From Ceratodon purpureus (Eukaryota; Streptophyta; Bryopsida; Pseudoditrichales; Ditrichaceae), in contig CM026431.1 of NCBI GenBank assembly GCA_014871385.1, positions 7,747,778 through 7,811,777 of the forward strand: a DNA stretch of 64,000 nt, in the 5' to 3' direction. Below the pieces are notes generated by a model. The model was not told where the DNA came from. It ran no database searches and was given only the letters and a program-made list of their open reading frames with translations. The position numbers and the translations under genes are program-made. How positions within the stretch are numbered: position 1 is the stretch's first letter; every line of letters begins with the position of its first letter. Below, piece after piece: positions 1 through 64,000 of the stretch.

Positions 1-554
1 TCATCTGAATATGTGCCTATGTGATGGGTGATTGCAGAATGTATCACCGAATACCCAGCCACTAAGCATGAGAATGAAGGTGACTATTCTTCACAAACCA
101 GAGGAAACATTCTCCAACAAGGTCCTCTTCGTTCTTTGGTCACCATCTGTTCCTTTGAATTCTAAAACTTTGCTGACTTTGAGATGCATAACAGATTGCA
201 ACTGTGTCTGGTTCCCGGAAATGATTTGGCAGTGTACACTTTCTCTATTTCTAAACCACATCTGTGATAGTACCCATTGACCTTATTTTTGCCGCGTCAA
301 TTGGCAAGTTGGATTCAGTTTCTGCCTTAAATGCTGAAGAAAAGTAAAATTATACCATTTCTGTACAATGGAATACTACACTCAATGAACGGTACAAATG
401 GATTGATAGGTACACTAGGATTTTAAAATAGAACATTCTTCTCAAAATCGAAAGTCCTTGAAATTCAAGCGCCATTCTAACCTATTCGGAATATCCCTTG
501 AATTGGAACTAGATAATTTTGGAAGGCAACAGGCGAAATGGTGAAGAAGAATAA

Positions 555-1250
555 GTGAGATGGAGGAGAGAGAGATTTTGGAGAATAAATGCTGCAAATA
601 GCATTGATGAATCGGAGTCATCTCTGCCTGGAGGCCTGGACAATGCAGCCAACAGATACTTGGAGCTGCTGATCTTCACATTGAAGACATGCAGTGTCCG
701 CAATCTGTCCATGGTGTTGTCGGCGCTGGTGGAGATCAAGCACAAGTCGGTGCTCAGGGGCATGATCAAGTCACATAGTGTGCAGGTGTTTTCTACTACA
801 TGCTAAATGCGCACCAGTGTTCCTTCGAAACGACTCCCAATGATTCTCCGTAGCACGCTCCATGTGCTCCAGCACTCAGAGTGGCATGGAGTGTTCCGAG
901 ATGTTGATCTCACCTGCTCTGGCCCCGAGTTCTGCACCGTACTGCTTTCGCAGCCAGTCTTCGACCTGACGATGTACTCCAACTCTTAAGTTTGCACCCT
1001 GGCTTCGACATTCCAAAACCTGAGGTTCGACAGCCCAGAGGTCACCCCAACCATGATGAATGCAATGAAGCACAGACTCGGCTAAGGTTGAAGCCGAGAG
1101 AGCACGTAAGGAGGCGAGGCCGGAATCAAATCGATCATGCCAACCGTGTACACAGATTAAGGAATGAGCCGTTTCAGAAATTTCTCCTGGTCTCCAAGGA
1201 CGATGCAAAATATGACATAGTTTTGTGGTCGCTACAAGGAGGTGATTAGC
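555..1250 (+). pseudogene. Decayed fragment resembling the C-terminal helical region of ASHH2/SDG8-type H3K36 methyltransferases
   Basis: From about 555 to 806 the plus strand reads a helical stretch containing NAANRYLELLIFT and RNLSMVLSALVEIKHKSVLR. The match continues in another frame with MLNAHQCSFETTP and then ILRSTLHVLQH. This order is what I recall for the TFIIS/LEDGF-like helical region after the SET domain of plant ASHH2 proteins (RDLSMILDALL, a repressible helix pair, then ILRKLLKVLEYL). The SET and CW domains are absent. The reading frame changes at least twice and stops interrupt it, so this is a pseudogene piece rather than an exon set I can splice. The family name rests on memory of the motif order; a different protein with a TFIIS-N-like fold is possible. 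Confidence 0.4.
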
Positions 1251-1372
1251 TTTATTAACATACCTGCATGGTGATAGGTAATGTGCTTGCAGGAGCATCA
1301 GAATCTCTGTACTGAAACAGATACGTTTCTGTAATTAAACAGATAAGTCCTAGACTACAAGTGTGAACTTGT

Positions 1373-1740
1373 TTGGCATATCAACTTTGTGAGAATATTT
1401 TTAATCAAAATCGATTACAACCATCTACACCCTTGTCAAAGAATTTGCAATTCATAACTCTGGTGGGATCGCTTTGCGTTTCATTTGGCAACAACGGTTC
1501 ATTTATCAGCACAGCAATAACGCCGATCATTGAGGAACTTCATGATTATGAATCTTTCTTATCGTACTGAGAATGATACCTACATGGTGCATTGCGTGGC
1601 AGGTCGACGAGTGGTGGGAGCAGCCGGCAGCAACTGCTGTGGATTGGATTTTAGTAGATGGGCAGAATGTGGCTGCTTGGCTTGCGCATGTGAAACAGCT
1701 TCAGAAAGCTTTCTACGAGCAGCAACTTTTGTGATTTATT
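1373..1740 (+). other. Degenerate coding-like stretch, unrecognised
   Basis: Two overlapping frames look protein-like. One runs 1373-1567 and contains LCVSFGNNGSFISTAITPII. A second, ending in a stop near 1731, contains [20 protein letters not shown] followed by a lysine/glutamine-rich helix. They cannot be joined without a frame change. It may be a continuation of the decayed gene just upstream, but I do not recognise the sequence and assign no function. Confidence 0.2.
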
Positions 1741-1779
1741 GGCTGCTTCTCACTGTTAAGAAACGACCTGTTTTGTAAC

Positions 1780-3770
1780 AATATCATCATTAGGATATAC
1801 ACAGGATCTCTCTGGTCCACTGCAAGTCACGAAATTGCACCTTTTTGGTACTAATCTCTCTTTTTTTGTTTATTTTTTATTTTTTGGGTGATATGAAATG
1901 TGGGTGTCATGAGAAGCTGCGGTGATTGATGTGCATTTCCACCCTCTTGTAATTTTTCACTTTCCTATCAGAGTTCATTGCAGCATTTACTCTTTGCATG
2001 TTTGTTTGAGCATGTAGACACATTTGTTTGCAATCTTCTAAGCATCGTTTCTTCATGCGAACAGCAATGAGTTGGAGTCAAATTATGAGGTTAACAATCT
2101 CAACACTATTTTTTATCTTAAAGATGTTTTTGTGAACCAGTTTCCTACAACCATCTATTCCAACTTCCAAATTGGACTCTTGTGAATCTGTTGTTGAAAG
2201 TTCTTTAAACATAGAATTCTTTTTGATGTTGAGTTTTGAAATAAGCCATAACCCTTTTACTTCCTACATTTTCAGAATTATCTACAATTAAATAAAAAAT
2301 AAAAAATGTTTTATACCCAAAAAAAACTTGGTTTTCTAAAAACTTTAGTATATAAAAGCTATTGGGGAGTGTTCAATGCCAATTTCATCAATTTAATCAC
2401 CTCTTCTTGAAAGAATAATAGTCATATACAAAGTGATTATAATGAAATTAAGTTTTGGATGCAACACTTTCACCTTACAATGTGTTAATATGATTTGAAG
2501 GTACTAGCTGTATAACACCATTAAGTGGAACAAATAGTTGTCTTTTATATAGAAAATAAAGTTATCCAATTTTTTATAAATGTCAAGGTTTAGTCTTTTA
2601 CAAGCTTTACTTAATCCCTAAAAACAATAGTCCTCAAATGGACTCGTTGATATTTTAGGCAAAGTTTTTACGCTGTCAATTTTGAATGTGATTTTTGGAT
2701 ATTTTTGTGGATGTAAGGAATTGTAAGAGCTTAATTGGAACACGATTTTCTTTTTGCAATGGACTTTGGAAAAATACTTATGACCAGTGCCCAAAGCATG
2801 TTTTAATTTTTAAATTTTTTAAATTTTTTTTGTTTTTGTTGTGTTGAACACCCTAAGTGCCTTGAAAATTGGGATTTTTAATACATAGAATCAACATGAC
2901 TATCTTTGAAATTGTCACAAAAAAAATTAAAACAGAAATTGTTTATTGCATGAGTCAAAATTTCCTCATCCATTTTTAGTCAAGATACATTTTTTTTCTC
3001 TTTACCTTATAAAACACAGAGATTTGGTTCTTTTCTATTTTCTTTTTCCTACTTTAACTATGGTCATAAAATATTTTTCAATTTTGTGGATTCAAATTTT
3101 ATTAAAAAGTGATTTATCACATGAGTATTAGGAATAAATGAATCCATGACCCTCTCAGAAATGGCAAATTTAGAGTACTTTTGTCAAGATTAACAAGTAC
3201 AAACTCCATTTTAGGTTCACATGTGTTCACATGATAATTTCTCCTAAAATTGATACAATCATTTTAGTAATAAAGAGAAATGTCATCCCAGAGCTCAAAA
3301 TACCTTCTCTACTTCAAAATACCATCTTATCTCAAATGTTTAGCCAAACACTCCAAAGAATTCCAATGACCAAGCCAACAAACTCAAAATATGGTACCAC
3401 CATTTTGAGTTCAAGAGGGCCACATGAAGCCACTCTTGCTGTTATCAAACTGAACCCTCCCGGATAATTCTGTTCCGGATCTTCTTTCCCAGAAGTTGCT
3501 TCCAATGTTCAACAATTGAAAGTATCAAGTTGATGCAACTTCGCTACAGCAGGAGAGACAATAATAAGGAAGAAATGCAAATAAACGTGGGAACCGAATC
3601 CACTCGTCGCCATTGCAGATACTCGCCTTTTTGTCCCGTCCTCCCGCACCGCAAAAAGCAACTCCACTGCTCACTGTTCACTCAGTCTCGCGCAGATCTC
3701 GCCAGGTTGCAGCATTCGATCGGATGGCGTCGCATGCGCATCTCGACGCCATCTCACATCACGGACCGGC
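1780..3770. other. AT-rich intergenic region without recognisable genes
   Basis: The stretch is AT-rich with homopolymer runs of A and T. Open frames in it are short and show no motifs. I see no tRNA-like fold, no TIR and no clear promoter. Confidence 0.5.
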
Positions 3771-3772
3771 TA

Positions 3773-3830
3773 GGATCATCGACTGTGTAGGATCATCGAC
3801 TAGGATCATCGACTAGGATCATCGGCTAAG
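3773..3830 (+). repeat. Short tandem repeat, about 14-bp unit
   Basis: The unit TAGGATCATCGAC is repeated four times with small variation, starting around 3773 and fading by 3830. It lies about 940 bp upstream of the Sec14-like start codon, in what is probably that gene's promoter or 5' leader. Confidence 0.7.
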
Positions 3831-4769
3831 TTAAGACCATCGTTTAGGATCTCGTGATTCGCGACGACCAAGTTTCAGTATTTCGGACCAAGCTTCTCCA
3901 GTGTCTGCAGTTCGTCTCGACCATCTTTCATCTCTGATGCTATCTAGATTCATCTGGTGCTATCAGTTTCAAGCTTCACACATGTGGGAGCATCGATCAG
4001 ATAGATTTTCTAGCATCTGCATTGCTACTAGATTAGAGTTTGGACTTAGGATGAGTTTAGTGTAATGGCGAAGCTGCAATGACGACTTCGCATTTGACTT
4101 GCAGCGCAAAGGGTAGTTTCTGACAGTGGCTTTGGGGAGAATATCTAGATTAATCGGTACTTCGGTCCGGGTTTTGGCAGGTGGCGCGTTAGAGGTTATG
4201 TTGTATTTGAGTACGGATTGGCCGTGCTGCTAAGTTGCCGATTATCACATCAAAGTTGCAGTGCGTCTTCAGTAGGCTGGTGACTTGGTGAGTTCTGTTT
4301 TGGGGATACTGTGTGGAACTGGCTTGACCGTGGGTTTTGGTTTACGAGATTCGTGAGGTTTCGTGTTTGGGTTTCGTTTCTATCCCTCGATGATAAGTTT
4401 GGGTGATCGGCGGGAGCTCGTTTCTTCTGGTTGCGTATACTTTAAGTTACACGAGAGTTGACTCTTGCACTTCGGATGTGTGGTGGGAGGCCTGTAGTGG
4501 TCGCGGTTAGGTTTTTTTCTTGTTAGAGGGGACGCAGATTTTTGGGCTAGTACGAGGAATAAAGTAGTGAAGCTGTCAGTGGGTGATTGAGCGGCTGGTG
4601 ATGTTAATGGGATTTGTGTATCAGTACATTGTGGTCTCTCTGGCATTTCTTGCTCTGTAGTGAAGGTGGAGGGTTTGGTATTAAATTGTTCTCTGACTGT
4701 TACTCACGGTTTGGAAATTGTGAGTTTTCAGTCGAGGCAGCGAGTCACCCTTAGCCGAGAGGTTTAGCA

Positions 4770-6746
4770 ATGACGGGAACAAATGGTGTGGACATCCAAA
4801 ACAGTGCTCATCAGAATGGTGGTAACGTTGTCGCGCGAAAGGAGCGGACCGCGAAAGAAGCTGAGCTTTTGAAGCAAGTGCGGGAGAAGATTGCAGTGCT
4901 TGACCCTCAATCTCAGGTAAGCTCACGGTTGGGTGGCAGTTCTTGGCTGAAGAAGGTGTACATTGAGTTCGGTTTTTACTTGAATGCTCGGAGCACAGTT
5001 CACAGCTCGTAAGTGGGGATTTGGAATGTCCGGTTGTGCTCAGGACATAGATGACGCAACCTTGCTCCGCTTCCTCCGAGCGAGGTCTATGGACGTTACA
5101 AAGGGTTCCAAATTGTTTGCAGACCATCAGAAATGGCGCCGAGAGTATTTTCCTTTAGGCCACGCTCAAGAAGAGGAGATTAAAGACGAGATTGCGGGAC
5201 AGAAGTACTTCATTCAAGGCCATGACAAAAATGGTCGCCCGCTGTCCGTGTTCCTGGGAGCAAAGCATCTTGCCACTGGTAGCAAGAACCTTGAGCAATA
5301 TAAACGTGAGTGTAGTGTCAGTGCATTTGCGACCTTTTTTCTATGCCATCACGACTCACTTACGTTGTGTTGCTTGATTGTTGACGTGATCACGTTTTTA
5401 ATAAGACACACTCCACACTCTGAGTTCCTGATTTGTAAAAATTAAAAACCTAATGTTTATAGGCCCTTGTGGCATGCTCGGAGACGATCGCTGATACTGT
5501 TCTGTTCTATCATGGTGTTGGAGGTATCACTTATTGTTGTGACAAACTTGTTGCCAGGTAATCCATTACTGAAGTTGGTGTTCTTTCTATGTCGCAGGAG
5601 GTGTCACTTATTTTATAGACAAACTTGTTGCCAGGTAATTCCTCAGCAACCGCAAGCTGCAAGTTTGAGGATGAGGATTAGGTTGCTTCTGTCGTCCTGG
5701 TGTAATGCTCAGGTGCAAATGCATGCTATTATTGTTACAGTACTATCATTGCAGGCTGTTCGTGAGTAAAGCCTGCACCATCTCACTTTATCTATAGTGG
5801 CTTTCTCTTTCTTTTACAAAGATAATTGGTGAGGTGCTGAGTCTTGACCATTAGGTTATCACTCTCTGGTAACATCTACAGTTCCAATCTTCGTTGTGCC
5901 AATCAGCCAACGGAAATTGTGTGATAGTATGACTTACATAGGTAATTTCATTGTTCTTATAACTTCATTATTCTTGCAGTATTCCAGCTGGGGAGGAAAA
6001 GTTTAACGTCATTGCTGATCTAAAATCCGTGAAATTCAAGAATCTGGACGTGCGAGGATGGCTCGCTTCATATGACTGTCTTCAGGTAATCTGAACAACT
6101 GTCTTACTTTTTATCATTTTTCAACTTTTCCATTGAGCTTGCACTCTTCACGTCTTTAACTATTGCCACCTTTGTTCTGAACTTCCATTTACAGTCCAAT
6201 AAATTTTCAAGGACGTTTTAGGTTTCATCTACTGAGTTAGTACTTTAGTGCAGTCCTCTTACAATCATTCTGTCCATGAAATCACGGAAACTTGCAGGCT
6301 TACTATCCTGAAAGATTGGGAAAGGTATACGTACTGCACGCTCCCACAATATTCTGGGGTGCTTGGAAAATGATGGTTCCCTTCCTAGACCCAGTTACAA
6401 AAGCAAAGGTAATGATCTGCCCCTGAAGCTCAATTGGTACTCCTAGATAAATATATGATTCTATGTCAGTTATTTTTCTTTAGAAATTGGACACGTGTCG
6501 CGAAAACATCTTCATATCTATGAACATAACCTCAGCATTGCACCTTTTAGGGGAACAGTGAAATTGAAGGACGTGTAATTGAATGGTATGCAGATTATTT
6601 TCGTGGATGATGACAAACTAGAAGAAACTTTGTTGAGAGATATCAGCAAGGAAGAGCTTCCGACCATTTACGGAGGCTTAAAAGAGATGGTACCGATGGA
6701 AGTTGCACAACCAGCTAATTGGCCTCAGTACAAGCCTGTCACTTAA
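4770..6746 (+). CDS. Sec14-like (CRAL-TRIO) phosphatidylinositol transfer protein, six exons
   Basis: Exons 4770-4916, 5044-5305, 5598-5634, 5980-6085, 6298-6408 and 6594-6746 join in phase with GT-AG introns to a 271-residue protein. Residues about 50-100 form the CRAL-TRIO N-terminal helical region, with LLRFLRARSMDVTKG and the tryptophan/basic pair of KWRREYFP. The lipid-binding domain follows, with GHDKNGRPL, YPERLGKVYVLHAP, the F-x-x-AWK helix and LPTIYGG near the C-terminus, all typical of short plant Sec14 proteins without GOLD or nodulin domains. These proteins exchange phosphatidylinositol and phosphatidylcholine between membranes in the cytosol. The ATG at 4770 is the first in frame and opens a hydrophilic leader. 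Exon 3 is only 37 bp and has a decayed tandem copy upstream, so splicing here could be error-prone. Confidence 0.88.
5521..5634 (+). repeat. Tandem duplication of Sec14 micro-exon 3
   Basis: The 37-bp exon at 5598-5634 is preceded by a copy at 5521-5557 with five mismatches. Both copies end in CCAG followed by GTAAT, so both keep a donor site. The downstream copy has the acceptor CGCAG and codes for GVTYFIDKLVA. The upstream copy has TTG where the acceptor CAG should be and would code for YCCD instead of YFID. It is therefore best read as a dead pseudo-exon. Confidence 0.75.
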
Positions 6747-9700
6747 ATGCCATTGTTCGGCATTTTTGTATGCATAGCTGAAATCATTAGCGGCCGACGA
6801 AGGATTAGCATTTTCAATGCCCAATTCAGTTCGTTCCACTCATTTGCGGAGAGCAGTTGAACAGAGGCCTCATTTTCTTCAAACATGGGGCTGAGTGGGA
6901 AACGCGGATCTGAAGAATTCGCGACAGATTACGATCGCATGCTAGCATCATATGCTAAGCTTCTCTCTGATCGTGGGTAGCTAATTGTACGTGCACATGT
7001 AATTAAGCTTTATTTCCAGACATTGGAAACCATTGAAGAAGGATTTTTAACTGGCTGCTTCATTTATAATCGGGGTCGGTCATCTGTTCTTGTGAGTCTT
7101 CACGAACTCACATCTTGTTTTAGTTATGATTTGTTGCTCCAGTGACGAAATCGCAATTGCGTTCTAGTTCTAATCTTGGATTTTGGATTTTGGGAGATTT
7201 GAATTGATTGAACATTAATTAGCCAGGAACTCTGCTGCAAAGAACTTGGCTGACAGGAACACACAATGATCTTATGAATTCTGTGTACCCGTCTAGAATA
7301 GACAAATTCCTGCATTTGAAAGGATGGGAAAACCTCAAACCTTCACACTTGTAGGTTTTTTGTAATTCATGTCGGATATGGTGTTCGAAATGCTTGACTT
7401 TTAATGGAGCTAAAAAATATGCTGGCATTGAAACCTGCGTTTTACCTGATGTAGAGTGTTAAATCTACAGAAAGCCTGTCGATGAGATCTGTTGTTTGGG
7501 ATTTTGATACACTGGAAACTGATGGAGAGAAGTGTGAGTTGACATGATGAACAATGATAACTGATTAACCTATATGATTCCTTGAACATTTTGGCCCTTG
7601 GGTATTTTAGAATTCTTGGTGGCCATGGATCAGCGTTGAATACGATGTTGCCTGTGAACGGTGAATGTGAAGAGAAATAGTACACTTATCATCATTTTTT
7701 TTGTTTTTTCTCCTCCACCAAACATGAACGAGAATGTTTCAATCGTCCTCGTGTTGCTGCACATGCTTCGTAGCCTGACCGATATATTATTTGAAAATAA
7801 TTCCTATTCCAAGTTACAAGCCATAGGAGTAAGATATATCAGCAAGTACATCAGAAATTTCTTCTCATCTACGAAATATCCTCGCAGCTGTGTGCTACTA
7901 GCATTCACAAACAACCTTTTGCTCCACACAAGTGAGGTCACTCATTCCGTCACTCAACATTCTGCATTTTTATGCTAAACGCAAATAAGTAAGAGAAGTC
8001 TCTTAAAGAACTGTTCTAGCGATGAGACACAATTCTACTAAAATGCCGTGATAAAAAATGTAGTGCTACCATGTGACTGTCCAAAGCAGGTCATGATCGT
8101 GACAGAAAATCTATTCGACTTCGCGAGTTGAAATCCAGGGTCTCTACGGAAATTTCCATTGTGTTGTAGTCTACAGATGTTTTGAGGTGAGCTTGAATTC
8201 GGAGTAGACGTCTTGGTCCAGAAATCAAATGTTGATATAGCGAGTTAAATAATGTTGATGCTCTAAAGTTGCTTGAGCAGGTTCAACAGGCTTGCAAAGT
8301 TAGCACTTGACAAGAATGCCTGGAGTTGAGTCCAATTCCAAGCGTCCAGACAATGGCATTGGTGGGGCTTGACTCAGGCCAACGAGGCTCCCGACCATCG
8401 TCAACTGCATGCCGTAGAAAGGATCTGACGCATTGCAGTGAGTCACCAGCATGTTAATGCACAAAGTTTAAGGTGTACAGATGTGGGAACTGAGAAGAAT
8501 CGTGTAGGAGACACAACCCCAAAGATTCCCAAACTTCATTCTCAACCTTCGATGTAGTGGGCAACCGGCATGAGAACCGTTCAACAGTGTATCATATTTG
8601 CGTAAATTATTGCGCGAGATCCTCTTCACACCTTCATTAATTCTTTTAATATTGTCAGAAAGCGAGAAATACGATTGCTCTAAAAACGTAAACCAAAGGC
8701 CAGAAGACCATTGGAGCAAAACTCAAATCAGACACAAATCACAAATGAACTTGATAAAACGACGAATTATTGGTCTCTGTGTGTGTCAACTCCATTAGTT
8801 AAGTCTAAGGGTAGTTATATTATTGCTTAAAGTAATGACTGCTTCATCTTATCTGGCGGATAAAAGCTTAGAATTATTAGATTGATAAACTTAGGAAGAT
8901 GACCGGGTCATGACCTGTTCTGCCCGGTGCTTTGTTATGCGTTGTGCATCGCTGGTGGAGTGAGAAATCCTGATGTGATGCCACGCCTCCTTGCTACCTA
9001 CCGGACATCATTCCTGTGGGTACTTGCAGAGAATGGTACGACGCTGTAAAACTTGACCATTTCAATCACTTACCTTTCACAGTTGGCCGGGGCGGCACCG
9101 GCCAACCAGTACCTGCGGGACCCTTTCAATTCACACCTGCAACTTACTGTCCCTAATCTCCACTTTCTGCTTCTGATTCCGTAGCAAAACCTCCACTATT
9201 GCACCTTTTTTCACCGCTGCATCGTCTGCAGCAACAGTAACTTAACCCAGTTCTCATCCAGAAAGCAACATCACCTCTGGCAATGCTCCACAGAATCATG
9301 TGAACATTCTCCTAAATCTACTTCAAGTTGGTGTTGATTCAAGTTGGTGCGTGATATTTCATCACGAATATTGATGGATTCTGATGGATGTGAGGAATGT
9401 GGATGGTTGTGGAGCTGATCCAGAGCTCGAGAAGGCGCAGATGGTGACAGACATTCAGAGAAAGGGTCTGAGCCGAATGGGATCCGAATGCGAGGTGTGT
9501 GACTTGAATACAACAAATTACACCGCTAGTGTACATGCATACACCTGCATTGATTTGAAGTGGGGCCAAGTCTGTTGCACAGGACGACCTTTCAGTGACC
9601 TTGGTGGTCCGGTTTCTGATTCAGTCTGACTGTTTCTTTCCTGGCCACCTTGCCAAGGATCTCTCATGTACTATCACCAGCCGGCGAGCAAGTTACTCCC

Positions 9701-10312
9701 TTGCAATCGCCGTCCTTGTCTCCACTCCGGTGCATCGACTTAATTGAGTGCATTGCCCTAGCTGCATCTTAGAATCACGAGCTGTCACGAGAACCCGCAA
9801 TTTGCAACGACCAGCCCTGCACCACCCTCGTTGAATCTGTTTGCATTCATTCTAGTGGCTCGGAACAGGGTTCGTTTTTCGAGCAGATGTGAGACAGGCG
9901 TTCCGGGGTGATTCCTGAAGCCTGGACTCTTGATCTGTGGCACGAGTTTTCTCAAGTGAGCCGGTGTGGGGACAATTCGTGTGACTCGGGTGTTGGAAAG
10001 AGCCACCCGTCTGGAAATTTGAGTTTCTTCTCAGTTGATCTGCAGCTCCATGTTCCAGGTAACGCGTGAAAACTTCATTCCTAGTTTCAGCTGCCTTAAT
10101 AGTTCTGGTCGGAGCAGCTATTGTGATCGGTTAGAGAATCAACAGAGGCAAGCAATGCGACGAGAGAATAGTACAAATTATAGTTCTAGTCCATGACCGG
10201 CACGGTTGATGTTTTGATCATCAGAACTGTTACTCTTGTCCGATGCAACCACCTTGCTAAAAAACTCACAGAAATGGTTGGGATTACAACCACAACCAAT
10301 GCGATCGAGGTC
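6747..10312. other. Intergenic region, nothing recognised beyond probable Sec14 3' UTR
   Basis: The first few hundred bases after 6746 are probably the 3' UTR of the Sec14-like gene. Beyond that, open frames on both strands are under 110 codons and carry no motif I know. No inverted terminal repeats or RNA genes were seen. Confidence 0.4.
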
Positions 10313-10328
10313 GGCCGGCCGGCCGGCC
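10313..10328. repeat. (GGCC)4 self-complementary repeat
   Basis: GGCC is repeated four times without interruption, so the 16 bp are fully palindromic. It lies about 420 bp upstream of the start codon of the TPR-HMA gene. It could be a promoter feature or simple-sequence slippage; nothing decides between these. Confidence 0.8.
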
Positions 10329-10750
10329 AATCTAAGTGTCGATAGCTATGGAGAAATAGTTTGCAGAAACATGTTTTGATCGATACTTATGCTCGTTGTC
10401 GACTTATGTGACTCTATTTCTGGTCATGAGAGGTGCCTGGCAAATTTGAACTCGGTGGGCACTGACTCCATTGCCGGCCAGCCTCATCGAATTATGTTCA
10501 AAGTTAAGTAATAGTTAACAATTGGTAATGCGATGGAAATCATGTGCATCTCGCCGCCCTGAACGTCACGAGAAAGGGAAGGTCCATCAGTCGTCCTGTC
10601 ATTGCTTTCCTGAGAAACCAATTTTGTGAGCTGTGCAGGCACACGGGAACTTCGATTGGATGGCAGAGCGTTTGTGAGAAAGCTTGGAAGCCGGTACCAC
10701 ATGCATCTGTGATTTGGGATTGGGTTCGGACTGACAAGCAATCGAGGAAG

Positions 10751-13700
10751 ATGTGGCTCGTTTCGAGTTTGTTCCATGGCGACGGGTTATGGAGCCCTTC
10801 GTTCCCAGTTGCCGTGCTGATGGGCCTGCTGTGCGCCTACGTGTGGGCGAGGGCGAAGCCATGGGTCTCCCCCAACCGCGCGAACCAGAAGGAATACATA
10901 CTTCTGGAGGATTTAACGAACGCGAAGTCGTTTCTGTCCAATCTTCACGACACTTTGTGGAGTTCAAAGCCGCAGAACTCAGAGAGTATATCCAAAGCAG
11001 GGGAGGACGTGCTCTTGCAACGAACCGCGTCGCGCATGAAGGATGGGCGACGTAGGACGTCGGAGTCGATCACAGGCACTTTGACAATTGGCAAGCATGT
11101 GGAGCCGAAGGAGGTGAACAGATTGAGGCGCAAGATGCGAACTCTGGGCCAGAAGGAGCACGTGTACCAGATTGTTGAATCGTCGGTGCTGTTGCAGGCT
11201 CGCCTTCCGATCACGTCCAGCCTCTTGGGCCAAGCTTTTGAAGTGGCTCGCCGTGCCATGGCTCATGATCCTCTGGCTACTCTGCAACTGGGGAGCTGGG
11301 GTGTTATAATGCAATCAGGTAATTCATAAGATTACCCCCTCTTTCTCTCTTGGATCGTGAGTTGGCTAGCAATCAGTGCCAGTGCTTGAATTGTTGATCA
11401 TTTGGTTCTTTTGTGTTGATGTGATTCTTCATGGTGTCTGCTTCAGAGGGTGAGCTGAAGCTCCTGCGCCTTGAGGACGGGGATGTGCCTGTTCTGCTTG
11501 ACTCATTCCGTGAAGAAGGTATAGTTCACCTCTGCTCAATGGTTTGGAGCATCTCAGAAGTCACTGTAGTTTTATGCTTTTCAGTGATAATTGGTTCTAG
11601 CGTAGATGAAGAGAGATTAGATTAGGTCTCCGAGTAGCTGATCATATCTGCGACATTGAGTATTTCCTGGAACCCTAATGCGTTGGGTTAGGGTGTAATT
11701 TGCGTCCAGTACTAGCTAGAAGCTTGTCCAATTCAAATTTTCAATCCTCCATTTTTGGCTTCCGTAGAGTTCCTCATTTGTGGAAGTGTCGTTTTGAGCA
11801 GACCAGGATTTGAGGGTGGAGGGGCTTTTCCTTCGAGGAGTACAGATGAGGGCAGTGATTGGGGAAACCAGTGCTGTACTCAGGAGCAAAACTCTCCTTA
11901 AGGTATACACATATTTCTCTTAATCAGAGATTTCAACGACAAGAATTGCTCTTCACTCGAGGATTTCTTGGATGAGAATTCTGCACTTGAACCCTTCAAT
12001 GCTTGAAGATGTAATGTGGATGCCATTGCAGCTTGGCATTACAATTGTGTATAGAAGCATAACTGGGTTCTATTGCAGGACGAGGCAGGGTGTATCGATG
12101 CGCTCATAGTATGGCCGCCTTTAGTAACGCTGGAGAAAGCATCACTGCTCTACGCCACCAAAATTGTTGAGTTTAAGGGTGTGACCGCGGCTGTTCGGAG
12201 TAACCTTGTTCCGGTGTCCTTCAAACGGAAACCTAAAGACGAAGGTAAAGGCTTAATCTGTAGTGTTTGAAATTGCGAAACCCCCAGGTTGAAATGTTGA
12301 AACGAGCTTACAGTCCCTACAGGAAAATTTTAAGAATCATACTCGTCGCTTGAAAGTGGAGTTTCAAGTCTGATGAAAATTCTGTTGGCAGATCATACGG
12401 GCTTGTTCCTGGCAGCTGCACTTGCATTCATTGTAGCCATCATGCCGAGAACTTTCTGGTTACCGGTCCTCGGCAAGATTGGGATGGTGTTTCTTCCCGT
12501 GTTCCAATTAGCAGCTGTAATCCTTGGCTGGAATCTAGGTCACTTTCTTCTTCTTGGGGAGTGGCCCAGTACAGGAGGGTAAGCAAATGACTACACATAC
12601 TTTTCGGCTCTAAATGGCAGTTCGAGAGGCTACAGCTGACCAGTTCCTGTCATGTTATCTCTCGTTTTTCTAATGCTGTAGAGATTATTGATTGATCGTC
12701 TCATGAATGTAAATTTTGTCTTGTACGCAGTGATCGTGAAGTGACATTAGATTCAGAGGACGAGGTGAAGGAATTCGGTGCCAACCTCTTCAAATACGTC
12801 ACTCCATGGGACAGGTAGGTGTGTTGGCAGACGTTGGCATTCCGCTGACATATGTTGAGTTTTAACTAGTGTATAACCTTGAGCTCACGTTGAGAAGGAT
12901 TTACTAGAGGTCTGACACTCGGAAGGGTTGGAAACAAATTATGGCAGTGCTGTGAGGATGGAAATGGGCGACCTCGAAAGACAGCTAGCAAAGAAGTTGG
13001 AGTCCCAACCTAGTGTTAGCAATGCAGGGATTTATGCTCAACAAGCAGACTATCGCACGGAGTTTTGGCGGAAAGGTGTTGGAGAAATGGACCAGGCCAT
13101 TGAGATTGAGCCACAGAATGAGCTGCCTTTTCGGTTCGTTGCCTCCTTATACCTGAGTCTCTCAGATAAACATGAATTCCTCCCCTGCTCCTCTTAAATG
13201 AATTGGTATTTGAGACTCCATAGTGGAGTTTATTATACAATCAGATGTAACTGTTCATGACTTCATCAATCGATGAGCATTTGACGAAGACTTTCACATT
13301 TGTGGAACGCGTCATCTTCCAGGAGTCTAAGTTCAGGAGGTGAACTGTTAACATATACTTGTATGAATGTGGCAGTATTCGAGGTTGCATTAAAGGCCTA
13401 GCCGGAGACTATGAAGGTGGCTTAAAGGATCTGAATCAGGCGCTAAACCTGAAACCCAATGACGTTTTGGCACTCATTGATCGAGGCGTCTTCAGATTCT
13501 TGAGTGGTGACTTTGTCGGGGCTTTTGCCGATCTTGACGAGGCAATCAAGTTAGATCCTGCTCAACCTCCAGATGTTCTGAAGTTCCGGGACGCCATTGC
13601 AAAGGTTAGTGCCTTCCAGCATCCAGCACTTTTTTGCAAACATTGTATTTGTTTTTTGAATCGCAGCTCTAACTCTACACCAAATTTCTGTCTGATCCCG

Positions 13701-15054
13701 AAGGATCCGGTTCTCAAATTTTCTGTGATGACACATCTCTGCTTTCCCCTCAATGATATAATCCTCAGTGACCGTCAATTTAAACTTAGAATTTATACTG
13801 TATTCAGATTTTGGCTGACCTGGAGGAGCTGGCTAAGCTAAGAGAGGAGAATCCAAGACTTAAGGCAGAATTGGAAGCTCTACGCGCTAAAGCCGCAGCT
13901 GACTTGGAAGCAGCTCAAGCGAAGGCTGCAGCTGATCTCGAAGCATCTCAAGCGAAAGCAGCAGCTGATCTGGAGGCTTTGCGGGCCAAGACTGAAGCAG
14001 AGGCGGAGGAACTTCGGACCAACACTCAGAGACTTCAACAGGATCTCAACAAAGCCCAAGAGACTTTAAGAAATATGCCATCGAATCAGGTACATGGCGA
14101 TTTTGCACAACCTGCGATGGAAGGGTATCTTTTTCATAGCTTTGTATAAATGGATTAGCTTTTTAATAGTTGCATATCTATTAACTTATACAAGTTGATT
14201 TGCATTATGCATTAGGCGTACAAACTAGTCCAGAAATAATAGGCTTTTGTACAAAGAAAATGTATAATAAATATATCCCAATGGCATGTAATACATATCT
14301 TTCTTTGATTGGACGTATGCTTTTACTGTTTGAAGTGATCAATAATTCTTGAATGCAATTTCCTTGTGGTGCTGTTGTTGGGCGCAGTCACTGGAGTTGC
14401 AATATAACAACCTTTGCTGCGAAAAGTGCGTCCGAGATATCAAAGCTGCTCTTTCGAAGGTCCCTGGTATGGGTTCTTCACCTGCATTATCTCTTTGTAT
14501 GTTTTATGTGTACACATCCATGTTGGAGTTCTCAATGAACAATAAGTGTCTTGAGCGTAGGTGTTACTTCTCCTTAAATTGAGACTTGCCATCACTTTGA
14601 CAAAATTGAGCGTACTTATTAAGAATACTTTGTATTTGTGCGCGATTGTACAGGAGTGGAATCCATCACCGAAGATTTCATGAGCAACAAAATGACAGTA
14701 ACGGGCTACGTGTCGGCCAACGTAATTCTATCTGTCTGCAGGCAAACCTCACCCAAGAAGGTCATCTACCTCGTTGGCGACGAGAACGCCCCCGAAGCAC
14801 CCGCTGCCCTCGACCCAGAATTTGTTCCAAGGGATTTACACGACGACGACGAACCAGAAACAGCGCCTGAACCAGAATCTACACCAGAGACAGCTCCCGA
14901 ACCAGTTCCAGAACCTGCAGCTGAATCTGTTCCGGCACCCGAAGCTGCACCAGAGCCGGAGGCCACTCTTGAACCAGAGACCAAAGCAGATCCTGAACCG
15001 AAGGCCAATGGCCATGCCGAATCTCACGAGATACAAGAAGGAGATGCGAATTGA
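10751..15054 (+). CDS. Multi-domain protein: membrane segments, TPR repeats, 11-residue repeat, HMA metal-binding domain, Pro/Glu-rich tail
   Basis: Eleven exons join in phase: 10751-11318, 11447-11518, 11841-11902, 12079-12244, 12392-12578, 12731-12814, 12948-13133, 13376-13604, 13808-14089, 14388-14466, 14654-15054. The product is 771 residues. A hydrophobic segment lies near residues 16-33, and two more lie at about 292-345. Tetratricopeptide-like helices occupy about 420-515 (DLNQALNLKPND, DLDEAIKLDP). Residues 520-610 are a charged coiled coil with an 11-residue repeat (KAAADLEASQA). An HMA-like domain follows at 612-680 with the metal site CCEKC and SKVPG/VESI. The tail is a run of PEP and EPE units. 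The first ATG in the open frame is at 10544, but 10751 begins just before the first hydrophobic segment and is preferred. I do not recognise the N-terminal half. Exon 7 could instead start at 12957. A two-gene model is possible, but the phase continuity favours one gene. Confidence 0.68.
13892..13993 (+). repeat. 33-bp coding tandem repeat
   Basis: Inside exon 9 of the TPR-HMA gene a 33-bp unit coding AAADLEA-x-x-AK is repeated three times. It gives an 11-residue amphipathic helix periodicity similar in style to LEA-type or coiled-coil proteins. Confidence 0.75.
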
Positions 15055-16810
15055 AGACAAAAATACTGGTATTTTGATTGGATTCTTGTGACTTGCACAC
15101 TTGTAAAGCTACCGGTAATTAGAGTTAACTTGGCGAATCCTGTAAATTTATTCCAGTGGAAAAGCGAGAAAATCCTACGTCCACAGATGTGTGCCTACAC
15201 ACTTCTGTGAATATCTGAGTGTACCTATTAGTGCTGACCAGGTCAAAAAGGAAAAGAAGTTCCGAGGACAAGTCACCCGTGTCGATTCAAGACCCTACAA
15301 TTCTATAGTGTGGGAAAGTAGGTCCTCAAAGATTAATTTGTATTCCCTTGGCCTTTGAGGCCTAGGTTCAAGAAAAACAAATATATTGTATAGTTCGACC
15401 AAGGATTGATTAGCTGTCATGTGGATGGATCCGTGTTGACGTTCCTGAGACGTGACTGAGCTTGAATTACCAAAAATATCTCACAATTGATTAGATTTGG
15501 ATCCCTGGGGCCTGCAATCGAAGTTAGTAGCTTGTGCTCAATGAGCTTTGCTCTGCTTGAGAACAGGAAATAGGAGATGATAGGGTAAAGCAAAAAGATA
15601 AGCAATCTGAAAAGATCATCGGCATGAAGATGAAAACGTCTGGTTCGTGCTCTCTTGCAAAGCACCTAGAAAACTACAAATGGACTCGCTTCCTAAGTGC
15701 GATCTCGTCAACAAAAGCGGGCCTGTTGATGCGAGCAAACTTATGAGCTGCTCACGTCGACCATACCTATTACCGGTATTAAGTAATGAAGAGTGGAAGC
15801 GAAATAGAAAATGACGTGAAGTTACTGAAATCGGTAGTCATAAACAATCGGGTAAAACTAGTGATCTTTTAAAAGCATGTGATGAAGCATGTTTCCATGG
15901 CTATATGGTCAAGGCCATGAACTTCAGGTCTTTGAACTACCTCGTCTTGATTAAATCCCTGCTGCTGACACTTGACTTTTCCACCCATTTTAGATTTTCG
16001 GAAGGACTTTTCAACTTCAATCAGTGGCAAGCTAATCAAGAAACAGACAAGACGAGAAATCAATTATATACACAAACCATAATAGCTTACTTGAAACGCC
16101 AAGAACATGCAGCGAGCATGACCCACCAAAAGCACTATTCCAGAGACCAGGTGCGAACTTCCATCACTTGCGTTTCCCAATCAGAACCCCAGTCAAGATA
16201 TTGAAGTGCTACAAATGCAAAAACGAAGAAGAAGTCTTCCAACACAGATACATATGCTAAAGAAAGCAGAGCAGAACATCGACCTCCACGCCCACTCCAC
16301 AGTACCACCAATTTTAAATCTTTCTCTACAACAATTCAGAGCTCTCACATGTGCAAGATATGAAGATCACTTCACAAAGACGTCAAAGACATTTCTCTTT
16401 CATTGAATGCCGACAGACAAATCCGTATTTGAAAGTTTACAATAAACAACTTGAATTGTAATTGCAATCGAACCATATGATTACTTGGTATCAAACTTTT
16501 GGATGCGAGAACGTCTTACGTGATGTTCTTCGGCTAAAACACAGACAATACACACCTCTGATGATCCTCGAAGCAGCAGATTCACTTTCAGATCGATGTC
16601 AGACCTATACATTTAATTCGTTGGTATGCAATAGTGGGGGTGTGATCAACCTGCAGGCAATCAAAGTACCGCTCATGTCATTCGAACTTCTGCCTAATAT
16701 GTACAAACTCAAGTGTCATCACAAGATGACGAGCACCAGATTCACGGCGATCGAGTGATGGCCGCGCCGGAAAAAAATCAATCTTTTTCGTGGCGTACGC
16801 CGATCTTCAC
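15055..16810. other. Intergenic region, no gene recognised
   Basis: The 3' UTR of the TPR-HMA gene probably ends in the first few hundred bases. The rest has only short open frames on both strands without domains. It separates two genes that converge on it, and I see nothing else in it. Confidence 0.4.
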
Positions 16811-16812
16811 CG

Positions 16813-18357
16813 CTACCTAATCAGCTGAATGCTGCATCGCTCCACTTCGGAGTTGTTCGCAGGGTTGTTCCACGCCATCAAGCATTGGAAGAGCTCATCG
16901 GACACTGAGCGACCATCCGAAGCTGTGCGAATCAGAGGATTCTGCGGCGATGCCGAGCCCCATAAATTATCGATATCGTTCCGATATAACACATCTTCCG
17001 AGAAGCCCATCTGTTCCAGAGGAGGCGGATTCGAATTGATCTGCGTCGGCCCCGGGTTGAAATCCGGGTTGAAATCATCCATAACCGACATATCACGGCT
17101 CGAGAAGTACTCGGTGACGTCTTCTAAATGCAAGGAACCACCAGAGCTGGAATCAGAGTCGAACTCTATTGATGGAGCAAACTCTAAAGCGTCAGAAACC
17201 CTAGAAAAGTCCGCAATCGTCGACAAAGATGCAGGGGAGGGAATGTCGAATTGCTCTATCATCGATGTTGGGGACGTCACGCCCATGTTGACCTCATCAG
17301 GAAATGTTAAGCATGAAGGGGATGCCGGCGTGTCGATGCTGAAGCTTGAGGATGTCGATGAGTTGAATGAACCTTTCGTAGTAAGTTTGGCGAAATCCCT
17401 CGCCCACTTACGAACCGCCTCTTTGTCTTCATTAACTGGCTGCGGAGCTTGTTGCAAATATGGTTGCAACAACGACGGGCTATCGACGAAATTATACGAC
17501 GGTCGCTTGGAGTTGTAGCAGTACATACCGGCATCGGCCGCACGTCCGGCTTCTACTTCGTTGTCGTACTCACCAAGGGAGATTTTGTTGTTTTTCTTCC
17601 CTGGAGGGTTGTACTCCGCCACCCATTTACCCCTGTCGTGCCGGTACCGCACGCCCTTCTGCTTCTTCGCCGCGCCTTGCGTCTTCACCTTGCTCAAATC
17701 AACACCAAATCTCACATCGAACGGCTGCTTCGGCATCCGCGCCACCCATGACTCGCAGTTGATCACATCTAGTTGCAGGACAAGCGAGAGGCGCGTGTGA
17801 GACGGGTTAGGCGGACGACCATGGGGAGTCAGCTTCGAGATATTACGTTGGAAAAATTGGATCCACGAGCTCGCCTGCCGCGCGAGCGACATCACTAGCT
17901 CAGTTGCGCCGGCGTCAAACGGCATCTCGTTTACCCACTTCACCTCCTCCCCATACAAGCACTCGAAGATGGCGGTGAAAAACGTCGACGTCGTGTTGGT
18001 GTTTAGCACAAACCCGTGACGCTTCCCATACTCCTCGATGCAGAGAGCATCCCCTTCAGCCCGAAGCCGGTTGAAGCACGACGCGCTCTCGATCCCCACC
18101 CCCTCCACATACTTCGCCGGCCCCACGACCGACAGCACCTGCAACGACTTCCGCTTCACATCTATCCTGTATGCGAAATCCGGGTAGTACGCGTTAATCC
18201 GCCGCGGTGTGCTCTGCACGGACCACTGCTTACAAAGCTGCGGCCTCCGCAAGTCGCGAGTCACCACCGTACATGCCCCCGTTCTCTTCTCCTCCGTCCC
18301 CATCGCTTCTCCTAAGCGACCGCAGCCCGCAAACCCTCGCCCACCCTCCCAACACAA
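16813..18357 (-). CDS. AP2/ERF-domain transcription factor, single exon
   Basis: This is an uninterrupted 514-codon frame on the minus strand. A methionine at 18303 (MGTEEKR) is a likelier start than the first one at 18357. Counted from 18357, residues about 234-292 form an AP2 DNA-binding domain: KGVRYRHDRGKWVAEY, SLGEYDNEVEAGRAAD and the terminal YNF. The central WVAEY and the AARA-like helix are kept, but the loop PPGKKNNKIS is longer and more basic than in typical ERFs. The N-terminal ~230 residues match nothing I know. The C-terminus is serine-rich and acidic, which fits an activation region, and no EAR motif is present. The protein should act in the nucleus. Lack of introns is common in ERF genes. 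Its exact subfamily is uncertain. Confidence 0.82.
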   Translation of the reverse strand: MCWEGGRGFAGCGRLGEAMGTEEKRTGACTVVTRDLRRPQLCKQWSVQSTPRRINAYYPDFAYRIDVKRKSLQVLSVVGPAKYVEGVGIESASCFNRLRAEGDALCIEEYGKRHGFVLNTNTTSTFFTAIFECLYGEEVKWVNEMPFDAGATELVMSLARQASSWIQFFQRNISKLTPHGRPPNPSHTRLSLVLQLDVINCESWVARMPKQPFDVRFGVDLSKVKTQGAAKKQKGVRYRHDRGKWVAEYNPPGKKNNKISLGEYDNEVEAGRAADAGMYCYNSKRPSYNFVDSPSLLQPYLQQAPQPVNEDKEAVRKWARDFAKLTTKGSFNSSTSSSFSIDTPASPSCLTFPDEVNMGVTSPTSMIEQFDIPSPASLSTIADFSRVSDALEFAPSIEFDSDSSSGGSLHLEDVTEYFSSRDMSVMDDFNPDFNPGPTQINSNPPPLEQMGFSEDVLYRNDIDNLWGSASPQNPLIRTASDGRSVSDELFQCLMAWNNPANNSEVERCSIQLIR

Positions 18358-18359
18358 TC

Positions 18360-19442
18360 ATACCCCTGCACTCCAATTAACCCGCCATCCTCTTCGCCGC
18401 CGCGATGATCGCCATCCACCTAACTTAACCAAAAGTCCAGATTTTCCTAGTGCCGGTCTGGTCGATCAATCTGATCGAACTGCACGTACTCGGACGACAA
18501 GAACCGTGGCTAGACTGTCTGGTCCAGACATGGGGTTTCAACCTGAGCAACCTAGCAAGGGTCTCCTCCCTGGTGAGGTGCGGGCGAGGTGGGGGCCCGG
18601 GCAAGGCGGGCGCTTCGCCAGACTCTCTGTTTGGACTGAGTAAGTTGCGAGCGTTGCATTCAACTTGCATCGATTCGTGGAGCGAGCGTTACTAGATCAG
18701 TGCTCAATAAATCAACTCGCTTTGGTTCCGTCTCCAGGACCTTTTTGGACCCCTTTTCCTCCCAGAATAAATCAAATACTACCCTCACCGGCACAAAGCC
18801 AGCGGAAGAACGACGGTCAAGAAGACCTCTAGAACTGTAATCGATAAAAAGCAGCCGCAGGAATGTAATTACACCAAACAGTAAGATAAATCAATTCTAC
18901 ATCGCTGTTCAGAATTCGATTACTTAATCAACCAATCTACCTAAATTCCTTCCTCAATATTATCACGATAACTAGCATTAATATAAATATTACACGCATG
19001 CCCGGAATCTAGACAGAATACTGTAGATAAGGTAGCTGGTCCGGAACAGTGCTCAGAAAGAGTTGCGTGCGTCGATCAGTGCGCTCAGTTTGGAATCGTT
19101 CGATTCCGACATGACGCTAGAGTGAGATGCTGGTTATTGGGACTCGAGATCAATGGTCAGTGACTCAGTGGTGACAGCACTCAGTGGAGTGATTAAATCG
19201 GTGGTCCAGTGGTGCAGTATTGACCTGGTCAGGGCCCAGGGGTGGAAGGAAGACGAAGGAAGGAGAAGGAAGATGGCGCTAAGTTGGCTGCAGTTGCGAG
19301 GGGGCATGCACCGGCAGTGGGCACCAGCGGGCGCGCATTTCGATTTTCTATGTGGTTTGAGTGGTGCCCACAGGACTCATGCTTGAGCGAGAGATGAATC
19401 AGATGATCCTTCTTTTGCATAATGAAAGGGAGGACCGGCAGC
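18360..19442. other. Upstream region of the AP2 gene
   Basis: The first part is GC-rich (18430-18650) and is probably 5' leader or promoter of the AP2 gene, which reads away from it. The rest becomes AT-rich. No further gene is visible. Confidence 0.4.
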
Positions 19443-19846
19443 TAAGGTATACACACATATGAGGGATCACTTAAGCATTTCAGCATAGTAAATCTTGGGT
19501 TTTCAATAAGGAGTTATTTTTCGTGCGTAGTATCATAAGGTTCATGAAGAATGAGCATTTTTCCAAAATTAATTCAGTAAAATTCAAATTACTACAAATT
19601 TTTTTGTCCAAAAGTTAGGGTTACCCATGACTGACATATAGGTGTACCAATGACCGACCATACTCAGATTAGTGAACAAACATATGACTACTTGATTATG
19701 TCACACTCACAAAGGCATTCTATTGGAGGATGCATCCTAAATCTACTGTTCATCAATTATCAGTTACTGGTTTCCCATTGCTTTCGAATGGAGAAGCCTA
19801 CATATCAGTCATGGGTAAGTGATCCCTCATGGGTGTGTATACCTTA
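19443..19846. mobile_element. MITE with ~30-bp terminal inverted repeats, probable TA target duplication
   Basis: The left end reads TAAGGTATACACACATATG then AGGGATCACTTA. The right end, read on the minus strand, starts TAAGGTATACACACCCATG and continues the same way. Internal inverted copies of ACCCATGACTGA follow each end. The element is 404 bp with no coding capacity. TA flanks at both ends suggest a Tc1/mariner-type (Stowaway-like) non-autonomous element. The family is not identified. Confidence 0.75.
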
Positions 19847-20093
19847 CACTGTTTTGTTCATTTAAGGCAGAAGGACCGGGCCTATTCTGGCTGTTTTGGC
19901 TGGGAAGAGCAGATTTTCAAATGTATGAAAACTAATGAGACCCGTGCCGTTGAGCACATTGAATGCAGCTCGGTTTGTCTCCTTGACGGATTCCACCGAT
20001 TCCACCGATTCCACCGTAGAACCGTCGAGTGAGACAAACATGCTCAATTGTAAGATAGATAAGAGCATCCCCAATGGCCTCGCTATGCACTCC

Positions 20094-20825
20094 TATGAAT
20101 CCCCACCATGGTTAAAAAATGAACAAAAGGCACAATCCACAAGGGCCAGGAGCGAGAAACCGGCAACAGCCGGAAACACGCAGAATCCCAGAGCAAGGGA
20201 TTGAAAAGCAACCAAGACCGGGAGAAGGATGAAAAACATCGGGGCCAAAACAAGTTGGGGAGGGTCCAGCTAAAAAGCTACAAGCCAAAACAAGGTGGGG
20301 AGGGTCCAGCTAAAAAGCTACAAGCCAAAACACCAAGCAACAGAACTAACCAACCAATTAAAACCTAGAATTTCAGAGACAGAGTTCCAATAAGAAACAA
20401 AGTAACGAGAAACCTAAAATTCTAATCAAAACCAATCTAGTCGACAGCTGAGTGAGAAGAAGTCTGTGCTAAGTGACAAAAGCGGGAGCTTTGAAGCTAG
20501 CCGGAGAAAGAAAACAAGATTTAAGCCATTGTTTTTCTTTTTAACAAAACTAAACTGGGAACTATGGGAATTAGTCCACAAAACTATGTGAACAAATTAC
20601 GGAGTAGCCCAGGAAAGTTGCTTGAAATCAAAATGTCGGGGAAGAGTTGTTGCAGAAGACTCTGATCGTTTGAAGAACAGTTTACGGCGGGGTTGCAATT
20701 CTTGACGGGTGGGAACACGTTTCCTAGTAATGCTGTTGCCAATGAAGGGCATCGTCCTCCAGCAGTAATGTTGAAATTCAGAATCTGTAGTTTCTTCAGT
20801 CTCCACACTGATTCGGGTCTGCCTT
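20094..20825. mobile_element. Insertion within the Tourist-like MITE, flanked by a 12-bp direct repeat
   Basis: GCTATGCACTCC occurs at 20082-20093 and again at 20826-20837, so a segment of 732 bp appears to have inserted with a duplication of up to 12 bp. I see no convincing TIRs at its ends. It contains a 40-bp tandem repeat and a weak leucine-rich minus-strand frame (20584-20808) that might be a captured gene scrap. Confidence 0.5.
20245..20334 (+). repeat. 40-bp tandem repeat, 2.2 copies
   Basis: Copies starting CCAAAACAAG at 20245 and 20285 are nearly identical over 40 bp (one G/T change), and a third start at 20325 is cut short. Confidence 0.85.
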
Positions 20826-21334
20826 GCTATGCACTCCCTCTAAATCTAAGTCTATCTTTGGACTGACTCAAAATTAGAAATTGAAATTACCATCATTAAA
20901 AGCGCATTTAAGTAACAGTGAAATTTTTTTTTGAAAAAAAAATTGTTAAATTTTAACGTAGGTGAAATCCCTCATTGAAAACACCACATATTCAAAATAT
21001 AGAGGGAGTGCACCAAATTTTGCTTTAAAATGGAAAGATCCTCCTTCACTCCCTCTATATTTCTCCCTCTGTATTGAAATTTAGAGGGAGTGGAGGAGGA
21101 TCTTTCCATTTTTAAGCAAGATTTGGTGCACTTCCTCTAAATTTTGAATATATTATATTTTCAATGAGGGATTTCACCTATGTCCCAATTTTGCAATTTT
21201 TTTTTTTCAAAGTGTAATTTTTGTAATATTAATTGTGTTTCTAATGATAATAATTTCAATTTCTAATTTTGAGTCAGTCCAAAGATAGGTTTAGATTTAG
21301 AGGTAGTGCATAGAGGCCATTGGAGATGCTCTAA

Positions 21335-22951
21335 GGGCCGGTTCAGACTATGGCCAAACTTCAAAACTTTGAGAGAAGAAGCCTTTGGACCAATCAAAAT
21401 ACAAAAATGCACAAAGCTCCTCATCTCCGCCTTCACAAAAGAGGCCAAAGTTCAAAAGATGTTGCCTCCAAAAAAGCCTAAGTGATGACATTTTTAGGAA
21501 ATTATGGAGCTAAGAGACGTTTGGCCTCTCAAGCAAAGTTTGGGTTGGGCAAAAAGCTCGACCCAAACTTTCGTCGGAAGCCCGAGCTTTTATTTCATTA
21601 ACCCCTAAAATTCTTCGCAACCAGAATTGGGTCATTCGACTTCTTGGGCAGCCTCCATGGACCTCATACTTTTAAAACTTTCAATGAAAATTTTAGTGTA
21701 GTTTTCAAAAACTATACTCTACATGTAGCACTTTGTTTCACGTCATTCCGATAAGTATTGCAAAAGTTATAAGCATTTGAAGTTTTCAAAGCGGGATCAT
21801 GCAGCAAGAAAAAAAAATTAAAATTGTTTTTTTCAATTTTGTTTTTTTGATTCATGATTGGTTGATCTGTATCTACAATTGAAGCTATAAATCAACCCAT
21901 TATGAGCAATGGGATAAAAGTTATGAGGAGATATGTTTCTTGGGCAGTTTGGACAAAATAATCTTTGAAGCTCATTTCTAAACTCAATTTTTAATATTTT
22001 TTAATGAAATAAAAAGCACTAGGTGAAGAGCTTTAAGCACAACATTCTGACCGTTAAGATTGACATTTTACAATTCCATGTCAAACTTATAAATGATTTT
22101 CTATTTCCTTCCATTTTGTGCCCACTTCTAGTAAATGTTTTATGAAAAAATTAATATGAGTTTTTTTCTTTCAAGATTTTATATCTGAAGACTTAACTTA
22201 ATTGCTAACATGGCCTTTCCATTCAATAAATTTTTGACCCATTCAAAAAAAAGATATTAATTTCTAAAGTTCAAATTTGTCACGAGATTGAACCCCCAAA
22301 AATCTTCTTTTGCAACTTTGATCCTTATAATCTAAGAATCTAATGGTCATCTTGCTCTCAAATTTTGTGCTTACTTGAAAACCCAAGTTGAGTATTAGAT
22401 CTTACGGTTAAATGATGAAAAAACTAAAAAAACATATTATTTCTTCTCCAACTTCCAAATACTGCGTTTTTCATGGTTTTTTGTGAGATTACAGTCAAGG
22501 AATTTTAGGGGTTAAATTATGCAAAAGAAGACAAGGCTCTTGGGCTATTAAGAGCTAGTCGTATTCCACAAGCCTTGTCATGCTTCATTAATGAACCTTT
22601 TGAAAATCATTGGCATTGCACCAATATTGGTCCTAAAATAAACTGAACTTCAATTCTCATTACTTTGTCATTACAATGTACACTTTGCTAAAATGTTTTT
22701 CATACATTCTTCATTAATTTGTACATCTTCCCTAATTTTTTCATTTTTTTTTTCCAACTTTATGTAAATATATAGATATTTGGATCATAAGTCTTGGACT
22801 TCTCCTTTAGGCCTTCACACTATGATTGGCCAAAGGCTTCAAGTGGATTATTTTTATACACATTTTTAGCCCAAAGGCTTCTCTCCTTGTCATAGTTTGG
22901 GCAAGGAAAGGAATGCTTCTCCTCTCAACTTTGGCCTAGTCAGAACTGGCC
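21335..22951. mobile_element. TIR DNA transposon without coding capacity, hosting a nested TTAA element
   Basis: The left end GGGCCGGTTCAGACTA and the right end, inverted, GGCCAGTTCTGACTA match for about 16 bp. Similarity continues loosely inward through GGCCAAA and GAGAGAAGAAGC/GAGAGGAGAAGC. Adjacent bases are TAA on the left and TTA on the right, so the target duplication is not clear-cut. There is no transposase frame. The element sits directly against the Tourist-like MITE and shares its TAA. Confidence 0.6.
21598..22515. mobile_element. TTAA-flanked non-autonomous element, copy 1
   Basis: The sequence starts TTAACCCCTAAAATTC and ends GAATTTTAGGGGTTAA, a perfect 16-bp inverted repeat including TTAA at both ends. 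The AGATCTTACGG block lies 118 bp before its last base, exactly as in the second copy at 23315-24166. TTAA target sites and CCC-starting TIRs are hallmarks of piggyBac, and TTAA is also reported for Sola3. No transposase is encoded. Confidence 0.72.
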
Positions 22952-23314
22952 TTAAAAGATATTAATAAAAATGCCCTAGCGGTACACCTGGTCTACTTTT
23001 TAATGACGACGAACTCTAAACAAGGAGCATATTGGTGGGAACAAAAAGTTCACTATAAATATTCTGTTGATGAAAAAAATTAAAACTAAAATGTATAAAT
23101 TAATTAAAAGTTTTAATATAAATTGGGGTCTTCATTTAAAAATATATATATAACTATTAAAAGCAGGCCTTATGTCTTCTAAAATAAGAATTGATAAAGG
23201 AGACAATGAGAAAAACCATCCACATTGTGATTAAGATGAGGACAAGGTTTATTGCTAAAGATAAAAATGTTTTGCATATATTCGCATAGCTTGAAAATGG
23301 AGTTCAAGATTTCC

Positions 23315-24166
23315 TTAACCCCTAAAGTTCTAAGAGGCCCAAAATGGCCATTTGCGATTTTGTCAGGCCACTGTGGGTTCTTTCTATTTTTAGATTGTGG
23401 GTTCTTTCTATTTTTAGATTTTGAGACTTTTTTGGGTGGTAGATGTGGACTGTAGCTTTCCATTGAGCCAAAAAAATCAACATTTGGACTGACGGTTCAT
23501 GAGTTAGACGTTTTGGAGATTTCTGCCAAACTTCGGGCAAGCTCTCAGCCACTGTGAATGCAGCAAATTCTGCCCAAAACTGCCCAAAATTGCCAAAATC
23601 TGCCCAAACACAAAACGTTGAAATTCCACCAAAAATTGAGATTTTGATAATTTTCAAAAATAAAAATTTCTATATATAGAGAAGGAAGTAGAGCATGTTC
23701 CCACTGTTCGGATTTTCAATCGAAGAAATTTTCATATGCTATTTTTATTGTCAAAAAACGGCCTTTGTTTGTGAATTTCAACATACCCCCTAGTCGAAAA
23801 TGATTTTTTTGGCAACCTTCCACAACGTTATTGAATATGATATTTTTTGGACATGTACCTAACTCACTTAGGAACAAGAAAATGGAGAGACTCATCCCAT
23901 ATCTACTTTAAAAAATGGTTTTTCCCCTGTCCCTTTTTTTTGGAGGGAAAAAAAACATGTTTTCCAACTTTGAATGTTACGATCTTGCAATTGGTGAGGA
24001 ATGAGTGCGTGAGATTTGTGGACATGTAGATATAGAAGTTAGCTACAAGATCTTACGGTTAGATGTACTAAAAAAGACCCCAAGTTTGCAGAATCCACCT
24101 TGCTTTGAAGTGGGGCTATTTTGAGGCAGTTTTGATGAAAAATACCCTCAGAAATTTAGGGGTTAA
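23315..24166. mobile_element. TTAA-flanked non-autonomous element, copy 2
   Basis: The ends are TTAACCCCTAAAGTTC and GAAATTTAGGGGTTAA. It shares with copy 1 the TTAA-CCCCTAAA terminus and AGATCTTACGGTTA placed 118 bp from the right end, so the two are one family that has diverged strongly inside. A 24-bp direct duplication (GTGGGTTCTTTCTATTTTTA) lies near 23369-23420. There is no coding capacity. Confidence 0.7.
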
Positions 24167-25679
24167 AGATCATTTTTGGTCTTGGATGGGCAACTAGAAG
24201 AATGTTGATGATATTTTTAGATTGGGCATTGATGCATGATCAACTGCAACAAATGAAACAAACATGTAAAGAATCAATTAGCAACTAGGAAAGGAATCAA
24301 ATGATCTTTAAAACCTTCGTATGCATATTGTAAATAAGCAGTAAAAAAAAAAATTGATGTTACAAATGAATGATGAAATGATTTGTATTAGGCTGCACAT
24401 TGATAGACCCCTACATGAGTTTCTACAAGCAATAGACACTTCTATAGCAAATTGAGATTTTTTGAAAACTTAATCCAATTGGACATGGTTGTTGGTTAAA
24501 GATTAGTCTAATTTCTTTCATAAATTTTATAGTGATTATGAGTATTTGGCCAATTTTATTAGTTAGCCAATTTACATTGGGCTTGAATTTTTATTTATTT
24601 AAGAAAAAATTAAAAAATATTCAATAAAATAATGACTTGAACTTTTACGCGGCCTCATTTTCTATAGGGGTAATGGTCCTATAAGGGTGTACAAAAGGAC
24701 CGTCCAAGTGAAAAATTCTCCCCCCCCCCCCCCCCTTTGTTTCCACCACAATTTCGGCACTTTTTACAACTATTTTAATGGGCTACTTAGAAAAAATAGG
24801 TAAACCTATTCATGTACTTTAGTTTTATAGAAAAAAAAATATATTTATTGACCATTTAGTTTTGCCTCTGTGTCCTTTTAATAAAATATACGGAACTGTC
24901 CTATTTTAGAAAAATGGCTACAAGGATTGAGAAGGACAAGTTGTTTATATGCCACTCTCATGAAACTTGCGGTAATGGTAAATGAATGTATAATGGACAT
25001 ATTTTTACCAACGCCAAGTGTTTTGTCCAAATTAGTGCATTACTAGGAATTTTCAAAAGTGGGTTTCTTCAGCTTAATTTACACCATTGAAAATGCTTAT
25101 GAAAATACCAATATAAGGGATTTTTTTTTGCAATTACATATGAATAGTATCATATCTAGGTGCACATATTTGTGAAATTTTAAAATATGTGGTAATTTAC
25201 ATTACATAGTGATAGCCCCACTAAAATACGGAAAGGACTCATAAACGACTTCATGGAAACGGAATGCTCCATGTGTATGAGAAAAGGGAGGGAACCATTC
25301 AAGAAGAAACGTGATGATAAAATGGGACTGGAGGGAAGTCAGCTGGGGGCGACACGTATACAGCGAAGGGAAACAACCTGGGTACTATATAATTATTGCA
25401 GAAGGTGGGGTGCCAGAGTGGATCAGACTTGAATCGAATTGATCATGGGCATGTACATGGGCATAAATTATTGATGGGCATCGGTACATGAGCTGCTGAG
25501 CAGCTGCTGAGCGGGTTTGATTTGTTTTCCAAGTACATCACCCCTGGTTCGACATGTGGTGGTTCCTGGTTGGACCTCGTCGGTATCTCAGGTTTTCGTC
25601 AGAATCTATAGGTTTTCTTTGGAATCTGTAGGTTTTCGTCGGCATCCTTGGGGAATCTCTAGGGAATCTCTAGGGTTTT
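24167..25679. other. AT-rich intergenic region with a 16-bp poly-C run
   Basis: No genes were recognised. A run of 16 C residues occupies 24720-24735, which may mark assembly slippage or a G-quadruplex-capable site on the other strand. Short repeats of GGTTTTCGTCGG/GGTTTTCTTTGG lie near 25590-25650. Confidence 0.5.
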
Positions 25680-26760
25680 TTATTATTAAAAATGAAATAA
25701 AAGGAAATTGAAAATAAAATAATAGATTAAAAATTGGGAGAAAATGTAAGGATGATAAATCTAAATATAAGAATAAAAAATAAAAGATAACGTGATAAAA
25801 AATAAAAGGTAATTGAATGAGATATAAAAGTAAAGGGAATTAGCAATAAAAGTAAGGGAATTCATGGGGTAAAAGAAAAAAGAAATATTAAACGGAAATA
25901 TAAAACAATTAAAGTAAAGAGAAAGTGGAATTAAAATTTGAGGTGGATGGGAATTACAAATAAAAGAACTCGGAATAAATTAAAAAAGAGTAGCGAACAA
26001 ACTATGAAGCTTAAGGAAATCAGAAGGTAACGAGAAGGGAATTGACAATAAGAGCAAAGGAAATGATTAGACGATTTGGAAAACTATAGAAACAATTTAG
26101 TATGAGGGAATGAAAATAAAAATGGAAATCATAAATAAAAGGAAAGGGAATGAATAAATAAAAGAGAGGAGAAATGAAAAATAAAAGAAAACGGTGATGT
26201 GGAAGGAAAAGAGAGGGGAATTAATTGTAAAAGCAAGGGGAATTATGTGAATAAAAGAAAGGCCTTCACTCGAAAAAAAATAAAAAACCAAAATAAAATA
26301 AAAGAGGACTAAGATATTAAAGGAAATGGAAAATAAAATAAAAAAAATAAAAAATAAAGCCAGTGAGGCTATTGTGTAAATTTTAATATCAAAAATGAAG
26401 ATCAAGAAATGAAAAGAATATTCCATTTCAAAGAATTTATATAATAAAGGAAGATGAAATTATATTTACTTATGATGAAGAAATTTGTAGTAAATGGACG
26501 GGCAATTAAAAAACAAAATAAAAGAGAATAAGAAGGAAAAGAAAGGGAGTGAGAGTCCATCTTTGTAAAAGAAACTTGAACTAAAATAGAAGGAAATAGA
26601 AAATAAAAGAAACAATATTTAATTGTGAGAGAAGAGGAATTTAATAAAAGAAGAAAGTAATTAAAAATAAAAGAGTTAGGAATAAGAACGAAAATAGAAG
26701 AACTAGATAAACGAATAAGAAGTGGGGATTACTAACAAGAGAAAATAAACTTAAAACTTA
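25680..26760 (+). repeat. Purine-rich low-complexity tract
   Basis: For over 1 kb the plus strand is dominated by A and G in degenerate units like AATAAAAGGAAATTG. The long phenylalanine-rich open frames on the minus strand here are a by-product of that bias and not genes. Confidence 0.75.
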
Positions 26761-27516
26761 AAGGTTTAGAGGGCTATTCTTTACATTCCAGTAAAATCTC
26801 TAAGGTTTAGTTAAATTACTTGAATTTACTAGTAGGAAATGCGCACAATAATATGGTGTTTTATTTTTTTACCATAACAACAAGATATCTTGTTCTTGCA
26901 TGTGGAGGCAATTGAATTAACTCTATCCAAAGATTCAAAGAGTCACGTGGAATATTGAATTGAAGAAAGAGGGTATTACAGACATATCCGAGGAATGATA
27001 CCCGTGGATCACATAGTTAACACCCAGGTATCGGCTCTCATGAGATCCTCGTCATCGTATACCCGGGTACAACAAAAACATCACAACGGTATGACACTAG
27101 TAACAAATGGATATCACCAAGGTACAGCGGGCATTTGGGTTCTTGGGGTTTTGGAAGTGGGTATACACTAACCGCTGGATCAACCGCAGATCAACGGCGG
27201 TGAGGTTGTCTCACACCTCGTGCCTCGACGCCTGTGTTTCCATGCAGAGTTTTCTCTGTGCAACGAAGGACATGGCCGTCAACGAGTTTGCCATGTGCGA
27301 CGAAGGAGATGGCCGTTTTGGGGTGTGCAAGAACGATGAGCTGGGGTATTCGGTGATGGTTTAGGGTAGATCCAGTTTCGATTAGCAAGCGCCTTAGTGA
27401 TTATAGGACTTTGCATGGAATGTTTCCTCTTCTTGAACTTCTTGTTTGCGATCAAGGGTTTCTGCCGAGGACTCTTTCAACAGCAGGGCTCAATCGTTTG
27501 GGTCTTCGTGCTCGCA
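26761..27516. other. Leader region of the broken transposase
   Basis: No separate gene is supported. The sequence changes from AT-rich to balanced composition near 27100, which may be close to the left part of the transposon that carries the next gene. I could not identify its terminal inverted repeat. Confidence 0.3.
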
Positions 27517-30500
27517 ATGGGGGCCTCTAGGTCTAGGTACAGGAGTCGAGAGGAAGCGGCTGAGGCTTCTCGCTTGAGGGTTTCGAGGGAGAAGAGTAGG
27601 AAAATTAGAGCACGTCATCGGAGATTGCAGAGTGAACGATTCAGCCTTGCTCGAGAGCAACAAGCCACATCCACTGATGATACTTTTGTAAACCATCGCG
27701 GACCTGGTAGAGTGACGGATTCTTTCGGTTTGGCAGTAGCGCGAGACGCTGCAAAGCTTGCTTATGTAGTCAATGACCTTACGTGTGGTAGGGGATTAGA
27801 GTATCAAAGAGCGGTTCTTGATAAATTTCTGGAGGAACCATTGTTGAAGCGGGTACTTCGTGATGACGTAGTACAACGTCGAGAGAATCAACATTGTAGA
27901 GTAGTTTGCAATGGCCTGGCCGATGCATGGAAAGAGCTCAAATTCGGTGTTGGAAGGGATCGGCGTCTTGCTCGCAATGTTCTTGAGGCAGCAATGATAT
28001 CTGTAAGGGACAACATGGCTGCCGAGGCCGCAGCGAAATGTATTGGCCTGAATAGGCGAACCATCAGGAGAGCCGTGAGTCGTCGGCGATCATTGCATGC
28101 TGGAGAGCATGGTGCAGTCTGGGCAAAAGGAGATCGAAAGAAGAGAAGCGACACGTTGCCTGAAGGCACAGTTAATGCCGTTGTTGCTTGGTGGACAGAG
28201 GAAACGCGTGTGAGCCCGCAAAAGAAGGACGTCCAGCAGAAGCGCATCGGTGTGAAGAAATTCATTTCACACGAAGGACACTGGTTGGAAGAGAGCCAGG
28301 CAAGATTCGAACAATTTTAATGCTTTCCGTTTTCTGTGTTGTATGTTTTTCATTCCGGTTGATAGCAGGAATGGGAAGGGGCTCTCTGAAATTCCGACCT
28401 TAGTTTCCGGCGCTCTGAAATTCGGACCTTAACCGATCTCAAAAATCCTTGGCCGAAACCTACATTCCTTTCAAACTCCGCGGTCTTGTCTCTGGAATTC
28501 TTAGGGTCCTCTGTATCTTGACTGTAGATTTCAGGATTATAGGATCCGTCTGAGAGCTTCCTTAAATTGTAGCCTCCTTTGATGCCATTAACGGATGTAT
28601 ACCTAGCCCAGCAAATTCTAGAAAGGATCCTCTTGATACCTCCAACTATAGATAGTCTTGACAGGATACGGCATTCCTGAATGAGGACTCCCATGGCTTC
28701 GAATTGGAGAGCTTCATGTTGTTTGGAAAAGGATAATTTCATGTTTCCTGAATTCCACTTCTTCATTCCGGGAGTTCGGAGTTTCATGTTTCCTGAATTC
28801 AGGGTCTTGATCCCGTGAGTTCAGAGTTCCAAGGTTTCCTGAATTCAGAGACTTGATTCCGTGAGTTCAGAGTTTCATGTTCACCAGAACAAGATAGTCC
28901 GGAAAGAATATATGATACCTGAATTTAAAGAAACGAGGGTTATATATGACCAGGATTGGATATAGGATCTGTTTCTTGAGTTCATGGTATTACATTACTT
29001 TACTTTTGTGAACCGCGTTATTGGATTCCTTGGTATGTTCTAACTTTTTCGGTTTCTTTTTTTTTCTTAAAGCCTACTGTAGTAGACCACTTTTGTATCC
29101 CTGAGATACCATACAACATTTATGCTCTATCAATTGTTGGAGTAAATACTCTGTAATATTAGCACTGGAGATCATTCACAGCTGTTCTTGTCCAATTTGC
29201 GTGAGATTTGCATTAGTGGATCCATTGCGATTGTCAGTATTACAGCTTTCTTTATGAGTTTTTTATCTTGATTTTTGGGGCTGGCCTTATCGACATTTCC
29301 GCTCACTACTAGCAGTTTCTAACGATGGTACTGATTGAATTCCATGTGACAGTTAGACTTCTACAGCCGTTTCAAGGCAGCACACGGTGGACTGAAGGTG
29401 TCGTTTATTTCCTTCCGCCGTCTACGACCATTTTTCGTGATACGTTTACGGGACTTCAACAGCTGCTGCTGTAGGTACCATATGGAGATGTAAGAAATTT
29501 TCATTGGATTTAATAACATGAGATCCTCGAAGTTCCATTTCCAGTTGGGGAACACATCATGCGACTGTGGCTGTGAAGCAGTGTGCTGCAATACCGATCC
29601 AGTTGGTGAGCAAGTTGGAGTTGTCACATGCCAATTAAAACACCATACGTACAAGAGAGCGACTCACCTCTGGGAACAGAGTTTCTGCCCACGCCCAGAA
29701 GACAGTGAGTGGCACAATCTGAAGTGCCTACGAGGTGAGTGCACAGACTGTGGGTTCCATTTAATCCCGTTGTGTGACAAAGAAATTGATCCTGAAAGTT
29801 CCTCACTCCTAGACTGGCGTCGCTTTGAGATGGTCGAAGCTGGGGTCAATAAGAAAGGCGATCCAAAAAAAGTTGTTCGTCTAGAATATAAGGGCACCTC
29901 AGCTCGGACCTTCCTAGACCATGCGGCCTCAAAGATGGAGCAGTTCGTACTACATCAGCATGTTGCTAAGTGGCAAGACAATGAATTCAGAGCATGCGCA
30001 AACAGTCTAAAACCGGGAGAGATAATGTCACTAGTGGACTTCGCAGAGAATTATAGCTTCAAGGGGCAGGATGAGATACAATCCCAGCATTGGTTTAACT
30101 TATTGTTTGTCGTTGCATTGGCGTCGTCTCAGGGAGTCTGGAGTGTCACCGGGCAGACACGTGGTGTGGTCGGACGGGTGTTCCGCACAGTTCAAGTGCG
30201 CAACAGCTTGGTATTTCGTGGCCAGGTACGTTTTATATTGTAAACTGAAATTTTGAGCTTCTAAATCCGTATTAGCTTCATTTGTTTGCATTAATACTGC
30301 TTGCAATGGTTTCTTAAACGATTCCTGTTTGGATCACATGCTTGACTTCTAGAAAGGTTTTCTTGTGATGGTTTGATCATTCTTACAGTCTATTCGATTT
30401 TTAGATTCTAAGCTCTGGTTGCTCTGCCGTTGAAACGTCATTTTGTTTAACTGTAGGTATCCGTCTCTGACTGTTTGCGAGAGTCTACCTAAGGGATGTG

Positions 30501-31504
30501 CCTTAGAGTGGCACTTTTGGGGCACCGGTCATGGGAAGGGGCCCCATGACGGTGCCGGAGCTTGTTTAAAGCAGAGTATAAGGAAGGAACAGCTTCGTCC
30601 GGGTAGTCGGCAACTGCATTGTGCTGCAGATGTTGTGAATTATCTAAAAACTGCAATGGACCAGCCTAATGCGGCCTACCTTGCTGCCAAGAGAGTTGTA
30701 CAACGACATTTCTATTTGATCGGTAAGACAGAAGTTTCCAGAGCAAACTCTATGGCTGCTAAAACTATCGAAGGGAGTAGGAGTATGCACTCTATTCGAA
30801 GTGTCAGTTCATCCAACAGGGTTTTACTCCAGGGTCGTGATTTTTCCTGTTTCTGTGGGGTTTGCGTTCGTGATGAACCTGGACGTTGTCATAATGCTAC
30901 CCATGTTGAACCATGGAGATTAACGAAACTTGAGCCTGTTGACGGTATTGAAGCTGTCGAGTAAGACCTCCTCGATCAAGATTGGCTTGTGGATGCAGAC
31001 TCTAACGATCTAGCCATGGAGCTGGAGATTGGCGATCATTTTGCTATTTTGGCCGATCCTGACGATCCACAATCTAACGGTGCTGAATTCTTTGTTTTAA
31101 TCTGTACAAAGAAACTTTATATTGTAGAAGATGACAGTGCCATTGATGGATGGGGGGTGACTGTTGACAAGGACGATGAGGTGGTCGAAGGCCTCTACTA
31201 TCACCAGCAGGGTGCAAGGTTAAACTCGTACGTGCTTCTCGAAAGGCCTGGTCCGGCGAGAATTCTTTCTCACTTGGTTTGTGCAAACCAGTTCTCTATG
31301 AATGTACAGAGACACAGGCAGAAGGGTGGCACTGATGTGTACAAACTCAGTGACGGGGCATTAGAGAAGATTCAAGAAGTTATCCAAAAAAGAGCTGGAG
31401 CAGCTGCACAAGACTCCGATGCATCAGAGGACGAGATTGATGTGGATCATGAGGACTCTGATAATTCAGACTATGACGATGGTTGCTCATTCGATACTGA
31501 GTAG
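27517..31504 (+). pseudogene. Broken DDE-type transposase gene
   Basis: Three exons are visible: 27517-28299, 29353-30225 and 30457-31504. Exon 1 starts at MGASRSRYRSREEAAE, a basic coiled leader, and ends with HWLEESQ before a GC donor (CAG/GCAAGA), so intron 1 is probably GC-AG. Exon 2 carries FRRLRPFFV, a Cys-rich block with CDCGC, ECTDCGF, then VDFAENY and QDEIQSQHW. The next catalytic-type motif SDGCSAQFK is in a shifted frame. Exon 3 has WHFWGTGHGKGPHDGAG. The motif order is that of a widespread family of uncharacterised transposase-like proteins known from animals and plants. In-frame TAA codons lie at 29491 and 30962, and the spacing between the two Asp motifs looks too short. The copy is dead. 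The superfamily name is left open. Confidence 0.75.
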
Positions 31505-31624
31505 TAACTATAGTTCTCTGTTTTTTTCTTTATGAAATGGCTTGGTTGGATTTGGCTTGACCGCTGCTGTTGCTGCTAGTGTAGTTGGTAGTGGCGTTCT
31601 GTAACGACATTCTGATTAATAACA

Positions 31625-31634
31625 GATGTAACAG
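31625..31634. repeat. Left target-site duplication of the giant element
   Basis: GATGTAACAG here is repeated exactly at 58396-58405, directly outside the opposite terminus. Confidence 0.85.
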
Positions 31635-31755
31635 CGGGCATTCTGGTGTGGCAGCGGCGAGCACTGAGCAGTGAGCGGTGAGCAGCCAAAAAACGCACCG
31701 GGGGTCAAAAGTGAGCAGACAAAAAACGCACCGGGGACCCTATGACCGTGGAAAA
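31635..31755 (+). repeat. Left terminal inverted repeat of the giant element
   Basis: Of the outer ~40 bases about 30 match the inverted right end, and the following ~65 bases match almost perfectly. It contains GAGCAGTGAGCGGTGAGCAG and two copies of AACGCACCGGGG spaced about 36 bp apart. These sub-terminal repeats are candidate transposase binding sites. Confidence 0.85.
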
Positions 31756-31932
31756 AATTACCCCCGGGGTTCCTATAAACCTATGAGCGAATGAAGTTGA
31801 AAAATGAAATTTAGACACCAAGATTCGAGAATCCGCAAAATATATATAATGAAAAAAAATTGTACATACTAAAAATGATTCTTAGAATCACCGGGGGGGG
31901 CTGTCACTGTTCTCGGAATTGGAAGGCTTAGG

Positions 31933-32541
31933 CTACTCATTATCCTCTACCCAATCAAAATCTTCCTCTAAGAAAGCCGATGGTCCGGGAGCTCCATTGC
32001 CAAAATCAACAACGTTGTCCGTAGAAGTCCATGTTGATCTGAGTCTTGGAATGTAGTAATGAAACAGCTCGGGTTCTAGACATGATATCCCGGAAGCACT
32101 CTCAACACGCCTGAGTGTGCGAACGTCGTCCTCGGTCCAGTCTATCTGGCCTCGATTTGATCGGATCACTTGACGAAGCTGCTGGACGTCAGAGAACATG
32201 TCCACCTCCTTACCATGCCGTCGATCTTTGAACTTGTCGGTCACTCTCGAAACGAACTCCCTCAGCTCCCAATTATGCCATGGTAACCCGTCCTGCATCC
32301 AGTGGAAGAAGAAGGGTAAGTGAGGTACACAATCTTGCAGAAAATGCAAACACCTAACTTAAACCGAAGGGAGTAAAGTAAATTCAAAGATATTCAAATC
32401 AACAGAAGAGGCAATGAATCGAACCCGGAGCATTTCTGAAGTTGGAGGCATCGAAGACTTGATCTCCTCTCGTAACGAGGTATGGCTAGTGGACGAGGAT
32501 TGAACATGCTGGGCAGAGGGGGGAGACTGATCCATGACCAC
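31933..32541 (-). CDS. Hypothetical acidic protein, two exons, element cargo
   Basis: Exons 32541-32425 and 32292-31933 join in phase across a 132-bp GT-AG intron to give 158 residues. The N-terminus is serine/threonine-rich. The body begins DGLPWHNWELREFVSRVTDK and contains an aromatic/acidic C-terminus ending FDWVEDNE. No domain is recognised. It is the first gene inside the left terminus and reads towards it. Upstream, at about 32832, is a palindromic TCGGATCCGA copy of the element-wide motif, which may sit in a promoter shared with the divergent gene at 33009. Confidence 0.5.
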
Positions 32542-33008
32542 GGTGTTTGCAAGAGAATGAGAGGAACGATGAATTGAAGCTTAGGTCTGCAATGTAATTC
32601 TGAAAACAAGCTAAGGGGCTGGGAGAGAGAAGGAGCAATGCGTTTGTATGAGGTACCTCCTAGCAACTAATAAGAGGCTCAGCCAACGGTGGAGGAAACC
32701 AATCATAAATATTAGCTCTTAAGTGGAGGATAATCAAAACAATTTTGGCGGCCATGGCACATTGAAATAAACACACACGTACGGATATACTGAATGCCTT
32801 ACCCTTCAACATCTTAGTCTTCCAAAACATGATGTCGGATCCGACAGTCAAAAACTGGACTACAATGTTATTGAGGTACTGCGCATTAATGTGTGAGTTT
32901 AGGGTTAACCTCTTTGGATTTGGAGGATGTGATCTCAAGTTTGTCTCTCTTGTGTTATCACTTTTTTTTGTGATTCGTTTTTAGCCTCCTTAGTTTGAGA
33001 ATTGTAGA

Positions 33009-33629
33009 ATGGACTTCGCAGTGATCACCGACTTGTTCAGCCAGAGTTGGGTCACGCCCGAGTCAGCGATGGCTGAGCTCTTTCCAGACCTCATGCCCGA
33101 GTTGCATCGAGAATACATTGAGAACTCGGACTGGTGCTATGACTACATGACGCTGCTTGAGAACCTGCGACAAAGAGGTGATCGATGGGTGCTGCTGATT
33201 GATTCCATGCCAGCATGGTCGGCGTATGTGGTGGCTTTCAAAGAGTCGCGAGATGCAAGGAAGCGGAAAGACGAGTGGGGTACAGGTATGGTTCATGCAT
33301 ACTGGACTGAGGCCCTCACGTTGTTTATGACAGACCGGGTTATCCCATTTGAGATTGACGAGAAACTTGTAGAAATGGAGCTCCGGGATCTTTCATTGCA
33401 GCAGAAGGTACTTTTGCGTGACCACCTGCGAAATAGTTACACCATGGAGGTGATGGGCCCTCCTACGGGCTACAGCATTGGCCAGTCCTCCATCTCTGGA
33501 CCAGGGTCTTCATCCAACGAGAGGAAAGTGTTTCCTAAGTATTGGGCACCACGAGCACTGCGTTGCGGTCTTCTCTCGTGGCCTTTGCGAAGGAAGGTGC
33601 ATCTCAACGCGGTGCTTGGAAAGCGATAA
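33009..33629 (+). CDS. Hypothetical protein, element cargo
   Basis: This is a single open frame of 206 codons starting at the first ATG after a T-rich leader. It is acidic and rich in Trp and Tyr in the first 150 residues (DWCYDYMTLLENLRQRGDRW, AYWTEALTLFM), then becomes serine/glycine-rich and basic. I recognise no domain. It diverges from the 31933-32541 gene, and the palindromic motif at 32832 lies between them. The last ~40 residues look lower in coding quality, so an unseen splice near 33,410 is possible. Confidence 0.45.
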   Translation: MDFAVITDLFSQSWVTPESAMAELFPDLMPELHREYIENSDWCYDYMTLLENLRQRGDRWVLLIDSMPAWSAYVVAFKESRDARKRKDEWGTGMVHAYWTEALTLFMTDRVIPFEIDEKLVEMELRDLSLQQKVLLRDHLRNSYTMEVMGPPTGYSIGQSSISGPGSSSNERKVFPKYWAPRALRCGLLSWPLRRKVHLNAVLGKR

Positions 33630-34467
33630 TGAAAACAAGGTTCGTGTAATCCTTTCATTCAATGTTTTTGCCGTAGCAACTCTCAGGCTCTACGATAGAT
33701 ATTGTCATGGTCAACGTGGTTGCTAATTAAAAATGTCTACTTAATGTTGCAGTTGAGGGAGTAGTTTCAATTATCACTTAGTTTGTTATATGCCAAGAAT
33801 TTTATATGAATTGCGTATTCAGTGGTGGGCAAATGGATTGTTGCATTTTAGGGATTTACGCCAAAGTCGAGTTGATTACATCAAGGTGACATCCCTCATC
33901 AACTTAAAGTTTGAAATTGGCATTTTTTCATGTAACATTCTATTAAATTTAGGCTGGTAGAACTAGAGTGGGGAAATCGGATTAATGCTTAAATTCTACT
34001 AATGCGGCCAGGCGCTCTTAAGTGGAGTATACTAGTATGTATAAAGCTCTCATGATGATTGAGGATATGATTTACGACTAATTAAAGGCTGGAACTATAC
34101 TTCAACAGTGGATAGCCTTCAGAAGGCATGTATGTCCTGAACTGCATTGGTAGTAAAGAATTGCACTTGTGAACTATGATTCATGAAAATGGCCCAGTGT
34201 TTCTCATCATTCAGAAGGGATGCATCCAAACATCTACTTTCATATACTGTAGACTAGATGAATGTGAATCACACCACTTTTAGAGTTTTGGTAGCAATCT
34301 GAAGATGACTTCCTACTTCAAAGTGGGGGTTACCAAGGGTGAGCTAAATTTGGGGTCAGCAAATTAGATAATGAGCTCTAACCGTGTGTCGGATCCGATA
34401 GAGAAAAATTGCCTCACCATGATCTCTCCGATGTTGAGTTATAGTTGCCTCGCAGCAGATACCCTCT
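33630..34467. other. Non-coding spacer
   Basis: No gene is supported. A single degenerate copy of the element-wide motif (TGTCGGATCCGATA) is at about 34395. Confidence 0.4.
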
Positions 34468-34487
34468 AGGTGAACCCTGGCGGTTAC
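34468..34487 (+). repeat. Direct repeat bounding the captured UVR8 segment, left copy
   Basis: AGGTGAACCCTGGCGGTTAC recurs with one mismatch at 35847-35866. The two copies bracket the UVR8-like fragment. Confidence 0.7.
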
Positions 34488-34878
34488 AGAAAGATTTAAA
34501 GAGGGTATTTATTTATTTACTTATTTTTTGCATACCTATATACTTCACCCTGGGTTGAGATCGCAAGACAATGGCTGTCACCGCAAGCCATGTGTTTGAT
34601 CTCAAGGCCCTGAAGAACCCTGATAGGATGGGGCAAAAACAAGTCGCTCGAGTTCCCGTGTCCAAGTCGGCCAAAGTCTCCCCTGTGAACAGGCGAGCTG
34701 TTACTAGGTCAATATTACAATTCACGCGCAGGACAAAGCATCAAAGCCCATACAACAGCTCAATTGCAAATCCATTACTCCAAAAATGAACCAGAAAATT
34801 CCATCAAAAATATTTTTGGACTGCAAAGAAATCAACCTAATTTGAGCTTCACAGCTACAAAAGAAGTACCGAACTCAC

Positions 34879-35273
34879 CATCCCCAACTATACACCGTCC
34901 TGATTGCATCAGAGCGCGCTGTTGTATGATCGGCACCACATGTAATGGCCGAAACTTCACAATCACCAAGAGCACTCACAATGGTCGGCAAGTCGCGGTC
35001 TGTGGCATCGCCATGGCCTAGCTGCCCATCTTCGCCGCGACCCCAAGAGCATACTATGCCTCCAACTGCAAGCTCACATTGTAACCCATCGTGAGCCTCA
35101 CGGTTCAAGTGCTCAAGAATTGAAAACTAATAACCAGAATAACAAACTTCACTAAGAAAATTGCAAAAGGACGTTACCAAGCAGAGCCACTGTATGGTCA
35201 CAACCCTGCGAGAATCGCCCCTCGGCCCCGGTGCTTTGCTAGGGTTGCCGTAGTTCATTGACATATCTTCCAT
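34879..35273 (-). pseudogene. Captured 5' fragment of a UVR8-like RCC1-repeat gene, frameshifted
   Basis: On the minus strand an exon from 35273 (MEDMSMNYGN) to 35178 leads to an exon 35065-34879. Together they read CDHTVALL-V-GGIVCSWGRGEDGQLGHG and then ITCGADHTTA and VYSWGW. The GRGEDGQLGHG blade and the YSWGW end are diagnostic of the UV-B receptor UVR8 and its close relatives. UVR8 is a seven-bladed beta-propeller of about 440 residues, and only the first blades are present. One extra G in exon 1 (GCAGGGTTGTGAC for GCAGGTTGTGAC) shifts the frame. The last exon still has a donor GTGAGT but nothing follows. Upstream sequence to 35850 probably came along as promoter and 5' leader. It is a Pack-MULE-style host gene capture and not expected to be functional. 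Confidence 0.75.
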
Positions 35274-35846
35274 GTTTTCTATCTACAGGAGCATAAAATT
35301 CAAGCAAAATTCTCTAGTGAAGTTTGAAGACTCCTTCCAATTGCTAAACTAAGACCCAAATTCTGAACAGCCCCTGCACTCTCGCAGGTAAACCCGTCAT
35401 CCCAACACATAAAGACCGTTTCTTAGTTACATGTTCGCGAACGAATGTGCGCGAGTCTGTCATCTGCTGGAAGAATCCAAACCACCCAATGCCGCGTCAG
35501 TGAGTAACTCCACACCCGCTTCAAACCCATCTCCCGCACCGCGCTATGGCTACCAAACTGGTCACTAATTCCGCCCGTCGACGTAACCTAAATCGAACCA
35601 CCTTAATCAATCAGAAAAAAAAACATGGTTCCATTGATTCTTAGATAAGTCCAATGGCACGATCACGAGCACAATCCCTGGCTCCCGCAACCAGAGCCCA
35701 AAAACTTCAAACACAACGTCTGACACCGAAACTGGGCAATGATTCGGCTCAGAGGTAACCTGTGGCGGAAGAGGATGCACGCGTTTGACTGAGTCCTGGA
35801 AGGCGAAGAGGAGGGTGGAGTGACAGCCCACGAAACGAAATCATCA

Positions 35847-35866
35847 AGGTGAACCCCGGCGGTTAC
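35847..35866 (+). repeat. Direct repeat bounding the captured UVR8 segment, right copy
   Basis: AGGTGAACCCCGGCGGTTAC, 19 of 20 bases identical to 34468-34487. It overlaps the left arm of the GC hairpin module that begins at 35854. Confidence 0.7.
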
Positions 35867-35933
35867 TCTAATGAGCCCAAAACATCAGAAAAATCCGTCA
35901 GATGGATTTTGAGATTTGGAAGAACCGCCGGGG
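35854..35933. repeat. GC-hairpin module 1 (CCCCGGCGGTT ... AACCGCCGGGG)
   Basis: Perfect 11-bp arms at 35854-35864 and 35923-35933 enclose ~58 bp that include TCCGTCAGATGG, a variant of the element-wide motif. Related modules are at 39302-39381 and 42916-42995. Confidence 0.7.
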
Positions 35934-36539
35934 TCGGGGCTGGGTGCTGCTCGGAAGGTGCTTCTGAAGTCTTAGACTCGTGAACATTAGTTGACTTATG
36001 AACGGGGTAGTGTAATAGGAGACATATGATGGGGGTCATACAAGTGACTAACTATTTATAGAATAAACTAGTTGATTTAAAGAACAATGGTATGCAAATA
36101 TCCGAATTGATACTTTTACAATATACACTACAAGGTAAAAGATTCCATAATCAGTTTAAACCATAAAAAGGGAAAGGAATTTGTGAACTCTATGTTGATA
36201 GAACGTTAATAAATGATAAATTAAATAATCAGAAATTGAATTATTGAATTTTAAAAAACCGTCAATAAATATTTTAGAAAAAAGAAAGCAGTGATAAATA
36301 TATTAGGCATAGGGGTATCAGGGTTGAGTATGCTATAAGCCATCACCATGTGCACACCTTGGAAGACTTTTGCAATCCTCCAGGGTCAATAAGAGGATTC
36401 ATATCTATAAGATTAATTAGAATATTCATATTTACAAACCATTAGTCATAGTCTTTAAGCTCAAGTATAGAACAGAGACATAAAAGGACTTGAAATGAAA
36501 ATGTCTTTTTATATGAAGAAAATTTTAGAATATAGTCTA
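35934..36539. other. AT-rich spacer
   Basis: No coding region was recognised. A TATTTATAG box occurs near 36051 on the plus strand, but no plus-strand frame follows it, so it may be a relic promoter. Confidence 0.3.
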
Positions 36540-36818
36540 TTACAGGTTTAAACCAAAATCGAGAAGACCGCGGCCAACTTCGACAGATGCATGAGCTTTA
36601 ATTTGATCAAACACAACGTTTTGCTTTATTGGCACACCATGATCATATATATTTTCGAAGCAATCTAGCCATACCTTCTTGTGCATATTATTTGTAATTT
36701 CAAATGGTGACAATACATTCTGTATAATTTCTTCATCAAATGATTGTACTTGTAGGAAAGTTGTCAAAATTAAGACATAGAATAGTGAAAAAACGCATTT
36801 AAGTCTATGATCTGCCAT
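36540..36818 (-). CDS. Small secreted protein, possibly S-protein-homologue-like
   Basis: The 92-codon frame starts with a clear signal peptide (basic start MADHRLK, hydrophobic core FSLFYVLILTTFL, probable cleavage after VQS). The mature ~65 residues contain FEITNNMHKKVWLDC. This recalls the opening beta strand and first Cys of plant self-incompatibility S1/SPH proteins (V-x-I-x-N, then L-x-x-HC). The rest of that family's pattern is weak and the protein is shorter than usual (about 110-140). It may be truncated, or its second exon missed. It would be exported by the host cell if expressed. It looks like captured host sequence rather than a transposition gene. Confidence 0.4.
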   Translation of the reverse strand: MADHRLKCVFSLFYVLILTTFLQVQSFDEEIIQNVLSPFEITNNMHKKVWLDCFENIYDHGVPIKQNVVFDQIKAHASVEVGRGLLDFGLNL

Positions 36819-37731
36819 GCTATCAAGTAAATGTGAATTCTAATTGAAGATTAGGAAATTTAAAATTACGAGGACAGAATTTTTTTTTTTTCAAATGTTG
36901 ACAAAAAGAGTTGTGCATTGTGCCCATCCTTCCATATCACTCATGATGCCTTATCAGTAAAAGATATACCCTCTGAATATAGAGAACGGTTTAGCATAAT
37001 AGTTATTTAATTCAACGATATTTAGTACATATCACGCACATTTCCAATAGCAAATTGCTGGACACGTACACTTGCAAGCACTTAATGCTCATATTTAAAA
37101 ACTGTTAAAGAAAAAGTACCGACTATATTTATTTAATCTGAGGAAATAAAATGATAGGAAAAGTATTAGGTGAATAATCGGGAATGATGGTGAGGCACCG
37201 GCGAACAGTATAACAAAATTTGTAGTTATTATCGTAAGTGCTGATAAATATCCCATAAATGGGGAAACTTTGTTTTTTCTTATTGTTAATCACTGTAAAA
37301 TAGGAAGCCACTCATTCCACCTCCACAAGTATAGTGAATTCTTTAAGGGTCCGAAAATAGGTGCTGCTACCATAGAACCTAATTAGTTTATAGTGGCCCT
37401 CTCAGTATTGCTCAACTGATTTAACTGAGTGTCAGTTTCTGAGTTGATTAGTATAGAGTTTAGCAGCAATCAAGTGTCCATGAAACTCTATGTGATGTTA
37501 TGGTTTATTTGGAGCATGTACAAAATAGAAAACTCCAAGGATTTCAAACAAGCCGAAATAGAAAACTCCAAGGATTTAAAACAAGCCGATTTATTTATTT
37601 ACAAAAATTTCATGACGCTACTCATTGAGAAGTGTTGGAAGGGCTCTAAATGTTTCATAGTAGCATCAGAATGTAGTTAGCCAAAAATAAAGTAAGCCGC
37701 TTAAAACACATATATGTACAGAATCAAGTAT
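36819..37731. other. AT-rich spacer
   Basis: No gene was recognised. A 26-bp direct duplication (AATAGAAAACTCCAAGGATTT) lies near 37525 and 37557. Confidence 0.4.
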
Positions 37732-39101
37732 CTACTTATCCGAATCGTCGTCATTGTCGCTCAGAAATACGATAGGGTTTCTATGACTATCTACAGCGTC
37801 GTAAACTTCCTCTCCAGCGTACACTAGATAATCGGAGTCTTCGTTTTCAGAAAGATAACCAGCTTCCTCCGGGCAGTACTCTTTCCCGTCACCGCCAGCG
37901 GCAACGTCTTCCATCCATTTTTCGACCCATGCGGGGAGACCATCCTCAGAACTATTGACTTCGAAGCAGATAGAGCGTCCGTGACCTTCCACACACATGA
38001 GGTGCATCCGGTCCTTGGTTCGAGGAAGTGATTCGCTACTGCGCTCATCGTGCTCCCGGGGTGGACTTGAAGGCACACGGTTCAGGTCCGGCACTTCGAG
38101 GACAGGTGGGCTACAAAGTATAGGACAGGTGCAAGCACCGGGGGCGGGGCATGTTTTGCAGAGCATTGCAGCGCTCGAGGATGGGTTTGCCATCTGCGAA
38201 AACATAAGAACACAATGAGTGACATAAGTACATCATTCAAAAAGAAGATATCCCATACCTGTCACAATACAAAACAATTTCTACTTACACATCCAAGGCA
38301 TTATCTTTGAGAGAAGCATAAGACTACTAGCAGGATCAACCACGTAGCCGTTCCTTCTGTCCACAAGTTACTCACAGCGATACGAAGTGCTAACGTATCC
38401 GCAAAGATGGACGACTCTAAAGACTCCCAAGCCGCCAGCCACCGAGAACAAACCTGCCAAGAAAATGTCAACACACAAGGGGAAACATTAAACCAGTGTG
38501 TGACCCTTTATCACAAGGTTTTACAGTTGAGTGCGCATCATCGTGCCGATTTGAACCTCTATGAAGCCCCGGTCTATCGAGGTCCTGGCAAGAGAGCAAA
38601 TAACCCGCCCAACTTTCTAGATCGGAACCCACTGACGACTCTGAAGATCACCACGCCGCGAGCCACCGAGTTCAAACCAGCCCAGACATACCAACTGTCA
38701 CGGGCACACTTATAACAACCTTACGTAACCCCCAATTGGATGGCAAAATGCCGAGACAATGACATTATTATATGTGTGTGACCCTTTGTCACAACGTCTT
38801 AAAGTTGAGTGTGCATCATCTTGCCCATATAAACCCATTAAAACAAAAGCCGCCGTCTAAAGAGGTCGGGGCAACAGAGCAAATAAGATGCCCAACTCCC
38901 CAAACCCGAAGCCACTGACGACTCTGATGAGTCCCAAGCCGTCAGCCACCGAGAACAAAGAATACCAGAAAAATCAACACTCAAAGGAAAACAAGAATCC
39001 AACATTACGTAACCCCCAATCAGATGTGCAAAGCTACAACCTCACTAGAGAGAAATTGACGTAGAAACAAAGAGATAAAAGAGTAGATGAAGAAACGCAC
39101 C
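37732..39101 (-). CDS. Acidic protein with an EAR-type DLNxxP motif, element cargo
   Basis: The coding exon runs 38193-37732 (153 residues from MANPSSS). It is preceded by acceptor TTTTCGCAG and by a 5' leader exon ending at 39101 with donor GTGCGT. The protein has a Cys-rich start (CKTCPAPGACTCPILC, a candidate small metal knuckle) and then PDLNRVP, an exact match to the plant EAR repression motif DLNxxP that recruits TOPLESS-type corepressors. A WVEKWMEDV helix and a very acidic tail ending DNDDDSDK follow. No known family was recognised. A TATTTAAA box at 39146-39153 and the element motif at 39342 place a promoter just upstream. The large 5' intron holds a ~280-bp tandem duplication. An earlier start at 38205 (MFSQ) is possible if that intron is retained. 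Confidence 0.55.
38495..39030. repeat. ~280-bp tandem duplication
   Basis: GTGTGTGACCCTTTATCACA near 38498 recurs diverged near 38776, and TTACGTAACCCCCAAT near 38723 recurs near 39006. The offsets of 278 and 283 bp show one tandem duplication with small indels. It lies in the 5' intron of the acidic-protein gene. The plus-strand frame at 38407-38715 is inside it and is not treated as a gene. Confidence 0.75.
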
Positions 39102-39145
39102 TTAATAGAATGAAGAGAATGTGATGAACAATGAAATAGGAGTGG

Positions 39146-39153
39146 TTTAAATA
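39146..39153 (-). promoter_or_regulatory. TATA box of the acidic EAR-protein gene
   Basis: Minus strand CCTATTTAAACC lies about 45 bp upstream of the end of the 5' leader exon at 39101. The element motif TCCGACAGATG lies ~190 bp further upstream. Confidence 0.5.
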
Positions 39154-39225
39154 GGCTTCAAGGTGGGCCGAAAAGGCGGCGCCGGCGGCTAGGTCAGAGG
39201 ATACCATGCGGCAATGGAAATGGCG

Positions 39226-39290
39226 ACGGCGGCGGCGGCGGCGGCATTCAGGTCAGGTGGCGGCGGCGGCGGCGGCGGTGGTGAGTCAAT
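39226..39290 (+). repeat. (GGC)n triplet tract
   Basis: Two GGC runs of six to seven units, separated by ATTCAGGTCAGGT, lie just upstream of the TATA box. A further run of GAGGGT units at 39395-39440 makes the whole promoter region G-rich on the plus strand. Confidence 0.85.
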
Positions 39291-39301
39291 AGTGTAGGGG
39301 A

Positions 39302-39381
39302 CCCCGGCGGTGTTGGCAATGGGCAAATGGATCCTCTAGAATCCGACAGATGCATTTTGGCATTGGCTTAGGCCACCGGGG
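39302..39381. repeat. GC-hairpin module 2 (CCCCGGCGGTG ... CCACCGGGG)
   Basis: Arms at 39302-39312 and 39373-39381 enclose TCCGACAGATG at 39342-39352. The module has the same length (80 bp) and plan as modules 1 and 3. Confidence 0.65.
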
Positions 39382-39479
39382 TGGGAGAAATGGTGAGGGT
39401 AAGGGTGAGATCATTGGTGAGGGTGAGGGTGAGGGTGAGTGATTGTGAGGGTTCTGGTGAGTGTGGGGGAGAGTGTTAA

Positions 39480-40205
39480 AATGATGTATCAATTTTTTTA
39501 TTTTTCTTTTTATATCAACACATAAATGAAAGGATCAAGATTTAAGGAACTTATCAAAGACAAAAAAAATAAATTATAATTTGAGAAATTAAGAGACTGA
39601 ATGGAATAAAAAAGAATTAAGTATAATATCTTTTAGATTAACGTGTGATGGATATGAAGTTGGTGCAGAATTATTTGCTTATAGAAGATGATGGAGAAGG
39701 TAGATTTGTAAAACTTAGGGTGATTTATTAAGAAGAATATCTGTATACGCCAAGATACTTAAGCATAAGTGAGAAGCTATGAGTTTGAGAATTGTGAGAA
39801 GGAAAAATACTATGAAGTTGATGTGTTTATTTATTGATAAAATGTCTGAATGGATAGAGTGATATGTGCTCGTGTTGAATTCTATTGAATGATAAGTGTA
39901 TAAGAGTCAAGTTGAAGAAATCTACGTATTTAAATTTTTAACAATGAAATAAGTAAGGTATGTAAATAATTTCATCATTCATTTGGATGATTTAATGATT
40001 AATATGAAACAAGAAACGGATCATAAACTAGTAATGAACATACTTTTAAACTACAGAATCGTATCAGTGGTATTTCAAAGTAGTAGATACATATCCAAGA
40101 TTATAATTTGCATTGTATTTTGTCCGTTTGAAAATTGATATTGCCTCTATTGTATTTGAATATAATTTAAAATAAGAACTCATTGATCATCTGCGCTTTG
40201 CGGTA
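39480..40205. other. AT-rich spacer
   Basis: No gene was recognised. The sequence AGGATCAAGATTTAAGGAACTT near 39530 recurs near 41994, followed by ATCAAAGACAAAAA in both places. The two AT-rich spacers are therefore diverged copies of each other. Confidence 0.45.
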
Positions 40206-41165
40206 CTATCTACGTGATGCAGCACTATAATACTCCCGAGCCTGTCTACAATTCCAGGGGCGTCGCCTCCTCCAAAATCGCCTGGTTCGTTGGGCAGGGC
40301 AAGGCAGTATTGCCGGAAGGGCAAAGACCACATGGGCTGGCCTCCTCACTCTAATAGGCGAGGATGGCGAGGGAGGAGACATCGGCGTTGAATCCTGTGG
40401 AGGAGATTTGGGTATGTAGCCCGGGGAGGTAGGCACATACACTGGGGATGTAGGCATATAAACTGGAGAGGTAGGCATGTATTGTGGAGAATGGACCTCG
40501 AACGGTCCACAACCTAAACCGTCAGGGCTTGCTCTGGCACAGGTACAGTACTGCTGATCAAATGAATCCGAGAGATCGGAAACATTAATTACGGGAATTG
40601 GGGTGGAGATTGACTTCTCAGAAGAATCAGAAAACACCTAGAATACAAGAAGTCATTAGAAGGTTATATTCCACTCATAAATGACAGTTGAGCAAATAAT
40701 TTACAAGCAGAAGTCTTCTATGTAAATCAGTGCAATACAAGGTTCAATGTACTATTAATTAAGTACCTCGTTCTCTGCAAGAGTCGGTACTTGATTACGG
40801 CTCCCCATGTTATCCTCAGAGGACTCCTAATCCATAACCAATGAGAAGAGTTTTAGAATTAAAAGCATTCTCCAAGCAAGGTAGAACAACCTCGGCCCCC
40901 CACCTCAATAACCACCTTATATAAGCTTACAATCAAACAAATTCACAAATGCAAGGCCCTCTATCCCCTCCCACCCCTCCTTCCCCTCCCACCCCTTTCG
41001 GCCCTCTATCCCCTCCCATCGGCCCTCTATCCCCTCCCATAAAGAAGATCAGAACTTGTTCTCATAGTCACCTTCGGAAAAGCTACTAACCTTGCTTGTC
41101 GGCATAAAACCCTGGCTTCGCACGTGGATCACAAGACACTCGTTGCACGTTGGTAACTGTCGAAT
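40206..41165 (-). CDS. Small protein with RNA polymerase II CTD-like heptads, element cargo
   Basis: Exons 41165-41091, 40826-40767 and 40637-40206 join in phase 0. The likely start is the ATG at 41102 (MPTSK), giving about 168 residues; another is MGSRNQ at 40808. Exon 3 has a CTCAR/GLGCG cysteine patch and then four consecutive heptads: YMPTSPV, YMPTSPV, YVPTSPG, YIPKSPP (40398-40481). These follow the YxPTSPx pattern of the Pol II largest-subunit C-terminal domain. A proline/serine stretch and a very basic Arg-rich tail (RRFWRRRRPW) follow. No catalytic domain is present. It may imitate the CTD and bind CTD-reading host factors. TATAAGTA at 41360 and the element motif at 41558 mark the promoter. 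The 5'-most coding exon is uncertain. Confidence 0.6.
40960..41040 (-). repeat. G-rich (minus strand) minisatellite in an intron
   Basis: Units like CGGCCCTCTATCCCCTCCCA are repeated about four times on the plus strand. On the transcribed minus-sense RNA this is GGGAGGGG, which could form a G-quadruplex in the first intron of the CTD-like gene. Confidence 0.7.
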
Positions 41166-41359
41166 CTGCAAAACAAGAGAAGAACGACAAATCAGCCCGG
41201 CCACGAGGACTGAATCTGTAAAGGAGCGAAGAAATAGAACTAAGCTACGAGAAGTCGATGCAAGTTGAGAATGCACAATAAGTAGAGCAATATAACGAAG
41301 CGAGGAACTTACCGAAAGAAAACGAGGTAGCAAGCGTCAGATTAGTAAGAGAATGGATA

Positions 41360-41367
41360 TACTTATA
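41360..41367 (-). promoter_or_regulatory. TATA box of the CTD-like gene
   Basis: Minus strand GGCTATAAGTATATCC is followed by a leader with a splice donor (TTTCG/GTAAGT near 41310). The element motif TCCGACAGATGG lies ~190 bp upstream at 41558, the same distance as in the acidic EAR-protein gene. Confidence 0.5.
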
Positions 41368-41779
41368 GCCCTAGAATGGCGGCGTCTTGGAAACCGAAAT
41401 GGCGGCTAGGGCAGTGCATGCGAACCGAAATTAGGCCATGGCATCAGGTCAGGGCACTTGCGGTTACGAATCGAGACTGCGCGGTTCCCTAAACAAGGCG
41501 GAAATCCAAGTGCGTGATCGAGGTCAGTGGATTTGAGGTAAGGCTGAAATTGATTGACAAATCCGACAGATGGAATCGCAGTTCTCCAAATATCACCGGG
41601 GGCGTAGGCTGTTGATGACATCCATGGGTGTCCGATAAGGTTGCTACCCGGGCACTTGGGGGAGATGCTTCTAGAGGTACTTGGGGGACAGTTAAGGGTT
41701 CATCGAGTGTGCATGACTTATGTGGTGCATATTCGAAGTTGTCGGAATGGGTAGGGTAAAATGTGTGCATGCCTTCCAT

Positions 41780-43690
41780 AATGGATTTTCAGAGGTCATA
41801 TGCCCATTTATGGAATCAGAGGATGGTTAATATTCTTTCAAGGAAAGGACTATAATACAAAACAGCAAGCAACGTTATAATGATGTATCTAGTTTGTTTA
41901 TTTTCTTAAGATATCTAAATTGGTTACCTTATAAATAAATAGAATATTGAAACATAAAATGAATTGTAAGGTACAAGGTAAAATGAAAGGAGCAAGATCA
42001 AGATTTAAGGAACTTATCAAAGACAAAAATAAAATAAAAATTAGCGTAATTAAGAGAGGGGATGGAAAAAAAAAGAAATAAGTACAATGTCCTTTAGATT
42101 ATCGTGTGATAGATAAATATTTTGAAGTTGGTGAAGAAATATTTAATAACCGAAGATGATGGAGGAGTGGTAGAATTGTAAAAGTTAGGGTGAAGAAAAT
42201 AGCCATTGACGATCGAACACCAAAGGAAAAGAAGGATTAATGTTCGAGTGAATGTTAGCATGGTGAAATGAAACAAGAAATTGAGTCGTCAAGTATAACT
42301 TAAGATGTATAAATAAAGTACTGTAAAATCAAAGAAAGATAAATTCATTTGCCAATTACAAGAATTAGAGAATGAATGTACAAAAGAATGATAAAAATGA
42401 AACAGAAAGAAAAGTTATAAAAAAATGACTGCTTAAAACAGTAATTGAATGAACAAATGCAAGCATTTTAAATTTGGAAAATAATGCATCATACATTAGA
42501 AGAATCAAAGGATGGCAAAGGTGAATCAAAAATAGAAATCTAGTTACTTGCTACTGTGAGGGATGAGATTGACAAAAATTGAATGCGCTTGGAATTTTTT
42601 GAAGCATTAAAAGTATATGGGAACTGATGTCATTTATTTTTCATTTTGTAAAGATATATGAAATAGTCCAGAGCCTCTAAAGTAGACTTGTGATGATCAA
42701 GTTATTACAATTTAAGAATTGACGATTTAACCAGGATAAAATGATACCATTTGAAGATAGATTTAAAATAAAAACTTCATGGATAAAGGAATGAGAATTG
42801 CTAGTGTGGGCATGATTGATATGTAAGGGCGAGTATCGAACCATATGAAACTACGCAGAAGAAACCAAGTGCCAAACCGCGAACATAATTAAGTATAGAA
42901 CGGCGCTAATGGACACCCCGGCGGAAATTCTCGCAAGCAGAAACCAGCTGACGGATTTGACACTAGGTTTAGGCGCTTCATGAGAACCGCCGGGGTCAGG
43001 GGCACGTTCCGCGCGGAGATGGGGTTGAGACTAGCGGTCATGGGCATTATCTTACAGCAACGGAACTATGGATATAGCATTGCGACTTGCGGTTCGCCGG
43101 TAGCAGACATTAGATAACCGCCTCGAAGAAACAAATTGTTTCAATCACAATAACATGAGCAAATGCGTGCGTGTATTAGACGATTAATTTGATGATTATT
43201 ACAAAATGTATAATAAAATTTAGTTAGAAAACTAAATAAGAAAAGAGTTACATAAATATTCAGGGCAGGTAGTTTAAAAAATAAAATGGTGATTGAAAGG
43301 CGTAAACATTGAATTCTTGAATACTGTTACAATTGATAAAAGTTGTAAGAGGGAGTTCACAAGTAAAAGAAGATGAAAAGAACAGACTACTAATAGGATA
43401 GAAGATAAGGATAAGGATTATCAATTAAAATATTTGAAATAGATGACGAGCATGTATACAAAGTAGATTCTGACAAATATTTCACTATTAGCATGAAAAT
43501 GGAGAGAATGGAGTTGGTATAATGAAAAATTGTCTAATTATTGCAATACAAAATCAAAATTTACTGAAATTAAATAACCTATATTCAAACAAAGTAAACA
43601 GGCTGCATTGTTGAACTAAAAAACAATATCATTAAAGATCCGTAATACATAGAGAATAACTGAAAATCCAAAATTCATTGACGTGTAAAA
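41780..43690. other. AT-rich, A-biased spacer with one GC-hairpin module
   Basis: No gene was recognised. Part of it duplicates the 39.5-kb spacer. The only GC-rich island is module 3 at 42916-42995. Confidence 0.4.
42916..42995. repeat. GC-hairpin module 3 (CCCCGGCGG ... CCGCCGGGG)
   Basis: Perfect 9-bp arms 80 bp apart enclose CTGACGGATTT, the element motif in the opposite orientation to modules 1 and 2. No gene is adjacent on either side. Confidence 0.65.
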
Positions 43691-43696
43691 TTGCAA

Positions 43697-46600
43697 TCAC
43701 TCTGGATCAACAAGAATGCTATGAGTAACAACTTCGGCTTCAATATCCACAAAGTTTAGGACTCGACCATCGTATTTTCTACGCGTAAATTTCTTCATTA
43801 TGGGAGACTCCACATTAGATTGAAATTGAGCCCCCAGCTCGGCATACTCTGGAAGTCGTAGAATATCAGGTGATAGTGCAATCTTCTTGATGCACTCGTT
43901 AATTATCCCCCCGGAACGCGGACTTAGCGGTGTGCGACAACAACCGTATCAAAAAACAGATTCATATTGTACAAAATGTCTCATTTAGAAAATGTCTATT
44001 CAAAATGTCACATTTAGAAAATGTTCATTGAAATACTCACTTACTCGTCGTCGCTTTCCTCAGTCATCATGGCGATGAATTTATTCACCGGCTTAGGGGT
44101 GGCCAGAACTTCTTTTTCGATCATCGGCTTGATCGGTACATGGGATGAATCCGCCTTCGGAAGAGGCAGTGGCGGCAGAGCCAACTTCTTAAGGACTTCT
44201 GTATACAGCTCAGGATCATCCTCAAGCGCAACTATGTTCCGTCCTGACTGCCGGCATGCTTTGATTGATGCACCTGATACAATTGAGTGCCTCTTTGTTA
44301 GATTTTAGTAGTTTCGAATTCCAAAAAAAAGGCCTTGTTCAAAGTTACCTCGCATGTAAAAAAACGACGAGACTTACCCGTTCCGGCGCCGATATCGACG
44401 ACAACGTCACCAGGGTCGGTGGTGGCTCTGATTAAGCTCTCGATGAACAGCACGTCTTTCTCCCTCGCTCCTCGCCATGGCACCTCCTTGCGCATGGTCT
44501 GTTGCTCCAGCGTAACCCAATTTAGGATGACATCACGGTCAACGATGTCGATGCTCTTTTTCTTGTAATCCTCGGGTGTCGGTCTGAATTCAAAGCTGTT
44601 ATTCGAGGATAATGTGAGAAGTTGCACCTTAAAGAAGCATGTTGTCATGCCGCTTATTTTTGCGGAGCGAAGAAGCAATCTATTGATGCCTGTCCACGAC
44701 CTCTCAGACTTCAATTCAACCACTTGATGAAAATCACGAATCTCGTCCTCAATTTCGCCATTGTCATCCGGATGGATAATGATCACACACCCCTGGTCTT
44801 GGAGAACAAGTTTAACAAAGCCAAAGACGGCTGCAAGGTAATTGTCGCCTCTGCTGTTCCAATCTGGAATCTCGTCCTCATCGGATATACCAGGGACCGG
44901 TAGACCCTCCGGAATATCAATGATAATGAGATCTGCCAATCCACCCCCCCGAACACTCTTCCCGTCCTTCATCCGGACCCGTTGAGGGGTGACGCTCCGA
45001 ATCCACTGGACCATGTCGTTGAAAGCCTTTGGCATGCTTTTCAACCTCATTCTAGGATTTGCCTTCTGCCACTCAGTTATTGATTCATTCAGAATCAACT
45101 CATGAACAGGGCATCTTGCTTGAGGTGCGCTGACGTCTGGCTTCTCAGCATGTCCAATCCTTGGAGAGAATGTCCCATTCTCCGCACCATTCGGCTCAAC
45201 AGTCGCTGGGTCCGACTTCTTCCCCCTGCTCCTCTTCTTCACTGGTTCCTGGTGGGACTCCTTCAATGCCGACTTCGCTCCCCTCTTCCGTTTCTTTGTG
45301 TTCGCATCCCCGGCACCAGTGGATGTCGAAACACCTTGTGTATCCTGTTCTGGCTCTGCATCATGAGCAGGAAGTGCTTCATCTGAAATATCATGGGTGT
45401 CGTCTTCCCCATCTTTCCTCTTGGTAAACATCTCCCTTATAGCCTTCTCCTCAGCAGTTACAAATGACTTTGGGCACTCGATATACCAGCAGCACTCAAT
45501 CAGATGGTTCAAATTGAACATCTTCCGCTGGTTGGTTGTGAAGATGAACTCGGAATTCGATGTCTCCGTCCAGCTGAACCACGGAGGTGGTATACTCTTA
45601 ACTACACCAGCTGGGATGAGCTGCCGCTTAAAGTACCGATACAGACATCGTTTCCAAGCCATGTCGGTCCCTGGTTGGGAATTGAATGGTTGCGACTTCG
45701 AATACACATTAGCTCCAGTGAAGAACGACAAGTATGCCTTCTCCCATAGAAGCACACGCCACTTCTCGATGTACTCGGCCATAGGAGTGCGCTTGGAGTT
45801 AATGTCTTCCTCTGCATCGGAACTGGTTGCCAACCAGTTGAGGCACTCTTTCTCGACTTCGTCTTCCAACTGATACAAAACAATCAACTTAAGAGTGAGA
45901 CACAAATAACTAAAGAGGAAGCCATCGGCTATAACCTCGAATCAGTGTAACAACCCAGAGTTCTAGAAATGATGAACTACACTTACGTTTGTCCAAAATG
46001 CAGCTTTTGTAATCCAGGGGTTAAGCACTTCAATTGAGCAAGGTGATGGTGGAAACTTCAATGTTTTCCTTGAACTCGCCGACCCGTTCCACCACCTCAG
46101 CCATTTCGCTTTTGTTTTGGCCGACACCTCAGATGTTGCAATTGCTTGGAGCTTGTCGATGGTCATCTCAACCTTGGTTTGGTGCCGATCATAATGTCTT
46201 TTGATCTGAAAATCAACAGCATCCCAAGTAATCAGACTAGTGAAGATTAGAATCCGAGAGACATCATTGCATCGAATACCAAATTTCCTCATAACAGAGC
46301 ATTAACTATCTATGTAAAATCATCATTTTCTTTTATAGAAAGTGTGTTAGATCACCGCTAAAGGGTCCAACAGCTGATCTGTCATACGAATGCAACACAG
46401 TACCATGTAAAGAATACGATATAGATTTCATCTATCGGATGAGATAGATGATTTATCAATGCTAAGTTTCCGAGGTACCTTGGGGTATTCGAAACATAAA
46501 AATCATGTAATGGATTTCAGAGAATATTTCTTGAGTCATATAGTCCACAATACCTAGCTAGGTGAACACAAAATAATTCTCTGTCGGATTTCAGAGATGA

Positions 46601-49600
46601 TTTTTGATCGCCAACTTGACAAGGTACCTTGCGGAAGTCGACACATCAATATCGTCTGTCGGATTTTTGAGATTATTTCATGTCTCCAAGTTTCCAAGGT
46701 ATCTAGGTAGATTGACACAAATAACCATCTGTCATAGGTTTTAGATTGTTTACGATATCTAATTTCCTGACGTACCTTGAGGAACTGGCCACATTGAATT
46801 CAACAGTCTAATTTCAGAGATTATTTCTACTGTCTTACTTCCCACAGTACCAAGGTAATTTGACACAATCAAAACCATATGTCGGATTTCAGAGCTAATC
46901 TAAACTCTCCAACTTGACAGAGTACCCTGCGGTAATCGACACATTAAAATCATCTGACACATTTTAGAGATTATTTCTTCGGACAAACATTCCAGAGTAC
47001 CCAGGTAAATGGAAACAATAAAATCATCTGTCGGATTTCTAAACTGGTTTGCTATCACAAACTTGACAAGGTACCTTGAGATGATTGACACTCGAAAATC
47101 ATCTGTCGGATTTTAGAGATAATTTCTTGCGACTAGTTTCCCAGAGTACCTAGGTAAATGTACAGAGAAAAACCATCTGTCGGATTCTAAAGATGATTTC
47201 TCGACTCAAACATTCCAGGGTACTTAGGTATTTTTCGCAGTTTGAGGCACATTTTCCTTAAAATTACTAAAAAAACACATCTTAGTGCAAATAATTGATC
47301 CAAATCATCAAAACGTATGTAAAAACTCTGTGGTACCTTGCTACCATGAGTGTTATAAATCGATCTGTCGGATTTTTTAGAAAATTTCCGCGAGCTCATT
47401 GGGCACATCCCCTCGGAATTAGAACGTCCGAAATTTCTCATAAAAATCCGACAGATCATTTTCGCGAGCTCAATGGGCACATCCCCTCGGAAATTGAACA
47501 TCCAGGATTTCTCATAAATATCCGACAGATCATTTCTACAAACTTAATGGGCACATCCCCTCGGAATTTGAACGTCCGAAATGTCTCATAAAAATCCGAC
47601 AGATCATTTTCGCGAGCTCAATGGGCACATCCCCTCGGAAATTGAACGTCCGAAATTTCTCATATAAATCCGACGGATCATTTTTAAGGAGCTCAATGGG
47701 CACATCCCCTCGGAAATTGAACATCCAAAATTTCTCATAAGAATCCGACAGATCATTTCTACGAACTTAATGGGCACATCCCCTCGGAAATTGAACGTCC
47801 GAAATTTCTTCCAAGAATCCGACAGATCATTTTAAAGGAGCTCAATGGGCACATCCCCTTGGAAATTATACATCCTAAATTTCTCATAAAAATATGACAG
47901 ACCATTTCTATGAACTTAATGGGCACATCCCCTCGGAATATGAACGTCCGAAATTTCTCATAAAAATCCGACTAATCATTTCTGCGATCTCAATGGGCAC
48001 ATCCCCTCGGAAATTTAACATCCAAAATTTCTCATAAAAATCCGACAGTTCATTTCTACGAACTTAATGGGCACATCCCCTTCGAAATTATACATCCAAA
48101 ATTTCTCATAAAGATTTAAAGAATAATCCGACAGACCATTTTTGAGATCAATTTCCAGTCATCACCACGAATTTTAACGTCCTATATTCAATGAATAACC
48201 CAATTGATCAACTCCAAAGTATTTACCTCGTTTTGAAATCCCTTGCCATGGACTGGATTTGCAACGGCTTGCTCTCTGTTGAACTTTGTTTGCAGCCTAT
48301 CCTTGGCTTCCTTCACGGCCTTGTCCACAGCTGCCCTCATCTCGTGCCCTGAATCATCACCAGGGTGCTCGTTGATCCAAATTTGAGAAGCCTCCTCTGC
48401 GACTTGGGCCAATGTTGCCTGTTTCAGTCCACGTGCCATTAACATCTCGGGACTTGAATCATCCAATTACGAATTGACAGCACTGATTTCTTATAACACT
48501 TACGCTGTGTAAAAACGTCACAAATACTTCTTGAGGCATCGAGTGCCACGACTTCTTAGTTGAACTCTTCGTGTGCGCCAGAAGATCCGGCGTTAGAATT
48601 CCACTCCTTTCCAGCTCCTCCACAGACATTTGCCCGTACGTCTGTATCTTGTGTAGAGTGTGCGGCAGCCTTTCTTTGACGTAAGCATCCTCATTGGCCC
48701 TGTGTCGAATACAACACACACTTCTTTAATATCAAAGATTCTAAATTTCCATGTTATTATATCCAACATCAACATCCGGAGAAAACACAATACTCTTGCA
48801 CAGTTTAGGACTCACTTGTTGATGGCATGCATTGCTGTCACTAGAGCTTCACGGCTTCCCTTCACATCGAGCAGAATACAGTCCGGCCTTCCGTTTGCTT
48901 TAGCCCATTCAAGATCATCTGGGTATTCCACTTCGATGAACTCCCGCCATGCCCTTGTGCGGTGGTTACCATCGAAGACATAAAACATCTTTCCTGTAAG
49001 ATCTTTTGTCTCCCTGTGCTGCCTGATCTCATCCTCGAACGCAGCGTTCAACACCTTCCAAGCGTTACACCATCCTGACTTCATCTCCTCGGTGACACTT
49101 GCGACGTCCCCCGTGTGCGATGTATCTGCAACATAAAATGCCCCAGACCCGGGTCTTATGCCGTTGAAGAACTTCTTGCAACTTCTGTACATCACTCTGC
49201 ATTGCTGGACGCACGAAATCACATGGGATTAACCGGCATAAGGGAATCTTGATCATTGAATATTGGTGAGGTCTGCGGCGCATTTTGAGTAATGCAGCGT
49301 ATGGGTCCGGTTTCAACTCCTCCCTGAATTGACGGAATGCTTGCCGAACATTCACAGGCTTTCGAGGAGGTTCAATCTCTTCCACCTGCCCACCAAGGCT
49401 CAATAGAGTATCAGCGCCGGCTTCGCCATCACCAACTTGGGTCTGATCCTCGGTCTGATCGTCATCCTCCTTGCTGTCCTTGTCCTTGCTGGGTTCTTGC
49501 TGAAACCAGTCCTCCTCCGGCTGCTCACGCGAGCCATCCTCCTGCTGCTCACGCGAGCCCTCTTCCTGCTGCTCGCTCGAGAACACCGCCTTGCCCACTT

Positions 49601-49778
49601 CATCATCTCCTTCGAGCAAGGAGCCCATAAAGTTTACTTTTGGTGGGGCCGTGCCATTACGGATGGGAGGTTGCGAACTACCCATATCCTCGTCCATGAA
49701 GGAACCTCTCGGAATATCGTCTATCACGCTCTTCACTGCCTCTGTGGCCGCGTCTACCATATCGTGGGAAGTGCTCAT
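43697..49778 (-). CDS. ParB-like / beta-class DNA methyltransferase fusion, seven or more exons, element cargo
   Basis: Exons 49778-48816, 48699-48504, 48445-48227, 46205-45987, 45869-44378, 44273-44045 and 43922-43697 give about 1180 residues. After an acidic leader, a ParB/sulfiredoxin-like domain starts near residue 177 (IPLCRLIPC) and reaches YVFDGNHRTRAWREF near 267, the GHHR-type signature. A basic linker has KKRKRGAK, a nuclear signal. The C-terminal part has motif IV first (ADLIIIDIPEG, ~849) and motif I last (VVVDIGAGTG joined by splicing to ASIKACRQSGRNIVALEDD). This is the beta-class order of N4-cytosine/N6-adenine DNA methyltransferases. Motif IV is DIPE instead of DPPY, so catalysis is doubtful. 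Exon 1 changes frame by one base near 49178 between DVQKLQE and FFNGIRPGSG; a mutation or an odd intron could explain it. The 2.0-kb fourth intron (counting only visible ones, the third) contains the 74-bp arrays. ParB-methylase fusions are known in phages and bacteria; here the gene is eukaryotic in structure. Confidence 0.72.
46430..47230 (+). repeat. ~74-bp tandem array 1 carrying ATCTGTCGGATTT
   Basis: About ten degenerate units, each with CATCTGTCGGATTT-AGAGAT and a GGTACCTTG or GTACCTAGGTAAAT block. Clear motif copies are at 46583, 46657, 46879, 47027, 47101 and 47175, 74 bp apart where regular. It lies in an intron of the ParB-methyltransferase gene. Confidence 0.8.
47362..48140 (+). 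repeat. ~74-bp tandem array 2 carrying the motif in reverse
   Basis: Ten units contain AATCCGACAGATCATTT and AATGGGCACATCCCCTCGGA followed by AACGTCCGAAATTTCTCATA. The motif copies (47447, 47519, 47594, 47669, 47742, 47817, 47893, 47966, 48040, 48126) are the reverse complement of those in array 1. The period is the same although the rest of the unit differs. The arrays meet near 47360. Confidence 0.88.
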
Positions 49779-50733
49779 CGCGCCCTGCAAGGTAGAGGCA
49801 CGTTACATGCAAGTCAATAGAAGGCCGCATTTCAGAGCACAACAAATACACCCAAATGCGAAGCATAACATCATAAACCCTAAGAAGTCACAAAAACCCT
49901 AAGCAACACTTACAGATGTAATGCGTATTATACGGCAATCCGTCACTAGTTGTTGTGCACTCCCAATGATTAAAGCCTTGAAAAAACGCCGCTCTTGACA
50001 CCCACAAACCCTTCTCGGCCACAATAATTCAGACCTCGCACTATCCACCTAAACCTTGCAACGGCAACCCAGATGGAGATGTGCTCTGAAGCCGCCCCTC
50101 TCAGACCCTCTCAAAACCTATACTTACACCATTTCAGCATACCCTTAACCTACCAAAGAACCTAACTCCAAACCCCCTCCATGCATCTCCGACCTCCAAC
50201 ACGACAACCCTCAGTAGACTGAAGAGCAAGGCTCCCCGTCTGTCAATTTATGCGTGCTTACTCCCTTGCCTCGAGTGGCTTCTAAGTCACACTTCTTGCT
50301 CACTCCCTTGCCACGATTAGCTTCTAAGCCACACTTCCTGCTCGCGGCGGCCCCCACTCTACCCTAACCGCGACAACCATCAATTCCTACAGCTAACTAC
50401 AATGATGACCGCACCAACTTCCTACGCAACGATAAGTATGACAATGACTGTGATGCATGCCAAGAACCTTCAAACTTTTAAAACCCTCATAAGCCATTAG
50501 TACACACCGCGGCCGGCTTCAACCCGGTTGGGTGATGACTACAACCACTCCCTCCTCTACGCCCAGCGTACCATGAAAATTGCGACGGCAAACTATTAAA
50601 CCATAAAACACTTATCATGACGATCACACCACTCACTATTCTGATGCCGCAAACCAGTCCTACGAGTACTTGATCCCGACCTGGCACTGGCTAGCAAAAA
50701 TCTCGCTGATCAATCATGATGCTACAGCTGCGT
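49779..50733. other. Upstream region of the ParB-methyltransferase gene
   Basis: A non-coding leader exon probably ends near 49914 (CATCT/GTAAGTG on the minus strand). The acceptor TTGCAG lies just before the start-codon exon. No other gene was recognised. Confidence 0.35.
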
Positions 50734-51108
50734 CTAGAACGTACCAAGACATCGTGCTGACAAGCTTACATCAGAATGTCGCGGCTGAAGAATGGAACTG
50801 GCGTGTAGATCGCTGAACACCCTCCTTGAGACGGCCACCGTCATTTGCCCGTCGACGAAGTGATTGCTGCTAACTTTCGTGGCCGATCCTCGAGTGTTGA
50901 CGCTCGGACACCCTTCAATCTTGGATCTCGAGTCCCTGAGAATCGAGCTTACTGAACGAACAACCTTGCTTTGACTCTTGCTCTGACTCTGATACTTCCT
51001 GTCCGTCAAGCGCAACCCCGTCTTACTCTTTCTGCGCTTCTTCTTTGATCTCTCCTGGGTTTCTTCACTGGGGGAGCCTAACCCCCCACTCCGATGTGAC
51101 TTGGGCAT
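50734..51108 (-). CDS. Hypothetical basic protein with nuclear-localisation-like cluster
   Basis: The 124-codon frame begins MPKSHRSGG, with a KKKRRKSK cluster near residue 22 and a serine/arginine-rich body. The start codon directly follows an acceptor-like CACAG, so it could be a second exon with a non-coding first exon upstream. No domain was recognised. It sits between the divergent ParB-methyltransferase and transposase genes. It may be an accessory DNA- or RNA-binding protein, but low complexity makes even its coding status uncertain. Confidence 0.35.
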   Translation of the reverse strand: MPKSHRSGGLGSPSEETQERSKKKRRKSKTGLRLTDRKYQSQSKSQSKVVRSVSSILRDSRSKIEGCPSVNTRGSATKVSSNHFVDGQMTVAVSRRVFSDLHASSILQPRHSDVSLSARCLGTF

Positions 51109-51550
51109 CTGTGACGGTGAACGTAAAACTTACTTCGAAGACAAAACCGGCTCATACTCTTATCAGATCCTTGATGCATTGAGAGAGAAATGAACCTCAA
51201 CCGTGCTATGTTGAAAATGACTAAGGCCAATGTGTGATGCACTTAGGCTAAATGTCCCCCACCGAGCTCTAAGTTCGCCTATTAATTGAGGTTCCATAGG
51301 GCGTCATAGGCTTTGCCATGACGGTTTCTTCTCATAGACGATTTATTTTTGAATCTGTCAGTCATTAATGCTGATTGTGTGCCCAAAATAAAAGCTGTTC
51401 AACTATATTCTGGGACATGATACTGGTCTTGAACCACGCTGCAATGGTGAACTATCACCTACTTGGTTACAAAACTCTTAAACCACCCAATGCAACAGCC
51501 TTCCTGCTTCACTTCGGCTCTTCCACTCTGTGCACATCTTACCCGTAGAG

Positions 51551-54500
51551 ATGGCTCGTATACGTGCTGAAGGTCACGATGTTCCATTCTGTGTCCCATG
51601 TAATTCGGAGGGTGTAGGGTCGATTACCGCTAGCTTGTTGAGCGTGAGATACAACCTTGTTCTTGAGTCCGTCCATCTTGAGGAAGAAATTGTCAACGAC
51701 GACGGCGAACTGATTCAAACTGTATATCAGATGCCGATTAGAGCTAAGGATGGTAGGGAGTGGCTTCTTGAGGCTAGAAGATATGTCGTGAGGGGACTCA
51801 CTGCGGATCGTTGGGCTGCATCCACTGAGATATTAACACCGGGCCGATCCATGACATCGACTGTCGATGTTGGAACCGAGCCAAATCCTCCTGTGAAACA
51901 ACCCGTAGCTCAACGCATTCATGTCCTAAGTGAGTCAGATAAGGATGATTTCGTTACGCCGTCCCAAGCTCAGCCTAGTTCTTCGCAGAAACCAGTATCG
52001 GGTAGCTTCAGTGTCATCCCCGGCCTTATGCGTCTTTTTTCCAAACCCGGAGCGAGGAATGCATTGTCGAGGTTGGACTTTAGAGCACTTCAGAGGGATC
52101 GGGTGCCATTTCTACCGACCGAGTTTAACGGGGACGTGCTCTTCGAGCTTCCACCAATCCCTGATCGCGGCACTGCAGCGAGCGCAAAGTCGATGGCAGG
52201 GATGGATAAGAAGTACGACGCACATCCATGGTGCAAGACCATGACGACCAACATCACAAACGACCAAGGACTGACTTTCAGATATTCTATATGTGCAGGT
52301 CATCTGAAATGCCAGAACGAGAAGTGCGACTTCTTGCTTCGAGGAGACAAACGCAAGATGGAGGTGAACGAGTCTGAGTGGGACGGTGTCACGCTTACCC
52401 CGTTTGTCGTTGGTTGTGATCCTCCTCCGAAGTCCACACTTGTATGCAAAATCTGCAGATATCCCCCGGAATGCATCGCCACGTGCCCTGCAAGGATGTA
52501 CTACGTGCTCGGGAATCCTGCGATGTCACGTGCGTGTATCCATATCGGTACACATAACCACCCTGTTGGATACGTTGAGTGCAGGGAGACCAAGCAGAAG
52601 GTTCTCGACCTACTCGAGTTGCATATGCAGAACACTCCGTACGCCAAGACATCGGCCCTAGCTCTAGAGGCGAGTAAGGATTTTCTGAGTGAGTACCTCC
52701 TAACTGCACCGGGGGAGAAGCGGACCATTCTTTCGGACGAAGAGTTGGATGAGGTGTTCAAGAAGTATTATACACTCAGCAAGCCCGGGCTTAAGAACGC
52801 CGTGACGACCTTCAGGGGGATCGGTAACCTGGGCATTATCGACGGCATCGCTGCCTTGCGGGGCTGCAGCAAGTGGGAGTTTATTCATGACAATAAATTT
52901 CCCGGGCAGGGTTCAAAAGGGGACAAGGTTTTTATCTTTAAGATGTCCGAGAAAGGTCCCGGGTCGGGAGTGGACCTTGTAAAGCGAATGCAACCTGGCG
53001 GGGATCTCCAGGATTCCTGGATTATGTTTGATCACGTCAAGCGCACAAAGGGTTGGACAACCATGGCATGTCATGTCTATGACTCTCAGTATTGCCGGGT
53101 CATGACTATCGCCATTTGTGATATGCAGTCAGAAGACGTGAGGGCCCAGACCGTGATGTGGCAATTCCTGAACGGAATAATGGCAAAATATGGCTATGAC
53201 AAAGTCAACTTCAAGGGCTTCATGGCGGACAGCGCCCAGGCCAACTGGAACTGTGTGCGGAAGATCTATGGAAGTGGCGACGCGACGGTTCCAATGCCAG
53301 ACCGTGAGCGTACGTGCCAGTTTCATTGGGCAACCTCACTTAGGAAGCACACTGAGGCTCACATCATCGGATCAGATTTGCAGAGGCAGCATTACGTGCT
53401 TTGCAAGCAGTATCGTGATGCAAAGAACATGGAAGAAGCCGACATTCGTTTCCACGCGATCCGAGCATGGTGGACCTCCTCAGGCGCTACTACTGCCTCC
53501 GGTCTTCGTGACCTCGAACTTTGGCTCGTATTTTGGCACTTTAGATATCGACAGTGGGGAGGCTTCATGCAATTGGTGAGTACAACATCTCTTTTTTTAT
53601 CCAGTCACTTAATACACTTATTTGACGTAGAATTGATTGAATCAGCAATTTCTTTGATTGCAGGACCTTACGGACGCCGAGAAGGACGAGATGCCCTCTT
53701 GCAACCTCTCGGAGACTGTGCACAATATATGGCTTCAGATGTCGGGCAATCGTGGCGACAACATCTACTTTGCCACGGTGGGCGATTATGTTAGGGGCTT
53801 CATGCAATGCACTAACTATAGCGCCTACCTGCGAGGTGAGACCCCGGGTAAGGGACCTTGCAAAGCCGAACTCCGTTTACGGCGAGCTCAAAAATCAGGG
53901 ATTCCCAAGCGCCTTGCCGATGCCACTGAACACTTCCATGACGCTCCACAGTTGCTCTCCCGTGAGCCACATCGTGAAGGCGAGGAGCTCTTTGGGTCCA
54001 CGAAACGGAAGCTGAATCAACCGATCGGATCCGAATATGACTCCCACAGGCCGGACAAGGTAAATTTTTCTCAACCTCGTCTGAGCACTAGGAATACGCG
54101 AGCACGCAAGGAGCCTGATGCTGAACCAGAGGATTCACCTCCACAAAGGGTCCAAGCGGCACCCCCATCGCCAGTCTCAAGCCCGGACGAGAACAGGAGT
54201 CGTCATCATGTAACCGCTGTGGAGGAGACGGATGTGGACGAGAGTATGTGGCACCTTGTCAGGCTTCCAAAGGGATCGGCGAAGGCGTGTTTTGCTCAAC
54301 AGGCGAGGACGAATAAGAAGTGCACGGCGAGGCTCATACGGGGAAAGAAGGCTACAATTGTGCCATGCTACTGGGGCATCTTCACCGACGTCAGGAAGGA
54401 TCAGCAAAAATGGATGCAGTTCTGCTTCTGTAACGACGACATCCAGAGATGCGTCATGGGTACTAAGCGGAACTGGGTCTCCAGCATGCCCCCTCCCCCG

Positions 54501-55112
54501 CTTATCTGGCCTGTCAAGCGTGGCTCTCGCCTTTCAAAGAGGGAGATACTTGACCTCGAGGCAGCCGGTTTCAGACTCCCTCAACGCCAAGAATTACCCG
54601 CTCACCAAGTTTTTCACGACGGTGCATCTCTCCCACAGCGGCCACGGTTTGACCTCTCGCAGTGGAGTGCACCCCCAGCTCCAGGAATATATCCCACGGT
54701 GCGAGGAGGATTCAAGATTCGGCGTTGTAACCGGGTGCCACGAACAGAGCACGAGAACAACTCGGCCTCATCTACTCTACTCACCATTCGAATCCAATCA
54801 GTCACACTCATACCTAACCCAGGTTTCGGGTGCATCATCAGCGTTGTCTCTGAGACCGTATCGGAGTCTAACGTCTACAAAATAACAATTGGCCCGCAGC
54901 CCGCCTGCACCTGCCCCAACTTCAAGGAAATGTCCATCAAGTCGCTGGGAAAACGACCTCCCTGGGTTCCTTGCAAGCATCTCTATTACATCTTTAATGC
55001 TATATGCAACCTTGATATTAACCAGGACTCCTACATCCATGCTCCAAGCCTCAGCTTTAACGAGGTCAAGGCTATTTTTCAGAGTGGCCTTCTTTCGCTT
55101 ATCAATGTCTAG
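51551..55112 (+). CDS. Mutator-like transposase with C-terminal SWIM zinc finger
   Basis: Two exons (51551-53575 and 53664-55112) join in phase to 1157 residues. The start MARIRAEGHD is the first ATG. A Cys/His cluster at about 255-345 (CQNEKCDFLL, CKICRYPPEC, HIGTHNH) resembles the WRKY-GCM1-like DNA-binding fingers of MULE and FAR1-type proteins. The MULE domain follows with WIMFDHVKRT (first Asp, ~493), FMADSAQANWN (second Asp, ~558) and RTCQFHW (the C-x-x-H signature, ~588). After a disordered basic region, a SWIM finger is formed by ACTCPNF near 1089 and PCKHLYY near 1112. The frame is intact. As the only transposase inside the 26.8-kb element, and of a type matching its 10-bp target duplication, it very probably mobilises it. 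Confidence 0.85.
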
Positions 55113-56155
55113 GTTTGCTTCTGATGTGTCTTTTTCCCCTACCTTCATCCTAGGGCGCTCGGTACGAACTCGGTGACATTTTTATTCCTATTACGTCACA
55201 GATTAAAGCGGTGGCAAAACTGCTCGTATTCATGTCGGATATTCCGATCATGTGTTGGCATGAGCATCGTTTAGTATACGGTTCAATCCAGACATTTTTG
55301 TATATTTGTATTTAATTCTATAAATATTCTAAGTTTTCCCAGAAATTGATCTACTTTATGCGCCAACGATAGTAAAATTTCTTATTATCAATGGTACCCA
55401 ATCACATCGAAGACATAGAATGCACATGCTCTCACTTCTCTGCTATCTAACTATTGCATCCATCCAAACGCCGTCGCAATTCTCATCCCGAATAACGTTG
55501 TCGTCATGGCATAATGAAGAATTCTGATACTGGGCCGGGTCCCCCTCATCACGGCCCCTTCCCAAACCCGGCTGACGGTTTTTTTGAGTCCACTTCGTTC
55601 CCCTCCCGCGGCAGGGTACCTTGCCTCAAGTCCGTCCCGGAAATCATCTGACGGATCCGGCACTACGTTCTGGGTCCGAACCAAAACCACGGGTGGCGCC
55701 CTTCCACCACTTCAGAGAACTACCCTACGGGTAACAAAATGACATCTCAGTAATTTAAGTCCGATAAAATTCACGTTGATCTCCCGGATGACAAAATATT
55801 GCAGGGATCCTACTGCCGGATTTTTTGGCAGGTATATATCCCGTTATATAATCATCCCGTTTGCTCCATTAAGAGAGATATATGTATTGTATTCTAAATG
55901 ATGATTAGATAATGTTTTGGAGGTCATCGAAATGCACGCTTTCCTCATAACCAGAGTTCAAAAAATCTCGGTTAACTCAATTGAATCCTGCCAGACTGCC
56001 GCCGAATTCGTGAGAGTACGATACACCTCAATCGATAAAGCTGTATTCAATTACCAATGTTTCATTGCTGATTCCGGCGCTCTGTGATTGCTTGTGGGAT
56101 GATCTCTATACATGAGGTTGGTGGAGATCGCATAATCATTCTCAGCTGAAGCCTC
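55113..56155. other. Spacer with motif-rich block
   Basis: The block 55527-55700 is GC-rich and holds CTGACGG (55573), ATCATCTGACGGATCC (55646) and GGTACCTTGC, all elements also seen in array 1. The minus-strand open frame across it (55451-55690) is not accepted as a gene. Confidence 0.4.
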
Positions 56156-56830
56156 ATGCCAATGGACCTCGCGATGAAACCAATCTATTTTAGCCTAGGC
56201 CGTAAATCGCGAATTATGTTAGACACCAGCTCCATGATGGATCCGCAGATCGGGGATATTGTATTTCGCAAACCCTCCGCCCAGGCCAAGATTGAGTTCT
56301 CACTCTACCAGTGCGCTGAGGATTGGTCTCAGAATTTTAAGACGTGGCTTTTGAAAGTGTTTACCTGCAGTGTGGTCTTTGATGATCAATTTCTCCATTT
56401 CGTTGACGCTCCAAAGATGATGAGGTGCATCATGCTTTTTGTCTGGGTACCTGGCCAAGGCTTTCAGGAAGCACCTTCCGGAGGAATCATGACACCTCAT
56501 ATTCCTCCGAGTGAGTCCACAACCTTTCATCGACTGAGTCAGGTGGGGTTCTTCCCGGACGGCAACAGCGTGACGTTATGTTTTGCGCAGCCCTCCCCAC
56601 CCGACCCAGTCACGTTTCTGAGAGTCGATTTCTGGCGAGACACGTACCGCCAGGAAGCGTATTCGGGGCTGCAGGTTCTTAACGTTGTTGACAACCCTTC
56701 CACGCAGTGCCCTACGCTGCGCATGATTTCTCTATGGAAACGAAATGGCGAAAGATGGATTTGTGATAGTTCTGTGATAGGTCCAAGTCTGCAGTCTGTA
56801 TCGGAGGTGGCGAAGGAAGTTCCCGTTTGA
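56156..56830 (+). CDS. Hypothetical protein, element cargo
   Basis: This is an intact 224-codon frame with good codon-level composition and internal patterns such as FFPDGNSVTLCFAQPSPPDP and FLRVDFWRDTYRQE. Alternating hydrophobic strands suggest an all-beta fold. No family was recognised. It lies downstream of the transposase in the same orientation with a 1-kb gap. The motif copies at 55573 and 55646 lie about 0.5 kb upstream. The start at 56156 is the first ATG; MKPIYF at 56174 is an alternative. Confidence 0.5.
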   Translation: MPMDLAMKPIYFSLGRKSRIMLDTSSMMDPQIGDIVFRKPSAQAKIEFSLYQCAEDWSQNFKTWLLKVFTCSVVFDDQFLHFVDAPKMMRCIMLFVWVPGQGFQEAPSGGIMTPHIPPSESTTFHRLSQVGFFPDGNSVTLCFAQPSPPDPVTFLRVDFWRDTYRQEAYSGLQVLNVVDNPSTQCPTLRMISLWKRNGERWICDSSVIGPSLQSVSEVAKEVPV

Positions 56831-57623
56831 CATCTATGTTGACAGCATCGTGATATAGTCGCTGTTTTGTAACAGGGTATAGTCGTTGTACTGCTTTTAA
56901 CTTGCTCCCTTAATACATATGTAATCACTTTGATATCAGTCTATCTTTGCCAAGCTTACATTTGCACATTGTTTGAAGCACTACACTTTAGTTCTTGAAC
57001 CAAATTGACAGCAAACTATGCATCATCAAGCCCCGTTTCACAAACAAATTGTCTGTGTATGTTGAGTTCTTTGTCACTAAACTGTCCCACAAACTATTTT
57101 CATTTCCTATCTCACTATAAGCCAGGTACCACCGGCTCCAGATGATGCAGTAGTCCGGCCGTCGGAGTCCCATGACACTCGGTCTTCCTTCCCTTCACCC
57201 TACTACCGTAGTACCTTACCCCTACCATTCTCCTGTATGTGGCTGACGGATTCTTCAGTAAGTTTAGTCTTGCCAACAATATCGAGGGTGCCCACCCGTT
57301 CAGAACTACCATTGGAATTGTAGAATTACGTCACGGTAACTTAAGATTTCATAATTAATATAAAATTTCATAACGCCGGCCGCCCTTTGCACTACGTCCT
57401 TGTTACGGATCTTAATTGTACCCAGAATGGAGGTGAAACATCACATTAGATCGAGTAAAATTGATATGCCAAAATTGAAATATTTTCTCGCCCCCCATGT
57501 CATTCTTTATTGTACCCAGGTTGGTTAAGATACATGATAACGACATTTAGATTTCCTAGGCTCGGACGATGCTACGGCTGCAACCACTAATGCAGTTTAC
57601 ACTTAAATATTTTGTTAGCCTTA
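56831..57623. other. Spacer
   Basis: No gene was recognised. A motif variant GGCTGACGGATTC is at about 57240, with GGTACCACCGG at about 57125. Confidence 0.4.
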
Positions 57624-58124
57624 CTACTGCTCAACGGCAATACTATCTTCTCCATCAACAGAAAAGTCTAGCCTCTCCCATCCTTGGTGTTCTTCAAGAT
57701 TGATTGCACTATCAGTCGCCGATATGGTTGGCGTTGTTGGTCTCTCTAAATGCTTGGGCAACTGCGACACGTACATCTTTCCGTCCCCAACGGCACCAGC
57801 ATATGGATTGGCCGCGCATCTCAACGTCCTTGTCACGATCGGTCTCATCATCTTTGGCTTCCAACACGGACTTGCGATCCTTGGAATGTTCCACGAACCG
57901 CGAAGCTAAGAATATGGGCCTGCTCTTCGAGGAATCAAGTTCTCCATGTTTTCCGCTTTGTCGATCACAGCCACTTCCCTTCCAGACTGAATCGAGTAGT
58001 CACCTAGGTTTGAGAGGATATCAATTACTTCGCACTCTTCCGCACTCGGAACCCAAACTTCACAGTCCTCTTTCACCATCCCCATGCCGCTAATCACTTG
58101 CGCACATCTGAGGTACCTCAACAT
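57624..58124 (-). pseudogene. Frameshifted hypothetical gene at the right end of the giant element
   Basis: On the minus strand coding-like sequence runs through three frames. It starts at MLRYLRCAQVISG (58124), changes frame near 57945 to LDSSKSRPIFLASRFVEHSK, and changes again near 57800 to NPYAGAVGDGKMYVSQLPKH, with a stop at 57624. Either the gene is broken by two small indels or it has introns I cannot resolve. The segments contain acidic and basic helices but no recognised domain. The element motif TCTGTCGGATTT at 58143 lies just upstream of the start. Confidence 0.4.
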
Positions 58125-58230
58125 TCTATGGTCGCCCAAGAGCGTCTGTCGGATTTTACAGTCTTTCCACTGCCAATATTTGGGGGCGGTACCTCGCAAT
58201 TTCCACGGTTATATGCCACACATGCTCGAC

Positions 58231-58395
58231 AAATTTCCACGGCCATAGGTCGAACGATGTCCCCGGTGCGTTTTTTGAACACGAAAATATTGGCCCCGGT
58301 GCGGTTTTTGTCTGCTCACTTTTGACCCCCGGTGCGATTTTTGGCTGCTCACCGCTCACTGCTCACTGCTCGCCGGTGCCACAGTAGCATCGCTG
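58231..58395 (-). repeat. Right terminal inverted repeat of the giant element
   Basis: Read on the minus strand this matches 31635-31755. It has three rather than two copies of the CGCACCGGGG block, so it is about 40 bp longer. The inner part CCTATGGCCGTGGAAA corresponds to CCTATGACCGTGGAAA on the left. Confidence 0.85.
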
Positions 58396-58405
58396 GATGT
58401 AACAG
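58396..58405. repeat. Right target-site duplication of the giant element
   Basis: This is an exact 10-bp copy of 31625-31634, abutting the last base of the right terminal inverted repeat. Confidence 0.85.
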
Positions 58406-59004
58406 TACGCTACAAAATCCAGTTTTCGAAGTGTTACGCATGATTTTCCCTTTTGTAACATGCACTTTTCGTTTATGCATACGCTGATTGTGTTGGATCT
58501 GTGTTTGTTCTTTTACAATAGCCGCAGATTATTTTTTATGATATGGAGTTATCTCATGTACATGTGTTATGGAGTTCTTTCATGTACATGTGTTTTTGCC
58601 AGATTTAAACTTACTCCTTGCACTAATGTTGCATCGAAAGCATTCAAAACAGGGGATTCACATCACTCTAAGCTCTGGCCTCATCACATTCATGGATCAT
58701 CACAAAGAATGCAAGTGTACCACTGTAACTATTGTCAGTATTCTCAACTAAAATAGCCCAGCTGTGATTGGAACTCAACAAAATTTGGAAATTTGCATTC
58801 AACATAGAACAGCTATTGCCACAGAGTACAGAAGAAGTTAAAAATTTGTCTGCTGCAAGGAATGGAAAGGTAACAACCACTAGATGCATTAAAAAATAAA
58901 AATTCCTCAATCGGGTAACCTGGTACTAGGCCATAGATGAAAATGGAAAGGACAAAGTTTCCATAACAGAGGTGAGTGATCCAATGGGAAATGGAACGGG
59001 ACGT
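58406..59004. other. Right flank of the giant element
   Basis: No gene was recognised. ATGGAGTT-TCATGTACATGTGTT is duplicated at 58543 and 58569. Confidence 0.4.
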
Positions 59005-59047
59005 ATCCCATATTGTTTGGCATCGTGAGACAGGCTCGATATAAATA
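59005..59047 (+). promoter_or_regulatory. Plant snRNA-type promoter: USE-like box plus TATA box with Pol III spacing
   Basis: ATCCCATATTG at 59005-59015 matches nine of eleven bases of the plant upstream sequence element RTCCCACATCG. TATAAATA follows at 59040-59047. The gap of 24 bp is the short spacing known for Pol III-transcribed plant snRNA genes; Pol II ones have about ten bases more. Confidence 0.45.
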
Positions 59048-59070
59048 GAACAACGTCGTCTCCTCCTTCC

Positions 59071-59190
59071 AGTTAAAGCCTCAACGGGTTGGTGATCTGA
59101 GGCTCAGGTTTGAGGCTGCCGTGGCAACCTCCGGGTGCTTGTGTCGGGCCTCAAACCGCCCTCCGACACCCACCCCGCCACGCACCTTTT
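59071..59190 (+). ncRNA. Candidate Pol III non-coding RNA of ~120 nt, unidentified
   Basis: A GC-rich island in AT-rich surroundings starts ~24 bp after the TATA box and ends at TTTT (59187-59190), a Pol III stop. It can form a strong stem between GGTTTGAGGC (near 59110) and GCCTCAAACC (near 59149), with an inner hairpin TGCCGTGGCA. It does not match U6, U3, 5S, tRNA, or the parts of 7SL and MRP RNA I remember. It could be an RNA gene copy or a SINE head. It has no protein-coding frame. Confidence 0.4.
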
Positions 59191-59839
59191 CCTTGAACGG
59201 TGCAATTTTTTTATTTTTTTCGTGAAGTTTCGTGTTTCCTGAAAAACAATGCTGTTCTCGACATACTTGAAATTATAAAAATGGACTTTTTTTATGTATA
59301 TATTTTTAAAGATTAAGCACAGTACTGATCTTCACAGCAGCATTTTAACCAAAATAATCAAGTTGCAGTATTTACTTGACATATTATCCTTGCCTAACAG
59401 CACAACGAATGTCATATTAAGCATCATACTATCTTCAGCCGTAACTTAAAATCAAACGTATCACTTGCATCAGTCCAGCACAAGTTGTCCATCCACCAAA
59501 AAAAATCCCCCGTTATAAGAACTACAATTCATAGAGTTGTGTGACAACCTAATCCTACAACCTAGTATAACCAACATCTATCTTCAAGTTCTTAGCTTAT
59601 TTTTCCAAAGAGAGCATCGATTTCTCTGTCCCCTCCCTTGGCCTTCGATACTGCATCCAAAAAACCATGATACTCAGAACTAGCTAAAACCATGCCATTC
59701 TCCTTGTGTAAAACAAGCATAAAACTCCATCTGAGACATCCTGAAATTTTATACTAAAAGAACATAAAGCAAGGTCCAAACATACTGATTACTGTTTGTG
59801 AGTACTCACCTTCATATGTCGTGGTCAGAATATATGTCT
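59191..59839. other. AT-rich spacer
   Basis: No gene was recognised. It separates the candidate RNA from the end of the RING gene and probably includes that gene's 3' UTR. Confidence 0.4.
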
Positions 59840-60689
59840 TCACATCCCCCTGAACTTCACTGGAATGGAATCGAGAGGTCGCTCATGTCTTCGTAGCGTG
59901 GTTCTGCATCTGTTGATTGTTGCAACATCCTCATTCACAGCGAGAGTGTGCTTCGTCACCGGGGCTACGTCCTGCTTCTTCCTTCCCTGCTCCTTCGAGG
60001 CCTTCGGTGGACGTCCTACTCTCTGTTTCTGAGGCACATCTGCCGCATCACCTAAACCATTCTCCGGTGACTTCGCCCCAGTCACAGCTCCTGATGGTTC
60101 TTCATGTGCCATTTCGTCCATCTTCTTGAACTTCTGACTTTGGTTTTCAGCCGGGACTTTGGATCGACCACGCTTCCGAGTAGAGGGGCGAGACTCCAAT
60201 TCTTCGGGCTGGTCAACAACAGTCGCGAGTAGCGTTGAGACCGCAGCAAACCTGCTCTTTGTGTGTTTCTTCCCTGCCGGCGCTGGTGAAACTGGTAATT
60301 CTTCATCCTCCTCCGTATCCGTGAATTCTCCTTCTACGCAATCCTGCCCTGACCGTGCACCTCCATTACTAAATTCCTCCGATCCGCACCAATGAACAAA
60401 CCCGTTGTCTCAGTTGTTGTCGTCACTCGAATCGAAGTCCCCGCCAACCTTCGCCTTCTCCTGCTCCGGGCTCGCAACATTCTCTTTCTCCTTAACTGTT
60501 CTCTCAACTACAGGCTCCCTCTTCCCGTGACTTGATTCAAGCCGACCTGCTTTGACAAAGGGGTTCGTCTTTGGCTGTGAATTCTTACGTCCCCACCGTG
60601 TCACGGATCCACCGCATATTGGACAGACTTGTAGTCTTTGGATACAAATGAAACAGAACACATCGTGGCCACAAGCTTGCAAAAATTCA

Positions 60690-61310
60690 TAGAACCACAG
60701 TCCATCGTCAAAACCACGATCCATGAACAATAACCAACAAGCTCAAAATTTTACGAAAACAGTACTCTAAATTATCTGCCATGATCGAACTAGAAAGAAG
60801 AAGTTCCTTTAGCGCCGAAATCTAAGCCCCTTACAACACTTTAATGCGCCTTGATGCACATAGCCTTGAATTAATACAATACTACTGTGATCGAGACTTC
60901 GCTTAGCACTGCTTGACAATTTGATAATCTAATCACGATGCCATATACTTCTATAGGACAAGATAAGGAATCCAATTGCACAAATCAGCCCAATCCGCTG
61001 TAATGAAATTACAAATCTAATAAATTAAAAAACCATTCCACATCTAAACACATGCTGACACAATTCTCTCGCCTTACTGGTTACAACAAATTCACCACAC
61101 GAGTAATTTCACAAAGAGCTAGAAGATCTAGAGCCAGTTAACTGTATTCCTCCTCTGACACCAACTCTATAACCTACTCCAGAAGAGAAATTCAAATTTC
61201 TTCTTTCTAGTTCAGGCCAAATTCATCAAACCACAATCCACTGTTAAAACCACGATCCATTTACAATAACCATCAAGCTCAAAAAATTTACGAAAAAATA
61301 CTCCAAATTA
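60690..61310 (-). repeat. ~85-bp segment duplicated across a RING-gene intron
   Basis: 60690-60775 and 61226-61310 share about 85% identity, including ATGGATCGTGGTTTT and GGTTATTGT. The intervals are ~540 bp apart. The duplication includes the region just upstream of exon 3 and may be linked to the frame problem at that splice junction. Confidence 0.7.
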
Positions 61311-61639
61311 TCAACAATTCAGCAATAGGTAATTACCTTAATGAATACCGAGGCCTCCTTTGTCTTACATATGTTGCACATCACCGAATCTTTCATCTTC
61401 TCCGTGGGCTCTGGGATACACTGCTTTGAGGTCACATCCGTCTGGGACGACTGAGACAGAGGAAAGACCTTCGAAGGACATTCCTTTGCCCATGACGGCG
61501 TCGGTGATGTTGGGGCACCTACTGTGGGTCCTTCAAAATACCACAGAAATCATGTTAGTGAAATACCCGATCACAAGCTCAACTTAACCGAATGCTCAGA
61601 CCTATTCAACATAAGTCAACATAATACCAACCAATCAAT

Positions 61640-62160
61640 CAAACTTAAAACAGGAATAGAGCAAGACACAAAACCAAAAACCAAACTGTGAAACAAAAGG
61701 AAATGGAAAATGAAAACTAGATTAATGGAAAATGAAAAAAATGAAATGGAAAACACTATAAAACAAAAGGAAATGGAAAATGAAAAAAAAGAATGGAAAA
61801 TGGAAAATGGAAAAGGAAAAAGGATAAACGAAACTTGCGATGCACATCTAGTAAACAAATAAACAGGAGATCCTGCTTCTCGGAAATTACAACAGAATTC
61901 GGATAACAAAGGAACCAGGAAAGCACGGACTCTCTCAAAGGAAATTAGAAGCCCACCTGCTTTGAGAAAAGGAAAATGGAAATTAGGAAGAACACAAGGA
62001 AATAATTTTAACATAAAGAAATCAGGAAGAGCACAAGGAAAGTTCAGTTAGTAACTAAAGGAAATAATGAAAACATTAGAACTGAAGGAAAACTAGAATG
62101 CAGTACGAGAGTAGAAACAGTAGGAAATGAAAAACAGAATGAGCAAAAGGGAAAGGTGTC
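61640..62160 (+). repeat. Purine-rich GAAAATG low-complexity tract
   Basis: Repeats of GGAAAATGAAAA and AAGGAAAT fill the intron between RING-gene exons 1 and 2, similar in kind to the 25.7-26.8 kb tract. Minus-strand phenylalanine-rich frames are artefacts. Confidence 0.7.
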
Positions 62161-62679
62161 TCATCCGGAGATTTGGATCGAAGGAAATTCATTCTAACAC
62201 AACGAAGTTTTCTATCTAAGTCCTCATTCTAGAAGAGCTCAACGGAATTCTAGGACATACTGAATGATCGATATTAGAAGCTGGGCTGGAGATGCAACTT
62301 ACGCTGAATCGTTTCTACAATATTGCACTTCACATGTTTCTTCATGTTTTGAAACAAACACAGCAATCGTCTACAATGTACTGATCGACATTAGAACTGA
62401 CAAGCAGTTCACTTGCAAAAAGGACGTCAAGAACAGCTCAATTCTTTGTTTTACCCTATCATATAAGGCTGATTTAAACTACTGTAGTTGTGCAAAAAAC
62501 AAGCAAAAATATTACATTACTGTAAGCCAAGAGCAGATTTATCTTGCAATAAATTCAATCTCTAGATTTCTTCCAAAAAATAAAACATAAAAAACATGAT
62601 GAAAAGGCACAGCCAGTCTGAGAGCGTCACATGTTACTAGCGCCAGCTTGGCGCTCTCAACTCTTGCAACTAGTTTACC

Positions 62680-62716
62680 GACATTAGCTAGGGTTAATAA
62701 GAAAGGCGATCCAAGA
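62680..62716 (+). other. Short relic of the 27.5-31.5 kb transposase
   Basis: GTTAATAAGAAAGGCGATCC and its flanks match 29835-29870 with about four differences in 34 bases. Both read VNKKGDP-(R/K)-K in frame. It lies inside the RING-gene intron, so a related transposon fragment may be embedded there. Confidence 0.45.
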
Positions 62717-64000
62717 AAAACACAGCCCAGAAAAGAACCGACACGAAATTCTCCACACTTTTCAATGGAAATAACCAACCTGACTCTCCAATCTCTGCAT
62801 TATCGACAAACACACCGAATCCCAAACACACTCCCATTACCCACCCTCACAACCAATCAAACAATTTTCAAGACTACAACAATAAAATGAAGCGAAGAGT
62901 AAAGACAGAGATTAGGTATGCATTTTCTCCAAATTTATAAAAGAACAGTGCAAACCTGATTCTGTTTGAGTGGTGCTCTTCACAGCAGCATCCATCGACG
63001 TCCTTCGCATGGCCTTCGGTGCAAGATCCTGTTCCATTGACGGTCTGATCCCGAATGCAGCAAGATTTGTTCTTGCAAAGGGTTTCTCACAGTCAAGAAC
63101 CAAGCACTTCTCCGACCTCTGGCAAAGATCATACAAACAAAACGGGTGATACGTATGGCCGCATGCCAATGCAAAGTAATCAAAAGACTCGTACCACAAG
63201 CTGCAAACCGGACACGCATTTAGTTTGTGATGTTCGACAACTGGTAGCTCGAGACTGTTCTCCGACGGTCGAGGATAAACTACAGCGCCATCACCAACTT
63301 CCATCTTCCGCAGCTGCTCCCGCATGGAAACTAAAACGGTATCCAAAGCAGTTACTCTGGACTCCATGGACTTGTTCGTCTCCGAGCTTGTCAGCAATGC
63401 CTGTTCCAATTCCCGAATTTCTTGGTCGCACCCCGAAATTGCTGTAACGCACAGTCGGGCCGTAAGTTCATCCGACGCCTTGTTGAACTTCAAGGAACCT
63501 CTCTTACTCTCCAGCGTTACAATCTCGGCTTGAAGACCACCGGCGTCTGTCCCTACTCCGCAACCGACATGCCCTTGAATAATCTCAAGAGGGTAGGCAT
63601 CCATCAACTTGAATGTCGCCTCCAATGCAGCTTCTACGGAATGCTCCTCCTCGCCATAGCTCTTCAATCGCAACTTCACCTCCTCCAGCATTTGTTGACG
63701 ATCACTGAGAAGAAGCTTCTCTCTCCGCACCTTATCCTCCATAGCTAACAGCTCTCTGTGACTCTCAGTGGCGTTCTTGGAGCACTCTTCCCGCAAACCC
63801 TCATGGTACTCTATTGCCCTAACAGTGCTCTCAATCTCTTCCGGATCCCAACGCAGACCACTTTTCGACCCCAATCCCTTGGATTTCTTCCCCATCCCTA
63901 AACCCTCCGATACAACCTCTGATTTCACTGTTAACTTCAAAGATCCGGGACGCCCTATGTCATCCTGTACACTCTCTCTCTTTCTCCTCAAACCCATCAA

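Follow-up and report, generated by a model that had tools for sequence, protein, structure and literature searches.

Giant transposons carrying ParB-methyltransferase proteins have been reported from brown, green and red algae (PMC12477816). One of them, Sola1-1_Ec32 of Ectocarpus, is 21.5 kb long, uses a Sola-1 transposase and encodes a 1104-aa ParB-like protein with an N4/N6 methyltransferase; in the algal elements this gene lies on the strand opposite to the transposase, and the hosts have a long haploid stage (PMC12477816). Mutator-like elements generate target duplications of 8–11 bp and possess long terminal inverted repeats (TIRs) (PMC6446971). Among them, the VANDALs code for VANC, a protein that recognises short non-coding motifs of related elements and reduces the methylation of these elements (PMC13317346), and arthropod MULEs measure 1.4–10 kb (PMC13359780). 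Very large units are moved by a Mutator-type DDE transposase in the bacterial, conjugative TnGBS and Mycoplasma ICEs (PMC6431247, PMC6030558). In the Pezizomycotina, the very large Starships combine a core mobility gene, a tyrosine-recombinase captain, with exchangeable cargo (PMC12134995).

We analysed a window of 64,000 nucleotides from the moss Ceratodon purpureus, which contains a 26,761-bp element on the plus strand (31635..58395), assigned here to subfamily A. With a probability of roughly 85%, it is a full-length member of an extensive family of giant TIR DNA transposons with exchangeable cargo and their own DDE-type, probably Mutator-like transposase. A sequence-only reading had described a giant, multi-gene TIR transposon that has complete ends and encodes its own transposase, and this description is supported by 83 termini in the genome and by the empty sites of other copies. 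Mosses, too, have a long haploid stage. The element resembles Sola1-1_Ec32 in its giant size and in its ParB-like/methyltransferase protein of 1106 aa, also encoded opposite to the transposase, but differs in its Mutator-like features, its 10-bp duplication and its land-plant host (PMC12477816). The CTD-like gene, the cargo exchange and the intron repeat array described below are not mentioned in the available part of the algal report (PMC12477816). With MuDR, Jittery, VANDAL and Pack-MULE elements it shares the duplication size, the long TIRs and the capture of host-gene pieces, and its candidate D-D-CxxH-E order and SWIM-like finger resemble theirs. In contrast to the arthropod MULEs, the elements span 15–60 kb with about ten genes and are not matched by the Pfam MULE profile. 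The proposed likeness to Starships holds for behaviour, a core plus exchangeable cargo, and not for membership, as the transposase is DDE-type with TIRs and no Starship-type recombinase was matched among the element ORFs scanned against Pfam. Unlike TnGBS and the Mycoplasma ICEs, no conjugation gene was matched. What is new is thus the Mutator-like, cargo-swapping, land-plant form, ParB-methyltransferases on giant transposons being already known from algae (PMC12477816). Our literature search, with most subscription journals and the Ceratodon genome paper outside its scope, showed no description of this family among the papers listed.

The limits of the element are exact to the base, as the sequence-only reading had claimed: copies of GATGTAACAG stand directly outside both ends (31625..31634 and 58396..58405) and form a perfect 10-bp target site duplication. 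The left TIR (31640..31769, plus strand) and the right one (58261..58390, minus strand) are imperfect, with 84% complementarity over 130 nt. Inverted termini of more than 100 bp are thereby borne out; their alignment does not run from the first base, as had been stated, but begins at base 6, the first five bases partly differing. Ends, duplication and gene content together confirm the overall observation of a giant TIR element with complete termini. A flank search found no empty site for the window copy in this assembly, because its flanks are single-copy.

On the other hand, other copies are abundant. Allowing at most two mismatches, the genome contains the 29-bp left terminus 83 times (61 exact), which answers the proposed search for copies with the same ends; a reversed-pattern control gave 0, and chance inverted repeats are therefore excluded. 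Terminus lists allowed 21 end pairs to be formed, 17 of which were read. The duplication was exact over 10 bp in 12 of the 17, matched at 9 of 10 bases in one and was absent from four; some of the five pairs lacking an exact duplication are therefore mispaired or rearranged, and the four without any may be mispaired (one of these, C7_9.80, was retained in content comparisons). A 10-bp duplication also flanks the one B copy and the one C copy read. Uninterrupted target sites were observed for three other copies. For C2:556816 (36 kb), such a site is present at at least 40 places with 91–94% identity, all matches listed crossing the junction. For C6:104544042 (25.5 kb) and C6:55028157 (17.5 kb), 36 of the 40 matches listed are uninterrupted, the best with 100% identity over 210/210 bp, and the remaining four are the copies' own flanks. 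The transposase of A copy C1_14.76 is interrupted by a subfamily C element of 14,726 bp, flanked by the duplication CTTCAAGGGC; at this point the six other A copies read are uninterrupted. Between copies C7_15.83 and C6_104.5 there are 40 differences across 10,400 core sites, and transposase exon 2 of subfamily C is stop-free in 82 of 85 matches listed; because of this near-identity and these intact frames, the sequences indicate a large and recently active family.

The transposase is modelled in two exons on the plus strand (51551..53575 and 53664..55109), both open in the window copy. Exon 1 holds candidate aspartates in IMFD and FMAD followed by CxFH, and exon 2 a candidate glutamate in CNL[SA]ETVH followed by a SWIM-like CxC...CxH. 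IMFD, FMAD, CxFH and ETVH are invariant across subfamilies A, B and C, as is the C-terminal CxC...CxH (3/3 subfamilies). Mutator-like transposases show the order D-D-CxxH-E, with CxxH between the second D and E, and a C-terminal CxC...CxH, the SWIM zinc finger, is common in them, though not universal. The Pfam MULE profile PF10551 matched neither the A nor the C transposase at E up to 10; its 93 places across the genome include, by eye, none within 5 kb of the listed element transposases. The spliced A transposase matched no Pfam family at all. The SWIM profile PF04434, scanned against A and C, reached E 0.15 for C, below the cut-off, and did not match A. Aligned with six moss MULEs by hhalign, the same motif was superimposed at a non-significant level (P 0.15, probability 0.4%), and PDB profiles gave no match to the transposase. 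AlphaFold produced two models, the transposase among them, with mean pLDDT of 37.0 and 39.7, too low for use. Of the claimed intact MULE-type transposase with a SWIM finger, the open exons, the motifs and the invariant CxC...CxH stand, while the profile match is lacking. Two features of Mutator-like elements are present, a duplication within 8–11 bp (exactly 10 bp in 12/17 pairs of A elements) and long TIRs (130 nt at 84%). The MULE assignment is likely, resting on the duplication and the motifs, not on a profile match.

The ParB-like/N6-N4 methyltransferase gene (44041..49802, minus strand) has six exons modelled on the sister copy C7_15.83; like all exon and splice models here, they come from reading the sequence. 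In the window copy its ParB exon is frameshifted (48815–49174 versus 49177–49802), measuring 964 nt versus 990 nt in five other copies. The claimed ParB-methyltransferase fusion is thus broken in this copy. Single-ORF scans against Pfam and NCBIfam gave a weak methyltransferase hint (PF01555, E 0.0035 in the window's single exon), which became significant once the sister copy was spliced (E 3.7e-7). The ParB half contains a GNHR motif and matches phrog_1033 (PHROG) at E 0.13, and the Pfam ParB profile did not match it. A comparison of the ParB core with PDB profiles returned four matches that are not credible, the top one (E 0.018) being an unrelated assembly factor. The gene is collinear in subfamilies A, B (26 kb) and C (14.7 kb), compact in C, and all three combine it with a two-exon transposase. 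Canonical methyltransferases carry DPP[YFW] at motif IV. Catalysis is doubtful here because motif IV reads D[IV]PE in all three subfamilies. The long intron of the gene contains an array of 74/149-bp repeats (47384..48112) with the motif TCC[GT]ACAnnnCATTT. Subfamily B has a related array with 149-bp spacing in the same intron; the single C copy read lacks the motif.

Two further core genes, L1 (31936..32358, minus strand) and an exon of L2 (32994..33626, plus strand), are present in 7/7 A copies read and are 58% and 81% identical in B, with dN/dS of 0.09 and 0.07, respectively. Between them and the methyltransferase gene extends a variable cargo region (34463..43584). By blastn (plus strand, matches of at least 200 bases), it is common to C1_14.76 from about 39,690 on (98.9%) and shares only patches with five other A copies read. 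The captured UVR8 piece proposed from sequence is recognisable as an RCC1/UVR8-like fragment (34875..35126, minus strand; PF00415, E 1.6e-14). It recurs at C7:16135881 (99%), and its more distant relatives at C2:17259511 and C1:13722857 (73–79%) are presumably host genes. An ORF at 36543..36839 (minus strand) has, by eye, a signal-peptide-like start and is 87–91% identical in six other A copies and 78% in B (dS 0.33). The ORF at 37735..38232 (minus strand) contains a DLNxxP motif, which we take to be EAR-like. The CTD-like protein (40209..40637, minus strand) was correctly recognised, with three YxPTSPx heptads (YMPTSPV YMPTSPV YVPTSPG); four occur in C and seven heptad-like units, some imperfect, in B, and most copies of the gene among the matches listed are open. 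Outside the cargo region we find an ORF rich in S/K/R (50737..51129, minus strand; 47% in B), a 226-aa protein (56150..56827, plus strand; 94% in B) and right-end ORFs (57627..58208, minus strand; 48–53% in B). The 226-aa protein has family members at 39–45% elsewhere in the genome, and its alignment matched no PDB profile.

By comparing subfamilies A and B, we obtained dN/dS of 0.07–0.15 for both transposase exons, one ParB exon, the large methyltransferase exon, L1 and L2, values by which the core genes evidently evolve under purifying selection. These six core exons have dS of 1.1–3.2, versus 0.19–0.62 for the 226-aa (0.19), 36543, CTD-like (0.56) and 37735 genes. Between A and C, the CTD-like gene has a dS of 0.65, while the transposase is saturated. 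The 37735 gene of the window is nearer to B (63%) than to its closest counterpart in two A copies used for comparison (51–56%). In one slot, blastn could not align two copies whose cores differ by 0.4%. These patterns indicate that the CTD-like and other genes were exchanged between subfamilies later than the core diverged. Uneven rates or constraint could also lower the dS of single genes. The right-end and S/K/R-rich ORFs appear weakly constrained, with A–B dN/dS of 0.28–0.41 and, within A, up to 1.07 on few changes.

The absence of a Pfam MULE match leaves room for another superfamily, such as KDZ/Zisupton, Sola or EnSpm, having acquired the 10-bp duplication and a SWIM-like finger by convergence. 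Algae do harbour giant Sola-1 elements with ParB-methyltransferases, as well as KDZ and EnSpm elements of giant size (PMC12477816). We consider this unlikely, since the order D...CxFH...E and the C-terminal CxC...CxH are those of Mutator-like transposases, and the spliced A transposase, matching no Pfam family, matches none of KDZ, Sola or EnSpm. The 10-bp duplication in 12/17 pairs counts against it as well, the target duplications of Sola, EnSpm and KDZ elements being shorter than 10 bp. An ordinary MULE enlarged by nested insertions and captured fragments, its extra genes being functionless passengers, would fit the C element nested in one copy, the RCC1 fragment present in the window and at one further locus, the frameshifted ParB exon and the weakly constrained ORFs. 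However, the extra genes are common to subfamilies with core dS above 1, their A–B dN/dS being 0.07–0.43, and the C transposases (82/85) and most CTD-like genes among the matches listed are open. This explanation is improbable as a whole, and its passenger reading is already contradicted for the core genes.

Element size and the ParB-like and methyltransferase genes might also suggest an integrated virus or virus-like element of Polinton or giant-virus type. This is very improbable: no polymerase, capsid, ATPase or protease was matched in the ORFs scanned against Pfam (10 ORFs, comprising 9 of the 27 of at least 110 aa whole plus overlapping ones, then further ones; small or multi-exon genes could be missed), and transposase and ParB queries found no relatives in a viral-contig collection, a search that can miss distant relatives. 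The single assembly, and the unique flanks of the window copy with no empty site, would allow for misassembly, segmental duplication or chance inverted repeats; against 83 termini, differing exact duplications, differing flanks and uninterrupted sites, we give this practically no weight.

The duplications and uninterrupted target sites show that entire units, about 15 to 36 kb long or longer, were inserted with a 10-bp target duplication, probably by the element's own transposase. L1, L2 and the ParB-like/methyltransferase gene form the core kept with the transposase; the other genes occupy an exchangeable part of the element and have passed from one subfamily to another, with gap repair or recombination among copies as the most probable route. 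In the most likely scenario, the ParB-like/methyltransferase protein would bind DNA of the element itself, with the array of repeats in the gene's own intron as the prime candidate site, and would help the element to escape silencing. A more far-reaching proposal, which we regard as tentative and rather doubtful, is a land-plant Starship counterpart on a DDE chassis: a giant Mutator-like superfamily reshuffling cargo between families, with a self-protection module in which the ParB-like protein would bind the array in its own intron and the CTD-like protein would imitate the RNA polymerase II tail, keeping the element transcribed.

To the giant cargo-moving transposons that are familiar from fungi and now coming to light in algae, the present family adds a land-plant example. 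Its dozens of near-identical open copies make it tractable for studying cargo exchange and how a DDE transposase moves 25–60 kb. The altered-motif ParB-methyltransferase gene, the intron array and the abundant CTD-like protein offer new handles on how transposons avoid silencing. The family also bears on the idea, raised earlier, that giant elements are favoured by haploid-dominant life cycles (PMC12477816).

Pairing left ends with transposase matches gave length estimates of 17–73 kb across the family (median 27 kb). Of 89 transposase matches, 65 were used, leaving aside two pieces on C45 and the matches attributed to B or to more remote subfamilies; 50 of the 65 were paired with the nearest left end, and the 15 unpaired were left out. 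The longest estimates (54–73 kb) may include nested elements or mispairing, and nesting after insertion may have enlarged the longer copies, as happened in C1_14.76.

The giant TIR element at window 31635–58395 (26,761 bp), a member of subfamily A, inserts as a whole unit with a 10-bp duplication. The window corresponds to C11:7747778-7811777 of the assembly. The sequence GATGTAACAG lies directly outside both ends of the element, bearing out the perfect target duplication proposed in the sequence-only reading. That reading also described inverted termini of more than 100 bp aligning from the first base; the termini do form an inverted repeat over 130 nt (84%), but their outermost five bases differ in part. 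Further copies with the same ends, which it had suggested looking for, are present: allowing up to two mismatches, the genome holds 83 instances of the 29-bp left terminus (61 exact), against 0 of the reversed control pattern. For the left 266 bases the best 40 of 237 candidates were scored and match at 94–100%; for the right 266 bases the best 40 of 229 were scored. From these match lists 21 end pairs could be formed, and the ends of 17 were read. Exact 10-bp duplications, each different, flank 12 of the 17; one pair shares 9 of 10 bases and four have none. Of the 65 subfamily A transposase matches used, 50 could be paired with a left end, giving estimated lengths of 17.4–72.9 kb (median 27.4 kb).

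Uninterrupted target sites demonstrate the insertion of these elements. For a 36-kb copy on contig C2, the joined flanks cross the junction uninterrupted in all 40 best places of 475 candidates, at 91–94%, and the target reads, by eye, as a Ty3/gypsy reverse transcriptase. When the flanks of a 25.5-kb copy are joined, they agree with C6:102043279-102043488 at all 210 of 210 bases (100%), and five additional uninterrupted places at 85–99% are among the matches listed. For a 17.5-kb copy, the matches listed include 30 places that run through the junction at 78–90%; for these two copies the best 40 comprised 36 through-going matches and 4 own flanks. The occupied site C6:104518503-104544042 and its target lie 2.5 Mb apart and are identical for 210 bp, pointing either to insertion in the very recent past or to a recent duplication. 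Empty sites, which the earlier reading proposed to look for in another accession, are thus available for three other copies in the same assembly, but the window copy has none there because its flanks are single-copy DNA. In the copy C1_14.76 (contig C1), the transposase is interrupted by a nested 14,726-bp subfamily C element with the duplication CTTCAAGGGC.

The transposase (51551–53575, 53664–55109) consists of two exons and a short intron in phase 0, whose ends read GT...AG in the sequences of subfamilies A and B; the intron donor in subfamily C was read by eye and is less certain. The transposases of A, B and C invariantly share IMFD, FMAD followed by CxFH, ETVH and a C-terminal CxC...CxH, in the order expected of Mutator-like transposases. 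Motif order and CxC...CxH are compatible with the proposed MULE-type transposase with SWIM finger, but the Pfam MULE profile is not matched. The 93 genome matches of PF10551 all lie away from the listed transposase loci (compared by eye), hhalign against moss MULEs was not significant, and the predicted structure model was unusable. Since none of these gave support, we use only the term ‘Mutator-like’, which reflects motif order and assigns no MULE membership.

The elements form a superfamily that has been recently active. Seven A copies, including that in the window, are near-identical, diverging pairwise by 0.385–2.72% across a core of about 10.4 kb. Subfamily B has 15 full-length exon-2 matches at 82–83% protein identity. 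The one B copy read spans 26,046 bp (C12:2694047-2720092) and is flanked by the duplication CTTTCAGATC. Measured against the gene order of A, its two types of end have changed places, as an inversion of everything between them would produce. Subfamily C is numerous, with at least 85 exon-2 matches; the 85 listed reach 97% or more without exception, and 82 of them lack a stop. Contig C6 measures 110.5 Mb of the 362.5-Mb assembly (151 contigs), or 30.5%. In Ceratodon purpureus strain R40 (358 Mb), sex chromosomes are described as about 30% of the genome (PMC13120521), and we infer from this agreement that C6 is the sex chromosome. Among the 54 top entries of the subfamily A exon-2 match list, 33 of 43 off C6 are stop-free versus 2 of 11 on C6, so decay is concentrated on this putative sex chromosome. 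Many of the stops in the C6 copies are TAG.

The ParB-like/methyltransferase gene (44041–49802) lies on the strand opposite to the transposase in A, B and the C copy read. Its segments are collinear across the three subfamilies and in C are packed within about 3.6 kb, supporting one fused gene. The fusion proposed from the window is thereby supported for the family, but the window copy itself is frameshifted: its first exon, 964 nt long where five other copies have 990 nt, is out of frame. Four of the five 990-nt exons are stop-free, and in one further A copy the start pattern for this exon was not found. When spliced, the gene of the copy C7_15.83 (contig C7) gives a product of 1106 aa, interrupted by one in-frame stop, that scores above the curated cut-off for PF01555 (E 3.7e-7). 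In active methyltransferases motif IV reads DPPY/F/W; here it reads DIPE in A, DVPE in B and DIPE in C, which makes catalysis doubtful. The ParB half carries a GNHR motif and weakly matches a phage ParB (E 0.13), with no match to Pfam ParB. The long intron contains repeat arrays bearing TCC[GT]ACAnnnCATTT, spaced about 74 bp apart in the six A copies examined (6–13 motifs each) and mostly about 149 bp apart in the one B copy (10 motifs); the one C copy read has none, and shuffled sequences yield 0 to 0.05 per sequence. Motifs inside a single array do not count as independent; what is informative is that A and B have retained this motif although their repeat units have otherwise diverged.

The element is composed of a core and an exchangeable region, and core and cargo genes have different histories. 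In the comparison of A with B, dS is 1.1–3.2 and dN/dS 0.07–0.15 for six exons of the core, namely the two of the transposase, one ParB exon, the large exon of the methyltransferase, L1 (31936–32358) and L2 (32994–33626); these genes are under selection. The corresponding dS of the cargo is 0.19 for the 226-aa gene (56150–56827), 0.33 for the 36543 gene (36543–36839), 0.56 for the CTD-like gene (40209–40637) and 0.62 for the 37735 gene (37735–38232). Between A and C, dS of the CTD-like gene is 0.65, with transposases only 43–47% identical. The window 37735 gene is 63% identical to that of B, and is thus closer to it than to its counterparts in two A copies, where the best match reaches 51–56%. 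On the other hand, clear selection does not extend to every ORF, since the right-end ORFs (57627–58208) and the S/K/R-rich ORF (50737–51129) are weakly constrained: dS is 0.9–1.5 and dN/dS 0.28–0.41 between A and B, and within A dN/dS reaches 1.07 on few changes.

The copies C7_15.83 and C6_104.5, whose cores are nearly the same (differences at 40 of 10,400 sites), have no alignment at 7.5–10 kb (blastn, plus strand, matches of at least 200 bases). Of the seven A copies read, the window copy and C1_14.76 carry the CTD-like gene, and it was not detected in the remaining five. It is very frequent and common to all three subfamilies, with at least 209 genome matches (best 150 of 1184 candidates scored), most of those listed being open. 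Relatives of the 226-aa gene at 39–45% occur at many other loci and may mark further element families. The captured UVR8 piece noticed earlier (34875–35126) is recovered as an RCC1/UVR8-like fragment matching PF00415 (E 1.6e-14); with one other place at 99% and relatives at 73–79%, it indicates that host gene pieces are probably captured too.

The encoded transposase would cut and paste the element, and cargo is probably exchanged through gap repair or recombination between copies. The repeat array of the element itself is the probable target of the ParB-like protein. A parallel is seen in VANDAL elements, whose VANC proteins are described as recognising short motifs in the non-coding DNA of related elements, where they direct hypomethylation (PMC13317346). 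A possible role of the CTD-like protein is to recruit factors for transcription or RNA processing. Both gigantism and an accessory ParB-methyltransferase gene are already known: the 21.5-kb Sola-1 element of Ectocarpus is described with a 1104-aa ParB-like and N4/N6 methyltransferase protein opposite the transposase (PMC12477816). A MULE survey gives duplications of 8–11 bp, TIRs of 14–500 bp, with some longer ones tabulated, and one or two ORFs in most elements (PMC6446971). New, within the literature searched, are the Mutator-like chassis, the occurrence in a land plant, the exchange of cargo, the CTD-like gene and the array in the intron.

Outside the element, window 20827–21313 holds a nested pair of inverted repeats around a 12-nt centre, one of 130 nt (88%) and one of 85 nt (89%). 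This may be a further mobile element or else a hairpin locus. Units of 45–46 bp, three in tandem, lie at window 28743–28879.
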